Positions 1 through 64,000 of a DNA stretch of 64,000 nt are shown in pieces. Made by a program: the position numbers and the translations under genes. The stretch comes from Kiritimatiellia bacterium (lineage in GTDB: Bacteria > Verrucomicrobiota > Kiritimatiellia > PWTM01): positions 1 to 64,000 of the forward strand of contig JAOACR010000012.1 in NCBI GenBank assembly GCA_026417735.1, in the 5' to 3' direction. The notes below the pieces were generated by a model that saw only the letters and a list, made by a program, of their open reading frames with translations, had not been told where the DNA came from and did no database searches. How positions within the stretch are numbered: the first letter of the stretch is position 1; the number at the start of each line of letters is the position of its first letter.

Positions 1-36
1 GTAGCCGTCGGGCAGGGTGTTTGGTTCATGGCTCAT
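1..36 (-). CDS. hsdS: Type I restriction specificity subunit HsdS, N-terminal fragment at window edge
   Basis: Only the first 12 codons are inside the window, reading MSHEPNTLPDGY. The LPDGY/LPDGW motif close to the N-terminus is typical of HsdS, where it opens the first target-recognition domain. The reading frame overlaps the end of the upstream hepT by 11 bp, and hsdM lies two genes upstream, which is the usual M-S gene order. HsdS would set the DNA target of the complex. An alternative start at 29 (ATGA overlap with hepT) gives a sequence with no recognisable motif. The call rests on context plus one short motif. Confidence 0.55.
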   Translation of the reverse strand, partial: MSHEPNTLPDGY

Positions 37-373
37 CGCTCAACCTCTCTACCAGATGCGCAATCTGGCTTTGCAGTAGCGGCACCTCCTGCGTGGCTGT
101 GACCCAGACGATGCGCCAATCAACGGCGAAGTACTCATGCACTGCGATGTTGCGGAAAGCCACGATGTCTGGCCACGGGATTTCGGGGTGTCTCTCGGTG
201 AACGCCCTGGGTAAGCGCGCGGCCGCTTCACCGATGACGATGAGTTTCTGCAACACAGCGCTTTGCCGTAGTTCGTCCTGCATAAACTGCGCTTCGCTTA
301 CGCCGTGCAAGAAGCGAGCAATGGCATCAGCGGCCTCGAGGATATCGTTCAGGTACAGGCGCTCAGGCCGCAT
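26..373 (-). CDS. hepT: HepT-like ribonuclease toxin (HEPN, DUF86)
   Basis: The 115-residue protein has the length and all-helical character of HepT. It carries the HEPN RNase motif R-x4-H-x-Y as R74-NIAV-H79-E-Y81. HepT toxins cleave or block RNA and are neutralised by the adjacent MntA nucleotidyltransferase, which in characterised pairs AMPylates the tyrosine of this motif. The gene overlaps mntA by 11 bp, so the two are co-translated. It sits inside a type I restriction operon, between hsdM and hsdS, a position in which such pairs often occur. All three catalytic residues are present, so the toxin looks intact although hsdM is broken. Confidence 0.9.
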   Translation of the reverse strand: MRPERLYLNDILEAADAIARFLHGVSEAQFMQDELRQSAVLQKLIVIGEAAARLPRAFTERHPEIPWPDIVAFRNIAVHEYFAVDWRIVWVTATQEVPLLQSQIAHLVERLSDEP

Positions 374-662
374 AGATCACCTTCTCTTCCTTCAGCACGG
401 CTTCCCGAATCGCGGGTTTGAGGCCGCTGCGCGGCACGAGGTCCACCGCTCGCCCCAAGAGGGCAGAGAGTTCGCGTGCCATCCGGGCAAGCGTCAGGAA
501 CCCCACGGTGACATCAGGCTCGAACTCCACCAAGACGTCTACGTCGCTCTGCAGATTGAAATCCTCCCGAAGCACGGAGCCGAACAGGGAGAGTTGCCGC
601 ACCCGATAGCGGCGGCAAAAGTCTTTCAATTCTGCCTCCGGGAGAGCAATGGCAGGCTTCAT
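363..662 (-). CDS. mntA: MntA-like nucleotidyltransferase antitoxin
   Basis: This 99-residue minimal nucleotidyltransferase (MNT) contains the G-S-x10-D-x-D signature (G28-S29 ... D40-V-D42) that binds Mg-ATP in the polymerase-beta superfamily. In MntA/HepT systems it transfers AMP to the toxin. The C-terminal AVDLVPRSGLKP segment matches the usual strand after the second acidic residue. The start overlaps the end of hsdM (659-662) by an ATGA junction, and its end overlaps hepT, so hsdM-mntA-hepT-hsdS form one transcription unit. Local base composition is less GC-rich than in the core genes further on, which fits horizontal acquisition. Confidence 0.9.
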   Translation of the reverse strand: MKPAIALPEAELKDFCRRYRVRQLSLFGSVLREDFNLQSDVDVLVEFEPDVTVGFLTLARMARELSALLGRAVDLVPRSGLKPAIREAVLKEEKVIYAA

Positions 663-2244
663 TCTGCCTCCTCCGTCTTAAGCCCGAGTTGAAATAACAC
701 TTCCCGTAACGCGCGTTCAGCTTCGGCGCGTTCTTCTTCCGCTTCCTCCAGTCGCACGAGTGCTTCCTCCAACGGCAGCACTTCTTCGCTGCCGTTGATG
801 CTCACATAGCGGCTGGGCGAGAGGTTGTAGTCATTGCGCGCCGCCTCCTCGCGGGTGATGATGGCGTGTAGGGGCGAATTGCGATTCGCCCCCGCGGGAT
901 CGCCCCACGCATGGTAGATGCTGGCAATGGTCTCGATGTGCTCATCCGTCAGGTAGTTCTTGGGTCTACCCTTGGCGAAGAGCTGGCTGGCGTTGATGAG
1001 CAAGATTTGGCCTGGGTGGCGCTTGCGGCGGTTGACGACGATGATCACGCCCGGCGCGGTAGTGTTGTAGAAGAGGTTCTCCGGGAGCAAGATGACCGCC
1101 TCGATGAGATCGGCTTCCACGAACGCTTTACGGATGTCGCGCTCGCGGTTGGAGCCCTGGTTGCCGCTGCCGCGCGAAACGGCACCCGTGTCGAGCACAA
1201 CCGCCATGCGCCCGCGCTCATTGAGCGAGGCAAGCATGTGCTGCAACCAGCCCCAATCGGCAGACGAGCTGGGTGGGGCGCCGTAGCGGAAGCGCTCGTA
1301 GGGGTCGTTTTCGTAGAGCTCCTGCGGGAACTTCTGGTTCCACATCGGATTCGCCACCACCAGGTCGAAGGTTTGCAGGGCCCCGGCGCGGTCCTTGAAA
1401 GCGGGCTGGCGCATGGTGTCGCCGATGCGGATGTCCGCCTCAATGTCGTGGATGACGGCGTTCATGCGCGCCATGGCGAAGGTGGCCGGGTTGATCTCCT
1501 GCCCAAAGACGCGCAACGGGGCAACCGCAGTCGGCAGCTTCAGCCGACCGTTTTCCTGTTTCCCGTATCGCTCAAGGAGACGCAGATGGCACTTGATGAG
1601 CAAGCCACCTGACCCGCAAGCAGGGTCGTAAACCGTCATGCCGGGCTCTGGCTCCAATAGCCTCGCCATCAGCACGCCAACCTCGCGCGGGGTGTAGAAC
1701 TCACCAGCGGATTGCCCCTGACCCTCGGCGAATTTGCGCAGCAGGTACTCGTAGGCACGGCCAAGCACGTCGGGTTCCACGTCCTTCAGTCCTAAGCGAT
1801 GCCGCGAGAGCACCTGGATCAGCGCGGCGAGGTGTTCATCCGAAAAAATGCACTGACCAGCCGCGGTGGCGTTGAAATCCACCTGTCAATCACGCCGGCA
1901 AGCCGCGGATTTTCGCGTGCGACCGAGCGCACGACCTCGGTCAGGTATTGACCAAGGCCTGTGGTCTGACGGCGAATCGCATCCCAGCGGGCGTTTTGCG
2001 GAACGTAGAACCGCACCAACTGCACCTGGCCACGTGCCCGCTCTTGGTCCAGCAGCGAGCGCACGGTCTTCTCGTTGCCGAATTGCGCTGAAAGGCGGGC
2101 GATTTCGTCGTCGAATACGTCCGAGAGGCGCTTAAGGAAGATCAGCGGCAGGATGTAGTCCTTGAACTTGGGCGCATCCACCGGCCCGCGAATGGCGCAG
2201 GCTGCATTTCAAAGCCAGGATTCAAGAGTCGCGAGATCCATCAT
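659..2244 (-). pseudogene. hsdM: hsdM, type I DNA methyltransferase, disrupted by a stop codon and a frameshift
   Basis: Conceptually this is a full HsdM N6-adenine methyltransferase. The N-terminal part starts MMDLATLESWL at 2244, but the next codon is TGA (2209-2211) where family members have Trp (TGG). The frame then continues NAACAIRGPVDAPKFK and on to about 1885. There a single missing C (plus strand, about 1883) shifts the frame, and the rest (1882-659) runs VDFNATAAGQ to the C-terminus. The catalytic half keeps the SAM motif (VYDPACGSGGLL) and the adenine motif (NPMWNQ). As written, no full-length M subunit can be made. Either both are real lesions or one or both are assembly errors; the TGA could also be a substitution with readthrough. 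Confidence 0.85.
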
Positions 2245-2691
2245 CCCAGTCCTGCTCCCTTCGTCGTGAGTGTGATTCGCCACCGCATCCTTCGTCAATC
2301 CCGCCGCCTCGGCGCTTCGATGTGCGAGGCCGTTGGGGACCGTGCCCGGCCGCCGACCGCTTGGCGGGCTCCAAACGGGGAACCGACCACGTTGCGGAGT
2401 GCGCCCAACTGTCAAAATCGCAGCGAAACCAAACACGACCTCTCCCCCGGGTGGGCGACCAGCGCCGACCTCTGCCACTGGCACGCGCGGTTTTCTCCGC
2501 ACCTGAGGCCTGGCACGGAAGACGCATTCCGGCTTCGTCGGAGCGTTGCCGCCGAACGAGCGGAGGAAGGCGTCGCGGAAAAACGGGCTCAGCCGGCCGC
2601 CCCCTCTCCGCGGCATGCCATCCCCCCCTCGGGGCATGGTCCGCAGTCCGGCGGCCAGGTCGGACTCCGCCTCGTCCGCAAGCGAGCAACG
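2245..2691. other. Gene-poor stretch between the hsd operon and the glycosidase-like gene
   Basis: About 450 bp without a convincing gene. A minus-strand open frame runs from 2637 into the hsdM start region, but its composition (Arg/Gly/Pro rich, no domain I recognise) looks like chance coding in GC-rich DNA. It would carry the promoter and leader of the hsd operon. A weak AGGA-type ribosome site may precede the ATG at 2244. I see no tRNA, no strong hairpin followed by Ts and no repeat array here. Confidence 0.4.
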
Positions 2692-4842
2692 TCAGGCCGG
2701 TTCGAAGGCGACGATCTCGTGAATGTCCACGCGGGGCACCACCACCTCCCACGCACCCCGCTCGCGCCGCGCCTCGAGCGGCCGGTCCGCCACCACCAAG
2801 TGCGCCCTCACGCGCTCCAACGGCAGCGCGACCCGCACGCGCACATCTCGCAGCGGTGACGGCGAATCGTGAAACTCAGGATGTGGCGGCGCCTTGCGGT
2901 CGGGCGACCAGTTGACGATGTGGACCATCCATCGCTCATCTCGGCCGTCGGCTGGGGCCTGACGGGTGACGGTGAACTCCGTGGCCAGTGGCGCATCGGT
3001 TTGGAGCAGTCGCTCCGGCCGAACCCGGCCCAGTACGTGCTCGAACAGTGCGCGGTAAATCCAGTAGCCGGTCCGATAGTAGGCGGCGCCGATGGGGAAG
3101 CCGATCAGCCCCACCCGCCCGGACACCGCCGCAACGCTGAACTCGGTGACGCGCTCGAACGGCGTCTGGCGATGGCTCGTGTACTTCGCCGCGCTGCGCT
3201 GAAACAGCGGCACCCCGAGATCCGCCAGCGACTCGGCCGGTGCCTCGACCCGCCACCGTCCCGCACCCTCGTACAGCGCGTACTCATAGACGGGCAGATC
3301 GCCCGCGAACGCCACGCGCGGCACCATGTAGGACGGTTTGAACTCGCTGGCACCCTCGAATCGCAGCCCCAGCGGAGCCAGCCAAGACTCCTGGCCGCCG
3401 GCCAGAACGCCCGCCTCGCCACACACCACCAGCGCACCTCCCCCCTCGACGTAGCGGCGCAGCCGCTCCACCAGCGCGGCGTCGGGCCGGAACGCATCGG
3501 GCAGCACCACCAGACCATATCGCTCCCATTCCTGCACCGGCTCGACCACATCGAACTGGCGCCTCGATTCCAACAGCAGCTTGGTGACGCCATAGAGGTA
3601 GTCGTCCCGCAGGCGATCGAAGGGAATCGCCGGGATCATCATCGCCGCCTCGGTCACCGGCGCCGCCCCCTCCAGCCATGGCTCCAACTTGCGGATGCGG
3701 CCGAACGAACGCCCGATCACATGGTAGACGGCCGGGTCCAACCGGCCGTTCGGCGACATCTGGTCGCCCACGTCGCAGCGCGCCGCGTTCGCAACGATCG
3801 AGGCCAGCTCCACGTCCAGCTGCGGCACCGTCTTCAGCCCGCCGAAGTCCGCCCAGCTAGTGACGAACCGGCCCGTCATGCCGTACACCGGCACGCCGAA
3901 GTTGCGCTGGTAGCGAATCTGCATCGGCGCATAGAAATAGCCCCACCCCCCCGTCGGCAGCGCCTCGATGTCAATGTTGTCCAGCAGCTCCGCCCGTGCC
4001 GCGACGCACGCCAAACCAATGTCGTTGAAGTCCACCTGGCAACCCGGGCGGATCGAGCGCACGAGGTCGCGGGCGTGCCGATGCCAGTCGAGGAACAGTC
4101 GATGTTTGTGCTCGCGCTGGGCGACCGCGTTGTTCGGATCCCCTCCCCCCTCACGGATCTGCCGCTGGCACTCCGCGCAGAAGCACTCCGGCGCAATCGG
4201 CGCGGCCACGTCGAACCACACGCCGTCGAGCTCGTAGCGCCCGACAAACTCGCGAATGTGGCGGTCCATCCACTCCCGAAACTCCGCGTTCGCGAAGCAC
4301 AGCGCCGTCCAGCCGGGCGTTTCGCCGCGCTTGGGCATGTAGTCCGTGCCGTCCCGCTTGATCATCCGCCAGGCGGGCCGCGTTTTCGCCAGGTGATGAT
4401 CCCATCCGGTGCAGTAGTACGCGTACACCGCAATGCCGCGTTTCCGACAGGCGCGCACCTGCGCGCCGAGCAGGTCAAACTTCAAACCCGGATGCACGGG
4501 TCCGGTCTCGCTCGGCCAGTAGCAGTAGCCGTGCATGTCCTTCGCGAACACCACGATGGAGTCCACGTTCGCCGCGACGAGCTGCTCGCCCCACGCGTCC
4601 TCGTCGAAGTCCGCGCCGATCCGCGGCACGTGTTCGGAGTTGTGAAAATCGAGGTGAATCTTCCTCCACGGGCGGCGCGGCATCGTGTGGAACCGGCCGT
4701 CATGCCACAATCGCAACCCAGACGGTCCCGACGCCACCGAGGACACTGCGGATGTCTGCGCACCGCCGGTACGGACGCGGGCCAGCACCGCCAGCATCCC
4801 CGCCGAGCGCAGCCAATCACGACGGTTGAGCCGCATGGTCAT
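2692..4842 (-). CDS. Tat-exported glycosidase-like TIM-barrel protein with beta-galactosidase-trimerisation-like domain
   Basis: A 716-residue protein with a Tat-type signal (NRRDWLRSAGMLAVLA) at the N-terminus, so it is probably exported folded. The central part (about residues 60-380) resembles the hypothetical glycoside hydrolase group GHL6: it has YYCTGWD, LDGVWFDVAAP and the CxxC-like segment CFCAECQ. The C-terminal half (VVLPDAFRPDAALVERLRRYVEGGGALVVCG) resembles the GH42 trimerisation (glutamine-amidotransferase-like) fold. Catalytic residues cannot be assigned. The start at 4842 is chosen because AGGAGG lies 9 bases upstream and the Tat signal then begins directly. Substrate unknown; a role in polysaccharide breakdown is inferred. 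Confidence 0.75.
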   Translation of the reverse strand: MTMRLNRRDWLRSAGMLAVLARVRTGGAQTSAVSSVASGPSGLRLWHDGRFHTMPRRPWRKIHLDFHNSEHVPRIGADFDEDAWGEQLVAANVDSIVVFAKDMHGYCYWPSETGPVHPGLKFDLLGAQVRACRKRGIAVYAYYCTGWDHHLAKTRPAWRMIKRDGTDYMPKRGETPGWTALCFANAEFREWMDRHIREFVGRYELDGVWFDVAAPIAPECFCAECQRQIREGGGDPNNAVAQREHKHRLFLDWHRHARDLVRSIRPGCQVDFNDIGLACVAARAELLDNIDIEALPTGGWGYFYAPMQIRYQRNFGVPVYGMTGRFVTSWADFGGLKTVPQLDVELASIVANAARCDVGDQMSPNGRLDPAVYHVIGRSFGRIRKLEPWLEGAAPVTEAAMMIPAIPFDRLRDDYLYGVTKLLLESRRQFDVVEPVQEWERYGLVVLPDAFRPDAALVERLRRYVEGGGALVVCGEAGVLAGGQESWLAPLGLRFEGASEFKPSYMVPRVAFAGDLPVYEYALYEGAGRWRVEAPAESLADLGVPLFQRSAAKYTSHRQTPFERVTEFSVAAVSGRVGLIGFPIGAAYYRTGYWIYRALFEHVLGRVRPERLLQTDAPLATEFTVTRQAPADGRDERWMVHIVNWSPDRKAPPHPEFHDSPSPLRDVRVRVALPLERVRAHLVVADRPLEARRERGAWEVVVPRVDIHEIVAFEPA

Positions 4843-4986
4843 CGCGTGGGTTCCTCCTGTTTGTTCGGGTTCCCAGCTGGATCGCGAGCGCCGGCCATCG
4901 CGCCCCGCGGCGACACCTTGCACGCTCGTGACCCGTACGTGTGCGACGGGCAACCGCCGACGCTCCACCGCGGTGCTCGGCCGGTT

Positions 4987-6258
4987 TCAGCGCCGCAGAT
5001 CATGTCGAACTCCCAGCGCGCGCAGAGTCAGCAGGAGATCCACCGCGTATTCGAGCTGCCTATCGCCCGCCACGCGTCGCCGCAGTTTTATGTCCTCCTC
5101 CTCCTCTGATGACGAACGCCGGCGTGGGTTCAAATTCGCCGATGGCAGGACCGGCGTCGCGCCGGCTCTGACCGCGGCGCCCACCTCGATGTCGGGCTTC
5201 AACGGCGCGTCAACCTCCACGCCGTCCAACCGCAACCGCCGAACAGGCAGCCAGACGAAGAAATCGCGGGCGAGCGGCACCAGATCGTACCGGCAGAGCG
5301 AGCCGGCGGTCGGCGCACCGATCCGGATCACCGGCGCCCCCCCATCCGCCAGCGCCGCCGCAAGCGCCTCGGCGGCGTCGCGCGTGTCGGGGCCAACCAG
5401 CAGCGCCAGCGGCACCGGGTGCGAAACCGGAGATTCCGCAGAGCCGACCACCGTGCACGCGCCGGTGGGCCATTGCGCCTCCAGCCGGAAAAGCTGCGGG
5501 CGTCCGGGCCGCGCCGCCGCCGCGATGCGCGCCGCCTCCGAGAGGTCAAACCCGCCAGCGCGCCGTAGATCGAGCACCACGCCGGGTGCTCCGGCCGTGG
5601 ACGCTAGGTTCCATGCTCCCAGCACCCGCGCCGCAACGCCCTCGCGAAGCTCCCCAACCTGCACCAGGCCCACTCCGCGCGGCAGCAGCTCCACTCTGAC
5701 CGCCTCCGGCGCAACCCAGCCCGGTTTCACCGCGAACGTCATCGGCTCCCGCTGCGGCGGTCGCATCACCACCACCTCGATCCCGCCGGTCGCTCGCGCA
5801 ATCCACCCCGCCCATTCCGCCGCTGCCACGCCCGTCACAAAACGACCGGCCACACGGTCCAGCACATCGCCCGGTCGCAGACGACCGTCCGCCGGCCCTC
5901 CCGGCACCACCGCGACGACCACATGCTGGCCGTTCGATACCTCCGTCCGGATGCCAAGCCCCCATTCGTGGCCGCGCCGCTTCAGCAGAAATGACTCGCG
6001 TTCCGCTTCCCGCACCACCTCGGCAGCGGGATCCACCGCACGCGCCGCCTCGCGCAGCGCCCGTTCGAGCACCGCATTGCTCTCCGCCACCCGGCCGATC
6101 GCCGCCGCCACCTGCAGCAGGCGGTCCAACGGGTGCGGCAGCGTCTCTGCGCACTCGGGGGGGAGCGACGGCGGCAAGGCGGACTCCGCGTGCGCCCCGG
6201 CGCCGAGCAACGCGGCCGCGCACACACCGGACCACCATGGCCAGCGCCTTCGTCTCAT
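4987..6258 (-). CDS. Secreted PDZ/S41-like protein with a degenerate protease active site
   Basis: A 423-residue protein with an N-terminal signal (MRRRRWPWWSGVCAAALLGAGAHA), a PDZ segment (VVVAVVPGGPADGRLRPGDVLDRVAG) and a C-terminal-processing-peptidase-like domain containing the GVVLDLRRAGG strand. In active CTP/S41 proteases the nucleophile lies in a G-S-A-S-A-x-E segment and the general base is a Lys in G-x-K-T-x-G. Here the matching stretches read GPDTRDAAEAL and IGAPTAGSL, so neither Ser nor Lys is present. It is probably a non-catalytic binding protein. The start at 6258 is an ATG; an in-frame GTG 30 bases upstream is less likely. It lies upstream of, and in line with, the glycosidase-like gene. 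Confidence 0.7.
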   Translation of the reverse strand: MRRRRWPWWSGVCAAALLGAGAHAESALPPSLPPECAETLPHPLDRLLQVAAAIGRVAESNAVLERALREAARAVDPAAEVVREAERESFLLKRRGHEWGLGIRTEVSNGQHVVVAVVPGGPADGRLRPGDVLDRVAGRFVTGVAAAEWAGWIARATGGIEVVVMRPPQREPMTFAVKPGWVAPEAVRVELLPRGVGLVQVGELREGVAARVLGAWNLASTAGAPGVVLDLRRAGGFDLSEAARIAAAARPGRPQLFRLEAQWPTGACTVVGSAESPVSHPVPLALLVGPDTRDAAEALAAALADGGAPVIRIGAPTAGSLCRYDLVPLARDFFVWLPVRRLRLDGVEVDAPLKPDIEVGAAVRAGATPVLPSANLNPRRRSSSEEEEDIKLRRRVAGDRQLEYAVDLLLTLRALGVRHDLRR

Positions 6259-6419
6259 CGTGCGGGATCCCCGGCGCACCACATTCACCGGTTCAGAACC
6301 TCGCTGCGGAGCGCCGGAACACTAGCCGGAAACACGGGTCGGCTCAACTCCCCACCCCGGTGGAGCTTGTCGACGAAGGGAAGTGGCGCGATAGTGCCCA
6401 GAGAACACGGAGGTGTGTG

Positions 6420-7445
6420 ATGAACCTGTGGACGCGCCGCGAGATTTTGGCAGCGGCCGCGACGGGGTTCGCGCTCGCACGGCAGCTGATCGCCGCTCAA
6501 ACCGGCGGCACCGGCGGTGTGCCCCGACGCAAGTTCGGCCGCCACAACGAAACGATCCCCATCCTCGCGCTCGGCGGCTGGGACATCGGCCGCGCCGACG
6601 ACGCCACCGCGATCGCCATCATGCATGCCGCGATCGACGAGGGACTCACCTTCTTCGACAACTGTTGGGAGTACCACAACGGCCGCTCCGAGGAACTGAT
6701 GGGCCGCGCGCTGGAGGGTGGCCGACGCGACCGCGTCTTTCTGATGACGAAGGTCTGCGGCCGCACGTACGAGGACGCGCGCGCGAACCTCGAAGACAGC
6801 CTGCGGCGGCTCCGCACCGACCGGATCGATCTGTGGATGTTTCACGGTATCCGGTGGGACGAGGATCCCGATTTGATCTTCGACGCGGAGCGCGGCGCGG
6901 TGCGGGCCGCGATCGAGGCCCGAACGGCCGGGCGCGTGCGGTACATCGGCTTCACCGGCCACAAGGATCCGAAGTTCCATCTCGCGATGCTCGAGCGCAC
7001 CGCACGCGCCGGCGCCCCCTTCGAGTGGGACGCGGTGCTGATGCCGCTCAACCTGGTGGATCCCCAGCATCTCAGCTTCCAGACGGCGGTGCTGCCGGTG
7101 GTTGTCCGGCGCGGCATCGCGGCGCTCGGGATGAAAGCGCTCGGCGCGCAGAACGGCCGCTTCGTGCGCGAGCTGGGCGTGACCGCAGCGGAATGCCGGC
7201 GCTACTCGCTCTCGCTGCCGATCGCCTCGCTGGTGTGCGGGATTCAGACGATGGACCAGCTTCGGCAGGACCTGGCGATCGCCCGCGAGTTTCGGCCAAT
7301 GACGGTCGAAGAGACCCGCGCGCTGCTGGCGCGCGTGGACGGTCGCAACGCGGACGCCCGGCTCGAAGCCTATAAAACCGGCGACTACGGCTGCAGCATC
7401 CACCGGCGCCGACAGGCGGCCGCCCGGGGCGGCGGGGCGGCATGA
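6420..7445 (+). CDS. Aldo/keto reductase with N-terminal Tat-like signal
   Basis: A 341-residue aldo/keto reductase of the type common in Planctomycetes and Verrucomicrobia. It starts MNLWTRREILAAAATGFALA, a Tat-like signal, followed by RKFGRHNETIPILALGGW and the active-site region FFDNCWEYHNGRSEELMGRAL. Here Asp and Tyr are in place and Lys follows in LMTKVCGR. The family reduces sugars or other carbonyls with NAD(P)H. The AGGTG motif just before the ATG at 6420 fixes the start. Its stop overlaps the start of the GH57 gene by ATGA, so both are co-translated, which hints at a shared sugar substrate. Confidence 0.85.
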   Translation: MNLWTRREILAAAATGFALARQLIAAQTGGTGGVPRRKFGRHNETIPILALGGWDIGRADDATAIAIMHAAIDEGLTFFDNCWEYHNGRSEELMGRALEGGRRDRVFLMTKVCGRTYEDARANLEDSLRRLRTDRIDLWMFHGIRWDEDPDLIFDAERGAVRAAIEARTAGRVRYIGFTGHKDPKFHLAMLERTARAGAPFEWDAVLMPLNLVDPQHLSFQTAVLPVVVRRGIAALGMKALGAQNGRFVRELGVTAAECRRYSLSLPIASLVCGIQTMDQLRQDLAIAREFRPMTVEETRALLARVDGRNADARLEAYKTGDYGCSIHRRRQAAARGGGAA

Positions 7446-8614
7446 GCGGCCCGCGCACCATTCATCACGCGCTGGTGCTGAACCTGCACCAGCCAGCCGG
7501 CAACCTCGCCTCGATGCTCGCCACCGACCCCTGGGAGGTGCGCCAGATTCTCTGCGCCTACGACCGCATCCCGCGCTCGCTGTGGCGCTACGAGGACATC
7601 GCGAAGGTGCACCTGTCGCTGTCGGGCACACTGCTGGAAACACTCTCGGACCCGTCGTTCCAGTCTGAGGTCTACGGCATCGTCCGGCTCGGCGATCTGC
7701 TGTGGTATCTGCAGAACACCCGCATCATCGACATCCTGGGCACCGGTTACTACCACCCCGTGCTGCCGCTCATCCCGCCGCCTGACCGCGAGGAGCAGGT
7801 GCGACGATGGCAGGGCATCGGCCGACACCTCTTCTGGCGCGAGACCTTCTCGGGATTCTGGCCGCCCGAGCTCGGATTCTCGATGGAACTAATCCCGGTG
7901 CTGGCAGCCGCCGGCTACCGGTACTGCATCGTGGATTCCGAACACGTCGTTGCGAAGACCCCGATGAGCTGGCCGGCGCTCCGCTACCGCCCCCACATCG
8001 CCCGCCACGGGGGACGACAGATCATCGTGGTCGTCCGCGACCGCGATCTCTCCATTGCGCAGGAGTCCGGCATGGAGCCCTCCTGGTTCCTGCGCGAGGT
8101 GCGCGAACGGACCCGCCACTGCGATTTCGAGCCGCTCGTCATCACCGCGACTGACGGCGAAAACGGCGGCTGGTTCCGAAATCTTACGCCGGGCGAGACC
8201 TTCTGGGACCGCTGTCACGCACCGCTGATGGAAGGCATCCGGTCAGGCCAGATCGAAGATCTGCGCCCCGCCTTTATTCACGAGTACATCGAGCGGTTCG
8301 GCGTATACGGCGAGGTCATCGTCCGCGCCGGCGCGTGGAACACCGGCGAGCACAGCGGCATCGGCTTCGTACAGTGGACCGGCTCCGAAGCGCAGCAGGC
8401 CGCATGGCGACGGGTGCACGAGGTGTCCGCCCGCATCCGTCGCGCCGAGGAACGGCTCTCACCCACCGACGCCGCGCGCAGCCGGATCGAAGAGGCACGT
8501 TGGCGCCTACTGCGCGCCGAGACCAGCTGCAACTTTTTCTGGGGCGATGCCTGGCTCGGACGCTGTCACGCCGACCTGGACGCGGCACTCGAGCGCCTCG
8601 CAGGCCTGGAGTAG
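7442..8614 (+). CDS. Glycoside hydrolase family 57 protein
   Basis: A 390-residue protein without a signal peptide. It has the GH57 start region (HALVLNLHQPAGNL, matching the family's HxHQP motif), then FSGFWPPELGFS, where the family nucleophile Glu sits, then ITATDGENGGW, a candidate for the region of the catalytic Asp. GH57 enzymes act on alpha-glucans (amylase, 4-alpha-glucanotransferase, branching enzyme) in the cytoplasm. The protein is shorter than classical GH57 amylases and matches the compact DUF1957-free type. It overlaps the aldo/keto reductase stop by 4 bp. Exact substrate unknown. Confidence 0.85.
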   Translation: MSGPRTIHHALVLNLHQPAGNLASMLATDPWEVRQILCAYDRIPRSLWRYEDIAKVHLSLSGTLLETLSDPSFQSEVYGIVRLGDLLWYLQNTRIIDILGTGYYHPVLPLIPPPDREEQVRRWQGIGRHLFWRETFSGFWPPELGFSMELIPVLAAAGYRYCIVDSEHVVAKTPMSWPALRYRPHIARHGGRQIIVVVRDRDLSIAQESGMEPSWFLREVRERTRHCDFEPLVITATDGENGGWFRNLTPGETFWDRCHAPLMEGIRSGQIEDLRPAFIHEYIERFGVYGEVIVRAGAWNTGEHSGIGFVQWTGSEAQQAAWRRVHEVSARIRRAEERLSPTDAARSRIEEARWRLLRAETSCNFFWGDAWLGRCHADLDAALERLAGLE

Positions 8615-8627
8615 AGCGCCGCCCGCC

Positions 8628-8906
8628 TCAGCGCCCGCAGCCCGCCGCAGGCGGCAGAGGGTCTTGTCCGACCGCCAGCTCGCAGCTCGCCCGCAGACGG
8701 CATTCGACCCCGCAGTACCACGCGCGAAACTGGCGGGCCACCCGCTCGAAATGGTGTTTGAGAAAATCTTCCTTCGCGGCCGCCATCCCGACGTCCCGCC
8801 CCGCGCGCTCGCTCAAGTACCACTTGTTTTCCGCCAGCGCCTCGTCGAGCCGCCGACGCTGCGCGAGCAGGTACTCTCGAAAATTCTTGCAACCAAACGC
8901 GTCCAT
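8628..8906 (-). CDS. Small conserved-looking Cys-rich protein of unknown function
   Basis: A 92-residue reading frame convergent with the GH57 gene. It begins MDAFGCKNFREYLLAQRRR and contains NKWYLSERAGRDVG, followed by a cluster of cysteines near the C-terminus (WYCGVECRLRASCEL). I believe similar small proteins with an N-K-W-Y-L-S-E-x-x-G-x-D-V-G motif occur in several phyla, but this is from memory. The spaced Cys residues suggest metal or disulfide binding. No strong ribosome-binding site is seen. The start at 8906 is the best ATG; longer upstream extensions are low-complexity and probably not translated. Confidence 0.55.
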   Translation of the reverse strand: MDAFGCKNFREYLLAQRRRLDEALAENKWYLSERAGRDVGMAAAKEDFLKHHFERVARQFRAWYCGVECRLRASCELAVGQDPLPPAAGCGR

Positions 8907-9297
8907 CGCCGCGATCACCAAATCAAATCTACACCCCTGCTGAACGCAAATCAAAGCCGGCCCTCTCGACCTCGCTGGCGGCATTACACGCCGTGCCGCC
9001 GGGGAGCCGCGAGCGCTCTCCACCCGCCGCCCTCGCGCGGATGCCGGCCCCACGGTCTCCGGCATCACGACCTAGCTTGGGCCGCCGCACACGATGACCT
9101 CTGGTCTCAAGGCACGCTCGCAACACCGCCGGCCGGCGCGCCAGCGACGCGTCATTTCCACGTGCCCACAATATGTCGGGCCATCCCCCGTCGTATGGCT
9201 GGTCGCGGTTTGCGCCACCCTTCCGGCTGGCAGTCCCGGAGACCGAATCCGGTGCGGGTCGGTGCGGGTGACTGTCCCTTTTGCGGAGGACCTGACG
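8907..9297. other. Intergenic region between the small Cys-rich gene and the sulfatase
   Basis: About 390 bp between two divergently read genes, so it should hold promoters for both. No consensus -35/-10 pair stands out. It contains a short tandem repeat of GGTGCGGGT (around 9251-9269) and a clear ribosome site GCGGAGGA just before the sulfatase ATG. Open frames here are continuations of antisense frames and are not supported. Confidence 0.4.
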
Positions 9298-10686
9298 ATG
9301 CGGGATATCAGTTCGGCCCGAAGGGCGATCTGCGTCGTGCTGGCATGGCTCGCCGTCCAAACGGCGGGCGCATTGCAGCCACCGAACTTCGTGCTGATCA
9401 TCGCCGACGATCTCGGCTACGCAGACGTCGGCTTCCACGGTTGTCGCGACATCCCCACCCCCCATCTCGACCGGCTTGCGGCCTCCGGGGTGCGCTGTTC
9501 ACAGGGTTATGTCTCCCACTCGTTCTGCTCCCCCACCCGCGCCGCGCTGATGACCGGCCGCTACCAGCAGCGGTTCGGTCACGAGATGAATCCGGCCTAC
9601 CTGCCCGACGATCCAACCGTCGGCCTGCCGACCAACGAGGTCACCATCGCAGACGTTCTGCGGCCGCGCGGCTACGTGTGTGGGCTCGTCGGCAAGTGGC
9701 ACCTGGGCGCCGCGCCGCCGTTCCATCCCCTCGTGCGTGGGTTCGACGAGATGTTCGGCTTTCTCGGCGGAGGCCATCACTACCTGCCCGAGAAATGGGT
9801 CGGCGCCACGGAGTACGCCTCGCGACTCCTGCGCAACCAAGAACCGGTGAAGGAAACCGACTACCTCACCCGCGCGCTCGGCCGCGAGGCCACCGCCTTC
9901 ATCGAGCGCCATGCGGCGCGACCGTTTTTTCTCTACCTCGCCTTCAACGCTCCCCACACGCCACTGGAGGCGCCCCCCGACGTCGAGGCACGGTTCGCCT
10001 CCATCGCGGACCCCAAACGCCGCACCTACGCCGCAATGGTGTCGGTGATGGATGAGCAAATCGGTCGGGTGCTGGATGCGCTGCGCCGCACCGGAACCGA
10101 GTCGAACACGCTGGTGATGTTCCTTTCCGACAACGGCGGCCCGCCCCACGCCAACGCCTCCTCGAATGGCATCCTGCGCGGCGCGAAAGGCACGGTCTAC
10201 GAGGGCGGAATCCGCGTTCCGTTCGTGCTCTCGTTCCCGGGACGTTTGCCCGCCGGCGCCGTCTACGAGGAACCTGTGATCTGTCTTGACCTCCCCGTCA
10301 CGATGGCGGTGCTGGCGGGCGCGGCCATGCCGGCGGATCGGCCGATCGACGGCGTGAACCTGATGCCCTACCTCCTCGGGGAGCGGAAAGGACCCCCTCA
10401 CGAGGCGTTGCTCTGGCGCCAAGGGGGCAGCCAACCGTGGGCCATTCGCTCGGGGCCCCTGAAGCTCCTGCTGGGGCAAGGCAAAGCCGCAGTGCCGGAA
10501 CTCTACGACTTGGCGAGCGACCCCGGCGAAACGCGGAATCTTGCGGCGGAGAGGCCTGCGGATGTGGCCGCGCTGCGTGGCCGGTGGGAACGCTGGAACG
10601 CTGAACTGGTACCACCGCGATGGCCATCTCCGAAGGAAGCGCTGCCTCAGCGGCCGCGGCGCCGCGCGCCACGCCCCGCCAACTGA
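9298..10686 (+). CDS. Secreted type I sulfatase (formylglycine-dependent)
   Basis: A 462-residue sulfatase of the arylsulfatase A superfamily with an N-terminal signal peptide (to about residue 26). It carries the metal-binding Asp pair in FVLIIADDLGYAD (D37, D38) and the maturation motif C77-S-P-T-R, whose Cys is converted to formylglycine. Further conserved blocks are GKWHLG, PFFLYLAFNAPHTPL and VMFLSDNGG. It hydrolyses sulfate esters, probably on a sulfated polysaccharide, in the periplasm. GCGGAGGA is 8 bases before the ATG. The formylglycine-generating enzyme is not in this window. An FG-GAP protein follows on the same strand after 172 bp. Confidence 0.92.
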   Translation: MRDISSARRAICVVLAWLAVQTAGALQPPNFVLIIADDLGYADVGFHGCRDIPTPHLDRLAASGVRCSQGYVSHSFCSPTRAALMTGRYQQRFGHEMNPAYLPDDPTVGLPTNEVTIADVLRPRGYVCGLVGKWHLGAAPPFHPLVRGFDEMFGFLGGGHHYLPEKWVGATEYASRLLRNQEPVKETDYLTRALGREATAFIERHAARPFFLYLAFNAPHTPLEAPPDVEARFASIADPKRRTYAAMVSVMDEQIGRVLDALRRTGTESNTLVMFLSDNGGPPHANASSNGILRGAKGTVYEGGIRVPFVLSFPGRLPAGAVYEEPVICLDLPVTMAVLAGAAMPADRPIDGVNLMPYLLGERKGPPHEALLWRQGGSQPWAIRSGPLKLLLGQGKAAVPELYDLASDPGETRNLAAERPADVAALRGRWERWNAELVPPRWPSPKEALPQRPRRRAPRPAN

Positions 10687-10709
10687 ACGCAGGCGCCCCC
10701 CTCTGCCTT

Positions 10710-10754
10710 TCCAAGGATTGGACGCCCCCTCACCCCTCCCGTCCAACCGTTGGA
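10710..10754. repeat. Paired 13-bp palindromes, copy 1
   Basis: Two near-identical palindromic units, TCCAAGGATTGGA (10710-10722) and TCCAACCGTTGGA (10742-10754), share the form TCCAA-N3-TTGGA. Their starts are exactly 32 bp apart. They sit 23 bp after the sulfatase stop and about 105 bp before the next gene. The same arrangement recurs at 42680-42724 and 60791-60835. The stems are too short for a strong RNA hairpin, so a double protein-binding site on one face of the helix is more likely than a terminator. Confidence 0.75.
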
Positions 10755-10858
10755 GCACGTCCCTCCGCGAATGCGCCGCACCTCGCTTGCCGCCGGCCAT
10801 GCCGCACGCAGATGATGGGGGCGATGGAACGAACCGCCGTACCAGAGAGGTCCGAGCC

Positions 10859-12091
10859 ATGAACTCACGATCGCTTGCGTGCTTGCTCATCGTCTTCAGC
10901 ACCCTCTGGGTGGCCCGCGCCGCACCGCCGGCCGTCGCGTGGCGTCACCTGAGCAGCCGGCGCGGCGAGCTGCCGCTACCCAACGGCGGGCCCGAGCAGA
11001 CCGCCTGTGTGACGGCCGACTTCAATGGGGACGGCGCCGCCGACATCGTCATCGCCGAACGAACTCGCGCACCGTCGGTCATCGGTATCCGCTGGAATGG
11101 CAGCGGCTGGGATCGCTTCGTCATCGATGACACCGCTCGCCCCGTCGAGGCCGGTGGCGCGGCGGCCGACCTCGACGGCGACGCCGATCTCGACCTCGTG
11201 CTCGGCGGCGACTGGCGCAGCGATGAGGTCGTCTGGTACGAAAACCCCGGTGCGGGCGCTCCGCCGCAGCAGCGATGGGCACGAAGAATCCTCAAACGCG
11301 GCGGCGCAAAGGGACACCATGACCAGGTCGCCGCGGATCTGCTCGGCGCGGGACGGCCACAGGTCATTTTTTGGAACCAGGGCAGCCGTCGCCTCTTCCT
11401 CGCCGAACCGCCGCCCGATCCCCGCACCGCGGGGCCGTGGCCCCTGCGGGAGCTATTCGACGCCTCCACCACGCCATTGACCGTCAAACCCGAAGGGCTG
11501 GCCACCGCCGACGTTGACGGCGACGGCCGAATCGACCTGCTGGGCGGCGTCTGGTGGTTTCATGCGGACGGCGCCGGCCGGCTGCGACCGGTGCGGATCG
11601 CCGATCAGCCGGGTCGCATCCGGGCAGGTCGGTTCCGGCCGGGGCCCATTGCGCAGATCGTCGCTGCGCCCGGCGATGGAGACGGACCGCTCCTCTTCAT
11701 CGAGTGTGACGGCGACCCGCTCGACCCCGCCTCCTGGCGCCGGCGCGCGCTGCTCGACGGCCGCACGGTGATCCACGGCCACACACTCGACATCGCAGAC
11801 ATCAACGGGGACGGTCATCTCGACATCCTCTGCGCCGAAATGGCGAAGTGGAACATCCGGCGCTCCGAGCCCGACCATCCCAACGCCACCGCATGGATCC
11901 TGTACGGCGACGGGCAGGGCGGTTTTTTCACCACCGTGTTGAGCAGCGGCATCGGCTTTCACGAGGGCCGCATCGCGGACGTCAACGGCGACGGCCGCCC
12001 CGACATCGTGAACAAGCCCTTCAACTTCGACACGCCGCGCCTCGACATTTGGCTGAACCTCGGCTCGCCACCCTCGCAACCACCACGATAG
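10859..12091 (+). CDS. Secreted FG-GAP/VCBS repeat protein
   Basis: A 410-residue protein with a signal peptide (MNSRSLACLLIVFSTLWVARA) and at least five calcium-binding FG-GAP/VCBS repeats, each with a D-x-[DN]-G-D-G-x-x-D loop: DFNGDGAAD, DLDGDADLD, DVDGDGRID, DINGDGHLD and DVNGDGRPD. Such repeats form a beta-propeller that binds ligands or sugars outside the cell; no catalytic domain is seen. Proteins of this type are abundant in PVC bacteria next to sulfatases. AGAGAGGT lies shortly before the ATG. It may be transcribed with the sulfatase, but the paired palindromes lie between them. Confidence 0.8.
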   Translation: MNSRSLACLLIVFSTLWVARAAPPAVAWRHLSSRRGELPLPNGGPEQTACVTADFNGDGAADIVIAERTRAPSVIGIRWNGSGWDRFVIDDTARPVEAGGAAADLDGDADLDLVLGGDWRSDEVVWYENPGAGAPPQQRWARRILKRGGAKGHHDQVAADLLGAGRPQVIFWNQGSRRLFLAEPPPDPRTAGPWPLRELFDASTTPLTVKPEGLATADVDGDGRIDLLGGVWWFHADGAGRLRPVRIADQPGRIRAGRFRPGPIAQIVAAPGDGDGPLLFIECDGDPLDPASWRRRALLDGRTVIHGHTLDIADINGDGHLDILCAEMAKWNIRRSEPDHPNATAWILYGDGQGGFFTTVLSSGIGFHEGRIADVNGDGRPDIVNKPFNFDTPRLDIWLNLGSPPSQPPR

Positions 12092-12236
12092 CGCTGCCGA
12101 ACACGCCGAAACCGGGCCGACACTGTAAGGGGAACGAAACGCCGTCGGGCTGGAATCGCAGCGGGGACCGGTGCCGTCGGATCAGTCGGCGGTAACGAAA
12201 CAGCCCCCTCACCCCGGCACCAGGGGCCCGAACGCG

Positions 12237-13022
12237 TCAGTAACCGTCGCCGCCTACGGCGCCGGACGGCCGCTCGATCGGTTCGCCCACCGCTTCGCGT
12301 CGGCGAAACTCGTCGAGCATTGCGGCGGTCGCAGTTGCGCCGCAGCGCGTCGCCCCAAGTTGTCGAACACGAATCAGCCCGTCCAGATCGCGAACACCGC
12401 CCGCCGCCTTCACCTGAACACGTTCGGAACAGGCCGCGCGCATCAGCCGCAGATCGTGCTCTGTGGCTCCGCGATAGCTGTAGGAACCGTCGGATTGTTT
12501 CACAAAGCCGTACCCCGTCGAGGTTTTCACCCAATCCGCCCCCGCCCGTTCCGCGATCTCGCACAGCCGCCGCTTCAGCCCGTCGCCGTCCAGACCCGCG
12601 CCACCCCCGTGCAGAAAGTCGGTCTCGAGGATCACTTTCACCTTTGCGCCGTGGCGATGCGCCTCGTCACACACCGCGCGGACATCGGCCTCGACATAGG
12701 CCCAGTCGCCGCTGAGCGCCTTCCCGATGTTGATGACCATGTCCACTTCTTCCGCGCCGTCGCGACAAGCGATCTCGGTTTCGTAACGCTTCACCTCCGT
12801 CGTGGAGCTTCCGTGCGGAAATCCCACCACGCATCCCACACGCACGCCGGTCCCGCGCAGCAGTTCCACACAGCGGCGCACCGCGTAGGGTTTCACACAG
12901 ACCGACGCGACGCGATATCGCGCGGCCACTCGGCAGCCCTCCTCGATTTCACGGTCCGTCAGCGTGGGATGCAGCAGAGAGTGATCGATCATTTTCGCCA
13001 GCTCGTCGTAGTGGATCGTCAT
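12237..13022 (-). CDS. deoC: Deoxyribose-phosphate aldolase
   Basis: A 261-residue DeoC, a TIM-barrel class I aldolase that splits 2-deoxyribose 5-phosphate into glyceraldehyde 3-phosphate and acetaldehyde. The Schiff-base Lys lies in DWVKTSTGYGF and the second active-site Lys in VQVKAAGGVRD. The EVDMVINIGKALSGDW block is also typical. The start at 13022 overlaps the stop of the ROK kinase gene by ATGA, so the longer frame beginning at 13052 is rejected. It is the last gene of a four-gene minus-strand run (oxidoreductase, isomerase, ROK kinase, deoC) that looks like a sugar-catabolism operon. Confidence 0.93.
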   Translation of the reverse strand: MTIHYDELAKMIDHSLLHPTLTDREIEEGCRVAARYRVASVCVKPYAVRRCVELLRGTGVRVGCVVGFPHGSSTTEVKRYETEIACRDGAEEVDMVINIGKALSGDWAYVEADVRAVCDEAHRHGAKVKVILETDFLHGGGAGLDGDGLKRRLCEIAERAGADWVKTSTGYGFVKQSDGSYSYRGATEHDLRLMRAACSERVQVKAAGGVRDLDGLIRVRQLGATRCGATATAAMLDEFRRREAVGEPIERPSGAVGGDGY

Positions 13023-14023
13023 CGCTGGGCCTCCCCCTGCATTCGCGCGCACAACCCGCGCGCGCCGCCGGCCATCGCCAACGCAACACCTCCAAGCATT
13101 CCGGCACGTCCGCCGAGACGGCTGAGCTCGATCTGCACCGTATCCACCGGAAACATGCGCACCCGCCGCCGCACCTCATCGCGCAACGGTTCGAGCAGTT
13201 GCGCGCCCATCCCGGCCACTCCACCGCCGAGCACGACCAAGTCGGGATGCAACGCGGTGACGATGTTGGCGACGCCGATGCCAAGCCACCGCGCGGCGCG
13301 CTCAATCGCCCGCGCGACCAGCTCGTCGCCCTCCCTGGCGGCAGCGGCCATCGTTTCCGGCGTGATCCGGCCCACGTCGCCCCCCGTGATCTCCGCCAGC
13401 CGCGGCGCCAGACCCGACGCGACCAGCCGCACCCCCTCCGCGCGAATCGCCGGGCCGCTGGCCACCGTCTCCAGACAACCCCGACTGCCACATCCACACG
13501 GTGGACCGTCGGGCACCACCGTTTGGTGACCGAGCTCTCCCGCCGCACCCAGCGGGCCGAGCCGCAACACACCCTCCACCACCACCCCACCCCCGATACC
13601 GGTCCCAATCGCAAACATCGCCATCGTCGGACGATCGCGCCCCCGCCCCCAGCCGAACACCAGTTCGCCCAGCGTCGCGATGCGAACGTCGTTGAGCAGA
13701 TGCACTGGGCAGCCGAGCCGCTCCGCCAGCCACGCCGACACCGGCAAATCCCGCCACTGAGTCGGCAAATTCGGCAGGAAACGCGTCACTCCGGCGTTCA
13801 CGTCCGCCAGCCCCGGCACGCCCAGACCGAGCGCGACGGGGCGCACGCCCGCCTCGCGTACCGTCTGCTCCAGCAGGTCCGCAATTCGTTCCACCACGCG
13901 GCGCGGCCCCTCGTACGCGCAGGTCGGTGCGCACCTCTCCGCAAGCACCTCGCCCTCGGCGGTTGCGACCGCGACGCCAATCGTCGTGCCGCCGAGGTCC
14001 GCGCCCGCCCACACCTCCCGCAT
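13019..14023 (-). CDS. ROK-family sugar kinase
   Basis: A 334-residue ROK protein. It opens with the phosphate-binding motif ADLGGTTIGVAVA and contains the ROK zinc signature in HQTVVPDGPPCGCGSRGCLE. The catalytic Asp is expected in LLNDVRIATLGE, and TGIGGGVVVEG is the second glycine loop. There is no N-terminal helix-turn-helix, so it is a kinase (glucokinase, fructokinase, ManNAc or allose kinase type) rather than a repressor. Substrate specificity cannot be read from sequence. It ends in an ATGA overlap with deoC and starts 7 bp after the isomerase gene. Confidence 0.9.
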   Translation of the reverse strand: MREVWAGADLGGTTIGVAVATAEGEVLAERCAPTCAYEGPRRVVERIADLLEQTVREAGVRPVALGLGVPGLADVNAGVTRFLPNLPTQWRDLPVSAWLAERLGCPVHLLNDVRIATLGELVFGWGRGRDRPTMAMFAIGTGIGGGVVVEGVLRLGPLGAAGELGHQTVVPDGPPCGCGSRGCLETVASGPAIRAEGVRLVASGLAPRLAEITGGDVGRITPETMAAAAREGDELVARAIERAARWLGIGVANIVTALHPDLVVLGGGVAGMGAQLLEPLRDEVRRRVRMFPVDTVQIELSRLGGRAGMLGGVALAMAGGARGLCARMQGEAQR

Positions 14024-14030
14024 CGCCGCC

Positions 14031-14954
14031 TCAGCGCTGGATGAAATTGCGAAGATGCCGCGCCGCGGTCCGCAACGCCCGCTGTCGTCCCTCCAGCGAC
14101 TTCCCGAACGCGTCGTCTTCCACCTCGATGCACACCGGCCCCTCGTAGCCGACCGACATCAGCTCGCCGACGAACCGTCCCCAGTCAATCTCCCCCAATC
14201 CCGGAATGCACGGCTCGTGGTACTGCAGCGGCGTCGCCAGGATGCCGACCTCGTTCAGCCGGTCGCGCCGGATCCGAACGTCCTTCGCGTGAATGTGGAA
14301 CAACCGCTCACGAAACTCGCGCAGCGGCGCCAGCCAGTCCATGTGCTGCCAGACCAAATGGGAAGGATCGTAGTTCAGCCCGAAATGACGTGACGGGATC
14401 TCCTCGAACATCCGCCGCCAGATCGCCGGCGCGTGCGCAAGGTTTTTGCCGCCGGGCCACTCGTCGCGCGTGAACAACATCGGACAGTTTTCGATGCCGA
14501 TCCGCACGCCGTGGTCCTCCGCGAACTGCACCAGCGGCTTCCACGTCTTGCGGAACGCGGCCCAGTTCTCGTCCACGCTCTTCGTCCAGTCGCGACCGAT
14601 AAACGTGTTCATCTGCCGCACGCCGAGCAGCTCCGCGGCGAGGATCACCTTGCGGATATGCGCGACCGCCGCTTTCGCGACCTCGGGGTCCGGATCCAAC
14701 GGGTTCGGATAATAGCCAAGACCGCTGATCGCCACGCCGTGCGCCTGCAGTGCGCCGTGAATGTCCTCCGCGCGCGCCTGCGTCAGCGTCGTCACATCCA
14801 CGTGGGTGACGCCCGCATACTTCCGTTCCGCCCGGCCCACCGGCCAGCACATCAGTTCGACGCAATCGAACCCCTCCGCCGCCGCAAACTTCGCAACCGA
14901 CTCGAGGTCGAGGTCGGGCAGAATCGCACTGACGAATCCGAGCTGGATCATCAC
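14031..14954 (-). CDS. Sugar phosphate isomerase/epimerase (xylose-isomerase-like TIM barrel)
   Basis: A 307-residue TIM-barrel protein of the AP-endonuclease-2 / xylose isomerase-like family. Metal-binding residues fall in [29 protein letters not shown] and [10 protein letters not shown], giving the expected Glu-Asp-His-Glu set. No signal peptide. The family includes inosose isomerases, hydroxypyruvate isomerase and many uncharacterised sugar isomerases. It follows an oxidoreductase gene by 18 bp and precedes the ROK kinase, so all three probably act on one sugar or polyol. A GAAAGGA sequence precedes the ATG. Confidence 0.88.
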
Positions 14955-14972
14955 CGTCTCCTTTCCTTTCCT

Positions 14973-16160
14973 TTAGCTCCGCCGGCGTTCCACCGGGAAT
15001 TCATGCCGCCGCACCGCGACCCAACGGCGGACCGCGGCGCTGCGCCGGATCGCCTCACACACCGCCACCTCCTCGTGCCCGTCCCGGACGGTCGCATACA
15101 GCGGCTCGGCGGGCGGGCCGTCAAGGATGGCGCTGTAAATTGCCCGGAAGTTCATCTTGAACGTGTCCGGAAAACCCTCCACGTGTCCCGGCGGATGGTC
15201 CATGTATCCCGCCGCGCCGCGGCCAAAGGCGGGCGTCGCCCGCACCGCACTCGCGTTCGGCTCGTCCCGCCGCCCCAGATGGAGCATCTCGGGGTCCTCC
15301 GAGCACCACCAGACGGACTGCTTCGAACCGTAGATCTCCACTCGAAGGCAGTTCTTGCGGCCGGCCGCGACCTGGGACACCGCCAGATTCCCGCGCGCGC
15401 CATTCTCGAATTCGAGCAGCACGGACCCGCAGTCCTCGGTCTTCACCTGGTACGGCGCCGTCCGCACCCGGCCGGCCGCGCGCGCGAACGTCTGCACCTC
15501 GCCCAGCGGCCGACGACGCACGGAGTGAAACGTCAGCAGATCCGCCATCACCGCCCTCACGCGAGCGCCGATCACAAACGAGACCAGATCCAGCCAGTGC
15601 GTGCCGATGTCCGCGACCGCACGCAACGCCCCGCCTTCCGCCGGCAGCAACCGCCAGTTGTAATCGGTTTCCTTGAACAGCCAGTCCTGAAAGTAGGAAC
15701 CGTTCACGTGAATCACCCGGCCGAGTTCGCCCGATCGCACCAGCTCGCGCATCTGCAGCACCGCCGGATAGAAACGACAGTTGTAGTTCACCGCGAAAAT
15801 CTGCCTCGGCCGCGCCTCCACTTCGCGAACGAGCCTCGCGGTCTGGCGGGTCGTCATCGCGAGCGGTTTTTCGCAAACGACGTGCCGGCCCGCCTCCAGC
15901 GCCGCAAGCGCCATTGCCTCGTGCCAGCGGTTGGGCGAGGCAATGTGTACGACGTCCACCTCCGGATCCGCCACCAGCTGCCGGTGGTCGCCGTAGGCCT
16001 TCGGAATGCCCAGTCGTGACGCCGCCGCGTTCACCACACCGGGCACGTCGCACAACGCGCTCACTCGCACGCCGAGGCGTCTCAGCGCCTCCACGTGCAC
16101 CGGCCCGATGAAACCGGCCCCAATCACCCCCACCCGCACGTCGTGCAGCGATCGCTTCAT
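14973..16160 (-). CDS. Gfo/Idh/MocA-family NAD(P)-dependent oxidoreductase
   Basis: A 395-residue sugar or polyol dehydrogenase-like protein. The N-terminal Rossmann fold has VRVGVIGAGFIGPVHVEAL, followed by VVHIASPNRWH and the hallmark VVCEKPLA, where Lys is the catalytic residue. A later ADIGTHWLDL segment supplies the active-site Asp/His pair. There is no Tat signal. GGAGG lies 8 bases before the ATG at 16160, so the longer open frame from 16283 is not used. It heads the minus-strand operon that ends with deoC, and a likely extended -10 promoter lies about 105 bp upstream. Confidence 0.9.
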   Translation of the reverse strand: MKRSLHDVRVGVIGAGFIGPVHVEALRRLGVRVSALCDVPGVVNAAASRLGIPKAYGDHRQLVADPEVDVVHIASPNRWHEAMALAALEAGRHVVCEKPLAMTTRQTARLVREVEARPRQIFAVNYNCRFYPAVLQMRELVRSGELGRVIHVNGSYFQDWLFKETDYNWRLLPAEGGALRAVADIGTHWLDLVSFVIGARVRAVMADLLTFHSVRRRPLGEVQTFARAAGRVRTAPYQVKTEDCGSVLLEFENGARGNLAVSQVAAGRKNCLRVEIYGSKQSVWWCSEDPEMLHLGRRDEPNASAVRATPAFGRGAAGYMDHPPGHVEGFPDTFKMNFRAIYSAILDGPPAEPLYATVRDGHEEVAVCEAIRRSAAVRRWVAVRRHEFPVERRRS

Positions 16161-16271
16161 TCCGCCTCCAGCGGCACCACCATGACAAACCCACACGGCC
16201 ATCGTCGCGCCTCTCTCAACGCGGATCTGGCCGTTTCGATCGAACTGTGCCGACCGGACCGGTGCGCTCAC

Positions 16272-16280
16272 ATCATAGCA
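16272..16280 (-). promoter_or_regulatory. Candidate extended -10 promoter of the Gfo/Idh-isomerase-ROK-deoC operon
   Basis: On the minus strand the sequence TGC-TATGAT matches an extended -10 element (TGN plus TATGAT). No good -35 is found 17 bp upstream, which is tolerated for extended -10 promoters. Transcription would start near 16265, giving a leader of about 105 bases before the ATG at 16160. Confidence 0.4.
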
Positions 16281-16454
16281 CACGCCGGCGCCAACCAGTT
16301 GCAGAGTCCTTCGACGCCGCCACCGGAACGGCGATTGATCTCCGATTCGCGGGCCGAAGACGGGAAGGCGCGCGAACCCAAGTCCGCGGCTGATGGGCCG
16401 TGCGCATCACCACCGCGCTTTTCTTCCCCGTCCGGAGCCGGTACAACCGCAGCG

Positions 16455-16889
16455 ATGCGCGCCACCGTGATCGAACGCTGCTCGAACAGCCCCGCAGAGA
16501 CCGCCCAGGCCGCAGCGGAACTTGCCGGCCGTCTGCGGGCCGGTGTCACGGTCGCGCTCTTCGGCGAGCTCGGTGCGGGCAAGACCACCTTTGCGCGGGC
16601 GCTGTGCCGCGCGCTGGGGGTGACCGAGCCGGTCGCCAGTCCCGGCTTCACCCTCGTGCACGAGTACCGCGGGGCCGTGCCGGTGATTCACGCTGACCTG
16701 TATCGGCTGCGGCGCGATCCGCTCGAGATCGCCTCGCTCGGACTGGACGACGTGCCGGCGGAGGCGATTCGAATCATCGAATGGGCGGACCGCGCACCGG
16801 AGTTGTGCCCCGCGAACGCGGTCCGCGTGGAGATTCGGGTCGGCCCATCGCCGACGGAGCGCCGCATCCGCATGGAGCTGCCCGAATGA
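16455..16889 (+). CDS. tsaE: tRNA threonylcarbamoyladenosine biosynthesis ATPase
   Basis: A 144-residue TsaE (YjeE). The Walker A is FGELGAGKTTFARAL, followed by the family block SPGFTLVHEYRG, then the HADLYRL motif and IIEWADR. It works with TsaB and TsaD to form t6A37 on ANN-decoding tRNAs. Its stop overlaps the tsaB start by ATGA, so the pair is coupled. TsaD and TsaC are not in the window. The ATG at 16455 is the first one giving the family's normal length; the longer frame from 16095 overlaps the divergent oxidoreductase and is rejected. Confidence 0.93.
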   Translation: MRATVIERCSNSPAETAQAAAELAGRLRAGVTVALFGELGAGKTTFARALCRALGVTEPVASPGFTLVHEYRGAVPVIHADLYRLRRDPLEIASLGLDDVPAEAIRIIEWADRAPELCPANAVRVEIRVGPSPTERRIRMELPE

Positions 16890-17599
16890 GCCCACCGCGC
16901 GCAGTGGTGGCGCTGGACCTGTCCGCTGCGGTCGGCTCGGCCGCATGGATGGAGCAGGACGACACCATCGCAGAGATCGAGTGGCCACAGCCGCCGCGCG
17001 ACAACCGCGCCACATTCGAGCACCTCCGCGCGCTGCTCTTTTCGGAGGGTCGGCACCCCGCGCAGGTGGAACTGTGGGTGGTTGGCTGCGGGCCCGGCGC
17101 GTACAGCGGCCTGCGGATCGCGACGGCGGCGATCCACATGTTTGCGGCTCCGCTCGGTCGACCGGTGATCGGCATCGACAGCGGTCTGGCGACCGGCGAC
17201 GAGTTGCTGAGGAGAGTGCCGGTCGACGATGCGATCATCGCCGGCGACGCGCGGAGGGGGCTGGCCTGGTTCGGGCGGATCCGCCGCGCCGACGACGGCA
17301 GCGCCGAGCTGGTGGCGCCCTGGAGCCTCTGCGCGCTCACAGAGCTCGAAGCGAAGGTGCCGCCGGCGGGCTGCGGCGGGTCCGCAGAATGGTCCCGCCT
17401 TGCGCACGCCGCCCGGCTGACCGCCGCGGAGGGGCGCTGGTGGCCGGAAGACCTGGTGCCGCGGGCACGCCATCTGGCGCGCCGCGCGATCGAGCTTTGG
17501 ACGCGCGGCCAGCCGCTGCCACCGGCGCTGCCGATCTATCTGCAGCCGCCCGTCGCGACCGGATCGGGTCTCACCCCGTCGGGCGGGTCGGCGGTTTGA
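16886..17599 (+). CDS. tsaB: tRNA threonylcarbamoyladenosine biosynthesis protein TsaB
   Basis: A 237-residue TsaB (YeaZ) of the ASKHA fold. It has the start block VVALDLSAAVGSAAW and the signature VVGCGPGAYSGLRIATA, matching the usual G-P-G-S-[FY]-T-G-L-R-[IV]-G. TsaB is the non-catalytic scaffold for TsaD in t6A synthesis. The gene is coupled to tsaE by ATGA. Its last 29 bases overlap the end of the convergent lpxD, so the two transcripts are antisense at their 3' ends. The protein is rather divergent outside the signature. Confidence 0.88.
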   Translation: MSPPRAVVALDLSAAVGSAAWMEQDDTIAEIEWPQPPRDNRATFEHLRALLFSEGRHPAQVELWVVGCGPGAYSGLRIATAAIHMFAAPLGRPVIGIDSGLATGDELLRRVPVDDAIIAGDARRGLAWFGRIRRADDGSAELVAPWSLCALTELEAKVPPAGCGGSAEWSRLAHAARLTAAEGRWWPEDLVPRARHLARRAIELWTRGQPLPPALPIYLQPPVATGSGLTPSGGSAV

Positions 17600-18638
17600 G
17601 GGCCGCCTCCAGCGCCGCAAGTCTGCGCCCGAGCGCCTCCACTTCGGCCCGCAGCTCGGGCAGCCGCATCGTATAGGCGTGGATCCGCTTGAACTTGTCC
17701 ATCGCGATCGCCGGTGAGCCCAACACAATGGCGCCAGCGGGCACATCCTTCGAGACACCCGCCTGGGCACCAACGACCGCGCCGTCCCCCACTTCCAGAT
17801 GACCGGCGACGCCGACCTGGCCGGCCAGAATCACTCGCGAGCCGATCACCGCACTGCCCGCGATTCCCACCTGCGCCACAATGACGGAGTGGTCCCCGAT
17901 CACCACGTTGTGGGCAATCTGCACGAGGTTGTCCACCTTCACGCCGCGGCCGATCACCGTGCGGCCAAACCGCGCGCGGTCCACCGTCACGTTCGCGCCC
18001 AGCTCGACGTCGTCCCCGATTTCCACGATGCCGAGCTGCGGGATCTTCGTCCGCACGCCGTCCTCACCGGCCACATAGCCAAAACCGTCGCTGCCGATCA
18101 CGGTCCCATTGTGCACGATCACCCGCGCGCCGAGCCGGCACCGCTCCCGGATCGAGACGTGCGGATAGATCCGGCAGTCCGGCCCGATCACCACCTCGTG
18201 CCCGACATAGACGTGGGCCATCAGCACGGTGCGGTCGCCGATCTCCGCTCCGGCCTCGACCACCGCATACGGACCAATCCGCACGTCCGCCCCCAACCGG
18301 GCGCTCGGCGCAACAACCGCCGTCGGATGAATGCCCTCCGGATCCGGGGGGGGCGGTGGCGCGAACATCGCACAGGCGGCCGCAAACGCCGCATCCGGGT
18401 TGTCCACCCGGATCAGTGCGGCGGACGATGGACGGTCCCAGGCGCGCGCCACGATCACCGCGGACGCCCGCGTCGAGGCGACATACCCTGCATACCTCAT
18501 GTTGGCGACAAAGGTGACGTCGCCCGGACGCGCCTCGCGCAGCCCGGCCACGCCGCGCACCACTGCACTGCCGTCGCCCTCCAGCTCGCCGCCAAGTCGT
18601 GCGGCCAGCTCGGCCACCGTCAGCACGGGCGGGCTCAT
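17571..18638 (-). CDS. lpxD: UDP-3-O-acylglucosamine N-acyltransferase
   Basis: A 355-residue LpxD, the third enzyme of lipid A synthesis, which adds the N-linked 3-hydroxyacyl chain. The N-terminal uridine-binding domain (to about residue 100) is followed by a left-handed beta-helix of hexapeptide repeats. The catalytic His sits in DNLVQIAHNVVIGDHS. The C-terminal helix (LRAEVEALGRRLAALEAAL) is a trimer coiled coil. It lies downstream of ompH and bamA in the classic bamA-ompH-lpxD order, 10 bp after ompH, and overlaps the convergent tsaB end. Confidence 0.94.
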   Translation of the reverse strand: MSPPVLTVAELAARLGGELEGDGSAVVRGVAGLREARPGDVTFVANMRYAGYVASTRASAVIVARAWDRPSSAALIRVDNPDAAFAAACAMFAPPPPPDPEGIHPTAVVAPSARLGADVRIGPYAVVEAGAEIGDRTVLMAHVYVGHEVVIGPDCRIYPHVSIRERCRLGARVIVHNGTVIGSDGFGYVAGEDGVRTKIPQLGIVEIGDDVELGANVTVDRARFGRTVIGRGVKVDNLVQIAHNVVIGDHSVIVAQVGIAGSAVIGSRVILAGQVGVAGHLEVGDGAVVGAQAGVSKDVPAGAIVLGSPAIAMDKFKRIHAYTMRLPELRAEVEALGRRLAALEAALKPPTRPTG

Positions 18639-18648
18639 AAGCCGGCAC

Positions 18649-19293
18649 TTACCGGTTCGACGCGGCGCGATTCGTCGTGCCGCTCTCCCGGCTCGGCGGG
18701 GGAGGCAGATCGGGGGGTGCGCCCTTGTTCAGCTCCCGCAGAATGGCCTCGGTAATGTCGCTGCGCGGGTCCACGTACAACACCGCTTCCACACCGTTGA
18801 AGGTGGTGCCGGAAGAATCGAGCACCGCGATCAGGCCCTGGTCACGTGCGTATTTCTGGATCACCTCTTTGATTTCGCCGACCAGACCGCGGCGCATGCG
18901 CCGGCTCTGCTCCTCCAGCTGCTTCGTACGCCGCTCGCGGAAGCTCTGCACCCTCCCCTCCTGCTCGCGGATCGCCAGCACCTTTTCCTCCGCCGCGGCG
19001 CGCTTCGCCGCCCGCACCTCGTCGCTGAGCGCGGTGTTCAGCGACTCTTCCCGCAGCGAGTTGAACTCTCCCTGCAGCCGTTCCAGCTCGCCCGCAATGT
19101 TCTTCAGCTCCTCCTCAAACTCCCGCGCCTGCGCCTTCAGCTGCGCGTCCGCCACGCGAGTCTTGTAGTACTCGTTGAAGCAGCGGTCGAGGTTCACAAA
19201 CGCGACCGATGGCCTCCGATCCTGCGCGCCGACCGCCCCCGCCGCCAGCAGTCCCGCCACCACCCAGCCAAACACCCGCCGTCTCGTCGTCAT
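18649..19293 (-). CDS. OmpH/Skp-family periplasmic chaperone
   Basis: A 214-residue protein with a signal peptide (MTTRRRVFGWVVAGLLAAGAVGA), a first strand SVAFVNLDRCFNEY and then a long charged helical region (about residues 45-140) forming the two helices of the Skp tentacles. The closing strand region is QGLIAVLDSSGTTF. Skp holds unfolded outer-membrane proteins on their way to the Bam complex. It lies 24 bp after bamA and 10 bp before lpxD. The C-terminal tail is Pro/Ser/Asn rich and longer than in E. coli Skp. Confidence 0.9.
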   Translation of the reverse strand: MTTRRRVFGWVVAGLLAAGAVGAQDRRPSVAFVNLDRCFNEYYKTRVADAQLKAQAREFEEELKNIAGELERLQGEFNSLREESLNTALSDEVRAAKRAAAEEKVLAIREQEGRVQSFRERRTKQLEEQSRRMRRGLVGEIKEVIQKYARDQGLIAVLDSSGTTFNGVEAVLYVDPRSDITEAILRELNKGAPPDLPPPPSRESGTTNRAASNR

Positions 19294-19317
19294 CCCCGCA
19301 CGCCCTTTCCCCGTCCA

Positions 19318-21615
19318 TCAGAACGGATAGCCAAACGAAATGTTGAACCGCCCATTGTCGTCCCGATTGTACTCGTCGGAATCGATCTGCCACGCGTAGT
19401 CGATTCGCAGCGGCAACATCGGAATGTCCAGACGCAGTCCAAGACCGTAGCCGGAGTTCCAATCCAAATCAAACGTGTAGGGGTCGGCCCACACCATGCC
19501 ACCGTCCACAAACACCGCCGCCCGGACCATCTTATAGATCGGCACCGTGTACTCCACCGACGCGAACGCGAGGCTGCGGCCGCCGATCGGCTCGCCGGTC
19601 TCGTCCGCCGGCCCGATATGCCGGTACCGAAACGCACGAACGGTGTACAGGCCGCCCAGAAAGTAGCGGTCGAACAACGGCACCCGCTCTTCCCCCCCAA
19701 TCGCATCCATCACTCCCAGCTGGCCGCGCAGCAGCAGCACATGACCGCGCCAGATCGGAAAATACTGGTGCGAACGCAAGTCCAGCCGATACCACTGTGT
19801 GTCGCCGCCAAACGGACCGCCGGCGAGCTCGGCCGCCAGCCGCGTGTAGTTGCCGCGCGTGGTCAGCCGGATCCGGTCGCGCGTGTCGAACGCGAACGAC
19901 AGCTCACCGCTGCTCTTCAGCCGCGCCCCCTCCTCGGCCTTGATCTCCTCGCTGGCACTCTCGCGCACGTCCGAAATCGCAATACGCTCGAGGTTGTAAC
20001 CAACCCCGAGCGTCAGAAACGGCGTCAGCGGATGCTCCACCAGCACCTGCCCGCCGCGACGGCTGACGTCGTACAGCGCACTGAAGTAACTCGACTCCCG
20101 GCTGTACAGGTCCAGCGTCAGCCGCAGCCGCCGATCAAACAGATACGGCTCGACGAACTGCAGGTAGTAGTCTTGGCGCCGGGTGCCAAACATCGCACCG
20201 ATGCGGGCCTTCTGACCCCCACCGAACGGCGGCCACGAGGTGATGTCCACGTTCCCATGGCCCAGCTCCACCCGGCCGACAATTCGATCCACCGACGAGA
20301 ACGCCACCCCCGCCTCCGCCGTGCCCATCCGATCCTCCACCACCTCGACGACCAGGTCCTGCTGCGCAGGATCATCCGTCGGCTGGGGTGTCAGCGACAC
20401 GTGCGAGAAGTACCCGAGATTCCGGATCCGGTTCTCGCTGGTCCGGATGCGGCCGCGGTGGAACGGCTCACCGGGCGCCACCACAAGCTCGCGGCGGATC
20501 ACGTCCTCGCGCGTGACCACGTTGCCGCGAATCAGAATGTCCCGAATCCGCGCCGGTTCACCCTCCCGCACCGAAAGCCGAACGTGGGCGACGCCACTGG
20601 TCGGGTCCGCCTCGATGAGCGGCCGCACCTGCACGCCCACATGGCCGCGGTTACCGTAGTAGTCCGCAATCGCCTCCCGCGCCGCGTCCAGCGCGGACTG
20701 CGCCAGCGGTGCGCCCGGCGTCAGCTGCACCAACCGCGCGACGTCCTGCGTCGGAAATCGCGTCACCCCCTCGATCACCGCCGAGCCTAGCCGGTAACAC
20801 GGCCCCTCCGCAACGACATATTTTAAGCGGACGCGATCCCGTCCCTCCGGCACGATTGCCGGCCCACGCACCACCACGTCGAGATAGCCGAGGTCGCGGA
20901 ACGCCGCTTCAATCGCGGCGCGGTCGGCCCGAAGATCCTCGTCGTTCAGCCGCCCCGCCCCCGTCACCCAGTGGACCGGATTCCACCAGCGAAACGCCCG
21001 GGTCTTCAGCCTTGCCCGCAGCGTGCCGGGATCGATCGCCGTCGGACCGTAAAACTCAATCGCGCCCACCCGAGCGCGCGCTCCCTCGGTGACCGTGACC
21101 GCCACCCGCGACGCGCCGGGCTGGCGACCGGGTTCGATGCGCCACGCGACCCGCGCGTGAGGATAGAACCGTTTCGCGTATTCTTCCTGCACCCGCCGCG
21201 CGCCGGCCGCCAACAGCGCATCGTCCACCGGATCGCCCACCCCCAGTCCCAGCCACTCCCGAACGCGCCGGTTGCCCACCTCGTCCGCTCCCGTGATCTC
21301 GAGATGCTCAATCACCGGCCGAACCGCCACCTCCACCACCACGACCACCGCGTCCCGTCGCGAGCCGGGCTCCGCAAACACCCGCACCGAACTGAACCGC
21401 CCCGTGCGCTCCAGCGACCTCGCGTCCCGCATCGCGCGGGTCGGGTCATAGGGCTGCCCCTCCCGAGTCTCGATCGCCGACAGGACCGTCCCGGGATCCG
21501 CCGCGATGGCGCCGACGCTCTCCACGCGCACCCGCTCCACCAGCTGTGCGCCCGCCACAACCGGCAGCACCATCGCGCCAATCAGCAGCCAACGGATCCG
21601 CCGCGCCTCACTCAC
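19318..21615 (-). CDS. bamA: Outer-membrane protein assembly factor BamA
   Basis: A 765-residue BamA. A signal peptide (SEARRIRWLLIGAMVLPVVAGAQ) precedes five POTRA-type repeats (about residues 25-430) and a C-terminal Omp85 barrel that ends in NISFGYPF, with the terminal Phe expected of barrel proteins. RFLGGL-type residues appear as RYFLGGLYTVRAFRY. The start is a GTG at 21615 that overlaps the dnaB stop (GTGA). The open frame runs 143 codons further upstream inside dnaB, but that part is low-complexity and antisense-like. BamA inserts beta-barrel proteins into the outer membrane. Confidence 0.93.
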   Translation of the reverse strand: MSEARRIRWLLIGAMVLPVVAGAQLVERVRVESVGAIAADPGTVLSAIETREGQPYDPTRAMRDARSLERTGRFSSVRVFAEPGSRRDAVVVVVEVAVRPVIEHLEITGADEVGNRRVREWLGLGVGDPVDDALLAAGARRVQEEYAKRFYPHARVAWRIEPGRQPGASRVAVTVTEGARARVGAIEFYGPTAIDPGTLRARLKTRAFRWWNPVHWVTGAGRLNDEDLRADRAAIEAAFRDLGYLDVVVRGPAIVPEGRDRVRLKYVVAEGPCYRLGSAVIEGVTRFPTQDVARLVQLTPGAPLAQSALDAAREAIADYYGNRGHVGVQVRPLIEADPTSGVAHVRLSVREGEPARIRDILIRGNVVTREDVIRRELVVAPGEPFHRGRIRTSENRIRNLGYFSHVSLTPQPTDDPAQQDLVVEVVEDRMGTAEAGVAFSSVDRIVGRVELGHGNVDITSWPPFGGGQKARIGAMFGTRRQDYYLQFVEPYLFDRRLRLTLDLYSRESSYFSALYDVSRRGGQVLVEHPLTPFLTLGVGYNLERIAISDVRESASEEIKAEEGARLKSSGELSFAFDTRDRIRLTTRGNYTRLAAELAGGPFGGDTQWYRLDLRSHQYFPIWRGHVLLLRGQLGVMDAIGGEERVPLFDRYFLGGLYTVRAFRYRHIGPADETGEPIGGRSLAFASVEYTVPIYKMVRAAVFVDGGMVWADPYTFDLDWNSGYGLGLRLDIPMLPLRIDYAWQIDSDEYNRDDNGRFNISFGYPF

Positions 21616-23096
21616 TCTTCCGCGCTCCCCTCGCTGGGGCGGATCGGCACGTCCGCCTCCCCCGCACCTTCCGGCTTCATATCGGAGAACAACGTGTGGT
21701 CGCGGTCGAAGTAGAGATCCACCTCGCCCGTCATCCCGTTGCGCTGCTTCGCGACATCGACCACCGTCAGACCCGGATTCGCCTGAGCGTCCTGGTGCCG
21801 CGGATCGCGCCGATACTGAATCGGGCGGCGCATCAGCAAGATCACGTCCGCATCCTGCTCGATCGACCCCGAGTCCCGCAGGTCCGCCATCTTCGGCACT
21901 CCACTGCGGTCGCTCCGCTCGGGCTCGCGATTGAGCTGACTGAGCACCAGCACCGGCACGCGCAGCTCCTTCGCCATCGCCTTCAGACCCGCGGAGACCT
22001 GCGCGATCTGCTCCTGCCGCGACGTCGGCAGCGGCTCCGGACACCGCAGCAGCTGCAAATAGTCCACCACGATCAACGCGATCCCGTGCAGCGCCGCCAG
22101 CCGGCGTGCACGCGCCCGCAGCTCGTTCACGTCCATCCCGCTGGTCTCGTCAATGAAAATGCTCAACGCGCCGACCTCTTTCGCAATCGAGGCGAGCCGT
22201 CGCTGTTCGGTCGCGTCGCACACCCCCTCCACGATCCGTCGCCACGACACGCGTGCGCGCGAGCAGATCAGCCTCCGCACGATCCCTTCCGCGGACATCT
22301 CCAGCGTGAACACCGCGACCGCGCGCGGTACGCGGCCGGTCGGAGGATAGCCGGTGTGCGGGTTGTACCCGGTGGCGACATTCTCGACGATGTTCATCGC
22401 CAGCGACGTCTTGCCGACCGAGGGACGCGCCGCCAGAACAATCATCTCCGAGGGCTGCAGCCCCAGCAGGATCTTGTCCAAGTTGCGAAATCCCGTGCTC
22501 AGCCCCGTCCGCCGGGCCCCCCGCGCCTGCAGCAGTCCGCCGATCTCCTCCGAAACCTTTTCCACCACCCGCGGCCATTCGGGCGCGGTGCCGACGCTCA
22601 GATCGCGAATGCCGAAAATCAGTTGTTCCGCACGGTTCAAGACGTCGGTGGCGTCCGCATCACCGGAAGCAACGCAGAGACTCTCCACCTCGCGAGCCCG
22701 CGCCAGCAGTTCGCGCAAAATACGCTTCTGAAGAAGCACCTCAATGTAGTAGTCCGCGTGCGCAGAAGTCGGCGTCGCGTCAACCAGACCCTGCAGAAAC
22801 GTGTCGCCGCCGATCGCCTCCAGTCGCCCGAGATCGCGGAGTCGCGCACTGACGGTGAGCAGGTCGACCGGCCGTCCTTCGTCGTGCAGCGTGAGCGCGG
22901 TCTCAAAAACCTCGCGATGAAGCGGATTGTAGAAACAATCCGGCTTCACACGGCGCGACGCGCACGCGCCCAGCACCCGTTCGCCATCCACGAGAATACT
23001 GCCCAGCAGCCCCACTTCCGCCGCCTCGCTGTGCGGCGGCACCCCCACCGCCTCGGCGGCAGGCACCGGACGGCCGCGGCGGGTGGACGCGTGCAA
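21612..23096 (-). CDS. dnaB: Replicative DNA helicase DnaB
   Basis: A 494-residue DnaB. The N-terminal domain contains AAEVGLLGSILVDGERVL and FYNPLHREVFETALTLHDEG. The RecA-like domain has Walker A ARPSVGKTSLAMNI, FTLEMSAEGIVRRL, Walker B IALIVVDYLQLL and the DRSGVPKMADLRDSGSIEQDADVILLM block. It unwinds DNA ahead of the replisome. No intein interrupts it. It lies 6 bp after rplI in the conserved rpsF-ssb-rpsR-rplI-dnaB arrangement and is coupled to bamA by a GTGA overlap, which links replication and envelope genes in one operon here. Confidence 0.96.
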   Translation of the reverse strand: MHASTRRGRPVPAAEAVGVPPHSEAAEVGLLGSILVDGERVLGACASRRVKPDCFYNPLHREVFETALTLHDEGRPVDLLTVSARLRDLGRLEAIGGDTFLQGLVDATPTSAHADYYIEVLLQKRILRELLARAREVESLCVASGDADATDVLNRAEQLIFGIRDLSVGTAPEWPRVVEKVSEEIGGLLQARGARRTGLSTGFRNLDKILLGLQPSEMIVLAARPSVGKTSLAMNIVENVATGYNPHTGYPPTGRVPRAVAVFTLEMSAEGIVRRLICSRARVSWRRIVEGVCDATEQRRLASIAKEVGALSIFIDETSGMDVNELRARARRLAALHGIALIVVDYLQLLRCPEPLPTSRQEQIAQVSAGLKAMAKELRVPVLVLSQLNREPERSDRSGVPKMADLRDSGSIEQDADVILLMRRPIQYRRDPRHQDAQANPGLTVVDVAKQRNGMTGEVDLYFDRDHTLFSDMKPEGAGEADVPIRPSEGSAEE

Positions 23097-23102
23097 CGGA
23101 CG

Positions 23103-23549
23103 TTATTCCTCCGCGACGACCCAGATCTTCAGCGTCGCCTCGACACCGGGCGCGGGACGAACCGTCGCCCGCCAGGTGCCGATTTCATGAATCGGATGCT
23201 CCAGCTCGATCAGATGACGATCCACCTCGATGCCCTGTAGTTTCAGCGCCTCTGCAATCTGCACGTTCGTCACCGCGCCAAACAGTTTGCCGCCCTCGCC
23301 CGCCCTGGCCGCAATCGTGACCGAGGTCGTCTCAATCCGCCGGGCGAGCTCGCGAGCCGCCTGTTCCCGCGCAGCCTGTTCTGCGGCGCGAGCCGCGCGG
23401 ATCCGCTCCGCCCGCCGCCGGGCCGCCGGCGTCAGGACCTCCGCAAATCCTTTCGGAATCAAATAGTTGCGCGCGTATCCGTCCGCGACACGAACAACGT
23501 CGCCCTCGCCACCCAGACCTTCAACCGCTTTGATCAGAATCACATCCAT
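23103..23549 (-). CDS. rplI: 50S ribosomal protein L9
   Basis: A 148-residue bL9. The N-terminal domain reads MDVILIKAVEGLGGEGDVVRVADGYARNYLIPKGFA (checked in two parts), followed by the long Ala/Arg/Glu-rich connecting helix and the C-terminal RNA-binding domain with GKLFGAVTNVQIAEAL. The ATG at 23549 is preferred over the in-frame GTG six bases upstream because GGGAGAGG sits at the right distance from the ATG. The gene is 21 bp downstream of rpsR. It binds 23S rRNA near the L1 stalk. Confidence 0.96.
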   Translation of the reverse strand: MDVILIKAVEGLGGEGDVVRVADGYARNYLIPKGFAEVLTPAARRRAERIRAARAAEQAAREQAARELARRIETTSVTIAARAGEGGKLFGAVTNVQIAEALKLQGIEVDRHLIELEHPIHEIGTWRATVRPAPGVEATLKIWVVAEE

Positions 23550-23570
23550 CGTCACCTCTCCCGCAGCCGA

Positions 23571-23786
23571 CTAGGGCAGCAGCCCCAGTACGCGAGCACG
23601 GCCGATCGCGCGCCGGATCGCCCGCTGCTGGCGCGCGGTCGTGCCGGACAACCGCCGCGGCATGATCTTGCCGCGTTCGGTCATGAACTTCTTCAGCAGC
23701 TCGCAGTCCTTGTAGTCGATCTGCGTGACCCCCTGCAGATAGCGCGTGCCCCGCCGCGGCTGCGCTTTTTTGTTCCGTTTCGCCAT
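23571..23786 (-). CDS. rpsR: 30S ribosomal protein S18
   Basis: A 71-residue bS18 with the standard core [23 protein letters not shown] and the C-terminal [22 protein letters not shown]. It pairs with S6 on the central domain of 16S rRNA. AGAGGAGA precedes the ATG. It lies between ssb and rplI, as in many bacteria. Confidence 0.97.
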
Positions 23787-23831
23787 GGTCGTCTCCTCTA
23801 CTCTCCGGGCAGGTCAACGAACGCCCGCCTC

Positions 23832-24359
23832 TCAGAACGGCAACTTGCTGTCCTCCTCAGAATCCTCGGGCTCTGCCCCACCGCGCCACGGTGTGGCCCG
23901 ATCGCCACCACCCGTGTCGTGCGGCCGCTCCGCCTCCTCTGGCGGAACTGGCGACTTCGCCGCCACCGGCGGCTCCGCTCCCTCCGTCATCCCGCCACGA
24001 TCCGCCGGCACGCTGTCGGCGGAGGCCCGCCCGCCACCAAGAAACTCAAAGTTCTCCGCCACCACGCTGATGCGGCTCTGACGCTTGCCCTCGCGGTCGG
24101 TCCATTCCTCCTGCCGCAGTCGTCCCTCGATCAGCACCGGCGAACCCATGCGCAGATACTTTCCGACCACCGCCGCCCGGTTGCCATACACCGCCACGTT
24201 GATGAAAAGGGTTTCCTCCCGATCCTTGCCGGACCGGTCGCGAAACCGCCGGTTCACCGCCAAGCGCATCTCCGCGACATCTTCCCCGCTGGGGAGTCGA
24301 CGGACATCTGGATCCTTCGTCAGGTTCCCAATCAAAAACACCTTATTGAGCGACGCCAT
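23832..24359 (-). CDS. ssb: Single-stranded DNA-binding protein
   Basis: A 175-residue SSB: an OB-fold (about residues 1-110) starting MASLNKVFLIGNLTKDPDVR, then a Pro/Glu/Gly-rich disordered linker, and the acidic tip DSEEDSKLPF that recruits partner proteins. Its start lies 17 bp inside the end of rpsF. Position between rpsF and rpsR is the usual one. It coats single-stranded DNA in replication and repair. Confidence 0.96.
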   Translation of the reverse strand: MASLNKVFLIGNLTKDPDVRRLPSGEDVAEMRLAVNRRFRDRSGKDREETLFINVAVYGNRAAVVGKYLRMGSPVLIEGRLRQEEWTDREGKRQSRISVVAENFEFLGGGRASADSVPADRGGMTEGAEPPVAAKSPVPPEEAERPHDTGGGDRATPWRGGAEPEDSEEDSKLPF

Positions 24360-24672
24360 GCTCCGCCTCCTCCCCCGCGCTCACCGGCGCCTCCGCACGG
24401 AACACGCGAAACCGGAACACATCCGGCGACAGACGCCATCGCTCGCTGAGCGACTGAAGCTTCTCCGGTTCCAGATCGAACGTGATCACCACGTAGTGCC
24501 CCGCCGTCTCTCGTTTCAGCGTTCGCGCAAACGTCCGACGCCCCAAGCGCGTCGTCGCAGTCACCGAGCCGCCGGCCTTTTCGATCTCCGTCTTCACCGT
24601 CTCAATCGCGGCATCCAGCTGCTCGTCTTTCATCCGCTCAGGAAAGATAAACATTCCTTCGTACCGTCTCAC
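24343..24672 (-). CDS. rpsF: 30S ribosomal protein S6
   Basis: A 109-residue bS6, MRRYEGMFIFPERMKDEQ, with GRRTFARTLKRETAGHYVVITFD matching the conserved core. The start is a GTG overlapping the pth stop codon (GTGA). It heads the S6-SSB-S18-L9-DnaB block. The C-terminus is short and slightly acidic. Confidence 0.95.
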   Translation of the reverse strand: MRRYEGMFIFPERMKDEQLDAAIETVKTEIEKAGGSVTATTRLGRRTFARTLKRETAGHYVVITFDLEPEKLQSLSERWRLSPDVFRFRVFRAEAPVSAGEEAEHGVAQ

Positions 24673-25259
24673 GGCTGCTGTGTCTCCTTCGGTTCGGCGT
24701 TGAATTCGTTCATCGCCCGCTCAATACCCCGCGTCAACAGCGTCTCCACCGCCGCGGCCGCCCGTTCCATCGCCGCCTCCGCTACCGGCCGCTCCTCCTC
24801 CGAAAATCTTGACAGCACGTGCGCAACGGTGTCGCGATCGCCCCGACCACGGCCAATGCCGATGCGCACCCGCGCGATGCCGTCGTCGCCCATCTGCTCG
24901 ATCACTGAGCCCATGCCGCGGTGTCCGCCCGAACTGCCGCGCGCGCGCACCCGCACCGTGCCGAGCGGCAGGTCCACATCGTCGTAGACCACCACCACCT
25001 CCGACGGGCGCAGACGATGCCAGCGGGCGAGCGCCGCCACTGCCTCACCGCTGGCGTTCATGTACGTCAGCGGCTTCACGAACAGCACCCGCCCCGCCTC
25101 CGGCAGCTCCGCGATCGCGCACTCGGCGGGCGCCTGCCGGCTCCGGCGCCACTCGGCCCCCACCCGCCGCGCCAGACGTTCCACCACCTCAAACCCCGCG
25201 TTGTGGCGCGTCCCCGCATATTCGCTGCCCGGATTGCCAAGTCCAACCACCATTTTCAC
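24669..25259 (-). CDS. pth: Peptidyl-tRNA hydrolase
   Basis: A 196-residue Pth that frees tRNA from peptidyl-tRNA lost by ribosomes. The start region KMVVGLGNPGSEYAGTRHNAGF contains the catalytic His (in TRHNAGF). KPLTYMNASG holds the substrate-binding Asn, and VVVYDDVDLPLG holds the catalytic Asp. SSGGHRGMGSV is also conserved. The start is probably the GTG at 25259; the ATG at 25253 would remove two residues. The open frame runs upstream through 88 Arg-rich codons that are the out-of-frame reading of the rplY tail and are not translated. Confidence 0.94.
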   Translation of the reverse strand: MKMVVGLGNPGSEYAGTRHNAGFEVVERLARRVGAEWRRSRQAPAECAIAELPEAGRVLFVKPLTYMNASGEAVAALARWHRLRPSEVVVVYDDVDLPLGTVRVRARGSSGGHRGMGSVIEQMGDDGIARVRIGIGRGRGDRDTVAHVLSRFSEEERPVAEAAMERAAAAVETLLTRGIERAMNEFNAEPKETQQP

Positions 25260-25287
25260 GGCGCCGCCGCGCGCGCTCCGGCACCGA

Positions 25288-26055
25288 TCAGCCCTTCGCG
25301 CCCTTCTCCTTTCCGCCCTTCGCGACCGCCTCCTTCGGCTCCTTCGCCTCCTTGCCCTCCTTCGCCGCGGCCGGCGCCGCCTTCGCAGCGCCCTTCTCCG
25401 TGGCCGCCTCGCCTTCCTCGCCCTTCTTCTCCGTAAGCACCTCCGGCTCCGCTGCCGCCGCCGCCTCCGTGGCGGCCGCCGGCGCCTCCTCCGCCTTCGG
25501 CATCGACACGGCCGCGATCGCAATGTCCGGGGCGGTGACGATCCGGTAGCGGGCTGGGTCCAACCGAATGTCGCCCACGCTCAGGTGCCGGCCCACCGCC
25601 AGTCCCGACACGTCCACTGGAATCTCCTCCGGGATGTCGCCGGGCAAGCACTCGACCTCCACCACTCGCAACAGATGGTCCAGGATGCCCCCCTGCTGCG
25701 TCACACCGATCGGATCCCCCACCAGCCGCAACGGCACCTCCACGCGGATGCGCCGCGTCATCGACACCTCGTAGAAGTCCACGTGCAGCACCGAGCTGTT
25801 CAGCGGATGATGCTGCACCTCTTTCAGCAACACCGGCCGCCGGGTCCCCTCCAGCTCGAGGCTCACCAGCATGTGCTCGCCGCGGTGATGCTGCAGCATC
25901 AGCCCAAAGTCGTGCGCGTTCAACCACACTGGCTCGCCCGGGCGCCCCTCGCAGTACACGATCGCCGGAATCTTGCCTGCCCGCCGCAACCGTCGCGCCG
26001 CCGCGCTGCCGCACGCCTCACGACGCTCCGCCCGCACCACGATCGTCTCGCTCAT
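25288..26055 (-). CDS. rplY: 50S ribosomal protein L25/general stress protein Ctc
   Basis: A 255-residue long-form bL25. The N-terminal 5S-rRNA-binding domain (about residues 1-92) is followed by the Ctc beta-barrel domain (to about 190) with ECLPGDIPEEIPVDVSGLAVG. A long low-complexity tail of Ala, Lys and Glu then runs for about 60 residues, well beyond the family's usual end. The prs-rplY-pth order is widely conserved. The tail's repetitive GC-rich DNA creates the long Arg-rich shadow frames seen on both strands. Confidence 0.95.
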   Translation of the reverse strand: MSETIVVRAERREACGSAAARRLRRAGKIPAIVYCEGRPGEPVWLNAHDFGLMLQHHRGEHMLVSLELEGTRRPVLLKEVQHHPLNSSVLHVDFYEVSMTRRIRVEVPLRLVGDPIGVTQQGGILDHLLRVVEVECLPGDIPEEIPVDVSGLAVGRHLSVGDIRLDPARYRIVTAPDIAIAAVSMPKAEEAPAAATEAAAAAEPEVLTEKKGEEGEAATEKGAAKAAPAAAKEGKEAKEPKEAVAKGGKEKGAKG

Positions 26056-26083
26056 CCGTCCTGCTCCCGATCTCCGTCCGCCC

Positions 26084-27010
26084 TCAAACCTGAAACAGCG
26101 AGGTCACGGACTGGTTGTTATGAATCCTCAGAATCGCCTCGCCGAGCAGCTCCGCCACCGACTGCACACGGACCGGAAAGCCCTCCCAATCGCCAACCGG
26201 CACCGTGTCGGTGACGATGATCTCCTCAATCGGCGATGCCTTGAGCGCCGCAATGGCCTTCCGCGTCACCAGCGCATGGGTGACCACCGCACGCACGCTC
26301 CCGGCCCCCCGCTGCTTCAGCAGTTCCGCCGCGCCGCACAGCGTGCTGCCCGTCGTGATCAGATCGTCCACCAGCAGCACGTTCCGGCCCGCCACGTTGC
26401 CGACCATGTCAATCGTTTCCACCTCGACCGCGCTCTTCCGCTGCTTCGCCGCGATCGCAAAACCGGCGCCGATCATCTGCGCGAAGGCGTACGCCTGCTT
26501 CACGCCCCCTGTGTCCGGCGCGACGACGACCGCGTCCGTCAGATTCATCGCGCGCAGCGCCTTCACCAGCACCGGCGCCGCGGTCAGATGATCCACCGGA
26601 ATGTCGAAAAACCCCTGGATCTGGTGCGAATGCAGATCCAGCGCCAACACCCGGTTGGCTCCGGCCGCCACCAGCAAATTCGCAACCAGCTTCGCGGTGA
26701 TCGGCACGCGCGGCTGGTCCTTCCGGTCCTGCCGCGCATACCCGAAATACGGCAACACCGCGGTGATCCGCGACGCGGACGCGCGCCGGGCCGCGTCCAT
26801 CATGATCAACAGCTCCATCAAATTCTCGTTCACCGGCGGGCACGTCGGCTGCACGATGTACACGTCGTGCCCGCGGATGTTGTCCATGATCTTGATGCGA
26901 TGCTCACCGTCCGGAAACCGGCCGATCTCAACGCCAACCAGCGGCTCGCCAAGAAACGCGGCGATCCGCTCGGCCAGCTGCCTGTGCGCCGTTCCGGACA
27001 ACAGTTTCAT
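26084..27010 (-). CDS. prs: Ribose-phosphate pyrophosphokinase
   Basis: A 308-residue PRPP synthetase, converting ribose 5-phosphate and ATP to PRPP. Recognised blocks are GRFPDGEHRIKI, the ATP loop YFGYARQDRKDQPR, the metal motif LDLHSHQIQGFF, VVVAPDTGGVKQA and the PRPP loop LLVDDLITTGSTL. It is 28 bp upstream of rplY. tRNA-Gln lies just upstream on the same strand, so the tRNA may be cut from the same transcript. Confidence 0.96.
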   Translation of the reverse strand: MKLLSGTAHRQLAERIAAFLGEPLVGVEIGRFPDGEHRIKIMDNIRGHDVYIVQPTCPPVNENLMELLIMMDAARRASASRITAVLPYFGYARQDRKDQPRVPITAKLVANLLVAAGANRVLALDLHSHQIQGFFDIPVDHLTAAPVLVKALRAMNLTDAVVVAPDTGGVKQAYAFAQMIGAGFAIAAKQRKSAVEVETIDMVGNVAGRNVLLVDDLITTGSTLCGAAELLKQRGAGSVRAVVTHALVTRKAIAALKASPIEEIIVTDTVPVGDWEGFPVRVQSVAELLGEAILRIHNNQSVTSLFQV

Positions 27011-27029
27011 TCGCCCGCCGGGTCCCGCC

Positions 27030-27103
27030 TGGTTGCCCGACCAGGAGTCGAACCTGGACTCTGGCCTCCAAAGGGCCGTGTGCTGCCATTACACCATCGG
27101 GCA
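27030..27103 (-). tRNA. tRNA-Gln (anticodon TTG)
   Basis: A 74-base gene on the minus strand including an encoded CCA. It starts TGCCCGATGGTGTAATGGC, has an anticodon loop CTTTGGA (TTG at positions 34-36), a T-arm GGTTCGACTCC, and an acceptor stem closing TGCCCGA/TCGGGCA. It lies 19 bp upstream of prs. A short hairpin (GTGGA/TCCAC) lies just upstream at about 27104-27120. Confidence 0.96.
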
Positions 27104-27217
27104 GTGGAAACTCTCCACGCCCCGCACCGCCCGGCAAGCCGCCGCCGGACGGCCCAACCCCGCCTGGTCGGCCGGATCGGGACGGAACCGATAGCCTACC
27201 GACCGCCCCGTGGCCGG

Positions 27218-28567
27218 TCAAACCGTCCCGCTTTCCTCCGCCCCACACAGCCGCCGCGCGAACCTCGGCAGCGCAGGATCCCGCGCCCCCATCACCAGCA
27301 CCACCGCGCCCGGCCGCACCAGCGCCCGCACCCGTCCCTCTAGCTCATCCAGTGCGCCGACCGTTTCCACATGCACACCCACGTCAGCCAGCCGCCGAGC
27401 CAGCTCTTCCGAACTGGCGCGCCCTCCTGGCGTGCCTCCCGCATAAAACACCGGCAACAGCCACAACCGGTCCCCCTCCTGCACCACCTTCGACCACGCG
27501 GCGACAAGCTCGTCCATCATCCGTTCCAACGGCCCGAACCCGTGCGGCCGCCACACCCCGAGCACCGGCGACCCCATCTCGCGCGCCGCCGACCAGGCAG
27601 CCGCAATCTTCGCGGGGTTGTGCGCGTAGTCATCCAGCACCACCGCGCCGCCACACATCCCCACACGCTCCAAACGGCGCTCAATCCCACGAAACCGGCT
27701 CAGCGCCGCCGCGGACGTCGCCGGCGGCACACCCAGCTCCGCCGCCGCCGCCGCCGCCAACACCGCGTTCGCGGCGTTGTGCGCGCCCGGCAACTGCAGC
27801 TGAAACCTCGTCTGGCACCACTCAAATTCCAGCCATCCGCCTCGCGCGACCACACTCCCCGGCGGAGCCGCCTCGACCAGCCGCGCGGCAGGTTCTCCCA
27901 GCCGCCGACCCACACCCACCCCCGTCACAACGACCCGGCGTACACGCTGCACAAACTGGCGAAACAGGCGCTCCGCCTCCGCTTCGCTGAAGTGGTCATC
28001 ACTGATGTTCGTGACAATCGCCAGCTCCGGCTCGAACTGCAGCAGCGACCGGTCACTCTCATCGGTTTCGATCACGCTCCATTCCCCGTCACCTCGCCGC
28101 ACGCTCGCCACACGGTCCGGTGCCACCCAGTTCAGCAGGCCCCCGCCGTTCACCACCCACGGGTCCAGACCGGCCACCTCGAGAATCCAGCCGAGCATCC
28201 CGGTCACGGTAGTCTTGCCACTCGTCCCCGCCACCGCAGCGACCCGCCGCCCGCGCACCAGTTCCGCAAGCACCTCCGCCCGGTGCCGTACCTGCAGTCC
28301 CCCCCGCACCGCCGCGGCAAGGTCCGCATTGTCCGCCTCAATCGCGCTGCTGACGACAACGACGACGCCCGGCTCCACCCCGGAACCGTCCTGCCGCAGC
28401 AGCCGCACGCCCGCCCGTCGCAGCCGCTGCAAAATCGGCAGCCACTCGCCCCGATCCGCATGGCGGTCGGACCCGCTCACCTCCGCGCCCACATCGCGCA
28501 GCGCCTGGGCCAGCGCACTCATGCCGACCCCGGCCACCCCCACCAAGTGATAGCGACCCCACGGCAC
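27218..28567 (-). CDS. Mur ligase family protein, MurC/Mpl-like
   Basis: A 449-residue Mur ligase with all three domains: an N-terminal UDP-binding Rossmann domain (YHLVGVAGVGMSALAQAL), a central ATPase (AVAGTSGKTTVTGML, then ETDESDRSLLQFEPELAIVTNI) and a C-terminal domain with LDDYAHNPAKIAAAW. Overall it is closest to MurC (UDP-MurNAc:L-Ala ligase) or Mpl. The YAHNP motif differs from the usual MurC YGHHP, and no dcw-cluster gene is adjacent, so a recycling or specialised ligase is possible. The start is probably the GTG at 28567, behind GGGAAAG. It follows two bactofilin genes, which suggests a cell-wall or shape function. Confidence 0.8.
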   Translation of the reverse strand: MPWGRYHLVGVAGVGMSALAQALRDVGAEVSGSDRHADRGEWLPILQRLRRAGVRLLRQDGSGVEPGVVVVVSSAIEADNADLAAAVRGGLQVRHRAEVLAELVRGRRVAAVAGTSGKTTVTGMLGWILEVAGLDPWVVNGGGLLNWVAPDRVASVRRGDGEWSVIETDESDRSLLQFEPELAIVTNISDDHFSEAEAERLFRQFVQRVRRVVVTGVGVGRRLGEPAARLVEAAPPGSVVARGGWLEFEWCQTRFQLQLPGAHNAANAVLAAAAAAELGVPPATSAAALSRFRGIERRLERVGMCGGAVVLDDYAHNPAKIAAAWSAAREMGSPVLGVWRPHGFGPLERMMDELVAAWSKVVQEGDRLWLLPVFYAGGTPGGRASSEELARRLADVGVHVETVGALDELEGRVRALVRPGAVVLVMGARDPALPRFARRLCGAEESGTV

Positions 28568-28607
28568 TTCCGATCTTTCCCGCACCGCGCCGACCGCCGT
28601 CGCCGCC

Positions 28608-29282
28608 TCACCCCGCGCGGGGGCGCCGTCCCGCCTCCACTGCCGCCAGCAGCGCCGCGCCGTCCTCCACGCACAGCGATGCACACTTCAACCGCCCCCG
28701 GAAAACGGCTCCTTCGCGCAAAATCACCCCCTCCTCCGCCTCCAATTCCGCCTCCATCACACCCGCCAGATCCACCGCGCGGCACCGCACAACCGCCGGA
28801 AACGTCAGCTCAATACCCCGCTCAACCGTCAGCGCACCGAACTCGACGCAGCCTGCCGCACACATCGCTCCCGCGCGCAGCACCAACCGGTGCTTCGCGC
28901 ACACTCGGCCCCCAGCAATGCGCCCCTGGACCTCCACCTCCGCAGCGCTGATCTCTCCCCCCCGAACCACGCCATCGGGGCCCACCCGCACCCGACCACC
29001 CGTGACGATCCGCCCGTCAAACTCTACGTCCAACGTGTAGTCCACGATGTCGAACTTCTGGCGACACCTCGGGCAGACACCAAACGTTGGCCGCCCCGCC
29101 ACTTCCGTCGCCCAGCCGCAGAGGGGGCAGGCGGTGACGCGACGGGGCGGCAGAGCCACCGTCCCACCTGACGCCGCCACGCTCCCCATTGGCGCGGGCG
29201 GCGCGGTCGAACTCTCCGAACGGCGGATCGAGCGGACAATGTCGAATCCGCTGACCACCTGCGCCTTTCGGCCCGAGCCCAT
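28608..29282 (-). CDS. Bactofilin-like polymer protein with N-terminal zinc ribbon
   Basis: A 224-residue protein. A disordered N-terminus is followed by a zinc ribbon (CPLCGW ... CPRCRQKF, about residues 51-71) and then a right-handed beta-helix of repeated [IV]-x-G-x-[IV] turns typical of bactofilins (VEFDGRIVTGGRVRVGPDGVVRGG onward). Zinc-ribbon plus bactofilin is an uncommon combination. It lies between a canonical bactofilin and the Mur ligase, 41-60 bp from each. The ATG at 29282 is chosen because GGGAG is 9 bases upstream; a GTG at 29324 is the alternative. Confidence 0.7.
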   Translation of the reverse strand: MGSGRKAQVVSGFDIVRSIRRSESSTAPPAPMGSVAASGGTVALPPRRVTACPLCGWATEVAGRPTFGVCPRCRQKFDIVDYTLDVEFDGRIVTGGRVRVGPDGVVRGGEISAAEVEVQGRIAGGRVCAKHRLVLRAGAMCAAGCVEFGALTVERGIELTFPAVVRCRAVDLAGVMEAELEAEEGVILREGAVFRGRLKCASLCVEDGAALLAAVEAGRRPRAG

Positions 29283-29342
29283 CGCGTCCGGCTCCCGCCC
29301 GCGAGGCCGCTGTGGTCGGCGCACGCGGCCGGCAGGTCACAC

Positions 29343-29768
29343 TCACCGCTTGAAGATGCCAGCCCGTGCCGGCTCCGCCGTCGCAGAGCCGGCCGTGGCC
29401 GACGGCGCGGCGGCCGGCGCTGCCGGCGCCGCTCCAGCGCCGCTCGGATTGACCTCCGAACGACCAATGAACGTCACACCATCCTCGACCACCAGCCGCT
29501 TCGCCTTGATGTCGCCCGTCAGCCGCGCGGTCGCCTTCAGCTCGATGCGGTCGCGCGCGACGATGTTGCCGTTCACCGTGCCCTCGACGATCACCGACGA
29601 CGCATTCAGGTTGCCCTTCACCACCGCGGACTTTCCGACCCACGCGTCCTTCTCGCAGTGCAGCTCGCCCTCGAGCTTCCCGTCCACGCGAACCGTGCCC
29701 GCGCTCTTCACCGTGCCGGTGATTTCCACATCGCCCGCAATCACGGACGAGGCGCTTGTTGCATCCAT
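29343..29768 (-). CDS. Bactofilin
   Basis: A 141-residue bactofilin: a compact beta-helical core with repeats such as VEITGTVKSAGTVRVDGKLEGELHC and VVKGNLNASSVIVEGTVNGNI, followed by an Ala/Pro-rich tail ending AGIFKR. Bactofilins polymerise without nucleotide and place peptidoglycan or polar machinery. GGAGG is 8 bases before the ATG at 29768, so the frame extending to 29900 into the trmB start is not used. It heads a bactofilin, zinc-ribbon bactofilin, Mur ligase series. Confidence 0.93.
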   Translation of the reverse strand: MDATSASSVIAGDVEITGTVKSAGTVRVDGKLEGELHCEKDAWVGKSAVVKGNLNASSVIVEGTVNGNIVARDRIELKATARLTGDIKAKRLVVEDGVTFIGRSEVNPSGAGAAPAAPAAAPSATAGSATAEPARAGIFKR

Positions 29769-29795
29769 GCTGGAACCTCCGTATCGCTGGTGGTT

Positions 29796-29807
29796 GAACG
29801 ATCGTTC
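29796..29807. promoter_or_regulatory. Perfect 12-bp palindrome in the bactofilin/trmB divergent region
   Basis: GAACGATCGTTC is a perfect 12-bp palindrome, 28 bp upstream of the bactofilin ATG and about 90 bp from trmB. Its position in a divergent intergenic region suits an operator. No family of regulator can be named from it. Confidence 0.35.
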
Positions 29808-29898
29808 GCCCAAAGTTTGCCGCGCAGCCCCACCCGCCGCAAGCGTCGTACGCCGCGCTGCTTGCCCCGCGCCGCCGATCGCGTACGATGCGCCCGCC

Positions 29899-30528
29899 AT
29901 GTCCGATCACGACGTGTTCGTGCGGTTGACCGCGGAGACCGTACTCTCACCGTTGAACACTTCGGCGCTGTTCCGGGGCGATGCGCGGCCGTTGGTGGTG
30001 GACCTTGGCTGCGGCAAAGGCCGGCTGCTGCTGGCGCATGCGCGGCGCCATCCCGACATGTGGCACCTGGGCGTGGACCGCATGCTCGGCCGGCTCCGCA
30101 AGGTGGCGCGCGGCGTCCAGCGGCTCGGGCTCGCCAACGTGCGGCTGCTGCGGATGGACGCGCTCTACGCCGCCTGTTACCTGTTGCCGCGGCGCGGCGT
30201 GCACGAGATGTTTGTCGCCTTTCCCGACCCCTGGCCCAAGCTGCGGCATCACCGTCACCGGCTGTTCGGCCCACTGTTTTTCGATGCGCTCGCCGCCACG
30301 CTGGTGCCCGGCGGCGCGGTGCACGTCGCCACCGATCACATGCCGTACTTCGAGGTGATCCATCGCGCCGTCGCCGCGGATCGACGGTTTGAAATTGCGC
30401 CGGTGCGCTTGCCGACCGAAGAGGAGCGGACCGATTTCGAGCTCGGCTTTCTCTACGAACGGCCGATCGGCCGCATCACGTTCCGGCTGCGGCCGAACGC
30501 CGCGGCGAGGAAGGAGCACGAACCATGA
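29899..30528 (+). CDS. trmB: tRNA (guanine-N7-)-methyltransferase
   Basis: A 209-residue TrmB that makes m7G46 in tRNA variable loops. The SAM-binding motif is LVVDLGCGKGRLLLAHA, and the family signature is MFVAFPDPWPKLRHHRHRLF, followed by TDHMPYFEVI and the C-terminal TEEERTDFE (matching T-x-[FY]-E). The start at 29899 is divergent from bactofilin. TTGCCC and TACGAT about 16 bp apart lie directly upstream, so the mRNA may be nearly leaderless. It is coupled to rmuC by ATGA. Confidence 0.94.
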   Translation: MSDHDVFVRLTAETVLSPLNTSALFRGDARPLVVDLGCGKGRLLLAHARRHPDMWHLGVDRMLGRLRKVARGVQRLGLANVRLLRMDALYAACYLLPRRGVHEMFVAFPDPWPKLRHHRHRLFGPLFFDALAATLVPGGAVHVATDHMPYFEVIHRAVAADRRFEIAPVRLPTEEERTDFELGFLYERPIGRITFRLRPNAAARKEHEP

Positions 30529-31940
30529 CCACGGTCGCCGTTCTCGCACTGGTCGTGGTCGCCGCGCTGCTGGGCGGTCTGACCATGTGGCTGTGGATGC
30601 GATCGCGAATGCTGGCGGATCGTGCGTCGCTCGATGCGGCGCTGGCCGCGCGCAACGCGCACATCGAAGAAGCGTCGCGGCGGGAGGCGTCGCTGGCCGC
30701 GGAGCTGGCGGCCGCCACGCAGCGGGCCGCCGCCGCCGAGCGCCGCGCCGCCGCGCTCGAGGCCGAGCTCGCCGCGGAGCGCCGCGCCACCGCCGAGAAG
30801 CTTGCCGTGCTCGAGCAGGCCCGCGCCGCGCTTGAAGACAGCTTCAAGGCGATCTCCGCCGACGCACTGCGCGCGAACGCCCATAGCTTCCTCGAACTCG
30901 CGCAGCGGCTGTTCGACACCGCCCATGCCAAAGCCGCCGGCCAGCTCGACCAGCACCGCCAAGCGGTGGAAAACCTCGTCGCACCCGTGCGGGAAGACAT
31001 CCGCCGTATCGAGGCAACCGTGCAGGCACTCGAGTCGAAACGTGAAGGGGCCTACGAGGGACTGCTCGCGCAGGTGCGGCAGCTCATGGAAACCCAGGAG
31101 CGGTTGCGCACCGAAACCGGCCAGCTGGTCCGCGCGCTCCGAACGCCACAAACCCGTGGCCGCTGGGGCGAAATCCAGCTGCGCCGAGTCGTCGAGATGG
31201 CCGGCATGCTGGAACACTGCGATTTCGAGGAACAGGCGGTCGCCGACGGCGTGGGACGTCCCAGCCGCCCGGACATGATCGTGCACCTGCCCGGCGGTCG
31301 GCTGCTCGTGGTGGACGCGAAAGCGCCGCTCGAAGCGTACCTCAACGCCATCGAAGCAACCGATGAGTCGGAGCGTCGCCAGCATCTGGTCCGACATGCC
31401 CGCCAGATTCGCGACCATATCGAGCAGCTCGGTTCGAAGTCGTACTGGGAACAGTTTTCGCCGACGCCCGACTTTGTCGTGCTGTTCATCCCGGGTGAGT
31501 CCTTTTTCAGCGCGGCGGTGCAGGAGGATCCGTCGCTGATCGAGTTTGGTACCAGCCGGAGGGTGATCCCCGCCTCGCCCACCACGCTGATCGTGCTGCT
31601 CAAGGCCGTCGCCTACGGATGGCGTCAGCAGGCGCTCGAGCAGAACGCGCAGCGCGTCGCGGAGGCAGGCCGCGAGCTCTACAAGCGACTGCTCACCTTC
31701 GTGGAGCACCTCATCGAGGCGGGCCATGGCCTGCGCAGAGCGGTGCAGGCCTACAACCGGTCCGTCGCCAGCTTCCAATCGCGGTTGATGCCTTGCGCGC
31801 AGCGATTCGAAGAGCTCGAGGTTCCCCACGCCGGCCAGCAGCTAGCGGCACCCCCGCCCGTCGACCTCGATCCGAGCCTCCCCGAGCCACCAGCCCCCGT
31901 CCGCAATCCCGCCCCGCCTCCCTCGAGCGCCGGCCGGTGA
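30525..31940 (+). CDS. rmuC: DNA recombination protein RmuC homologue
   Basis: A 471-residue RmuC: an N-terminal membrane helix (TVAVLALVVVAALLGGLTMWLWM), a long Ala/Glu/Arg coiled coil (about residues 40-210) and the restriction-endonuclease-like RmuC domain with GRWGEIQLRRVVEMAGML, RPDMIVHLPGGRLLVVDAKAPL and DFVVLFIPGESFF. It limits inversions at short repeats; the nuclease fold is conserved (Asp and the D-x-K pair in VVDAK). It overlaps trmB by 4 bp. A Pro-rich tail closes the protein. Confidence 0.92.
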   Translation: MTTVAVLALVVVAALLGGLTMWLWMRSRMLADRASLDAALAARNAHIEEASRREASLAAELAAATQRAAAAERRAAALEAELAAERRATAEKLAVLEQARAALEDSFKAISADALRANAHSFLELAQRLFDTAHAKAAGQLDQHRQAVENLVAPVREDIRRIEATVQALESKREGAYEGLLAQVRQLMETQERLRTETGQLVRALRTPQTRGRWGEIQLRRVVEMAGMLEHCDFEEQAVADGVGRPSRPDMIVHLPGGRLLVVDAKAPLEAYLNAIEATDESERRQHLVRHARQIRDHIEQLGSKSYWEQFSPTPDFVVLFIPGESFFSAAVQEDPSLIEFGTSRRVIPASPTTLIVLLKAVAYGWRQQALEQNAQRVAEAGRELYKRLLTFVEHLIEAGHGLRRAVQAYNRSVASFQSRLMPCAQRFEELEVPHAGQQLAAPPPVDLDPSLPEPPAPVRNPAPPPSSAGR

Positions 31941-32196
31941 CAACAGCGTCCCCTCCCACGAGACCGAAGATCATTCTGAGCGCGTCCGCCTTTGTGCAGA
32001 TTCGGTTGCCACAATGCTCACCGAAGATGTCTAGCGCCCGTCCGCCGCGCATCGGAGCACAAGTTGCTCGCCGTCCGTTGATTGCGAACGGCGCGGCCTT
32101 CGCAGAGTCTGCCTCGACGTGCCACGTCATAAGTGATAAGCTAGCGGTTATGCAAGCAACGAACGCCAACGGCGCATGAGCGACAAGGGGGCGATC

Positions 32197-32883
32197 ATGG
32201 CGGATCGTGCATGGGCGATCGTGTTGGGAGCCGGCCGCGAACAGAAACTGACCAGTGGGGCGGACACCGCGTTCCTCTCGCTGTCGAGCCGTCCTGCGAT
32301 CGCACACCTGATGTGCGCAGTGGAAGCCTGCCGCGAGGTGGACGGGATGGTGGTCGTCGTCGCGCCAGACCGGGTGGAGATGCCCCAGGCGATGCGGCTG
32401 CGCTTCGGTATCACGAAGCTGCGCGCAGTACGGGCGGGCACCGACCGGCGCTCCTCCAATCTCGCGCAGGCCCTGGAAGCCTTCGAGGAAGACGTAAAGT
32501 GGGCGGTGATTCTCGAGACCGGACGCCCCACCGTCGGCTGTGCCGCGATCACTGAAACCCTGAAGGCCGCCTCGCGCGCGGGTGCGGCGTGCGTCGCTGA
32601 GCTGATCACCGATCCCGTACTGCTGGTCTCCGGCCGCACCACCCGTCGCTTGGACGTGAAGATCCAACCGTGGGTGATCCGCAGCCCTCGGGCCTACCGC
32701 ACAGACTTGCTGCGCAAAGCTCTGGCGCTCGCTGCTCGAAAACGATGGGAGGGCCCCGACGAAAGTGTGTGGATCGAGGCGGCCGGTGGAACCCTGCGGA
32801 CCGTCCCACCCACCCGACCCCCCGTCCACCTGCGCACTGCCGACGACCTCTCCATGGCGGCGCTGCTGCTAAGCCAGCCCTGA
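32197..32883 (+). CDS. IspD-like nucleotidyltransferase with an altered active site
   Basis: A 228-residue protein whose start (RAWAIVLGAGREQKL), middle and end (DESVWIEAAGGTLRTV, then LRTADDLSMAALLL) follow the IspD layout. IspD makes CDP-methylerythritol in isoprenoid synthesis. The nucleotide-binding loop, normally GAGxGxRxxx-x-PKxF, here reads GAGREQKLTSGADTAFL: the conserved Lys is missing and the Gly/Arg spacing is changed. It is therefore either a divergent transferase for another substrate or a non-catalytic paralogue. The ATG at 32197 is preferred because GGGGG lies 5 bases upstream. It is followed closely by a phosphoesterase gene. Confidence 0.55.
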   Translation: MADRAWAIVLGAGREQKLTSGADTAFLSLSSRPAIAHLMCAVEACREVDGMVVVVAPDRVEMPQAMRLRFGITKLRAVRAGTDRRSSNLAQALEAFEEDVKWAVILETGRPTVGCAAITETLKAASRAGAACVAELITDPVLLVSGRTTRRLDVKIQPWVIRSPRAYRTDLLRKALALAARKRWEGPDESVWIEAAGGTLRTVPPTRPPVHLRTADDLSMAALLLSQP

Positions 32884-32896
32884 TCGCACCGCGTCG

Positions 32897-33688
32897 ATGG
32901 ACCCCCATCCCCCCTCACGACCTCGCAGCGACGCCCCCGGCCCACGGCGCCCTCCGCGGCCGCAGGGACTGTACGCGATCCTGGGCGACATCCACAGCAA
33001 CCTGCAGGCGTTGGAAGTGGTGCTCGCCGACGCGCGCGCCCGAGGCTGCACGCGGTACGTCTGCGTCGGCGACATTGTCGGTTACAACGCGAACCCGCGA
33101 GAGTGCGTGGACCTGATCCGCGAGGTCTGCGCAGTTGTCGTGCGCGGCAACCACGACCACTATTGCGCCAGCCAGACCGACCTCGAAGGGTTCCACCCGC
33201 TGGCCGCGGACGTCGCGAACTGGACCCGCCGGATGCTCACACCGGAGCAGCTGGAGTACCTGCGCATGCTGCCCTACACCCAGCGCGTGGAATCGTTCAC
33301 GCTGGTCCACAGCACGCTCGATACGCCCGAAAAGTGGGGTTACGTGTTCGACCGCTTCGAGGCGGAGCAGAACTTCAACTACCAGAAAACCACCGTCTGC
33401 TTTTTCGGCCACACCCACGTCCCGCTCGCATTCGAAAAAACCGACGAGGTCCGCTTCGGCCTCTACAACCGGATCCGCATACAGCTGGGCCGCTACTACT
33501 TCATCAACGTCGGCAGCGTCGGACAGCCGCGGGACGGCGATCCGCGCGCCGCCTACGTCACCTACAACCTTGGCACCGGCGAGGTGGAGCTGCACCGCCT
33601 CGAATACGATATCGCCGGCGCGCAGAAGGCGATCCGCGAGGCCGGGCTGCCCGAGCGGCTCGCGCAGCGCCTGGAGCTGGGACGCTGA
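32897..33688 (+). CDS. Calcineurin-like metallophosphoesterase
   Basis: A 263-residue protein of the YfcE/Ser-Thr-phosphatase-like group. All metal-binding motifs are present: GDIHSN, GDIVGYNANP, GNHDH, LVHST and GHTHVP. Two divalent metals would support phosphodiester or phosphomonoester hydrolysis. The first 25 residues are Pro/Arg-rich and may not be translated; a GTG start further in is possible. It lies 13 bp after the IspD-like gene and its stop overlaps an ATG of the next frame. Substrate unknown. Confidence 0.88.
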   Translation: MDPHPPSRPRSDAPGPRRPPRPQGLYAILGDIHSNLQALEVVLADARARGCTRYVCVGDIVGYNANPRECVDLIREVCAVVVRGNHDHYCASQTDLEGFHPLAADVANWTRRMLTPEQLEYLRMLPYTQRVESFTLVHSTLDTPEKWGYVFDRFEAEQNFNYQKTTVCFFGHTHVPLAFEKTDEVRFGLYNRIRIQLGRYYFINVGSVGQPRDGDPRAAYVTYNLGTGEVELHRLEYDIAGAQKAIREAGLPERLAQRLELGR

Positions 33689-33720
33689 TGCGGCCACGTC
33701 CGCGTTGGAGAATCCGGCCG

Positions 33721-34662
33721 ATGAAACACCTCCGTGTGGCTCCGCTGGCCGCGCTCGGTGCGCTCGCGCTGGCCACCGCCGCCGGCGCCCAGGCCGAGCT
33801 GCGCCTGCGGCTGGCCCACTCGATCGTGCTGCACATGGAGTCCATCCTCGCCACCGTCACCATCGAGAACGGCACCCCAGACGAGTTCGCGGTGGGCGAA
33901 ACCAACGGCAACTGCCGGCTTCGTTTCGACATCGAGGCCGCACCGGGCCGCCTCATCCCCCGCACCGACGTGCCGATGTTCCGCCGCATCGCGGTGATCC
34001 CCCCCTTCAAAGCCGCAACGCTCGAGTTCGATCTGCTCCGCCTCTATGAAATTCGCTCGCCCGGCGCCTACGCGGTCTCCGCCCGCCTGCACGGACCCGC
34101 GGGCATGCTCGTCAGTGGCCGTCAGTTTCTCGACGTGGTGCCGGGCCTGGAGCTGTTGCGCGTGTCGCAGACCGCGCCCGACCAGCGCCGGTTCACGTAC
34201 CAGCTGCGGACGCTCGGCCGCAACCGGCAGGAACACCTGTTTCTGAGGGTCGACGAGGACGCCGCCGAGCTCTGCCACGGTGTGTTTGACCTGGGCCCCC
34301 ACGTTCGACTGCTCCGACCGCTGCTGCGCTTCGATCGTCTCGGCCGCGTGCACGTGCTGCATCAGTCCGCACCCGGCCGCTTCACCCACAGCGTGTTCGA
34401 AGCCGACGGCACGCCCGTGCAAACCATGTTTTGGAGCTCGACGCCCGCCGAAATCGAATTGCGGCGAACCGAGGACGGCGACATCGTCGTCGCGGGCGCG
34501 CGCCCCTACGAGGGCGACCGCGTCGTCGCACCGCTGCGCGTGCAGGAGCCGCGGCCGGACAGCCTGCCCACTCCCGCAACCTCTCGACAGCCGTTCGAGC
34601 TGCCGGACGGATATGGGCCGGACGGCCGACGAGTCGAGCCGCGGATTGACAACCGCCGCTGA
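33721..34662 (+). CDS. Secreted protein of unknown function
   Basis: A 313-residue protein with a clear signal peptide (MKHLRVAPLAALGALALATAAGAQA). The rest is beta-rich with no family I recognise. The early part (ILATVTIENGTPDEFAVGE) resembles an Ig-like domain of secreted proteins, and the second half has regularly spaced beta strands. TTGGAG is 11 bases before the ATG; another in-frame ATG at 33688 overlaps the previous stop. It is followed by tRNA-Leu. Confidence 0.65.
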   Translation: MKHLRVAPLAALGALALATAAGAQAELRLRLAHSIVLHMESILATVTIENGTPDEFAVGETNGNCRLRFDIEAAPGRLIPRTDVPMFRRIAVIPPFKAATLEFDLLRLYEIRSPGAYAVSARLHGPAGMLVSGRQFLDVVPGLELLRVSQTAPDQRRFTYQLRTLGRNRQEHLFLRVDEDAAELCHGVFDLGPHVRLLRPLLRFDRLGRVHVLHQSAPGRFTHSVFEADGTPVQTMFWSSTPAEIELRRTEDGDIVVAGARPYEGDRVVAPLRVQEPRPDSLPTPATSRQPFELPDGYGPDGRRVEPRIDNRR

Positions 34663-34671
34663 GCATACGAT
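34646..34671 (+). promoter_or_regulatory. Possible promoter of tRNA-Leu
   Basis: A perfect TTGACA lies at 34646-34651, inside the end of the preceding gene, and TACGAT at 34666-34671. The spacing of 14 bp is shorter than the usual 16-18, so the pairing is doubtful. The position, 22 bp before the tRNA, fits. Confidence 0.3.
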
Positions 34672-34693
34672 CATTCCGCTGCGATTCCACGGT

Positions 34694-34780
34694 GCACCCG
34701 TGGTGGAATTGGCAGACACGTAAGATTCAGGTTCTTATGCCCGCGAGGGCGTGGGGGTTCGACTCCCTCCGGGTGCACCA
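34694..34780 (+). tRNA. tRNA-Leu (anticodon CAG)
   Basis: An 87-base class II tRNA with encoded CCA. It starts GCACCCGTGGTGGAATTGG, has an anticodon stem TAAGA/TCTTA around the loop TTCAGGT (CAG), a long variable arm (TGCCCGCGAGGGCG), a T-arm GGGGGTTCGACTCCC, and an acceptor stem GCACCCG/CGGGTGC. It reads CTG leucine codons. Confidence 0.96.
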
Positions 34781-34823
34781 TTCTCGCACGCACCATGCAG
34801 CGCGTCGCATCGTCCCGTCCGCA

Positions 34824-35678
34824 GTGATCCGCCGCCTTGCCATCCCCGTGGCCGCCACCGTCACCGTGCTCGCGCTGCGGCAGGCCGCCACTCCACCGCC
34901 GCGGCCGGCCTCCCCTTCCCCCCCACCCGCACCCGCGCCGGTTGTGTCCACACCGCCCGCGCCAGCCGCTGCGCCACGCCCCGCCGCCGCCGACACCGAA
35001 CGCTGGAACGCCATCGCCGCGGAGAACGACGCGCTCCGCGCCGCCAACCGAGAAATGGCCGCCGATAACGAACGCCTTCGCCGCCAGCTCGACGACCTCT
35101 TGCGATGGATTCTCGAAAACTTCCAGGGCCGCTACCCCGTCCCCGAGCGCATGGTCGGCCGTCTGGACCTGCCCGCGGTGACGGATGACTTCCGCGTTCA
35201 CGACGACCTGGCCGAGCTCTTGCGACTCACCCCTCAGGAGCGCGCCCGCCTCGATGATGCGTTCCGCAGCGCTCGCGCGATGGCGGAGGCCGCGGAACTG
35301 GCCGTGATGCGCCCCTCGATGCCCTCACCGCGCGAGCTGGTGATCGAAATTCCGCCGCACATCGAGCAGGGCCGCGAGATCCGGGAGCGACTCATCGCCG
35401 CGATCGAAGCCGCGCTCGGTCCACACCGCGCCAGCTGGGCCACCGCCGCCGCCGACCGCGACCTCGACCGCCGTTTCCACGGCTTCGGCGCGGACCACCG
35501 AACGATCCGACTCGAACTGGTCTACCGCGACGACCACGACCAACCGTGGATCCGGATTACTGACGAACGCGCCTCGGTGCTCGGAGAGGGCCAGGTGCAA
35601 CGCCTGTCGCGGGAAATCACCGCGACCACGCTGCCGGCCGAGTACACGCCGTATCTGGAACGGCTGCCCGCCGACTGA
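34824..35678 (+). CDS. Membrane-anchored coiled-coil protein of unknown function
   Basis: A 284-residue protein. Starting at a GTG (34824), it has one N-terminal membrane helix (RRLAIPVAATVTVLALRQA), a Pro/Ala-rich linker of about 45 residues, a short coiled coil (AAENDALRAANREMAADNERLRRQLDDLL) and a C-terminal region of about 190 residues with no known domain. The open frame extends upstream through tRNA-Leu, which cannot be coding, so the start must be after 34780. It may be a periplasmic protein tethered to the inner membrane. The nitroreductase gene follows after 18 bp. Confidence 0.6.
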   Translation: MIRRLAIPVAATVTVLALRQAATPPPRPASPSPPPAPAPVVSTPPAPAAAPRPAAADTERWNAIAAENDALRAANREMAADNERLRRQLDDLLRWILENFQGRYPVPERMVGRLDLPAVTDDFRVHDDLAELLRLTPQERARLDDAFRSARAMAEAAELAVMRPSMPSPRELVIEIPPHIEQGREIRERLIAAIEAALGPHRASWATAAADRDLDRRFHGFGADHRTIRLELVYRDDHDQPWIRITDERASVLGEGQVQRLSREITATTLPAEYTPYLERLPAD

Positions 35679-35696
35679 ACGAGGGAGACCGCGCCA

Positions 35697-36206
35697 ATGG
35701 ACGCGATCGAAGCTCTGCTCACCCGCCGCAGCATCCGCCGGTTCCACCCCGATCCGGTCCGCCCGCACGATGTGGAACGACTGCTGGAGGTGCTGTTCCG
35801 ATCGCCCTCCGCCGGCGACGCGCGGCCGTGGCAGTTCGGGGTGGTGGACCGCCGCGATTTGCTGGACCGCCTCGCGGGCGCGATGCCGAAATGCGAGATG
35901 CTCTCGCAGGCGCCGCTCGCGGTGCTGATCTGCGCGGAGCCGGCGCGCGAGAAAATTCCGGGGTTTTGGCCGCAGGACTGCGCCGCCGCGACAGAGAATC
36001 TCCTGATCGCCGCACACGCGCTCGGCTACGGGGCGGTCTGGATCGGCCTACATCCGGTGGCCGATCGCGAGCGCGCGGTCCGGGAGATCCTCCGCATACC
36101 GGCCACTCTGGTGCCGTTCGCGCTGGTGCCCATCGGCCGCGCCGCGGAAACACCGCCGCCCGATGAACGACGTGATCCCAACCGGATCCACCGAAACGAA
36201 TGGTGA
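35697..36206 (+). CDS. Nitroreductase-family FMN protein
   Basis: A 169-residue nitroreductase: the FMN-binding start LLTRRSIRRFHPDPV, the SPSAGDARPWQF block (FMN phosphate and active-site region) and the C-terminal AATENLLIAAHALGYGAVWIGLHP. It uses NAD(P)H to reduce nitro compounds, quinones or similar electrophiles; the natural substrate is unknown. GGGAGA precedes the ATG. Its last 44 bases overlap the next gene. Confidence 0.92.
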   Translation: MDAIEALLTRRSIRRFHPDPVRPHDVERLLEVLFRSPSAGDARPWQFGVVDRRDLLDRLAGAMPKCEMLSQAPLAVLICAEPAREKIPGFWPQDCAAATENLLIAAHALGYGAVWIGLHPVADRERAVREILRIPATLVPFALVPIGRAAETPPPDERRDPNRIHRNEW

Positions 36207-37386
36207 GCCGCCCGCCTCGCCCGGCGCGGAACGAACGCAGCGCCGCGTGCGTGCGGCCGCGGACGCCCTTCGCGCACTGATCCGCGACTTGTACGACACC
36301 GAGCACGGTGTCGCCGCGCCCGCCGCCCCGCCGCTCGATCTGGCGGTCGTCGCGCGCGTGCACCCCGCCGAGGGCTGGCGCATCGAGTTCGAACCGCCGC
36401 TTGCAGAACAGCTCCGCGACCAGCTCGCCACCCTCGAGGGCCGCGTCGGCGTCTATCGCGAGGGCGCGGTCTACTGCTTTCGTTGTGAATCCGCCGCCTG
36501 CGCCCACGCGGAACCTCCATCGCCGCTGTCGGTGTTCGCCGGCTATGACGCCGTCGGCCTGCCGGAATGGCTCGAACTCTCCCGCTGGCTGCTGGCGCGC
36601 AACGATCCCCGCGCCGCCGACCTCTACAACCCGCCGGCACGACCGTTGGCCGCAACTGCCGCCGGGCGCGAACTCCGCCACCGCCAGCTCCCCGAGTTCG
36701 GCCGCTCCTCCCGCGCCTACTCCATCCTCGGCCAAGTCGCCGCTGGCTACTTCCGCCACACCGGGTCGGAAGACCCCGCCGACCGCTTCGCGCTCACCTT
36801 CCAGGTGGTCGAAACCCTCGGTCCCGGCGCACGCCGAGAACTGCGGCTGAACACGGTCGGCCGGCTGCCCAACAGCGCGCCGCTGGACGAGTGGCTCGTC
36901 GGCGAACGCGGCGTCGCGGTCGCCCGCGCCCGCGAAGCCGCCCGCCGCGCGCTGGCCCAGATCGCGCTCGAGGCCGCCGCCGCGCGCGCCGCCGGCCCCG
37001 CCGCGCTGCGCCGCGCGCTGGCCCGTATCCCCGCGCTCCTGCGCCGCCTCGCCGACTCAATCGAGCGCGGTGAACGCCAGCTCGACCGCCGCACCCGCCA
37101 CGCGGAACGGCGCCGGCGCGAACACCACCGACCCGTCCACAAGGCCTTCGAGGACGCCGCCCAAGCCGGCCCCACTAGCTGGTACAGGGACGAGCGCGCC
37201 GGAACAGTCGTCGTGTGCGGTCCGCAGGGCCGCGCCCACGTGTTCGCAGACGACGGCCGCCACGTCACCAGCTTCGTGCTGCCGCCCGGCGGGGAGGATT
37301 TCCGCGTGCGCACCGCGCGGTGGTCCCCGCTGCCGGAAGAGGATATCGCCCGGCTCCGGGCCGCGATCCGCGGGAGCCAGGTGTGA
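36163..37386 (+). CDS. Conserved-looking protein with a SWIM-like Cys/His motif
   Basis: A 407-residue protein with no family I can name. Around residues 104-115 it has YCFRCESAACAHA, a C-x2-C-x4-C-x-H pattern similar to a SWIM zinc finger (C-x-C-x-n-C-x-H). The middle (about 235-330) is a long Ala/Arg-rich helix. The C-terminal SWYRDERAGTVVVCGPQGRAHVFADDGRHVTSFVL is probably a small beta domain. It overlaps nitroreductase upstream by 44 bp and the hydrolase downstream by GTGA, so the three genes form one unit. A nucleic-acid or protein-binding role is possible. Confidence 0.6.
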   Translation: MNDVIPTGSTETNGEPPASPGAERTQRRVRAAADALRALIRDLYDTEHGVAAPAAPPLDLAVVARVHPAEGWRIEFEPPLAEQLRDQLATLEGRVGVYREGAVYCFRCESAACAHAEPPSPLSVFAGYDAVGLPEWLELSRWLLARNDPRAADLYNPPARPLAATAAGRELRHRQLPEFGRSSRAYSILGQVAAGYFRHTGSEDPADRFALTFQVVETLGPGARRELRLNTVGRLPNSAPLDEWLVGERGVAVARAREAARRALAQIALEAAAARAAGPAALRRALARIPALLRRLADSIERGERQLDRRTRHAERRRREHHRPVHKAFEDAAQAGPTSWYRDERAGTVVVCGPQGRAHVFADDGRHVTSFVLPPGGEDFRVRTARWSPLPEEDIARLRAAIRGSQV

Positions 37387-38270
37387 GGCGCCCTCCCGCC
37401 GGTGTATGGATCCGCCGTCCGGGCGAACTGGTCACCTGGCGCGGCCGATCCGGCCTGCGGCTCGATGGCTTCTACGCCCCCGCACCGCCCGGCGCACCCG
37501 CCGAATTGCCGCTGGTCATCTTCGTGCACGGCATGTTCAGCAACTTCTACCGGTCGCCGCTCAAAGCCGCCTTCCTCGAGGAACTCCCCCGCGCCGGTTT
37601 GCCCATCCTCTCGATCAACAACCGCGGGGCCGACGCCGGCACCACGTCAGAAGTCTTCGAGGCCTGTGAACACGACCTTGACGCGGCCGCGAGCTTCGCA
37701 CGCCGGATCGGACGCCGGCGCGTCGCGGTCATCGGCCACAGCACCGGCTGCCAAAAGGCATTGCACTGGGCCGACCGCCGCCGGGGCCGCGGACTCGCCG
37801 CGATCGTGCTGCTCGCCCCCTGCGACGACTACGCGATCGTCCGGCGCGACCTCGGTGCCCGATGGCAGGCAACACTCGCACGCGCACGCGCAATGGTCCG
37901 CGCGGGACGTGGGGACGAAGTGTTGATCGCCCGCGACCCCATGCGCTTCACCGCGCGACGCTTTCTGAGCCTCGCCGACCCCCGCCGGCGTGAAGCCGCA
38001 CTGTTCCGTTACGATGGCCCGATGCGCGCGTTTCGACGGCTTCGCGTCCCGGTGTTCGCCGCATTCGGCGACCACGAGCCCTACGCAGTCAGTCCGGTGG
38101 CGGAAATGCTCGCGCGCCTCCGCGCGCTCCGCCCCGGCGATGTTCAAACCGCCCGGATCCCCGGCGCGGACCACAGCTTTGCGCCCCGTCAGCGGCAGGT
38201 CGCCCGACTCGTCGCACGGTGGCTGCTGCTCACGGCCGCGGCTCGCGCCCGGAACCGCCCGGCGTTATAA
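37383..38270 (+). CDS. Alpha/beta-fold hydrolase
   Basis: A 295-residue hydrolase starting at a GTG that overlaps the previous stop. The fold is shown by LVIFVHGMFSNFY (oxyanion region), the nucleophile elbow VIGHSTGCQKAL (Ser), the acid in AAFGDHEPYA and the catalytic His in IPGADHSFAP. It resembles DUF1749-type esterases. No signal peptide is seen, so it is cytoplasmic. It ends 31 bp before the DUF1080 gene, possibly in one transcription unit with the polysaccharide genes that follow. Confidence 0.85.
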   Translation: MRRPPAGVWIRRPGELVTWRGRSGLRLDGFYAPAPPGAPAELPLVIFVHGMFSNFYRSPLKAAFLEELPRAGLPILSINNRGADAGTTSEVFEACEHDLDAAASFARRIGRRRVAVIGHSTGCQKALHWADRRRGRGLAAIVLLAPCDDYAIVRRDLGARWQATLARARAMVRAGRGDEVLIARDPMRFTARRFLSLADPRRREAALFRYDGPMRAFRRLRVPVFAAFGDHEPYAVSPVAEMLARLRALRPGDVQTARIPGADHSFAPRQRQVARLVARWLLLTAAARARNRPAL

Positions 38271-38301
38271 GAGAGGCGTCAACGACGGGGAGCAACCTGA
38301 A

Positions 38302-38985
38302 ATGCCGAGACTTCGCTGGTCCATCGCACTGATCGCCGGTGCAACCGCCGTACACGCCGGAAGCGATCCCTACGCGTGGCGCTCAATGTTCAACGGTCGC
38401 GACCTCACCGGCTGGACCAATACCGGCTACGTCCGTCCCGGCCCGATTGTTGCTTACCCGGACCGCCCTCCTCCTCAGCTGCCGACCAACGCGCCCGCCG
38501 GCCCCGCGATCTTCCTTGGCGCGGGCGAGGACCTCACCGGCATCACCTGGACCGGCGAGCTGCCGCGCGTGAACTACGAGGTCCGACTCGAAGCGATGCG
38601 GGTGTCGGGCGGCGACTTCTTCTGCGGCCTCACCTTCCCGGTCGGCACCAATCACGCCACGCTCGTCGTCGGAGGCTGGGGCGGCACCGTTGTCGGCATC
38701 TCCAGCCTCGACGGCATGGACGCCTCCGAGAACGAAACCTCCTCGTTCATGGAGTTCCAGAACGGCCGTTGGTACGAAATCACGCTCTGCGTCTATGAGG
38801 ACCGCCTCATCGCGGACATCGGCGACCGGCGTGTAGTGAATGTGGACATCCGCGGCCGGCGCGTCCACATGCGGGCCGGTGAGATCGAGGAAGGCATTCC
38901 CTTCAGCATCTCCACCTGGCGCACCGCCGGCGCGCTCCGCAACATCCGCATTCGGGCCCTCCCCCCGCCACCCCCCGCGCCATGA
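38302..38985 (+). CDS. Secreted DUF1080 (3-keto-disaccharide hydrolase-like) protein
   Basis: A 227-residue protein with a signal peptide (MPRLRWSIALIAGATAVHA). The DUF1080 start block is WRSMFNGRDLTGWTNTGY, followed by VNYEVRLEAMRVSGGDFFCGLTF and RNIRIR at the end. The fold is a concanavalin-like jelly roll that binds or cleaves sugars. It overlaps the GH28 gene by ATGA. GGGGAG lies 12 bases upstream of the ATG. Confidence 0.85.
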   Translation: MPRLRWSIALIAGATAVHAGSDPYAWRSMFNGRDLTGWTNTGYVRPGPIVAYPDRPPPQLPTNAPAGPAIFLGAGEDLTGITWTGELPRVNYEVRLEAMRVSGGDFFCGLTFPVGTNHATLVVGGWGGTVVGISSLDGMDASENETSSFMEFQNGRWYEITLCVYEDRLIADIGDRRVVNVDIRGRRVHMRAGEIEEGIPFSISTWRTAGALRNIRIRALPPPPPAP

Positions 38986-40379
38986 AGCGCTCGCAGATCC
39001 TGCTCTGCGTGGGGGGCTGCGCGCTCGCGATCCGGGCCACCGCCGACGATGCCCTCTCTGCCGGCACGCGGATTGTGGCGGAGCTCGCCCGTTGTGCCCG
39101 CGAGGGCGGCGGTCGGGTCGTCGTGCCGGCCGGCCTCCACCTCGTTCCGCCGCTCACGCTGCCTCCCAACACCACGCTGCACCTCGCCGACGGCGCGGTG
39201 CTCCGCGGCCTCGCACCCACCAACCCCGCAGCCCTGATCACCGCGCGCGGCGCGACAAACATCGCGATCACGGGGCAGGGCACGATCGAGGGACAGGCCA
39301 CGCTCCCGATCCGCCAGGTTCGCCCGCTCGATCCCCACGCGTTCCGGCCCGTTGCCCATCTCTCGTACGACTGGGACCCCGCCGTCCCGCGCATTCGCCA
39401 CCTCCTCCTCTTCGAGGCCTGCACCAACATCCACATCGAAGGCGTGACGCTGCGCAATGCCGGTTCCTGGACCGTCCGCCTCAACGGCTGCCGCGATGTC
39501 GTTGTTCGAGGTGTGACGATCCGCAATCCCCTCGAAGCCCCCTGCGTGGACGGCATCGACCCCTGTGACACTTCCGATGTGCTGATCGAACGTTGCGACA
39601 TCGAAACTGCCGACGATGCGATCTGTTTCAAGAGCATGCGCCGCCGGCCGATGCGCAACCTCACCGTCCGCGACTGCCGCCTCGTCACCACCTGCAACGC
39701 GATCAAGGTCGGCACCGACAGCGTCGGCGAGGTCGAGGATCTCACCGTCGAGCGCTGCACCGTCGAGGCGATGCCGACCGCCAACGTCTACCGCTGCATC
39801 TCCGGCGTCGCGCTCGAAAGCGTAGACGGCGGCGCCGTACGCCGCATCCGGGTCCGCGGCATGAACATCCGCTATGCCCGCAATGCGCTGTTCATCCGGG
39901 TCGGCCTGCGCCGCCCACGACCCGACCACGAACCGCCCGCACCGCAGCAGCCGGGCGTCGTCGAGGATGTCGTCTTCGAGGAAATCCGCGCGGAGGGCAT
40001 GCGCATCGGCTGCCCCTTCGTCGGCATGCCGGGCCAGCCCGTGCGCAACATCGTGGTGCGCGACGTGCAGCTCACCGTCGAAGGTGGACGGAGCTCGGAC
40101 GCCAGCCCCTTGCGGCCACCGCTGCGCGCAGCCGATTATCCAGAAGCGCTCATGTGGGGCGAGCTGCCCGCCTGGGCCTTCTACCTTCGTCATGTCGATG
40201 GCCTACGCTTCGAGAACGTGCGCATCCACGCGCTCTGTGCGGACGGCCGCCCCCCGCTGGTCCTCGACGACGCCGTGAACGTCACACTCGACGGATTGCG
40301 CTGGGACGGCCAACCCGTCGAACCCCGCGTCGTCACCGACGCGGACGCATCGCCCCCGTCTCCGGAGACCCCCAAATGA
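38982..40379 (+). CDS. Secreted glycoside hydrolase family 28 (polygalacturonase-like)
   Basis: A 465-residue right-handed beta-helix enzyme with signal peptide (MKRSQILLCVGGCALAIRATA). GH28 catalytic acids are found as D190 (PCVDGIDP), D211 and D212 (ETADDAICFKS). The following CNAIKVGTDS replaces the GHG motif of classical polygalacturonases, as in rhamnogalacturonase-like members. It would cleave a pectin-like or other uronic-acid-containing polymer in the periplasm. It is coupled to DUF1080 upstream and to the mutarotase downstream by ATGA overlaps. Confidence 0.88.
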   Translation: MKRSQILLCVGGCALAIRATADDALSAGTRIVAELARCAREGGGRVVVPAGLHLVPPLTLPPNTTLHLADGAVLRGLAPTNPAALITARGATNIAITGQGTIEGQATLPIRQVRPLDPHAFRPVAHLSYDWDPAVPRIRHLLLFEACTNIHIEGVTLRNAGSWTVRLNGCRDVVVRGVTIRNPLEAPCVDGIDPCDTSDVLIERCDIETADDAICFKSMRRRPMRNLTVRDCRLVTTCNAIKVGTDSVGEVEDLTVERCTVEAMPTANVYRCISGVALESVDGGAVRRIRVRGMNIRYARNALFIRVGLRRPRPDHEPPAPQQPGVVEDVVFEEIRAEGMRIGCPFVGMPGQPVRNIVVRDVQLTVEGGRSSDASPLRPPLRAADYPEALMWGELPAWAFYLRHVDGLRFENVRIHALCADGRPPLVLDDAVNVTLDGLRWDGQPVEPRVVTDADASPPSPETPK

Positions 40380-41422
40380 CCGCACCCCACGCAGAAGCCC
40401 GACCTACTCGAATCTCCCGACGCACACTGCTCGGCCAGCTGGGAGCACTGGCGGCAACCGCCCCCCTCGCCGCCCCCGCGCAGACGACCGCCGGAGGTCC
40501 ACCCGGCCGTGACGAACTGGAACTCCGCAACGACCGGTTGCGTCTGATTCTCTCCCCTCGCGACGGCGCCGGCATCCTCGCCTGGGCGCTGCGCCGCGGC
40601 GAGAGCTGGATTGACCTTTACCCCGACGTGCGCGACCCGGTGCTCAAAATGCGCTTCGCAAGCTGGATGATGATTCCGTACTCCAACCGCATCGCGAACG
40701 GCCGCTTCATGTGGGCGGGCCGCGAATACCAGCTGCGCAACGGCGAGAACCACGCCATCCACGGCGACGCGCGCAACCATCCCTGGTCCGTCACCGACCG
40801 CGCGGAGGCCCTCGTGCGCCTCGCGCTCGACACCCGAACACGTCCCGCGTTCAACTGGCCCTGGCCGATGGAGCTGAGCGCGGAAATCCGTCTCGAGGGC
40901 ACCGCGCTGGTGCAGCGGCTGCGCATCGTCAACCGCGGCGACTCGTCCATGCCCGCCGGCTTCGGCTGGCACCCCTACTACCGCCGCGCGCTGACCCGCC
41001 CGGGCGAACCGGTGCGCATCGCCTTCCGCGCCGCCGGCGTCTGGCCGGATCCGGACGGCGACTGTCTGCCCAACGCCCCCCTCGCCCCCCTGCCGCCGGA
41101 TCTGGACTGCGCCGCCGGCTGCCCCGTCCCCACCGACCGCCGCTACGACACCTGCCTCGGAGGCTTCGACGGCCGCGCCTCGATCGAATGGCCGGACAGC
41201 GGCGTGCGCCTCCACTACGAGTGCTCGCCGAACGTCCGCCACCTCGTCTATTTCAACCCCATCGAGCGGCCGGTATTCGCACTCGAGCCGGCCGCCAACG
41301 CGAACAACGGCGTGAACTTGCTGGCGAAAGGGTGGGCAAATCACGGCGTGATTGAGCTGCCCGCCGGCGAAGCGCTCGATGCGGAATTCGTGACCCGCGT
41401 GGAGAGCGGTTCGTCCGCCTGA
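40376..41422 (+). CDS. Aldose 1-epimerase-like protein with Tat signal
   Basis: A 348-residue protein beginning with a Tat signal (ISRRTLLGQLGALAATAPLAAPA) and then a galactose-mutarotase fold (ELRNDRLRLILSPRDGAGILAW, IPYSNRIANGRF, HAIHGDARNHPW, GFGWHPYYRR). The conserved active-site His residues (H-G-D-A and GWHPYY) are present; the base Glu is expected in FALEPAANANNG. It interconverts sugar anomers, here apparently outside the cytoplasm, downstream of the GH28 enzyme whose products it may act on. Confidence 0.86.
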   Translation: MTAPHAEARPTRISRRTLLGQLGALAATAPLAAPAQTTAGGPPGRDELELRNDRLRLILSPRDGAGILAWALRRGESWIDLYPDVRDPVLKMRFASWMMIPYSNRIANGRFMWAGREYQLRNGENHAIHGDARNHPWSVTDRAEALVRLALDTRTRPAFNWPWPMELSAEIRLEGTALVQRLRIVNRGDSSMPAGFGWHPYYRRALTRPGEPVRIAFRAAGVWPDPDGDCLPNAPLAPLPPDLDCAAGCPVPTDRRYDTCLGGFDGRASIEWPDSGVRLHYECSPNVRHLVYFNPIERPVFALEPAANANNGVNLLAKGWANHGVIELPAGEALDAEFVTRVESGSSA

Positions 41423-41456
41423 CCCCTCTCGCCGGCGCGAGACGGAGAACCGCCCG

Positions 41457-42668
41457 ATGAGGCTCGCCGACGACGGCGTCCACCATCTGGTTTACTGCCT
41501 CAACATCCATCCCGGGGAGCGCTGGGCAGACCAGCTGGCCGCCATTGAGTCGTGCTGCGCGCAGCTACGCCGGCGGCTCGCTCCCGGCCGGCCCTTCGGG
41601 CTGGGATTGCGCATCTCCGCGCAGGCCGCCCGCTGGCTCGAGCGGCCCGGCCGCTGCATTGCCGCCCTTCGCCGCCTCACTGAGCTGGGCATGTACGCGG
41701 TCACCATCAACGGCTTCCCCTACGGTCGTTTTCACGGCGGTCCGGTGAAGGAACGCGTCTACGCCCCGGACTGGCGGTCCGACGCACGCCTCGCCTACAC
41801 GCTGCGCCTCGCCCGCATCCTCGCCGGGTGGCTGCCGCCCGACGTCCCCGGCAGCATCAGCACGGTGCCCGGCTCCTTCGGACCATGGGTGCGCCACCGT
41901 GCCGCGATCGGCGCCATCGTCCGCCGCTGGATCGCCGCGGTGCATGCGCTGGACGAACTGCGCCGAACCACCGGCCGCCACATCGCTCTCGCGATCGAGC
42001 CAGAGCCGGACTGCTGGATCGAAACCGCCACCGGCTTTGTCGAGACCTTTGACCGTACCGTGCTGCCCCTCGGCGCCCCGCAGCTCGCGCGCCTGGCCGG
42101 TACCACACTGCCGGAGGCGGAACGCGCGATCCGCCAGCACCTCGGCATCTGCCTCGATACCTGCCACCTCTGGGTAAACCGCGAGTCCCCCACCGACGCG
42201 CTGGCACGATTGCGGCGCGCCGGCATCACAGTCGCGAAGGTCCAGGTCAGCGCCGCGCCCGGCGCGCCGAACACTCCTGCCGGCCGTCGCGCGCTGCGAC
42301 GCTTCGCCGACGACGTTTACCTTCACCAAACCCGCGCCGGCGACGGCCCGCTCGAACGCGCGCGATGGACCGACCTACCCCGGGCGTTGCGCGAACTACC
42401 CGCGCTGCCCGCCCGTTGGACGGTGCGCACCCACTGCCACATTCCCCTCGTCCACGCCCCCGTCGCACCGCTGCGCTCAAGCTCGGCCTCGCTCGACGCG
42501 GAGTTCTGGCGCGCGGCACTCGCGGCGACCGCTGTCTTCGAAATCGAAACGTACACCTTTTTCGCCCTCCCCCGGTCCGTCCGCCGCCACAGCCTCACCG
42601 ATTCCATCGAAGCCGAATATCGCTGGTGCCTGCGGCGGCTCCGCCGCGCGCTGCGCGGGGCAACCTGA
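41457..42668 (+). CDS. EboE-like xylose-isomerase-fold protein
   Basis: A 403-residue TIM-barrel protein matching EboE, the metabolite-traffic protein of ebo clusters: LVYCLNIHPGERWADQLAAI, FGLGLRISAQAARWL, TINGFPYGRFH, LAIEPEPDCWIE and LGICLDTCHLWV. In complete ebo clusters it occurs with EboA, B (TatD-like), C (UbiA-like), D and F and helps move prenylated compounds to the periplasm. None of those partners is here. It sits 34 bp after the mutarotase, so it may have been adopted by a sugar pathway. A weak GAGAAC-type ribosome site precedes the ATG. Confidence 0.75.
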   Translation: MRLADDGVHHLVYCLNIHPGERWADQLAAIESCCAQLRRRLAPGRPFGLGLRISAQAARWLERPGRCIAALRRLTELGMYAVTINGFPYGRFHGGPVKERVYAPDWRSDARLAYTLRLARILAGWLPPDVPGSISTVPGSFGPWVRHRAAIGAIVRRWIAAVHALDELRRTTGRHIALAIEPEPDCWIETATGFVETFDRTVLPLGAPQLARLAGTTLPEAERAIRQHLGICLDTCHLWVNRESPTDALARLRRAGITVAKVQVSAAPGAPNTPAGRRALRRFADDVYLHQTRAGDGPLERARWTDLPRALRELPALPARWTVRTHCHIPLVHAPVAPLRSSSASLDAEFWRAALAATAVFEIETYTFFALPRSVRRHSLTDSIEAEYRWCLRRLRRALRGAT

Positions 42669-42679
42669 GCGCCGCGGCC

Positions 42680-42724
42680 TCCAATCCTTGGACTCCACCG
42701 CGCAGTCCGCTTCCAATCCTTGGA
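42680..42724. repeat. Paired 13-bp palindromes, copy 2
   Basis: Two identical units TCCAATCCTTGGA at 42680-42692 and 42712-42724, again with 32 bp between starts. The core is the reverse complement of the first unit at 10710. The pair occupies the short gap between the EboE-like gene (stop 42668) and the convergent polyferredoxin gene (stop 42748). Spacer sequence is unrelated to the other copies. Confidence 0.8.
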
Positions 42725-42747
42725 CCGCGCGCGACCGCCGCCCGGCC

Positions 42748-43941
42748 TCAGCCCGCCTCGCTGCGCGCCCGCACCACAATCGCGCGTTCCGGCGACACGG
42801 GACACTCCGCCTCACAGGCGCCGCAGCCGGTGCAACGCGCCACCTCGACCACCACGCGGGATTGGAAACCGTCACCAGCCACGCGGATCGCCCCGTACGG
42901 GCACACCGTCTGACAGATCGAGCACTCCCGACCCTGCGAGAGCCAGCAAATCGCATGCCGTACCTCGGCAAGTCCGATCGGCCGCTCCAGTTTCATCGCG
43001 GGTTCCGCAAGCGGCTGCAACGCTCCGCTCGGACACACCTGGGAGCAGCGGACGCACTCCGGTCGGCAGAAGTCCGTCGAGAAGTCCAGCCGCGGCGTCA
43101 GCCACGATGTCCAGCCCGCACTGTCGCCGCCAGCATCGGGGCGGATGATCCGCGCGGGACAGACGCCGACACATTGACCGCACCGCAGGCACAGCGCCCG
43201 GAATTCCGCCTCCGGCACCGCACCCGGCGGCCGCACCGGCCTGCGACCCGAGCTTCCGTCGTGGCGTGCCAGCACACCACCAACGATCCCAACGCCAAAC
43301 CCGCCCAGTCCGACCAATACTCGCCGGCGGGACAGCCCCGCCGTCGAACCCCGCAGCGGCGCAGCTGACGGCCGCACCAGATCCTGCAGCGCCCCGAGCG
43401 GACACACCGACGCACACCACGCGCCCGGCCGGATCAACGATATGAGCAACGGTAGTCCCAGACTCACCGCCGAAAGCGCCAGCGCTCCGCTACGCATCCA
43501 GATCAGCCGGCCTGCCGCACGCGAGATCACCAGCGGATCCAGCCATCCCCCCCACGCGAGGCCGGCCGCCGCCATCCCCATGCTGGCGACCAGTACCGTC
43601 AAGCCAACCACGGGTGACCACTGCCGCCCACGCGCGCCCGGCCGGCGAGACGCCAGGTCCAACAGCGGCCCGAGAGGACACGCCCACCGGCAGATCGCCC
43701 GCCGCCGCATCGTCGCCCACACGGCCAGCGGTACCGCCACCCAAAGTGACCCCAGAAGCCGGCGGCTCGCGAGCGCCGCGACCGCCCCCGCATACGGGCT
43801 GGCCGCCGACGCAACCCGCGCCGCCAGCTCCGGCAGACCGGGCCACGCCAGCAACACCCACACAGCCAGTACCGCCCACCGCACATCTCGCCGAGTGCGA
43901 TGCGCCGCCGGGCTGCGCTGCCAATTCGCCGATTCGTTCAT
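42748..43941 (-). CDS. Membrane polyferredoxin, NapH/NapG-like fusion
   Basis: A 397-residue protein. The N-terminal half has about four or five membrane helices and two NapH-type motifs, CRWACPLGPLLDL and CASVCPLGALQDL. An internal SRRRVLVGLGGFGVGIVGGVL then resembles a NapG Tat signal and leads into a soluble part with four Fe-S motifs: CLRCGQCVGVCP, CVRCSQVCPSGAL, CSICQTVCPYGAI and CTGCGACEAECP. It looks like a quinol-linked electron carrier to the periplasm. It diverges from the spermidine-synthase-like and radical SAM genes and probably supplies them or a partner with electrons. The ATG at 43941 follows GGAGCC. Confidence 0.82.
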   Translation of the reverse strand: MNESANWQRSPAAHRTRRDVRWAVLAVWVLLAWPGLPELAARVASAASPYAGAVAALASRRLLGSLWVAVPLAVWATMRRRAICRWACPLGPLLDLASRRPGARGRQWSPVVGLTVLVASMGMAAAGLAWGGWLDPLVISRAAGRLIWMRSGALALSAVSLGLPLLISLIRPGAWCASVCPLGALQDLVRPSAAPLRGSTAGLSRRRVLVGLGGFGVGIVGGVLARHDGSSGRRPVRPPGAVPEAEFRALCLRCGQCVGVCPARIIRPDAGGDSAGWTSWLTPRLDFSTDFCRPECVRCSQVCPSGALQPLAEPAMKLERPIGLAEVRHAICWLSQGRECSICQTVCPYGAIRVAGDGFQSRVVVEVARCTGCGACEAECPVSPERAIVVRARSEAG

Positions 43942-44102
43942 CACACGATCCGCGGCTCCGCTCCGCCGCGGGGCTCCCGCAGTGGTGGCGCCCAGCGGGT
44001 GCTGCCACACTGTCGAACATACGTCAGCGCCACACACCCCGCCAACGCGCGCGCTGTTCGCAGGACCCCCCGCATGAACGAAGGCCGCACACTCCGGAGC
44101 GA

Positions 44103-44131
44103 CTGTCACCCACACCAGGGGGGGCTATATT
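44103..44131 (+). promoter_or_regulatory. Candidate sigma-70 promoter for the spermidine-synthase-like/radical SAM genes
   Basis: CTGTCA (44103-44108) and TATATT (44126-44131) are 17 bp apart, a good sigma-70 match in GC-rich DNA. Transcription would start near 44138. The AAGGAG at 44168-44173 is then within a short leader. The region also has to contain the divergent promoter of the polyferredoxin gene. Confidence 0.5.
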
Positions 44132-44179
44132 GTTGCGCCGGCCCCGTCCACGGCCGAGCCGACGCGGAAGGAGATGACG

Positions 44180-46513
44180 ATGCTTGCGGGCGCGCAGAGC
44201 GGCCGGCGGTGGGCCGTCGGTGCGGTGCTGGCGCTGGGCGCTTGCGGTGTGGCCGGCCAGGTGCTCTTGTGGCGCGAGCTGGTCGCACTGTACCAAGGCA
44301 ACGAGCTCACCACCGGCATCATTCTTGCAAACTGGCTGCTCGCAGAGGCCATCGGCGCCGCGGTCGCTGGCCGGCGCGCCCCGCTCTCCTCGGATGCCAG
44401 CGGCCGTTTCGCACTGCTGAGCGCCGCCTACGCGCTGGGAGTGACCGCCTCGCTGGTCGGCGCCCGCCTGCTGCGACCGGCGGCGGGGCTGGCGCTCGCA
44501 CAGCCGGTCGGAACCGCCTTCACAATGCTCACCTCGCTGGTGTTGCAGGCACCGCCCTCGCTGCTGCACGGCGCTCTGTTCCCGATGGCCGGCCGCCTCT
44601 GCGACGCGCACGGCGCGGCAACCGGCAGCGCGGTCGCAACGCTGTACGTCTGGGAAAGCCTCGGCACGCTGCTCGGCGCGATCGCGGTGAAAATCGCATT
44701 CAGCCTCGGCATCCACGCTGTCGTAATCGTCGCGGCGATCTGGGGCCTCACCGCCATCGTGCTGGCGACCAGCCCACCACCCTCGCCGCACGGCGCCCGC
44801 AGAAGGGCGGTCCGACCGCTGGCGGCCTCCACCTGCGCGGTGGCCGCAATGCTCGCGGCCGGCGCCGCGCCGCTTCACCGATGGCTGCTCGTCGCGCAGT
44901 TCCACCCCTATCCCGTGCTTGCGCACACCACCTCGCCGCTCGCGAACTGGACGGTGCTCGGCAGCAACGGCCAGTACATCTTCGCCGCCGATGGCCAGCC
45001 CGTGCTGCTCAGTCCTGAACCCGATCGGGTGGGTGCCCAAACGACCGCCCATCTCCCGCTCCTCTGGCATCCGGCTCCGCGCCGCGTCGCAGTCATCGGC
45101 GGCGGCCTCGGCGGTCTGTTGGAGGAAATCCTCAAGCACCACGTGGTGGAATCGGTGCACTGCGTTGAGGCCGATGCGGCGCTCGTGAGGCTCTACCGCC
45201 GGTTCTGCGCAGAAGCCGCCCGCAGCGAACTGGACGACCTGCGCGTTCGCATGATCACCGGCGACGGCCGGCGCCTGCTCAGGCGCCTGCCCGAAAGCCT
45301 CGACCTGATCTGGGTCGGCGTTGGTGAGCCGGTGACGCTCCAGCAGAACCGCTACTTCACCACCGAGTTCTTCGCGGAGGTCCGCCGCCGGCTGGCGCCG
45401 GACGGCATCATGGTACTGTCGTTGCCGGGGCGCATCGCGCTGGTCACCGAGGAGCAGCAACGGCTGCACGCCTGCATGTACGAATCGCTGCGGCGCACAA
45501 TGCAAAACGTCCGCGTGCTGCCGGGCGAGGGCCACTTTCTGTATCTGGCCAGTCCGGAACGGGACCTCTCCGAGTTTTCCGAGCACGATTGGCGCCGCCG
45601 CCGCGACGAGCGCGGGCTGCAGAGCAACGTTCCACTGATCTGGCCGTTGGTGCAGCGGCTGCACCCTGGCTGGACGGAGTGGTTCGCCCGGGAATACCTC
45701 GCCCGGCCGGCGGCGCCCAACCGCGATCTGCATCCGCGCGCGCTGTTTCACGCGCTGGCCGATCGCCAGGCCGTCCACGAACCGCGCCTCGCCGCCCTGC
45801 TCGGCCTGCTGCACCGGCGGGCGGAGGCGGTGGCCACCGTCGGCACAGCGGTGGTCGTGTTGGCGGCAGTGGTCGCGACACTTCGGCGGCGCCGGCACGC
45901 TGCGGCGGCACCGCCGGCGGTGGCGGTCGCAACGACCGGCATGGCCGGCATGATGTGGGATCTGGTCGTGATTGTCGCGTTTCAGTCCGCGCTGGGACAC
46001 GTTCAAACATGGATCGGCCTGCTGATGGCCGCCTACATGCTCGGCGCCGCCGGCGCGGCCGCGATCATGGGAGCCCGAGCGGCCAGGACGCGCCATCTGC
46101 GACGGGCACTGGGCTGGAGCGACGCCGCGCTCGCTGTCGCCTGCGCGATGCTGCCGTCGGGCCTGGCCGCAGCAACGCGACTGTCGACCGTCGCGCCGGG
46201 CGCCGCGATTGCGCTCTTCCTGGCGCTGAACCTCGCCGGCGGCGCGCTCTCGGGCGCGCTCTTTCCGCTCGCCGCCGCCTGGCGCAGCGCACACGGCGAA
46301 GAGACCGGCCGAACTGCCGGCGCCCTGCAGGCGGCCGACCTCGCGGGCGGATGGTCCGCGGGGCTGCTCGGCGCCGTGCTCGTGCTGCCGCTGGCCGGCG
46401 TCGGCGGTGCTTGCGTGATCACTGCTGCGCTGAAGCTCTTGAGCCTGTTCTGGACCGCGTGTACGTTGAGCGTGGAGCCCGTGCGCGCAGGGAGCGGCAA
46501 TGAGTGCGGCTGA
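44180..46513 (+). CDS. Membrane protein with embedded spermidine-synthase-like domain
   Basis: A 777-residue protein: about six or seven membrane helices (residues 1-215), a Rossmann-type domain (about 220-510) and a further set of helices (about 550-770). The Rossmann part follows spermidine synthase, but the GGGDGG loop reads VIGGGLGGLLEEIL and the catalytic D-x-x-D-P region reads WVGVGEPVTLQQNRYFTTEFF. Both key Asp residues are lost, so it is not an ordinary aminopropyltransferase. The ATG at 44180 is chosen since AAGGAG ends 6 bases before it; the ATG at 44174 directly abuts it. Its end overlaps the radical SAM gene by 14 bp. Confidence 0.82.
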   Translation: MLAGAQSGRRWAVGAVLALGACGVAGQVLLWRELVALYQGNELTTGIILANWLLAEAIGAAVAGRRAPLSSDASGRFALLSAAYALGVTASLVGARLLRPAAGLALAQPVGTAFTMLTSLVLQAPPSLLHGALFPMAGRLCDAHGAATGSAVATLYVWESLGTLLGAIAVKIAFSLGIHAVVIVAAIWGLTAIVLATSPPPSPHGARRRAVRPLAASTCAVAAMLAAGAAPLHRWLLVAQFHPYPVLAHTTSPLANWTVLGSNGQYIFAADGQPVLLSPEPDRVGAQTTAHLPLLWHPAPRRVAVIGGGLGGLLEEILKHHVVESVHCVEADAALVRLYRRFCAEAARSELDDLRVRMITGDGRRLLRRLPESLDLIWVGVGEPVTLQQNRYFTTEFFAEVRRRLAPDGIMVLSLPGRIALVTEEQQRLHACMYESLRRTMQNVRVLPGEGHFLYLASPERDLSEFSEHDWRRRRDERGLQSNVPLIWPLVQRLHPGWTEWFAREYLARPAAPNRDLHPRALFHALADRQAVHEPRLAALLGLLHRRAEAVATVGTAVVVLAAVVATLRRRRHAAAAPPAVAVATTGMAGMMWDLVVIVAFQSALGHVQTWIGLLMAAYMLGAAGAAAIMGARAARTRHLRRALGWSDAALAVACAMLPSGLAAATRLSTVAPGAAIALFLALNLAGGALSGALFPLAAAWRSAHGEETGRTAGALQAADLAGGWSAGLLGAVLVLPLAGVGGACVITAALKLLSLFWTACTLSVEPVRAGSGNECG

Positions 46514-47582
46514 AGCCAGCGCGGAACGAGCGATGGGACGACGCCGCTTCGCACAGCTGCTTGGCGGCGGCCTGGCGGGGATAGGCCTGCGGGCCGCCCG
46601 TGCGGACCGGGACACGCCGGCAGCACTCGCGGATGCGGGCCAGACACCCGTACCCGACTGGCCTGCTTACCTTCGTCTCCACCGCACTGGCGAGCTCCGG
46701 CGGCGCGCGGACGAACTGTGGCAGGTGATGAGCCGCTGCCGGCTCTGCCCGCGACGCTGTGGCGCGCGACGCCTCGAGGGCGAACGCGGTTTCTGCCGTT
46801 CGCCGGGCGCCCGTCTAGTGATCGCGGCGCACCACCCGCACTTCGGTGAAGAGCAGCCGCTGGTGGGTCGCCACGGATCGGGCACAATTTTCTTCAGTCA
46901 CTGCAACCTGCGTTGCGTGTTCTGCCAGAACTGGGAAATCAGTCATCTCGGGCGCGGCGCCGAGTGTTCGGTGGGGGACCTTGCCGCGATGATGCTCGAT
47001 CTTCAGCGCCGGGGTTGCCACAACATCAACCTGGTCACACCCACCCACTACCTGCCGCACATCTTGAAGGCGCTGGACATCGCCGCCGCGCGGGGCCTGC
47101 AAATCCCGCTGGTCTACAACACCTGCGGCTGGGAACAAATGGAAACCGTCCGTCGGCTCGACGGCATCGTCGACATCTACTTGCCGGACATCAAATACGC
47201 GGAGAGCCGCACCGCGATCCGCTATTCCGCCGGCGCCGCCTCTTACCCCGAAATCACGCAGGCGGCGGTGCTCGAAATGCACCGGCAAGTCGGTATCGCG
47301 CGTGTGCCCGCCGATGGCGTGATGCGGCGAGGTTTGATGATCCGGCATCTCGTGATGCCGAACCACGTCCGCGAGTCTCTGCAGATCCTCGAGTGGATCG
47401 CCGCGAACCTACCGAAGGACACCTACGTGAACATCATGGCGCAGTACCATCCGTGCTACCGCGCGTTTCATCATCCCGAGATCGCGCGGCGCGTCACCCT
47501 GGAGGAGTACCGGCGGGTGGTCGAGCGCGCGGTCGAGCTGGGATTGACGAACCTCGACTCGCGTGTCGCGGCGCGCGTGTAG
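46500..47582 (+). CDS. Radical SAM protein, PflA-like (COG1313 type), with Tat-like N-terminus
   Basis: A 360-residue radical SAM protein. The SAM-cluster motif is C135-NLR-C139-VF-C142, followed by QNWEIS. Before it is a second Cys set, C80-RL-C83-PRR-C87 and C99, typical of the pyruvate-formate-lyase-activase-like COG1313 group. The N-terminal GRRRFAQLLGGGLAGIGLRAARA looks like a Tat signal, unusual for a radical SAM enzyme, which needs a reductant and SAM. It is translated together with the spermidine-synthase-like protein. The target is unknown; a modification of a protein or small molecule coupled to the adjacent membrane Fe-S protein is inferred. Confidence 0.85.
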   Translation: MSAAEASAERAMGRRRFAQLLGGGLAGIGLRAARADRDTPAALADAGQTPVPDWPAYLRLHRTGELRRRADELWQVMSRCRLCPRRCGARRLEGERGFCRSPGARLVIAAHHPHFGEEQPLVGRHGSGTIFFSHCNLRCVFCQNWEISHLGRGAECSVGDLAAMMLDLQRRGCHNINLVTPTHYLPHILKALDIAAARGLQIPLVYNTCGWEQMETVRRLDGIVDIYLPDIKYAESRTAIRYSAGAASYPEITQAAVLEMHRQVGIARVPADGVMRRGLMIRHLVMPNHVRESLQILEWIAANLPKDTYVNIMAQYHPCYRAFHHPEIARRVTLEEYRRVVERAVELGLTNLDSRVAARV

Positions 47583-47593
47583 ACCGCCGCCCT

Positions 47594-48688
47594 TTAGAGC
47601 AGCTCCCCGAAGCCCTCCGCCGCCAGCCGCTGATGCAGTCGCTTGATCTCTTCCGCCCGGTCCGCCGCGCAGACCAGCGTGGCACCGGGCGTATGCACGA
47701 TCACCACGCGCTCCAGACCGATCGCGGCGACCAGATGCTGCGGATCCTCTGAGACCACCAGCGAGTCCCGCACGTCCAGCAGCAGCGTACGCGCGCCGAT
47801 CTGCGCGTTGCGGTCTGCGTCTTTCGCCGCCACCGCCGCCAGTGCCGGCCATGACCCCACGTCCGTCCAGTCGGCGTCGAGCGGGCAGGCCGCCACCGTG
47901 AACGCGGAGTCCCGGGAGGCCGGCTCCATCACCGCGTAGTCGACGCTGATCGGCCGCAGTGCCGCGTATTCTCGCTCCAGCACCGCTGTACGGTCGGCAG
48001 ACGTCCAGGCGGCGGCGATCCGGTCGAGCGCCGTTGCGCTCTCGGGGCGGTAGCGTGCGATCGCCTGCTGGATCACCGACGCGCGCCAGACGAACATTCC
48101 GCTGTTCCACAGAAACCGGTCCGGCCCAGCCGCTACGAACTCCCGCGCCAGCTCCGCGGGCGGTTTTTCCCGGAACCGCACCACGCGCCGCACCGCCCCG
48201 CCGATCGGTTCACCCAGCTCGAGGTAACCGTACGCGGTGCTCGGCCCTCGTGGCCGCACGCCGAGCGTCACCAGCGCCCGCGGCACGCTCTCCGCAGTTT
48301 CAAACGCCGTTTGCACCGCTGCGCGGAAACGCTCCTGGGGCTCGATCAGATGATCCGCGGTGAACACGCCCACCACCGCATCGGGATCCGCGAGCGCAAT
48401 CACTTGCGCACCCAAACCGACCGCGTGCAGCGTGTCGCGCCCGCACGGCTCACCGAGATAGCGCTCTGCGCCCAGCGTGGGCAGCACGCGGCGCACCACC
48501 GCCTCGTGCTCGCGGGCCGCACAGACCCAGCGCCGCTCCGCCGGCACCAGACCCTCCAGCCGCTCAAAAGCTAGCTCCAGCAGGCTCCGGCCGCGAACCA
48601 GCGGCAGCAGCTGTTTCGGCCGGCCACGCCGGCTCATCGGCCACAACCTGGTGCCGGCGCCCCCGGCCATGATCATCGCGTGACGCAT
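47594..48688 (-). CDS. Mannose-1-phosphate guanylyltransferase-like nucleotidyltransferase
   Basis: A 364-residue enzyme with the nucleotide-binding motif MIMAGGAGTRLWPMSRRGRPKQLLPL and the family blocks EPCGRDTLHAVGLG, VGVFTADHLI and FLWNSGMFVWR. It makes GDP-mannose, or GDP of a related sugar, from the 1-phosphate. The C-terminal isomerase domain of bifunctional ManC proteins is absent. It is the third gene of a minus-strand unit with an epimerase and a GHMP-like kinase, so it likely supplies an activated sugar for surface glycans. GGAGA precedes the ATG. Confidence 0.88.
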   Translation of the reverse strand: MRHAMIMAGGAGTRLWPMSRRGRPKQLLPLVRGRSLLELAFERLEGLVPAERRWVCAAREHEAVVRRVLPTLGAERYLGEPCGRDTLHAVGLGAQVIALADPDAVVGVFTADHLIEPQERFRAAVQTAFETAESVPRALVTLGVRPRGPSTAYGYLELGEPIGGAVRRVVRFREKPPAELAREFVAAGPDRFLWNSGMFVWRASVIQQAIARYRPESATALDRIAAAWTSADRTAVLEREYAALRPISVDYAVMEPASRDSAFTVAACPLDADWTDVGSWPALAAVAAKDADRNAQIGARTLLLDVRDSLVVSEDPQHLVAAIGLERVVIVHTPGATLVCAADRAEEIKRLHQRLAAEGFGELL

Positions 48689-48727
48689 CGCCCCTGTCTC
48701 CTTCGCCGGGCCCCGGCTCCCCCCCGC

Positions 48728-49519
48728 TCATGCCGCCCGGCCCCGCCGGATCGCGATTCGCGCACCGCCGGGCACCGGCGAGGCCGACACCACCAGCAGA
48801 TAGCCGCCACCACACCCCGAATACATCGCGCCCGGATAGCGCTGCTGATAGAAACCCAATAGCGTCTCCAGGTCCACGGTGAGCGCGGGATGCCGCACCG
48901 TGTGGGGCAACAGCGCCGCCCAGCAGCGCATGCACTCGTTCAGCGAGGCCCCCAACGCCTCCAAGTCGCGCCGCCGGATCGCCTCAAAACATGCCGCCCC
49001 GCTGCGGCCGAGCCGCAAAATCCACTCCGGATCCAGCCGGCGCTCGCCCAGCGGATGGTACCCCGCCGGCCGCGGTGCCACCGGCACCAGATACAGAACG
49101 CGTTCCAGCCAGTCCTCCACCTCGGGATCGTCCAGCCGCTCGACGCGGGCCGGAAACACCCCGCGATGCACCTGCACGTCGTAGTCCAGCCGGTTGATGC
49201 CCGGATACACCAGCCCGATCATGTCCTGCGACCCGGACGGATCGGCCCGCCCTCGGTTCTCCACTTCGTAGAGCGTGCGGACGAGCTGCTCCGGCGGCAG
49301 CGCCGGCACACCCTCCGGCCACAGCTGCATCGCCACGCGGCGCGTGCCGGTCGCCAGTCCCGACCGCTCCATGTAAGGGGCGACGGGCTCGATGCTGACC
49401 ACCACCATCGAGCCGACGCGCGCGGGATTCAGCGCAGAAACGAAAGGCTGGTCAATCCACCCGCCCGCCAGCGCGACGCGATATGGCCAGCATCCCCACG
49501 GCGGCGGTTCAGCGCTCAC
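48728..49519 (-). CDS. GHMP-kinase-like sugar kinase, divergent
   Basis: A 263-residue protein starting at a GTG that overlaps the epimerase stop (GTGA). YRVALAGGWIDQPFVS matches the substrate-binding start of GHMP sugar kinases such as HddA (R-I-S-F-A-G-G-G-T-D-x-P), and YSGCGGGYLLVV near the end matches the C-terminal glycine motif. The usual ATP loop (G-L-G-S-S-S/A) is not evident; the matching place reads ADPSGSQDMIGLV. It is shorter than HddA (about 340). It may act on a heptose or another sugar in the same pathway as its neighbours; activity as a kinase is uncertain. Confidence 0.65.
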   Translation of the reverse strand: MSAEPPPWGCWPYRVALAGGWIDQPFVSALNPARVGSMVVVSIEPVAPYMERSGLATGTRRVAMQLWPEGVPALPPEQLVRTLYEVENRGRADPSGSQDMIGLVYPGINRLDYDVQVHRGVFPARVERLDDPEVEDWLERVLYLVPVAPRPAGYHPLGERRLDPEWILRLGRSGAACFEAIRRRDLEALGASLNECMRCWAALLPHTVRHPALTVDLETLLGFYQQRYPGAMYSGCGGGYLLVVSASPVPGGARIAIRRGRAA

Positions 49520-50574
49520 GGCAAATCCCGCACCGTCGGCCGCCCGGCCCGCCGATCGCGCCACTGCTGCTCGATCCAGCGGAACGTCGGCACCAGCCCT
49601 TCGCGCAGCGGCGTCGAGGGTTCCCAGCCGAGCACCCGCCGAATGAACGTGTTGTCGCTGTTGCGGCCCGCCACCCCTCGGGGCGCGGTCAAATCGTACT
49701 GCCGCACAAGTTTCACGCCCGCAATCTCCTCGACCATGCTCACCAGGTCGTTGATCGACACCAGCTCGCTCGAGCCCAGATTGATCGGCGTCGCGATCAG
49801 CTCGTCGCAGTGCATGATCCGATCGATGCCGTACACACAGTCGTCAATGTACATGAAGCTGCGCGTTTGGCGGCCATCGCCCCAGATCGTGATCTGCCCG
49901 TCGCCACGTTCCCGCGCCTCGATCACCTTCCGACAAATCGCCGCCGGCGCCTTCTCGCGGCCCCCATCCCAGGTGCCCCAGGGACCGTACACATTGTGAA
50001 ACCGCGCGATGAAGGTCTTCAGACCGCGCTCCGCAGTGTACTCCTGGCAGAGCATCTCCGAGTACAGCTTCTCCCACCCGTACCCGCGCTCCGCCATCGC
50101 CGGGTACGCGTCCGACTCTTTCAGCGCACGGACGTTCGGGTCCTGCTGCAGCTGCGTGTTGTACGCACAGGCGGAGGAGGAGAAAAAGTACCGCTCCACA
50201 CCCGCGCGGTACGACGCCTCGAGCATGTGGACGGAGATCAAGACGCTCCGCATGCACTCGATCCGAAAGCGTTCAATGAACCCCATCCCGCCCATGTCCG
50301 CCGCTAGGTTGTAGACCTCGACTGCCCCTTCGCACACACGCCGACAGGCCTCGGGCTCGGTCAGGTCGAGGCACAACGATTCCACCTCCGGCACTCGCTG
50401 GTACCACAACGGCAATGGCTTGCGGTCCACCGCGCGGATCCGCCGAAACCCTTGCCGGTGGAAGTAGCGGGTCAGCGCCCCGCCAATGAAACCACCCGCG
50501 CCGGTGATCACGATGAGGTCCGTGTCGCGCCGGCGCATTGCGGCGGCCGTTCCCTTCGGGCTGTCCTCGTTCAT
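49516..50574 (-). CDS. NAD-dependent sugar epimerase, GDP-mannose 3,5-epimerase-like
   Basis: A 352-residue extended short-chain dehydrogenase. The NAD loop is VITGAGGFIGGALTRYF, and SSSACAYN provides the Ser; the catalytic Tyr-x-x-x-Lys is GYGWEKLYSEM. FHNVYGPWGTWDGGREKAPAA is typical of GDP-mannose 3,5-epimerase and its relatives. It heads the operon with the GHMP-like kinase and ManC. GGGGAGG is 8 bases before the ATG at 50574, so the frame from 50772 is not used. The product probably feeds LPS or capsule assembly. Confidence 0.87.
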   Translation of the reverse strand: MNEDSPKGTAAAMRRRDTDLIVITGAGGFIGGALTRYFHRQGFRRIRAVDRKPLPLWYQRVPEVESLCLDLTEPEACRRVCEGAVEVYNLAADMGGMGFIERFRIECMRSVLISVHMLEASYRAGVERYFFSSSACAYNTQLQQDPNVRALKESDAYPAMAERGYGWEKLYSEMLCQEYTAERGLKTFIARFHNVYGPWGTWDGGREKAPAAICRKVIEARERGDGQITIWGDGRQTRSFMYIDDCVYGIDRIMHCDELIATPINLGSSELVSINDLVSMVEEIAGVKLVRQYDLTAPRGVAGRNSDNTFIRRVLGWEPSTPLREGLVPTFRWIEQQWRDRRAGRPTVRDLP

Positions 50575-50715
50575 CGTCAACCTCCCCGCGGCCGGCGCCC
50601 AGGCGCCCCTCACGGCCGCGTGCACGCCCATCGTAGCCAACCGCTCGCCACCGTGCGAGGCATGCGCGGTATGTGGCCACATCCACGGAGGAACCCCCGC
50701 GGTGTTGCGCAGCAC

Positions 50716-50744
50716 TTGCAAATCCGAGTGAAGAGGCTTAGGGT
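50716..50744 (+). promoter_or_regulatory. Sigma-70-type promoter of the outer-membrane protein gene
   Basis: TTGCAA (50716-50721) and TAGGGT (50739-50744) are separated by exactly 17 bp. The predicted start is near 50751, leaving about 55 bases of leader with GGGAGG close to the ATG at 50806. Confidence 0.5.
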
Positions 50745-50805
50745 GCAGATTGATGGCTCGCCCGGAGGTCATGGGGGCCTTCGGAGCAGCCCGGGAGGTA
50801 GTCCG

Positions 50806-51378
50806 ATGAACAAGTGGATCGCAATTGCGCTGGCAACAGCGTTAGCTGCGCCCGCCATGGCGGGTGGAGGGTTCGCCGTGTATGGCACCTATGCGGACAT
50901 GAAGGACTTCGACGATGCCGCCTATGGCGGTGGCCTGAAGCTTCAGGCGGATGTGGTCGAGCAGTGGCTCGGCGTCGAGTTGCGCGTGCAGGGACTGACC
51001 GGCTACGGCGGCGATGACCCCGCCACCGAGGATTCCCGGCTGGTCTCCGGAGAAGCCAACCTGAGACTGATGCTGCCGGTCGGCGATGTGCTCCGCCTCT
51101 ACATCGGTGCGGGTGCCGGTTACTATGTGTTCCCCGAGTACGAAAGTAAGGCGGCGATCGGCGAAAGCCTCGAGCCGGACATTGACCCCGAGGACGTGTG
51201 GGGATATTTCGGCGTCGCGGGCGTCGAGTGGACGTTCTCGCCCAGCGTCGGCCTGTTCGCAGAGGCGAAATACCAGGTGGGTGAGGTCGAGAAGGTCAAG
51301 ATCGACGATGTCGAGGTCGACGAAGGCGGCGACTTCAGCGGCCTGGGAGTGAATGCCGGCATCCTGTTCCGATTCTGA
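50806..51378 (+). CDS. Small outer-membrane beta-barrel protein
   Basis: A 190-residue protein with signal peptide (MNKWIAIALATALAAPAMA) and alternating amphipathic beta strands (FAVYGTYADM, LGVELRVQGLTGYG, LRLYIGAGAGYYVF, VGLFAEAKYQVGEVEKV), ending GILFRF with the terminal Phe of BamA substrates. Composition is acidic and the gene is somewhat less GC-rich than its neighbours, as expected of a strongly expressed surface protein. It has its own promoter and a very strong terminator, so it is a single-gene transcript. Function (porin or structural barrel) is unknown. Confidence 0.8.
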   Translation: MNKWIAIALATALAAPAMAGGGFAVYGTYADMKDFDDAAYGGGLKLQADVVEQWLGVELRVQGLTGYGGDDPATEDSRLVSGEANLRLMLPVGDVLRLYIGAGAGYYVFPEYESKAAIGESLEPDIDPEDVWGYFGVAGVEWTFSPSVGLFAEAKYQVGEVEKVKIDDVEVDEGGDFSGLGVNAGILFRF

Positions 51379-51396
51379 GACGAACGGCCGGAAGTG

Positions 51397-51430
51397 GAAC
51401 GACCCCGGGCGCGCCCGGGGTCGTTCGTTT
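51397..51430 (+). terminator. Rho-independent terminator after the outer-membrane protein gene
   Basis: A perfect 14-bp stem (GAACGACCCCGGGC at 51397-51410 pairing with 51413-51426) with a minimal GC loop, followed by GTTTTC. It lies 19 bp after the stop codon. It is the strongest hairpin I see in the window. Confidence 0.88.
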
Positions 51431-51462
51431 TCGGAAAGGTCGGTGGTGGGAAGACGCAGCCG

Positions 51463-51837
51463 ATGAGTCGCCGCTCACTTGGGGCTTCGTTCCGCGATGC
51501 GATGCGCGGACTGATCGCGTGGGTCCGCCACGACGCGCACGGGCGGATCGTCGCGGTCTCCGCGCTCGCGGTGATCATCGCCGGTGCGCTGGTACGGCTG
51601 GACCCTCGCGAATGGGCACTGGCGCTCGGTGCCGTGGGGTTGGTGGGCGCGGCCGAAGCGTTGAACTCCGCGCTCGAGACGCTCGCGGACGCGCTGCATC
51701 CTGGCGAGCATGCCGGCATCGGCCGGGCGAAAGACGTCGCGGCGGGCGCGGTGCTGCTGGCGATACTGGTGGCCGCCGCGATCGGCGCACTGGTGTTTCT
51801 GCCCCGGTTGCTCGGCTGGTGGCGCGCCGGCGGCTGA
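51463..51837 (+). CDS. dgkA: Diacylglycerol kinase-family membrane protein
   Basis: A 124-residue DgkA-type kinase with three membrane helices (IVAVSALAVIIAGALV, WALALGAVGLVGAAE and AGAVLLAILVAAAIGALVFL). The active-site signature is EALNSALETLADALHPGEHAGIGRAKD, matching E-x-x-N-T-A-[IV]-E-x-x-x-D ... K-D. It phosphorylates diacylglycerol or undecaprenol at the inner membrane. The ATG at 51463 is used, since the longer frame from 51394 runs through the terminator hairpin. It converges with the lipoprotein gene, 9 bp apart. Confidence 0.88.
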   Translation: MSRRSLGASFRDAMRGLIAWVRHDAHGRIVAVSALAVIIAGALVRLDPREWALALGAVGLVGAAEALNSALETLADALHPGEHAGIGRAKDVAAGAVLLAILVAAAIGALVFLPRLLGWWRAGG

Positions 51838-51846
51838 GCGCGAAAC

Positions 51847-52623
51847 TCAGCGCGGCGGTCCGCGGCGGCGATCGTCGTCGCCACCGCCCCGGCGCATGAA
51901 GAAACCGGGGCCGCCCTCGCCGCCGGCCATCGCGTCGAGCATACGCAACAGATTGAAGGGCTGATTGCGGTAGGCGGTGATCTGCTCCGGTGTGAGGACC
52001 TGCGCGAGCGCGGTCTCGTACTTCGTCTTCAACTCCTGAGCCGCCTGCCGGATCGCGGCGGGATCGGGCATCTGCCCACTTTCCCGCGCTTGGGCCATCA
52101 TCGTCTCAATCTCCGACCGAATCGCCTGGTTCACCGCCCGCATTTGTTCCTTTTGAGCCTCGTTCAGCTTCAGTTCTTGCGCGGTGCGGTTCCAGCGCTC
52201 CTCCTCAAACTGTGCCCTCCGCTGCTCGCGTTCCAGACGTTCTCTCTCCCGACGCGCCTCCTCCTCCGCCCGGCGCTGCGCCTCAACGGCCGCCAGCGTT
52301 TCCATCACCGTCTCCCGAACCATCCGGTCCACCTGGGCCTTGTCGCCAAGTTTCGCTTCCACCCGCGCATACACGGTGGTCTGGATCATGGAGTCCAGTT
52401 CCACCCGCAACATGTCCTGCACGGTCGCTTTCAGCTCGGTGGTGCGCTCCGCCCGCATCGTCTCAATCTCGGCCTGCAACTCGCCGACACGGCGCTCCAG
52501 CTTCGCGACCAGCGCCCGCAGTTCCTCCCGCTCCGCGATCGCCTCCGGTGTCTCCCGCCCTGCACAACCCGCCAGCAGAGCCAACACGCCCACCCACCCC
52601 GCCCAATTTCGCCGAAGTGTCAT
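51847..52623 (-). CDS. Coiled-coil lipoprotein
   Basis: A 258-residue lipoprotein: signal MTLRRNWAGWVGVLALLAGC with lipobox LLAGC, a long coiled coil (about residues 30-170, heptads of Glu, Arg, Leu and Gln), a segment similar to Spy/CpxP-type LTPEQ proteins (ALAQVLTPEQITAYRNQ) and a Gly/Arg/Asp-rich tail. No enzyme domain. It may be an envelope-stress or structural lipoprotein. GGAGG is 9 bases before the ATG at 52623. Confidence 0.72.
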   Translation of the reverse strand: MTLRRNWAGWVGVLALLAGCAGRETPEAIAEREELRALVAKLERRVGELQAEIETMRAERTTELKATVQDMLRVELDSMIQTTVYARVEAKLGDKAQVDRMVRETVMETLAAVEAQRRAEEEARRERERLEREQRRAQFEEERWNRTAQELKLNEAQKEQMRAVNQAIRSEIETMMAQARESGQMPDPAAIRQAAQELKTKYETALAQVLTPEQITAYRNQPFNLLRMLDAMAGGEGGPGFFMRRGGGDDDRRRGPPR

Positions 52624-52720
52624 CGCGACAACCTCCATGCGCAGCTCGTGGCGCGCCCTCGCCGCGCGACCGCGGCCACCGCTCATTTATATCGCCGGTC
52701 GCCGCCGGTGACCAGCGCAA

Positions 52721-53395
52721 TCAACCGGCCGGTCGTCCGGCCGCCCAGCGGTCGCGGAGATCTCGCCCCGCAGCCACCGCCCGCACCAGAGCGGCCGCCG
52801 CCATCGCCGGATCAGGCGCGGCCATGATCGCGGAGACCACCGCGACACCATCCGCGCCCGCGCGGATCACCTCCGCCGCGTTCGACGGGTGGATGCCCCC
52901 GATCGCCACCAGCGGCAGCGACGTCGCCTCTCGAATCCGCTGCAGGCCCTCCAGCCCGACCGCCGGCGGCGTGTCGGTCTTCGTCGGCGTGTCGAATACC
53001 GGACTAACGCCAAGATAGTCCGCACCATCCCGCTCCGCCGCGATCGCCTCCTCGGGAGTGCTCACGGAGACGCCAATCAGAAACTCCGACCCCGCGATCC
53101 GACGCGCCTCCGCGCAGGGCAGATCGTCCTGCCCCAGGTGCACACCGGCCGCACCGCAGGCGAGCGCAATGTCGAGCCGGTCGTTCACAATCAGCGGCCG
53201 GCCCAGCGAGTCCAGCAGCCGTCGCAGCGAGCGCGCCGCATCGAGAAACGCACGGGCGCCGAGCGTCTTCTCGCGGATCTGGACCACGGAGACGCCGCCG
53301 CCGACCGCCGCGCGCACCACCGCTTCCAGTGGGCGCGCCCCCGCCATCGCGCGGTCGGTGACCAGATACACCGAATAGTCGGGCGTCCGCCTCAT
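52721..53395 (-). CDS. thiE: Thiamine-phosphate synthase
   Basis: A 224-residue ThiE that joins HMP-PP and thiazole phosphate. Family blocks are YLVTDRAMAG, VVQIREKTLGARAFL, LIVNDRLDIALACGAAGVHLGQDDLP, DYLGVSPVFDTPTKTDTPPAVGL and AIGGIHPSNAAEVIRAGADGVAVVSAI. The start overlaps the thiM stop by ATGA (53392-53395). The C-terminus is Ala/Arg-rich. The pair thiM-thiE points to thiazole salvage; no full thiamine pathway is here. Confidence 0.94.
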   Translation of the reverse strand: MRRTPDYSVYLVTDRAMAGARPLEAVVRAAVGGGVSVVQIREKTLGARAFLDAARSLRRLLDSLGRPLIVNDRLDIALACGAAGVHLGQDDLPCAEARRIAGSEFLIGVSVSTPEEAIAAERDGADYLGVSPVFDTPTKTDTPPAVGLEGLQRIREATSLPLVAIGGIHPSNAAEVIRAGADGVAVVSAIMAAPDPAMAAAALVRAVAAGRDLRDRWAAGRPAG

Positions 53396-54219
53396 CCGAC
53401 CCCCTGCACGCGCACCCGCGCGCGTTCCTGGACCTTCTCCGCGTCGACCGCGGCCAGCGCATCGAGCAGCCTCACCTGAAACGTGCCGGGACCGTTGCAG
53501 CCCGCCGCGGCCAGCTCGCCCGCAATGCCGAACACGATCAGCGCCGAAGCGGCAGCGCACAGCGCGTCCGGCTCGACCGCCAAAAACGCCCCGGTCACCG
53601 CCGTCGCGGCACAGCCGGAGCCGGTGATGCGGGCCATCCACGGGTCGCCATTGGCGATTCCGACCGCGTACCGGCCGTCGGTGACGTAATCCTCTGCACC
53701 GGTCACCGCCACCGTCGCACCAGACCGCCGGGCAAGCTCCGTCGCCGCAACGCGTGCATCGTCCACGCCGTGGGTCGCATCAACCCCCCGGCCACCCGTA
53801 CCACCGCTCAGCGCCAGGATCTCCGACGCGTTCCCCCTCACCACCCGGGGCCGCGCCGCCGCCAACAACCGCAGCGCCGCCTCGGTGCGCAGCCGGGACG
53901 CTCCCGCGCCGACCGGATCCAGCACCACCGGCACCCCCCGAGCCACCGCGGCCGTCCCCGCCCGCTCCATCGCCTCGATCCACGGCGGCGAGAGCGTTCC
54001 GATGTTCAGCACCAGCGCGCCGGCTGCCGCCACCAGCTCGTCCACCTCTTCGCGCGCGTGCGCCATGATCGGCGAGGCGCCCAGTGCCAGCAGCGTGTTC
54101 GCGGTCGTGTTCATCACCACGTAGTTCGTGATGTTGTGCACCAGCGGCCGGTCCTTCCGGATCCGCTCCAGCGCGCGGACCGCGTGCTCGACGATGTCCG
54201 TTGCGGTCAAACGCGTCAT
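53392..54219 (-). CDS. thiM: Hydroxyethylthiazole kinase
   Basis: A 275-residue ThiM with DRPLVHNITNYVVMNTTANTLLALGASPIMAH at the start (checked in parts), VVLDPVGAGASRLR, RGNASEILAL and the ATP/catalytic motif ITGSGCAATAV. It phosphorylates salvaged hydroxyethylthiazole. GGAGG lies 8 bases before the ATG at 54219. I looked for a TPP riboswitch (CTGAGA and the P2-P4 helices) in the 46 bp upstream and found none. Confidence 0.94.
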   Translation of the reverse strand: MTRLTATDIVEHAVRALERIRKDRPLVHNITNYVVMNTTANTLLALGASPIMAHAREEVDELVAAAGALVLNIGTLSPPWIEAMERAGTAAVARGVPVVLDPVGAGASRLRTEAALRLLAAARPRVVRGNASEILALSGGTGGRGVDATHGVDDARVAATELARRSGATVAVTGAEDYVTDGRYAVGIANGDPWMARITGSGCAATAVTGAFLAVEPDALCAAASALIVFGIAGELAAAGCNGPGTFQVRLLDALAAVDAEKVQERARVRVQGVG

Positions 54220-54265
54220 CGCCGTGGCCTCCACGGCGCGCAGCGGCGCCGGCAGAATCGCAGCA

Positions 54266-54646
54266 TCAGCCGCCGTTCGCCGTCGTAGCCTGCGCCGCCG
54301 CGCGGGCTTCGCCCACGCGATCGCGCAGCAGGTAGTGAAAGCCGTGACGCAACCGCACGAAAATCTGACGCCCCGCCCGGGTGCGGATCACGTACGGCGC
54401 ATGGTCGAAGTCCGCCCGACCAAGAAACCACGCGTGCGGCCAGTACCAGCCGCGGCCCGGCACCAACGCCGACTTCAAATCGTCCACGCTGCGCTGCCGG
54501 ATGTAGACGATGTGCTCGTAGCGCACCCACGCCACCGGCAGCAGCCGAAACAGCGCCAGGATCAGCCGGTGTCGGGTCAGTCCGTACGCGAACACGATCC
54601 CTTGCCACTCGACCTGGCGGCGCTCCGTTCGTGCCCTGGGTTTCAC
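54266..54646 (-). CDS. Small protein of unknown function, possibly PH-like
   Basis: A 126-residue frame starting at a GTG, upstream of thiM. It contains GIVFAYGLTRHRLILALFRLLPVAWVRYEHIVYIRQRSVDDLKSAL and further aromatic beta-like strands (IFVRLRHGFHYLL), somewhat like bacterial PH or photosystem assembly-type domains. Codon bias (GC-rich third positions) supports coding in this frame. No ribosome site stands out. Function unknown; it may be co-transcribed with thiM and DUF1638. Confidence 0.55.
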   Translation of the reverse strand: MKPRARTERRQVEWQGIVFAYGLTRHRLILALFRLLPVAWVRYEHIVYIRQRSVDDLKSALVPGRGWYWPHAWFLGRADFDHAPYVIRTRAGRQIFVRLRHGFHYLLRDRVGEARAAAQATTANGG

Positions 54647-54704
54647 CGCGCGTGATCATGCCCAAGTCTCCGCCATCGCGAAAGTACTTCCGCGGTCCGC
54701 TTCG

Positions 54705-55487
54705 TCAACCGCAGCCGTCTGGCGGCGAGGTGTCGTCACCGGCCGACTCGGCCGTCATCACCCCATCGGCCGGGCGCGCGCGGATCACCGCGCCCGGTGG
54801 CACCTCCAGGAACCGATCTGAGGGCCACGGGCCAAACACCAGCTGCCGCAACCAGCCGGGATCGCCGTCACACACCTCCAACGCCCAGCCCCGCTCCGCC
54901 GCGCGCCGGCGGGCTTCGGCTTCGAACTGATCGTCGGGCCCGCAGCCGGTGCGGATGTACAGATAGCGGTGATAGGCGGCCACCCCTCCCGCCAGCGTCT
55001 CCACGATGTACCGCGCGTTCTCCTCGCCGAACTGCCGTACCAGTTCCTCAAACGACTGGTCCAGCCCCAGCCGGTGAAGCACCGTCTGCTGCCGCAGCTC
55101 CTCGCCCGGTTCGCCGCGCTCGATCCACCCCGGCGTCAAAAAGTAGGTCCCCGGCATCGCCTCAAACACCTCACGGTAGCGCTCCGGGCTGCCCAGAAAC
55201 AGGCCGATACAATCGTGGGAGCGCGGCACAATCAGCGGCGTCGCGCGCGCCCGCACACCCGCCACCCCGTTGTTGCACAGGCCAAACCCCAGCAGAATCC
55301 GCTCGTAGCGGCCCGCCGGCACCGCGTCCACCGCCGCCTGCACCCGCGCGCGCATGTCCGCCGACGGCAGATCGTGCAGGCCCTTCGGCAGAAACTCGAG
55401 GTCCACCCGATGCGGCGCCGAGGCCACCAGTGCGCAGAGCTCGCGGAAGAAGATCTCGCATCCGATCAGTTTGAACATCGGTGCCAT
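54705..55487 (-). CDS. DUF1638 family protein
   Basis: A 260-residue protein starting MAPMFKLIGCEIFFREL. The family hallmark is ILLGFGLCNNGVAGV, followed by ATPLIVPRSHDCIGLFLGS. DUF1638 proteins are often found near corrinoid/methyltransferase or metal-related genes, but their reaction is not established to my knowledge. The conserved Cys (GLC), His-Asp-Cys (SHDC) and Glu residues suggest a metal site. AAGGTGG lies 7 bases before the ATG at 55487. It diverges from the DksA-like operon. Confidence 0.85.
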   Translation of the reverse strand: MAPMFKLIGCEIFFRELCALVASAPHRVDLEFLPKGLHDLPSADMRARVQAAVDAVPAGRYERILLGFGLCNNGVAGVRARATPLIVPRSHDCIGLFLGSPERYREVFEAMPGTYFLTPGWIERGEPGEELRQQTVLHRLGLDQSFEELVRQFGEENARYIVETLAGGVAAYHRYLYIRTGCGPDDQFEAEARRRAAERGWALEVCDGDPGWLRQLVFGPWPSDRFLEVPPGAVIRARPADGVMTAESAGDDTSPPDGCG

Positions 55488-55570
55488 GTTGCACCACCTT
55501 CGCCCGCCCATCGCCGCCGCGCAAGCGCGCTCCCGCCGGTTCGCCCTCCTCGGCTCCCCCCCCGTCGCGT

Positions 55571-55599
55571 TTGACTTCTCTCCGTCTCTGGAGTACACA
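55571..55599 (+). promoter_or_regulatory. Sigma-70 promoter of the DksA-like-lspA-miaA-hflX-radC-lpxA operon
   Basis: TTGACT (55571-55576) and TACACA (55594-55599) are 17 bp apart, the best consensus match in the window. Transcription would start near 55606 and leave about 50 bases to the ATG at 55657, which has AGGAG just upstream. Confidence 0.72.
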
Positions 55600-55656
55600 T
55601 CCACGCCTTTTGAGCGACCCGGGAACCGCGGTCCCGAGGGAAACGAGGAGACAGGC

Positions 55657-56364
55657 ATGGCCAGTAAGAAGAAGACGTCCCGGCGACCCGGAAAGGCGCA
55701 GAAGCGCAAGACAGTCGCGCGGCCCGCACGCGCATCGGGATCCCGCGCAACGCGCGCCGCAAAGGCTGCGCCCCGCAAGGCTCGTCCCGCACCGGCCCCC
55801 GCGAGATCGCACGCGCCTCGCGTGGCGACAAAGAGAACGCCGGCGGGCCCCAGCCGCTCCGCGCCCCGCCCGACGCCGCCGGCGACCGAGCCCGCCCCTG
55901 CCACGACGAAGCTCTCGCGCTCGCCACTGAGCCGCAAGGACCTCGAAATGTTCCGCCAGATGCTGCTGAACCTGCGCGACCGCATCGTGGATGGCATTTC
56001 GTTCCTCGCGGGCGACAACCTCAACAAGTCCCAGCGCGACGCGAGTGGAGATTTGTCGAATCACGCGGTGCACATGGCCGACCAGGGTACCGACAACTTC
56101 GATCGTGAGTTCGCGCTCTCGCTGGTCAGCAATGAACAGGAAATCCTCTACGAAATTGACGAGGCGCTTCACCGAATTGACGCCGGCACGTACGGCATCT
56201 GCGAACTGACCGGCCGGCCCATCGAGATTGAGCGGCTCAAGGTGCTGCCCTATGCCCGCTACTGCCGCGAGGCGCAGGAGCAGCTCGAGCGGAACCGCAA
56301 ACGGTTCCGGCCGTTCGCCTCCTCCGGAATTCCGGGCGAGACCTTCGGCTCGCAGGAGAACTGA
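55657..56364 (+). CDS. TraR/DksA-family protein with basic N-terminal extension and incomplete zinc finger
   Basis: A 235-residue protein. The first 90 residues are Lys/Arg/Ala/Pro-rich, histone-like. The remainder (about 92-220) is DksA-like: MLLNLRDRIVDGISFLAG, SNEQEILYEIDEALHRIDAGTYGICELTGRPIEIERLKVLPYARYCREAQ. Of the four zinc Cys in DksA (C-x2-C ... C-x2-C), only the first of each pair is present (CELT and CREA). It may bind RNA polymerase without zinc. The basic tail could bind DNA or RNA. It opens the operon and is followed by lspA 17 bp later. Confidence 0.82.
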   Translation: MASKKKTSRRPGKAQKRKTVARPARASGSRATRAAKAAPRKARPAPAPARSHAPRVATKRTPAGPSRSAPRPTPPATEPAPATTKLSRSPLSRKDLEMFRQMLLNLRDRIVDGISFLAGDNLNKSQRDASGDLSNHAVHMADQGTDNFDREFALSLVSNEQEILYEIDEALHRIDAGTYGICELTGRPIEIERLKVLPYARYCREAQEQLERNRKRFRPFASSGIPGETFGSQEN

Positions 56365-56381
56365 CGGAGCATCTTCCCCCG

Positions 56382-56867
56382 ATGCTGGCGCTGGCCGTCG
56401 CGGTCGTGCTCGTGCTCAGCGACCAGTGGACCAAGGAACTGGTACGACACACGTTCGCGCTGTACGAAACGCGCCCGCTTCTCGACGGCTTCGCCTACCT
56501 CACCTACGTGCGCAACACCGGCGCCGCCTGGGGGATGTTCCGCGGTGCGAACTTCTGGCTCGCGATGATCTCTCTGGTCACGCTCCTCCTGCTGGTCGGG
56601 TTCCGGTCCGTACTGGTCCGGCCGACCCGCGCGCACCGCGTCGCGCTCGGACTACTGGTGGGCGGCATCGTCGGCAACCTGATGGACCGCCTCCGGCTGG
56701 GTTATGTCACCGACTTCATCAGCCTGCAGTTCGGTCGTTACGAGTTTCCGGCGTTCAATCTCGCCGACAGCGGCATCACGCTGGCGATGATCACCTTTGC
56801 GGTTTCGAGCTGGTGGGCGGAACGTCGCGAACGCCGCGCGCCAGCGCCCCGCGCCCCCGATGCCTGA
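56382..56867 (+). CDS. lspA: Lipoprotein signal peptidase
   Basis: A 161-residue signal peptidase II, an inner-membrane aspartyl protease that removes lipoprotein signal peptides. It has four hydrophobic helices, the motif VRNTGAAWGMF, and the catalytic Asp regions GGIVGNLMDRLRLGYVTDFI and FNLADSGI. The C-terminal Arg/Ala/Pro tail overlaps the start of miaA by 8 bp. The window itself contains an LspA substrate, the coiled-coil lipoprotein. Confidence 0.94.
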   Translation: MLALAVAVVLVLSDQWTKELVRHTFALYETRPLLDGFAYLTYVRNTGAAWGMFRGANFWLAMISLVTLLLLVGFRSVLVRPTRAHRVALGLLVGGIVGNLMDRLRLGYVTDFISLQFGRYEFPAFNLADSGITLAMITFAVSSWWAERRERRAPAPRAPDA

Positions 56868-57795
56868 CATCGTGGCCACGCCGCTGTTCACGCTCGCCGG
56901 TCCCACCGCCGTCGGCAAGACCGCCGTCGCCCACCGGCTCGCCGAACAACTCGGGGCGCGGATTCTTTCGGTGGACTCGATGCTCGTCTATCGGGGCATG
57001 GATGTCGGCACGGACAAGCCACCGCGCGCGCAGCTCGACGCGTTCGGCTACGCGGGCGTGAACCTGGTGGACCCCTCGGAAACCTGCAGCGTCGGGCGGT
57101 ACCTGCAGTCGGTTCGTGACCCTCTGGCCGACCGGCGCCAGCCCTGGATCGCGGTCGGGGGCACCGGCCTCTACTTCCGATGCCTGCTACAGGGCCTCGC
57201 ACCGCGGCCGGCCGCCGAGCCCTCCGCCCGCACCGAGGCCGAAGCGGTGCTCCGACAGAGCGGCCTCCGCGGTCTGCAACAGCTGGTGCGCGGTGCGGCG
57301 CCGGCCGCCTACGCGCAGCTGCGCGATCCCGAGAATCCGCGGCGATTGATCCGGATCTACGAAATCGCGCGACAGGGCGGCGAAGCGACACCCCCGGCCA
57401 CGTGGCCCGCCCCGCCCCGTCTCGTCGGTCTCTGGCGCGAAAAAGCCGATCTCGACCGCCGCATCGCGGACCGGGTTCGCCGGATGTTCTCGGCCGGCCT
57501 GCTCGACGAAGCGGCGGCGCTGCGCTCGCGGCCGGGCGGCCTCGCGGACGCCGCGCTGCAGGCGATCGGCTATCGCGAGGCGCTCGCGGTGCTGGATGGC
57601 CGGCTCACCGTCGAAGAAGCCATCGCCGAAACCATCCGCCGCACGCGCCGGCTCGCGCGCCGCCAGATGACATGGTTCCGGCACCAGGCCAAAATGGAGT
57701 GGGTCCGGGTGCGTCCGGACGCAACAGTCGAAAGCGTGGCGGACGCGGTGCGCCGGCTGTGGGAACGCGATGGACCGATCGCCACCGCAATCTGA
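56860..57795 (+). CDS. miaA: tRNA dimethylallyltransferase
   Basis: A 311-residue MiaA that adds the isopentenyl group to A37 of UNN-reading tRNAs. The nucleotide loop is LAGPTAVGKTAVAHRLA, followed by SVDSMLVYRGMDVGTDKP and VGGTGLYFRCLLQGL, and the C-terminal AIGYREAL and RRLARRQMTWFRHQ blocks. It overlaps lspA by 8 bp and hflX by 26 bp. The miaA-hflX order is also seen in many proteobacteria. Confidence 0.95.
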   Translation: MPDIVATPLFTLAGPTAVGKTAVAHRLAEQLGARILSVDSMLVYRGMDVGTDKPPRAQLDAFGYAGVNLVDPSETCSVGRYLQSVRDPLADRRQPWIAVGGTGLYFRCLLQGLAPRPAAEPSARTEAEAVLRQSGLRGLQQLVRGAAPAAYAQLRDPENPRRLIRIYEIARQGGEATPPATWPAPPRLVGLWREKADLDRRIADRVRRMFSAGLLDEAAALRSRPGGLADAALQAIGYREALAVLDGRLTVEEAIAETIRRTRRLARRQMTWFRHQAKMEWVRVRPDATVESVADAVRRLWERDGPIATAI

Positions 57796-59062
57796 ACCGG
57801 CGGCCACAGAGGTCGCATGGCTCGTCGGCGTGCGACACGGCAACGAGCCGGAGTGGTCCGCCCGCGAAACGCTCGACGAACTGCGAGAGCTCGCCTGCAC
57901 CGCCGGCGTGCGCGTCGCCGGGGAATCGCTGGTGCGACTGCGCGAGCCCGATGCCGCAACCTGGATCGGCCGCGGGCGCGCGGAAGCGATCGGGCGCGAG
58001 GCGGCGGCCGCCGGCGCGACGCTGTTGATCTTCGACGACGACCTTGCTCCCGCGCAGGCCCGCAATCTCGAGGATCTCACCGGCCTGCGCGCGCTGGATC
58101 GCACCCAGCTGATCCTCGACATCTTCGCGCAGCGCGCCCACACCAGCGAGGGGCGGCTGCAGATCGAGCTCGCACAGCTGGAATATCTGCGACCACGACT
58201 GCGGCACAGCCGAGGCCGGCTCGAGCAGCAGCGGGGCGGCATCGGCCTGCGGGGTCCCGGTGAGACGCGCCTGGAAATGGACCGCCGCCGCATCGACCGC
58301 CGGATCGCGCGGATCCGTGCCGAGCTCGAGCTGGTACGAGAACGCCGCGAGGAACTGCGGCGCGGCCGTCGCCGCCACGGTTGGGCGCTCGTCTGCCTCG
58401 TCGGTTATACGAACGCCGGCAAATCCACACTGCTCAACGCGCTGTGCGGCGCAGAGGTGCTCGCGGATGACCGTCTCTTCGCGACGCTCGATCCCACCAC
58501 CCGGCGCCTTGAACTGCCGAACCACCAGCCCGCGCTGCTGACCGACACTGTCGGATTCATCCGCAAGCTCCCGCACCGGCTGATCGAGGCCTTTCAGGCC
58601 ACGCTCGAGGAGGCCGCCCGCGCCGACCTGCTGGTACACGTGGTGGACTGCGCACACGCCGCCGCCGACCGGCACATCGAGGCGGTGGACGCCGTCCTGC
58701 GCGAGATCGGGGCCGCCGATCGGCCGCGGATCCTCGCACTGAACAAGACCGACCTGCCCGGCGCGGCCGACCGGGCGCGGCGGCTCGCCCACGGTGCCGG
58801 CCAGTGCGTCCTCATCTCGGCGGCGCGCGGTGAGGGACTCGACGAACTCCGCTGGGCGATTGCGGAAGCCCTGCGCGAGCGCGGGCTCCCCTTCGAGATC
58901 GAGGTGCCCGCCACCGACGGCCGCACGCTCGCGTTGATCCGCGAACATGCGGCCATACAATCGGAGAGCATGAACGGCGAGCGCATTCGGCTCAGCGGCA
59001 CCATCCCCGCACGCCATCGCGCGCTGATCGAGCCGTACCGTTCGGCGGAGCCGCCCCCGTGA
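57770..59062 (+). CDS. hflX: GTPase HflX
   Basis: A 430-residue HflX, a ribosome-associated GTPase that splits stalled ribosomes. The N-terminal domain and helical linker contain IELAQLEYLRPRLRHSRGRLEQQRGGIGLRGPGETRLEMDRR (checked in parts). The G domain has GYTNAGKSTLLNAL, DTVGFIRKLPHRLIEAF and NKTDLPG. Its stop overlaps the radC start by GTGA. Confidence 0.95.
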   Translation: MDRSPPQSEPAATEVAWLVGVRHGNEPEWSARETLDELRELACTAGVRVAGESLVRLREPDAATWIGRGRAEAIGREAAAAGATLLIFDDDLAPAQARNLEDLTGLRALDRTQLILDIFAQRAHTSEGRLQIELAQLEYLRPRLRHSRGRLEQQRGGIGLRGPGETRLEMDRRRIDRRIARIRAELELVRERREELRRGRRRHGWALVCLVGYTNAGKSTLLNALCGAEVLADDRLFATLDPTTRRLELPNHQPALLTDTVGFIRKLPHRLIEAFQATLEEAARADLLVHVVDCAHAAADRHIEAVDAVLREIGAADRPRILALNKTDLPGAADRARRLAHGAGQCVLISAARGEGLDELRWAIAEALRERGLPFEIEVPATDGRTLALIREHAAIQSESMNGERIRLSGTIPARHRALIEPYRSAEPPP

Positions 59063-59832
59063 ACGACCCCACCCAGCGGCCCGCGATGGTCTACCCCGCC
59101 GCGGTGCGCATCCGCGATCTCCCTCCCGACCTGCAGCCCCGCGAACTGCTGGAGCGCTTCGGCCCCGCCCACGTGCCGGACGATGTGTTGCTGGCGGTGC
59201 TGCTGCGCACCGGCATGCGCGGGCGCAACGTGCTGGAGCTCGCGCGCGACCTCCTCCGACAGCACCGCTCGCTCGCGGAGCTCAGCCGCGCCTCGCTCGC
59301 GGAACTCGCCTCGATCAAGAGCATCAAGAAGGTGAAGGCGCTGACACTGCTGGCCGCGTTCGAGCTCGGGCGACGAGTGCGCGACGAACAGCTCCGCGAC
59401 CGCCCCGCGATCCGCAGCCCCGCCGACGTGGACCGCGCAGTCCGCCCTCACGCGGAGCGCGAGACCGTCGAAGTGTTCTGGGTGCTGCCGCTCAACAAGA
59501 AAAACCGGCTGATCCCCCGGCATCCCGTCGAGATCACCCGCGGCATCCTCGACGCAAGCCTCGTGCACCCGCGCGAGGTCTTCGAGCCCGCGATCCGCGC
59601 CTGCAGCGCGGCGGTCATCCTCTGCCACAACCACCCCTCCGGCGACCCGACGCCCTCCGCGGACGATCTCGCAATGACCCGCCGCCTCGTCGCCGCCGGT
59701 CGGGCCGTGGACATTCGCGTGCTCGACCACGTGATTCTCGGCCGCGCCGCGCACCCCGATTCCCCCGCCCGCTACTGCAGCCTTCGGGAATCGGGACTGG
59801 TCAGCTTCGACGACACGGACGCGCCGCCATGA
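59059..59832 (+). CDS. radC: RadC-family JAB1/MPN protein
   Basis: A 257-residue RadC. The helix-hairpin-helix-like N-terminal part (LPPDLQPRELLERFG, IKSIKKVKALTLLAAFELGRR) precedes the JAB metal motif CHNHPSGDPTPSADD (H-x-H-x-n-D), with the upstream Glu. Despite the name, a DNA-repair role is not established. The start is a GTG overlapping hflX. The stop overlaps lpxA by ATGA. Confidence 0.93.
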   Translation: MNDPTQRPAMVYPAAVRIRDLPPDLQPRELLERFGPAHVPDDVLLAVLLRTGMRGRNVLELARDLLRQHRSLAELSRASLAELASIKSIKKVKALTLLAAFELGRRVRDEQLRDRPAIRSPADVDRAVRPHAERETVEVFWVLPLNKKNRLIPRHPVEITRGILDASLVHPREVFEPAIRACSAAVILCHNHPSGDPTPSADDLAMTRRLVAAGRAVDIRVLDHVILGRAAHPDSPARYCSLRESGLVSFDDTDAPP

Positions 59833-60638
59833 GCATCCACCCCACCGCGATCGTCCACCCCCGCGCGGAGCTCGGCAACGATGTCGAGATCGGTCCCGGC
59901 GCGGTGATCGGCCCGCACGTTGTCGTCGGCGACCGCTGCCGCATCGGCCCCTACGCGGTACTGCTCGAACATGTCCGCCTCGGCCCCGACTGCCGCATCC
60001 ACGCGCACGCAGTGCTCGGCGACGTACCGCAGGACCTCAAATTCCGCGGCGCCGACAGCCACGTCGAAATTGGCGAGCGCTGCGTGATCCGCGAGGGCGT
60101 GACCATCCACCGCGGCACCCATGCGGGCTCGGCCACCGTGATCGGCCCGGGCTGCTTTCTGATGGCGAACAGTCACGTCGCGCACAACTGCCGCCTCGGT
60201 GCAGGCGTGATCCTCGCCAACGGCGTGTTGCTCGCCGGCGATGTGGAAATCGGCGACCGCGCGTTCCTCAGCGGCAATGTGATCGTGCACCAGTTTACCC
60301 GCATCGGCGCGCTCGCGATGATCGGCGGCGGCGCGGGTATCGGTTTGGACATCCTGCCGGGATGCACCGCCGCAGGCGTGGAGCGCAACCGCGTGGCCGG
60401 GCTGAACCTGGTCGGCCTACGGCGTGCCGGCGTGACGCCGGAAGAGCGCCAGCAACTCCGCGCCGCATTCCGATTGGTCTTTCAGTCCGGTCGACCTCTC
60501 GCAGAGGTGATGGAACGCCTCCGGACAGACTTCACAGAGGGGCTCGCCGCCACATGGGCGGCTTTCATCGAGGGATCCCGCCGCGGCATCTGCCGGCGCT
60601 GCCGGCGGCGCCGAGAAGACGCCGACGAAGCCGACTGA
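59829..60638 (+). CDS. lpxA: UDP-N-acetylglucosamine acyltransferase
   Basis: A 269-residue LpxA, the first lipid A enzyme, which transfers a 3-hydroxyacyl chain to UDP-GlcNAc. A left-handed beta-helix begins IHPTAIVHPRAELGNDVEIG. The catalytic His is in ANSHVAHNCRLG; the typical PQDLKFRG and GVTIHRGT segments are present. The C-terminal helical part ends in an Arg/Asp-rich tail slightly longer than usual. It is far from lpxD in this window (about 41 kb) and belongs to the DksA-like operon. Confidence 0.95.
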   Translation: MSIHPTAIVHPRAELGNDVEIGPGAVIGPHVVVGDRCRIGPYAVLLEHVRLGPDCRIHAHAVLGDVPQDLKFRGADSHVEIGERCVIREGVTIHRGTHAGSATVIGPGCFLMANSHVAHNCRLGAGVILANGVLLAGDVEIGDRAFLSGNVIVHQFTRIGALAMIGGGAGIGLDILPGCTAAGVERNRVAGLNLVGLRRAGVTPEERQQLRAAFRLVFQSGRPLAEVMERLRTDFTEGLAATWAAFIEGSRRGICRRCRRRREDADEAD

Positions 60639-60790
60639 GAGATCCCTCCCGCCGGCGCAACCGCCATTTCCAGGGACCGCAACGGCCCGTCGCAGGTGCG
60701 TCCGCGCATAGCAGTTCCCCTCCCATGCGCTTGGTTGAGATCGTGCTCCGGCTCCGCTCGAACCGCTGGACGGGGCGGCCTCGGGCGCTG

Positions 60791-60835
60791 TCCAAGGTTT
60801 GGAAACGCCCGCTCGGTGGCCATCCCATCCATGGA
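60791..60835. repeat. Paired 13-bp palindromes, copy 3
   Basis: TCCAAGGTTTGGA (60791-60803) and the degenerate TCCCATCCATGGA (60823-60835), again 32 bp start to start. A further weak match, TCGAACCGCTGGA, lies at 60758-60770, 33 bp upstream. They occupy the 245-bp gap between lpxA and the convergent secreted cysteine-protease-like gene. Confidence 0.65.
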
Positions 60836-60883
60836 AATCTGCGACGACCCTGCGATCAGAGGACCGACGCGAGCCGCCCGCCA

Positions 60884-62632
60884 TCAGCGCGGCTCGATCG
60901 TAAAGAGCGCGACCGTCATCGCCCAGGCGTGACTCAGCGGCATCCGTTTTCGCTCATGGCCGGGCCCCCAGCTGTCGGTGTACAGGAGTTCGCGCCGCCG
61001 CAGGTTGTACCCGATGATCAGCCGCAGATGCAGGCCGGCCGGCTGCCCCAGCTCGGCCTCCTCGGGCAGAATTCCGATGATCACGCCGTGGCACAGCGGT
61101 ATGCCGGCATCCACCCTCCCTTGGATCCAGCGCAGAAAACGCTCGATTTCGGTCGGATCGCGCGTGCGGCTGGCGAGAAACACTTCTTTGTCGAGCAGCG
61201 TCCACGGGCTGACATCGCCGTAGAGATCCCGCTGTCCGGCCGCCGGCCGCAGCGGAGGGCGCCCCATCTTTTGGGCCATTTTCTCGTAATCCGCGAGCAG
61301 CCGTTCGATCGTGCTGCGGTCGAACTCCATCAGCATACGGACCTGCAGCCCAAGTGACTGCGCGATCGTCCGCAGCCCACGGACCATGTTCTCGAACGAC
61401 ACTCCGCCCGAATCCATCTGCATGCGCTGCGCCAGCTCGTGTTGGTCGACGTCCCCTCCGTAATACTCCAGCACCCGCTCGCCGGCGGCGGCGGCGCAGT
61501 AGCCCTTCTCGCCCTGGTCCACCATCGGGATGTTCTCGATAAAGACGTCGCCGTCTGGTGTGCGTCGGACGTTCTTCGCCAGCGCGCCCGGCGTCACGAG
61601 GAGTTTCGTCGCCATCACCGCTGTCGCAGCGCCCTCCTGCGGTTTCAGAGTCACCGTGATGAATTCCGGCATCAGCGTGCGACCCGCCGCTCCACCCGTC
61701 CGCACCTCGGACCAGCCGTACTCGAGACGGATCGCATCCGCACCGCGCGGCCAGACCAACGCAAACGTTCGAAACCGCGAGCTCGCACCCGCCCCGGCGG
61801 GCGGCAGCACGGTTTGCGGCGGGCGGCCCGTCAACGCCCGAAGACGCGCGATCACCTGGCTCACCCGGTTCGTCAACGCGTCGTGCGGGATCGGCGCCTC
61901 GTCGCCGCGGCTGTAGAGCGAGATCCTCACCTCCGCCGGCCGCTCGTTGCTGAGCGCGATGTTCACCTCCGACGCCCGCTGACCGAACAGCGTCGCCACG
62001 CGGGCGGCGGACCGCAGGCCGCGACGGTCAAGGTCAACCCACGCGAAACCGGCGGGCCAGAGCTTCGCGGCCAGCTCATCCAGCGAGATCCCCCAGAACG
62101 CCGGTTCCAATAGCACCGGAGCGAGTTCGATGCTTTCCACGGGCTCGGGTCCCGGCACGAGGTCCCGCGCACCGGGCGTGAGAAACACAAAGAACGGCGT
62201 CTCGGTCTCGCCGACCGCGCCATCGACGGTATTCGTCACGCTGAGCCGCACCCGATACACACCGGTCGCTTCGGACGGGCCCAGCGTCATCGTCGGCGTA
62301 GGACTCAGCATCAGGAGCGACGGATCGCGAGGATTCCGACCGGTGGCTTGAAGCCGGCTATCGGCAGCGGCCAGCCGGCGTCCGTCCGGCGCAACGACGA
62401 ACCAGCCGGCATCGAACCGACTCGGATCCGCCGAGCCGCTCCCCGAAGTCTGAATTGCGAACACCAGCGCCGAGGTCTCGCCCACGACGAAGCGCGTCGT
62501 TCGTTCCGGCGCGGCATCCTTGCCGAGATACTTCAGCACGAAAATGCGGGGCGTCCACGCCGACTGCGGGGCACCCGCCACGGCGGCGGCGGCAGCAAAC
62601 AACGCAGCAAGAACAGTCACTCGCTTTCTCAT
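60884..62632 (-). CDS. Secreted protein with C39-like cysteine-protease fold
   Basis: A 582-residue protein with signal peptide (MRKRVTVLAALFAAAAAVAGA). The first 350 residues are beta-rich and unassigned. The C-terminal part is a papain-like C39_2-type domain: IPMVDQGEKGYCAAAAGERVLEYYG (Q373, C379), AGLHLRLIIGYN (H535) and LLYTDSWGPGHE (D553), a complete Gln-Cys-His-Asp set. It is therefore probably an active cysteine peptidase or transglutaminase-like enzyme in the periplasm or outside. It does not adjoin an ABC exporter, so a bacteriocin-processing role is unlikely. Preceded by a long extracytoplasmic-type N-terminal region. Confidence 0.75.
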   Translation of the reverse strand: MRKRVTVLAALFAAAAAVAGAPQSAWTPRIFVLKYLGKDAAPERTTRFVVGETSALVFAIQTSGSGSADPSRFDAGWFVVAPDGRRLAAADSRLQATGRNPRDPSLLMLSPTPTMTLGPSEATGVYRVRLSVTNTVDGAVGETETPFFVFLTPGARDLVPGPEPVESIELAPVLLEPAFWGISLDELAAKLWPAGFAWVDLDRRGLRSAARVATLFGQRASEVNIALSNERPAEVRISLYSRGDEAPIPHDALTNRVSQVIARLRALTGRPPQTVLPPAGAGASSRFRTFALVWPRGADAIRLEYGWSEVRTGGAAGRTLMPEFITVTLKPQEGAATAVMATKLLVTPGALAKNVRRTPDGDVFIENIPMVDQGEKGYCAAAAGERVLEYYGGDVDQHELAQRMQMDSGGVSFENMVRGLRTIAQSLGLQVRMLMEFDRSTIERLLADYEKMAQKMGRPPLRPAAGQRDLYGDVSPWTLLDKEVFLASRTRDPTEIERFLRWIQGRVDAGIPLCHGVIIGILPEEAELGQPAGLHLRLIIGYNLRRRELLYTDSWGPGHERKRMPLSHAWAMTVALFTIEPR

Positions 62633-62726
62633 CGGGCGCGGCCTCCGCGGTCTTTTTTCGCGAATCTTTCTTCAGCCGGCAAGACCTCGGCGTCGCGAAC
62701 TTTTCGCCTCCGCAAGAGATGCGCCA

Positions 62727-64000
62727 CTATCGTTCCGCCTCCAGTTCCAGAGCCTCGATCACGAGGTCGGCGGCACGGCTGAACCGGAATGAGACAATGA
62801 GGGGAATGTCGTTCGTCTGAACGAACGAAATCTCGGGCCTGCTGCCCCCGGTCGGCGCGGGCACCTTGATCGGAACCGAGCCGGCGGGAGGCTGCTCCAC
62901 CGCGAAGTCACCCAGATGGATCCCCGGTGCGGTCGGTTCCGGCACGCGAACCTGCAGCCGGGCACGGTACCGGCCCGGCGCCAGCGGACGCCACGGGCCA
63001 TAGAACACGCGGTCCGACGGGTCCCGGTCGCGCTCGAGGCGAACCGCCGTGAGCCCGCCGCCCGGTCCCGGCACAAGATGTCCCGCGCGGAAAAACCAGC
63101 TCGCCGGCAAACGAAGCACAGGGTCCACGGCGACGTTCAGCGGTGCATCGTTCACAAACAGCGCGACGTCGAGCTCTACGCGGCCCTCGCGCCGCGAGAG
63201 GCGCAGCGCGGCGCGGTCATCGCTGAGGCGGGGGGTCGACACCGAAAGCCACGACCATGCGTCCGGGGACTTCACGATCAGCTCCATGTGATTGGTCTGC
63301 GAATCACCGGCCCACTCCGCGTTGAGGGTCCCCTGGCCCCGGACGCGCAGCCGCCACGCCACGTCGGGCGCAAACCGCACCGGCACGCGGGGAAACTCGA
63401 TGAGGTCCGAGGGGTGCGACAGCGCGCCGTGCGCGCCGCCGGAGCAGGCCGGATCCGTCAATTCCCACGAACGAGGACGGCCGCGCTCTCCCTCAAGCCG
63501 GCGCGACGGCGCCCACATCGCCGTACCCAATGGCGCCGGTTGCGCCGCCCCCTCCGCGCCGCCTCCCTCCGTCGGTGGCGTCAACGCATAGGCCCATACC
63601 CGGCCGTCCCGCGCCAATAGCCGCAGGCGCGGGTGCTGCGACGCCACGGTGCAGAGAAAACCGGCCGGAAACGGACTGACCTTTTCGGAGGAGTCCTCAT
63701 GGATCACGATCGCTCGGATACCGCGCCGCCACAGCTCGTCGAGCCCCTCCGCATCAAAGTCGCCGTGGTTGAAGTTCCGGAAACGACGATAGAACGTCGC
63801 AAGGTAGCGCCGCCGGATCGCCGGGGAATAGCCGTTCGCAAGCCGGATTCGATACAGCGACGCGTAGTACGAATACGCGGAGCTTTCTGCGGCATCGCCG
63901 GGCCAGATGGGCAGCACCAGCGCGCGGGCGGGCCGGCCCTCGCCGGCAGCGGCTTCCGCGACCGCCCGGTAGGCGGCGTTCTCGGCGTCGAGCAGACAGA
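62727..64000 (-). CDS. Large membrane glycosyltransferase-like protein, C-terminal soluble part (continues beyond window)
   Basis: The frame is open to the window edge, so only about 424 C-terminal residues are visible. The first visible part (RALVLPIWPGDAAESSAYSYYASLYRIRLANGYSP) matches the soluble domain that follows the membrane helices in GT39/PMT-like glycosyltransferases. The last 200 residues are beta-rich (LQVRVPEPTAPGIHLGDF and so on), probably carbohydrate-binding or Ig-like. It lies 94 bp upstream of the cysteine-protease-like gene on the same strand. The GTG at 63917 is not the real start. Confidence 0.6.
   Translation of the reverse strand, partial: CLLDAENAAYRAVAEAAAGEGRPARALVLPIWPGDAAESSAYSYYASLYRIRLANGYSPAIRRRYLATFYRRFRNFNHGDFDAEGLDELWRRGIRAIVIHEDSSEKVSPFPAGFLCTVASQHPRLRLLARDGRVWAYALTPPTEGGGAEGAAQPAPLGTAMWAPSRRLEGERGRPRSWELTDPACSGGAHGALSHPSDLIEFPRVPVRFAPDVAWRLRVRGQGTLNAEWAGDSQTNHMELIVKSPDAWSWLSVSTPRLSDDRAALRLSRREGRVELDVALFVNDAPLNVAVDPVLRLPASWFFRAGHLVPGPGGGLTAVRLERDRDPSDRVFYGPWRPLAPGRYRARLQVRVPEPTAPGIHLGDFAVEQPPAGSVPIKVPAPTGGSRPEISFVQTNDIPLIVSFRFSRAADLVIEALELEAER

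Follow-up and report, generated by a model that had tools for sequence, protein, structure and literature searches.

The 64,000-nucleotide stretch of DNA analysed here (the window) carries three paired palindromic sites of the form TCCAA-N3-TTGGA, each in a gap between genes (no strand is assigned to any unit). The first comprises two exact units, one at 10710..10722 (TCCAAGGATTGGA) and the other 32 bp further on at 10742..10754 (TCCAACCGTTGGA), between a sulfatase gene (9262-10686, plus strand) and an FG-GAP repeat gene (10859-12091, plus strand). At the second, the exact unit TCCAATCCTTGGA is present twice, at 42680..42692 and, again 32 bp on, at 42712..42724, in a convergent gap between a xylose-isomerase-like TIM-barrel gene (41457-42668, plus) and a gene for a 4Fe-4S protein (42748-43944, minus). 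The third also occupies a convergent gap, between lpxA (59829-60638, plus) and a C39-peptidase-like gene (60884-62581, minus), where an exact unit at 60791..60803 (TCCAAGGTTTGGA) is followed 32 bp later by a degenerate one (8/10) at 60823..60835 (TCCCATCCATGGA), giving a pair score of 18/20. A sequence-only reading of the window had counted six TCCAA-N3-TTGGA units, always 32 bp apart; five are exact (10710, 10742, 42680, 42712 and 60791) and that at 60823 has two mismatches, and the distance is true of all three sites, including the degenerate one. Two tRNA genes also lie in the window (27033-27103, minus; 34694-34777, plus).

The five exact units compare with 0.04 expected by chance in the window, and none of 100 shuffles gave five. 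Across the whole genome (G000) there are 102 exact TCCAAN3TTGGA units against two for a control, the same pattern read backwards, and 81 pairs at exactly 32 bp against none for the control when up to 3 mismatches over 20 positions are allowed, a density of one pair per 38 kb. The spacing peak is sharp: on a 551 kb contig of G000 (C9, 9 kb of which is missing from the scan) 12 pairs with a score of 17/20 or more stand at a spacing of 32 bp, against zero or one at each of the 19 other spacings within 24-43 bp. Both the excess over chance and the preferred distance suggested by the window therefore hold genome-wide. Exact neighbours stand at 32 bp in 25/25 pairs in sampled G000 DNA and in 16/16 in the congener G001, and of 19 units in G000 that seem to stand alone, 17 are accompanied by a degenerate unit (8-9/10) exactly 32 bp to one side. 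By the evidence of sequence, the element is the pair and not the single unit, a composite site of ~45 bp consisting of two 13-bp dyads, TCCAA-NSN-TTGGA, with centres 32 bp apart and 19 bases between the units.

A G or C occupies the centre of 94-100% of units. Of 28 mismatches within pairs, 25 affect the two As of the half-site and none its second C (position 3), so that the CC/GG core is spared, a distribution that resembles what might be expected for a pattern of protein contacts. Spacers and flanks differ between sites, as the window had indicated: in G000 the similarity among spacers is 0.387 against 0.361 for shuffled sequence (25 pairs) and that among flanks 0.350 against 0.348. As the spacers are no more alike than when shuffled, the pair is not a copied element.

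Arrays of 2-7 units, with steps of 31 or 32 bp and two- and threefold multiples of these, occur in other families of the class. In G013 the step is 31 bp 22 times, 32 bp 20 times and 39 bp once, with multiples of 62-64 and 93-95 bp where an inner unit has been lost; arrays in G022 alternate between 31 and 32 bp and reach seven units, and those of G045 and G124 are bounded on either side by 22-bp steps (e.g. 22-31-31-31-31-22). All array steps approximate an integral number of ~10.5-bp helical turns. The core of the unit is common to the families despite different flanks, which are TTTTCCAA...TTGGAAAA in G013, G124 and G187 and AAAACTTCCAA...TTGGAAGTTTT in family f15. Three arrays from the families of G045 and G124 (L132:392-572, L139:7083-7262 and L140:6843-6991) are symmetric, with 22-bp ends and 30-31-bp steps inside, as if the end units were special caps. 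At two loci of G045 (L130, ~8040-8110; L131, ~1510-1600) the unit is split into TTCCAAGG and GTTTGGAA by a longer GC-rich inverted repeat, CCCCGATA..TATCGGGGCGGG, at its centre, which gives the impression of an inserted REP-like element.

Gene calls from a purpose-built caller based on codon usage place 34 of 44 sampled G000 clusters between genes, in DNA that is 91% coding, in agreement with the bias apparent in the window, and at least one of the ten 'genic' clusters (L022) probably results from a mis-called start. All three window sites do lie just after a plus-strand gene, as had been remarked, but this arrangement does not extend to the genome, where 11 clusters are in convergent, nine in divergent and 14 in tandem gaps. 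The corresponding counts in G013 (13, 12 and 26) are proportional to the intergenic length of each context (10.9, 10.2 and 19.9 kb, respectively), and in neither genome do the contexts favour promoters, the ends of genes or convergent gaps. The genes flanking the sites are varied, housekeeping genes; pyrE adjoins a pair in both G000 and G013, which may reflect an old site or chance. This orientation-blind placement among varied housekeeping neighbours argues against both regulon operators and terminators. Units are present on 19 of the 24 contigs of G000, every long contig seen among them.

Four clusters occupy the same orthologous gaps in G000 and G001, whose orthologues have a median identity of 77%, and a fifth is offset by one gene in the gene calls while its DNA aligns unit on unit; the remaining G000 clusters are not common to G001. 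The cleanest alignment (L023/L094) retains both dyads, with spacer, central triplets and flanks diverged, and in another (L029/L079) one of the two units persists beside a decayed partner. Retention of the dyads while the flanks diverge indicates selection on the dyads and their distance.

Exact pairs are present in 39 of the 131 genomes of the class (a count made by hand from a table) and in none of the 257 other genomes of the phylum, and pairs of the control pattern have no match in any of these 388 genomes. The carrier class is probably Kiritimatiellia of Verrucomicrobiota; the link to Kiritimatiellota-like genomes made in the sequence-only reading fits in that the pairs are limited to one class, the name of which is our assumption. 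The single named genome with a match is an 'uncultured Lentisphaerae' MAG. Literature searches found no publication describing the motif, and the published description of Pontiella mentions no such repeat. Distribution within the class is patchy: unit counts per genome range from 0 to 1,477, many families are without pairs, and within a single genus one species lacks pairs altogether where others have 81 and 49. This patchiness and the differences between sister species indicate that the system is dispensable. Nor is it a phage feature, as exact pairs occur in only 6 of 2.9 million viral contigs. These six putative viral contigs are L117-L123.

A different pattern is seen in G046 (family f16), which has 97 units at random spacing and one exact pair, with 38 of 55 sampled units inside genes. 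These occur in all three frames, indicating that the sequence is selected as DNA and not as protein. As the G046 units are unpaired and genic, pairing and placement are features of lineages, and the role of the unit may differ between them; as a side reading, the G046 pattern (L144-L163) could represent a different use of the unit or a relic of the system.

Along the chromosome, sites in three of the genomes tested are more even than random, recurring about every 40, 25 and 5 kb. In G000 the 52 intervals (contig ends partly approximated) have a mean of 40 kb and a minimum of 12.7 kb, a minimum matched in none of 20,000 random placements, and on C9, with degenerate pairs included, the interval CV is 0.46 against 0.90 for random (P 0.0045). 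The CV is 0.64 against 0.89 in G001 (P 0.003), and 0.56 in G013 (mean interval 5.0 kb) against random values of 0.82-1.16, the lower of which is for draws restricted to whole intergenic gaps; none of 5,000 draws was as even. Even spacing is absent in G029 (CV 0.84, P 0.37) and G046 (CV 1.02, P 0.68), and evenness is real in families f1 and f6 and not general. A second ruler was considered from eight of the 52 G000 intervals that fall at 31.5-32.15 kb, but no such peak is visible by eye in G001 and degenerate sites split some long G000 intervals, so this cluster was treated as chance, which it probably is.

The interpretation put forward from the window, a site for a dimeric or tetrameric DNA-binding protein, a chromosome-organising site or a dispersed motif, is the best supported, with binder and function both putative, because the spacing corresponds to whole helical turns and the placement ignores the direction of transcription. 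That the sites reflect cooperative binding by a putative dimeric protein we consider highly probable. Each dyad, two 5-bp half-sites about a 3-bp centre, would be the footprint of one dimer of a sequence-specific DNA-binding protein, and with three turns between their sites two dimers would lie on one side of the DNA, touching or bridging. The phasing suggests cooperative binding, with a dimer of dimers forming on a pair, or a short filament on arrays, which reach seven units. Since the sites are scattered, intergenic, blind to orientation and, in three genomes, even, we infer a part in organising the chromosome and not in the control of particular promoters; the protein may package or anchor the chromosome, by packaging, loop anchoring or coupling to segregation or division. 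The full reading, phased sites of a putative dimeric DNA-binding protein together with chromosome organisation, we favour with modest confidence. No recurring DNA-binding gene was found next to the longest arrays, or next to intergenic sites in G000, G001, G013 and G046.

Known chromosome-organising systems offer partial parallels. The matS site is a 13-bp palindrome with a 3-bp loose centre, and the present sites likewise contain a 13-bp palindromic word that recurs at intervals of tens of kb (40 kb on average in G000). However, matS sites are single and, in E. coli, confined to Ter (23 sites in 800 kb, PMC3330122), whereas here pairs or arrays occur on nearly all large contigs and the site sequence is not the same. 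MatP (PF06303) was found in none of 58 class genomes, with the E. coli control positive, and identity with MatP/matS was rejected given the lack of MatP, the absence of confinement to the terminus and the other sequence. NBS, the 16-bp site of Noc (PMC8429893), is scattered over the chromosome (PMC4331003), and the present sites share with those of Noc/NBS and ParB/parS, which are bound by dimers, their palindromic form and wide scatter, but differ in motif, odd centre and pairing. ParB is present as a rule once per class genome, with one PF02195 match each in G000, G001, G013, G040, G043 and G046, and no second ParB paralogue (Noc) is consistent among carriers; the Noc/NBS reading was rejected as none of the six carriers tested has a second ParB-family protein. 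The sites were also rejected as parS, since the motif differs from the parS consensus TGTTNCACGTGNAACA. Canonical parS (TGTTCCACGTGGAACA) has 1-3 copies in 45 of 58 class genomes, true parS is separate from the pairs in carriers such as G001, G029 and G040, and no exact TGTTCCACGTGGAACA is found in G000. The presence of ParB and canonical parS in the class indicates that basic segregation is independent of the paired sites. The class has TGTTCCACGTGGAACA as its parS in place of the usual TGTTTCACGTGAAACA; two copies are often found within some tens of bp of each other (e.g. G029:C13:16384 and 16432).

Of the alternatives to chromosome organisation, the one that survives best supposes that the sites are operators of a global transcription regulator binding its dyads cooperatively, their spread reflecting a large regulon. 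Repressor and activator operators are typically dyads that have degenerate positions and are helically phased, and divergent promoter gaps hold 9/44 clusters in G000 and 12/60 in G013. We nevertheless regard this as unlikely, because in G013 convergent gaps, which contain no promoters, are as rich per base as divergent gaps, the flanking genes are without a common theme, and even spacing is not expected of a regulon.

It is improbable that the motif is a DNA uptake sequence, a word that the competence machinery prefers and that transformation disperses through the genome. The uptake sequences of Neisseria and Haemophilus are scattered in hundreds to thousands of copies, with variation from one relative to another, and the present motif is similarly dispersed, with a high copy number that varies between related species, even spacing in some genomes and frequent intragenic copies in G046. 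But those words are not known to be dyads, to be locked at 31/32 bp or to show any whole-turn phasing, and the strong intergenic bias in G000 and the phased arrays also count against uptake.

Hairpins acting at the level of RNA, as terminators or 3' end protectors, are a decidedly improbable explanation. A single unit is capable of a 5-bp hairpin, and strong folding of arrays (z -9.9) is inherent in any series of palindromes, but the window sites fold little or no better than shuffles (z -2.2, -1.0 and +0.3) and have no Rfam match, the two tRNAs being the only Rfam matches in the window. The stem in G013 has T before it and A after it, the reverse of a terminator, one array gave 1 terminator-like site against 1.7 expected, gene ends are not favoured (divergent gaps in G013 being as rich per base), and whole-turn spacing is a property of DNA.

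Descent from a small mobile repeat (REP/BIME or MITE-like) is very improbable. REP/BIME elements are also intergenic palindromes, often paired, and some spacers common to sites or to neighbouring units in G040, G187 and G124 indicate that local duplication occurs; BIME spacers, however, are copied along with the element whereas those of G000 are unrelated between copies, the spacer and flank similarities given above are not what copying of a 45-bp element would give, and pairs persist at orthologous gaps as their flanks diverge. HIP1 of cyanobacteria resembles the present unit as a palindrome of high copy number that varies between species and lies partly within genes (here in G046), but we know of no paired phasing in it. 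A HIP1-like iterated palindrome, maintained through methylation and repair of the DNA in place of a structural protein, is likewise very improbable here, for although an overrepresented palindrome is spread through genes in G046 and HIPs have a link with methyltransferases (PMC4390886), HIP1 itself consists of eight contiguous bases (GCGATCGC) and the present element a mostly intergenic dyad of degenerate centre and fixed helical pairing, which needs a protein sensing both units.

Returning to the chromosome-organising interpretation, its most specific form, which we advance tentatively, is a class-specific system in which a putative dimeric protein would occupy phased pairs and arrays at near-regular intervals of ~5 to 40 kb, forming anchors or short filaments that set loop size. 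Its action would be like that of MatP/matS or Noc/NBS with unrelated protein and site, and it would have been gained or lost between close species. Chromosome-organising sites are known from few model groups. If this interpretation is true, the present site would be readable from sequence alone and would carry a built-in ruler, 32 bp between dimers and a near-regular number of kb between sites. The arrays offer a simple bait for finding the binding protein, and the on/off variation between sister species would allow comparative tests of loop spacing and nucleoid architecture in a little-studied phylum.
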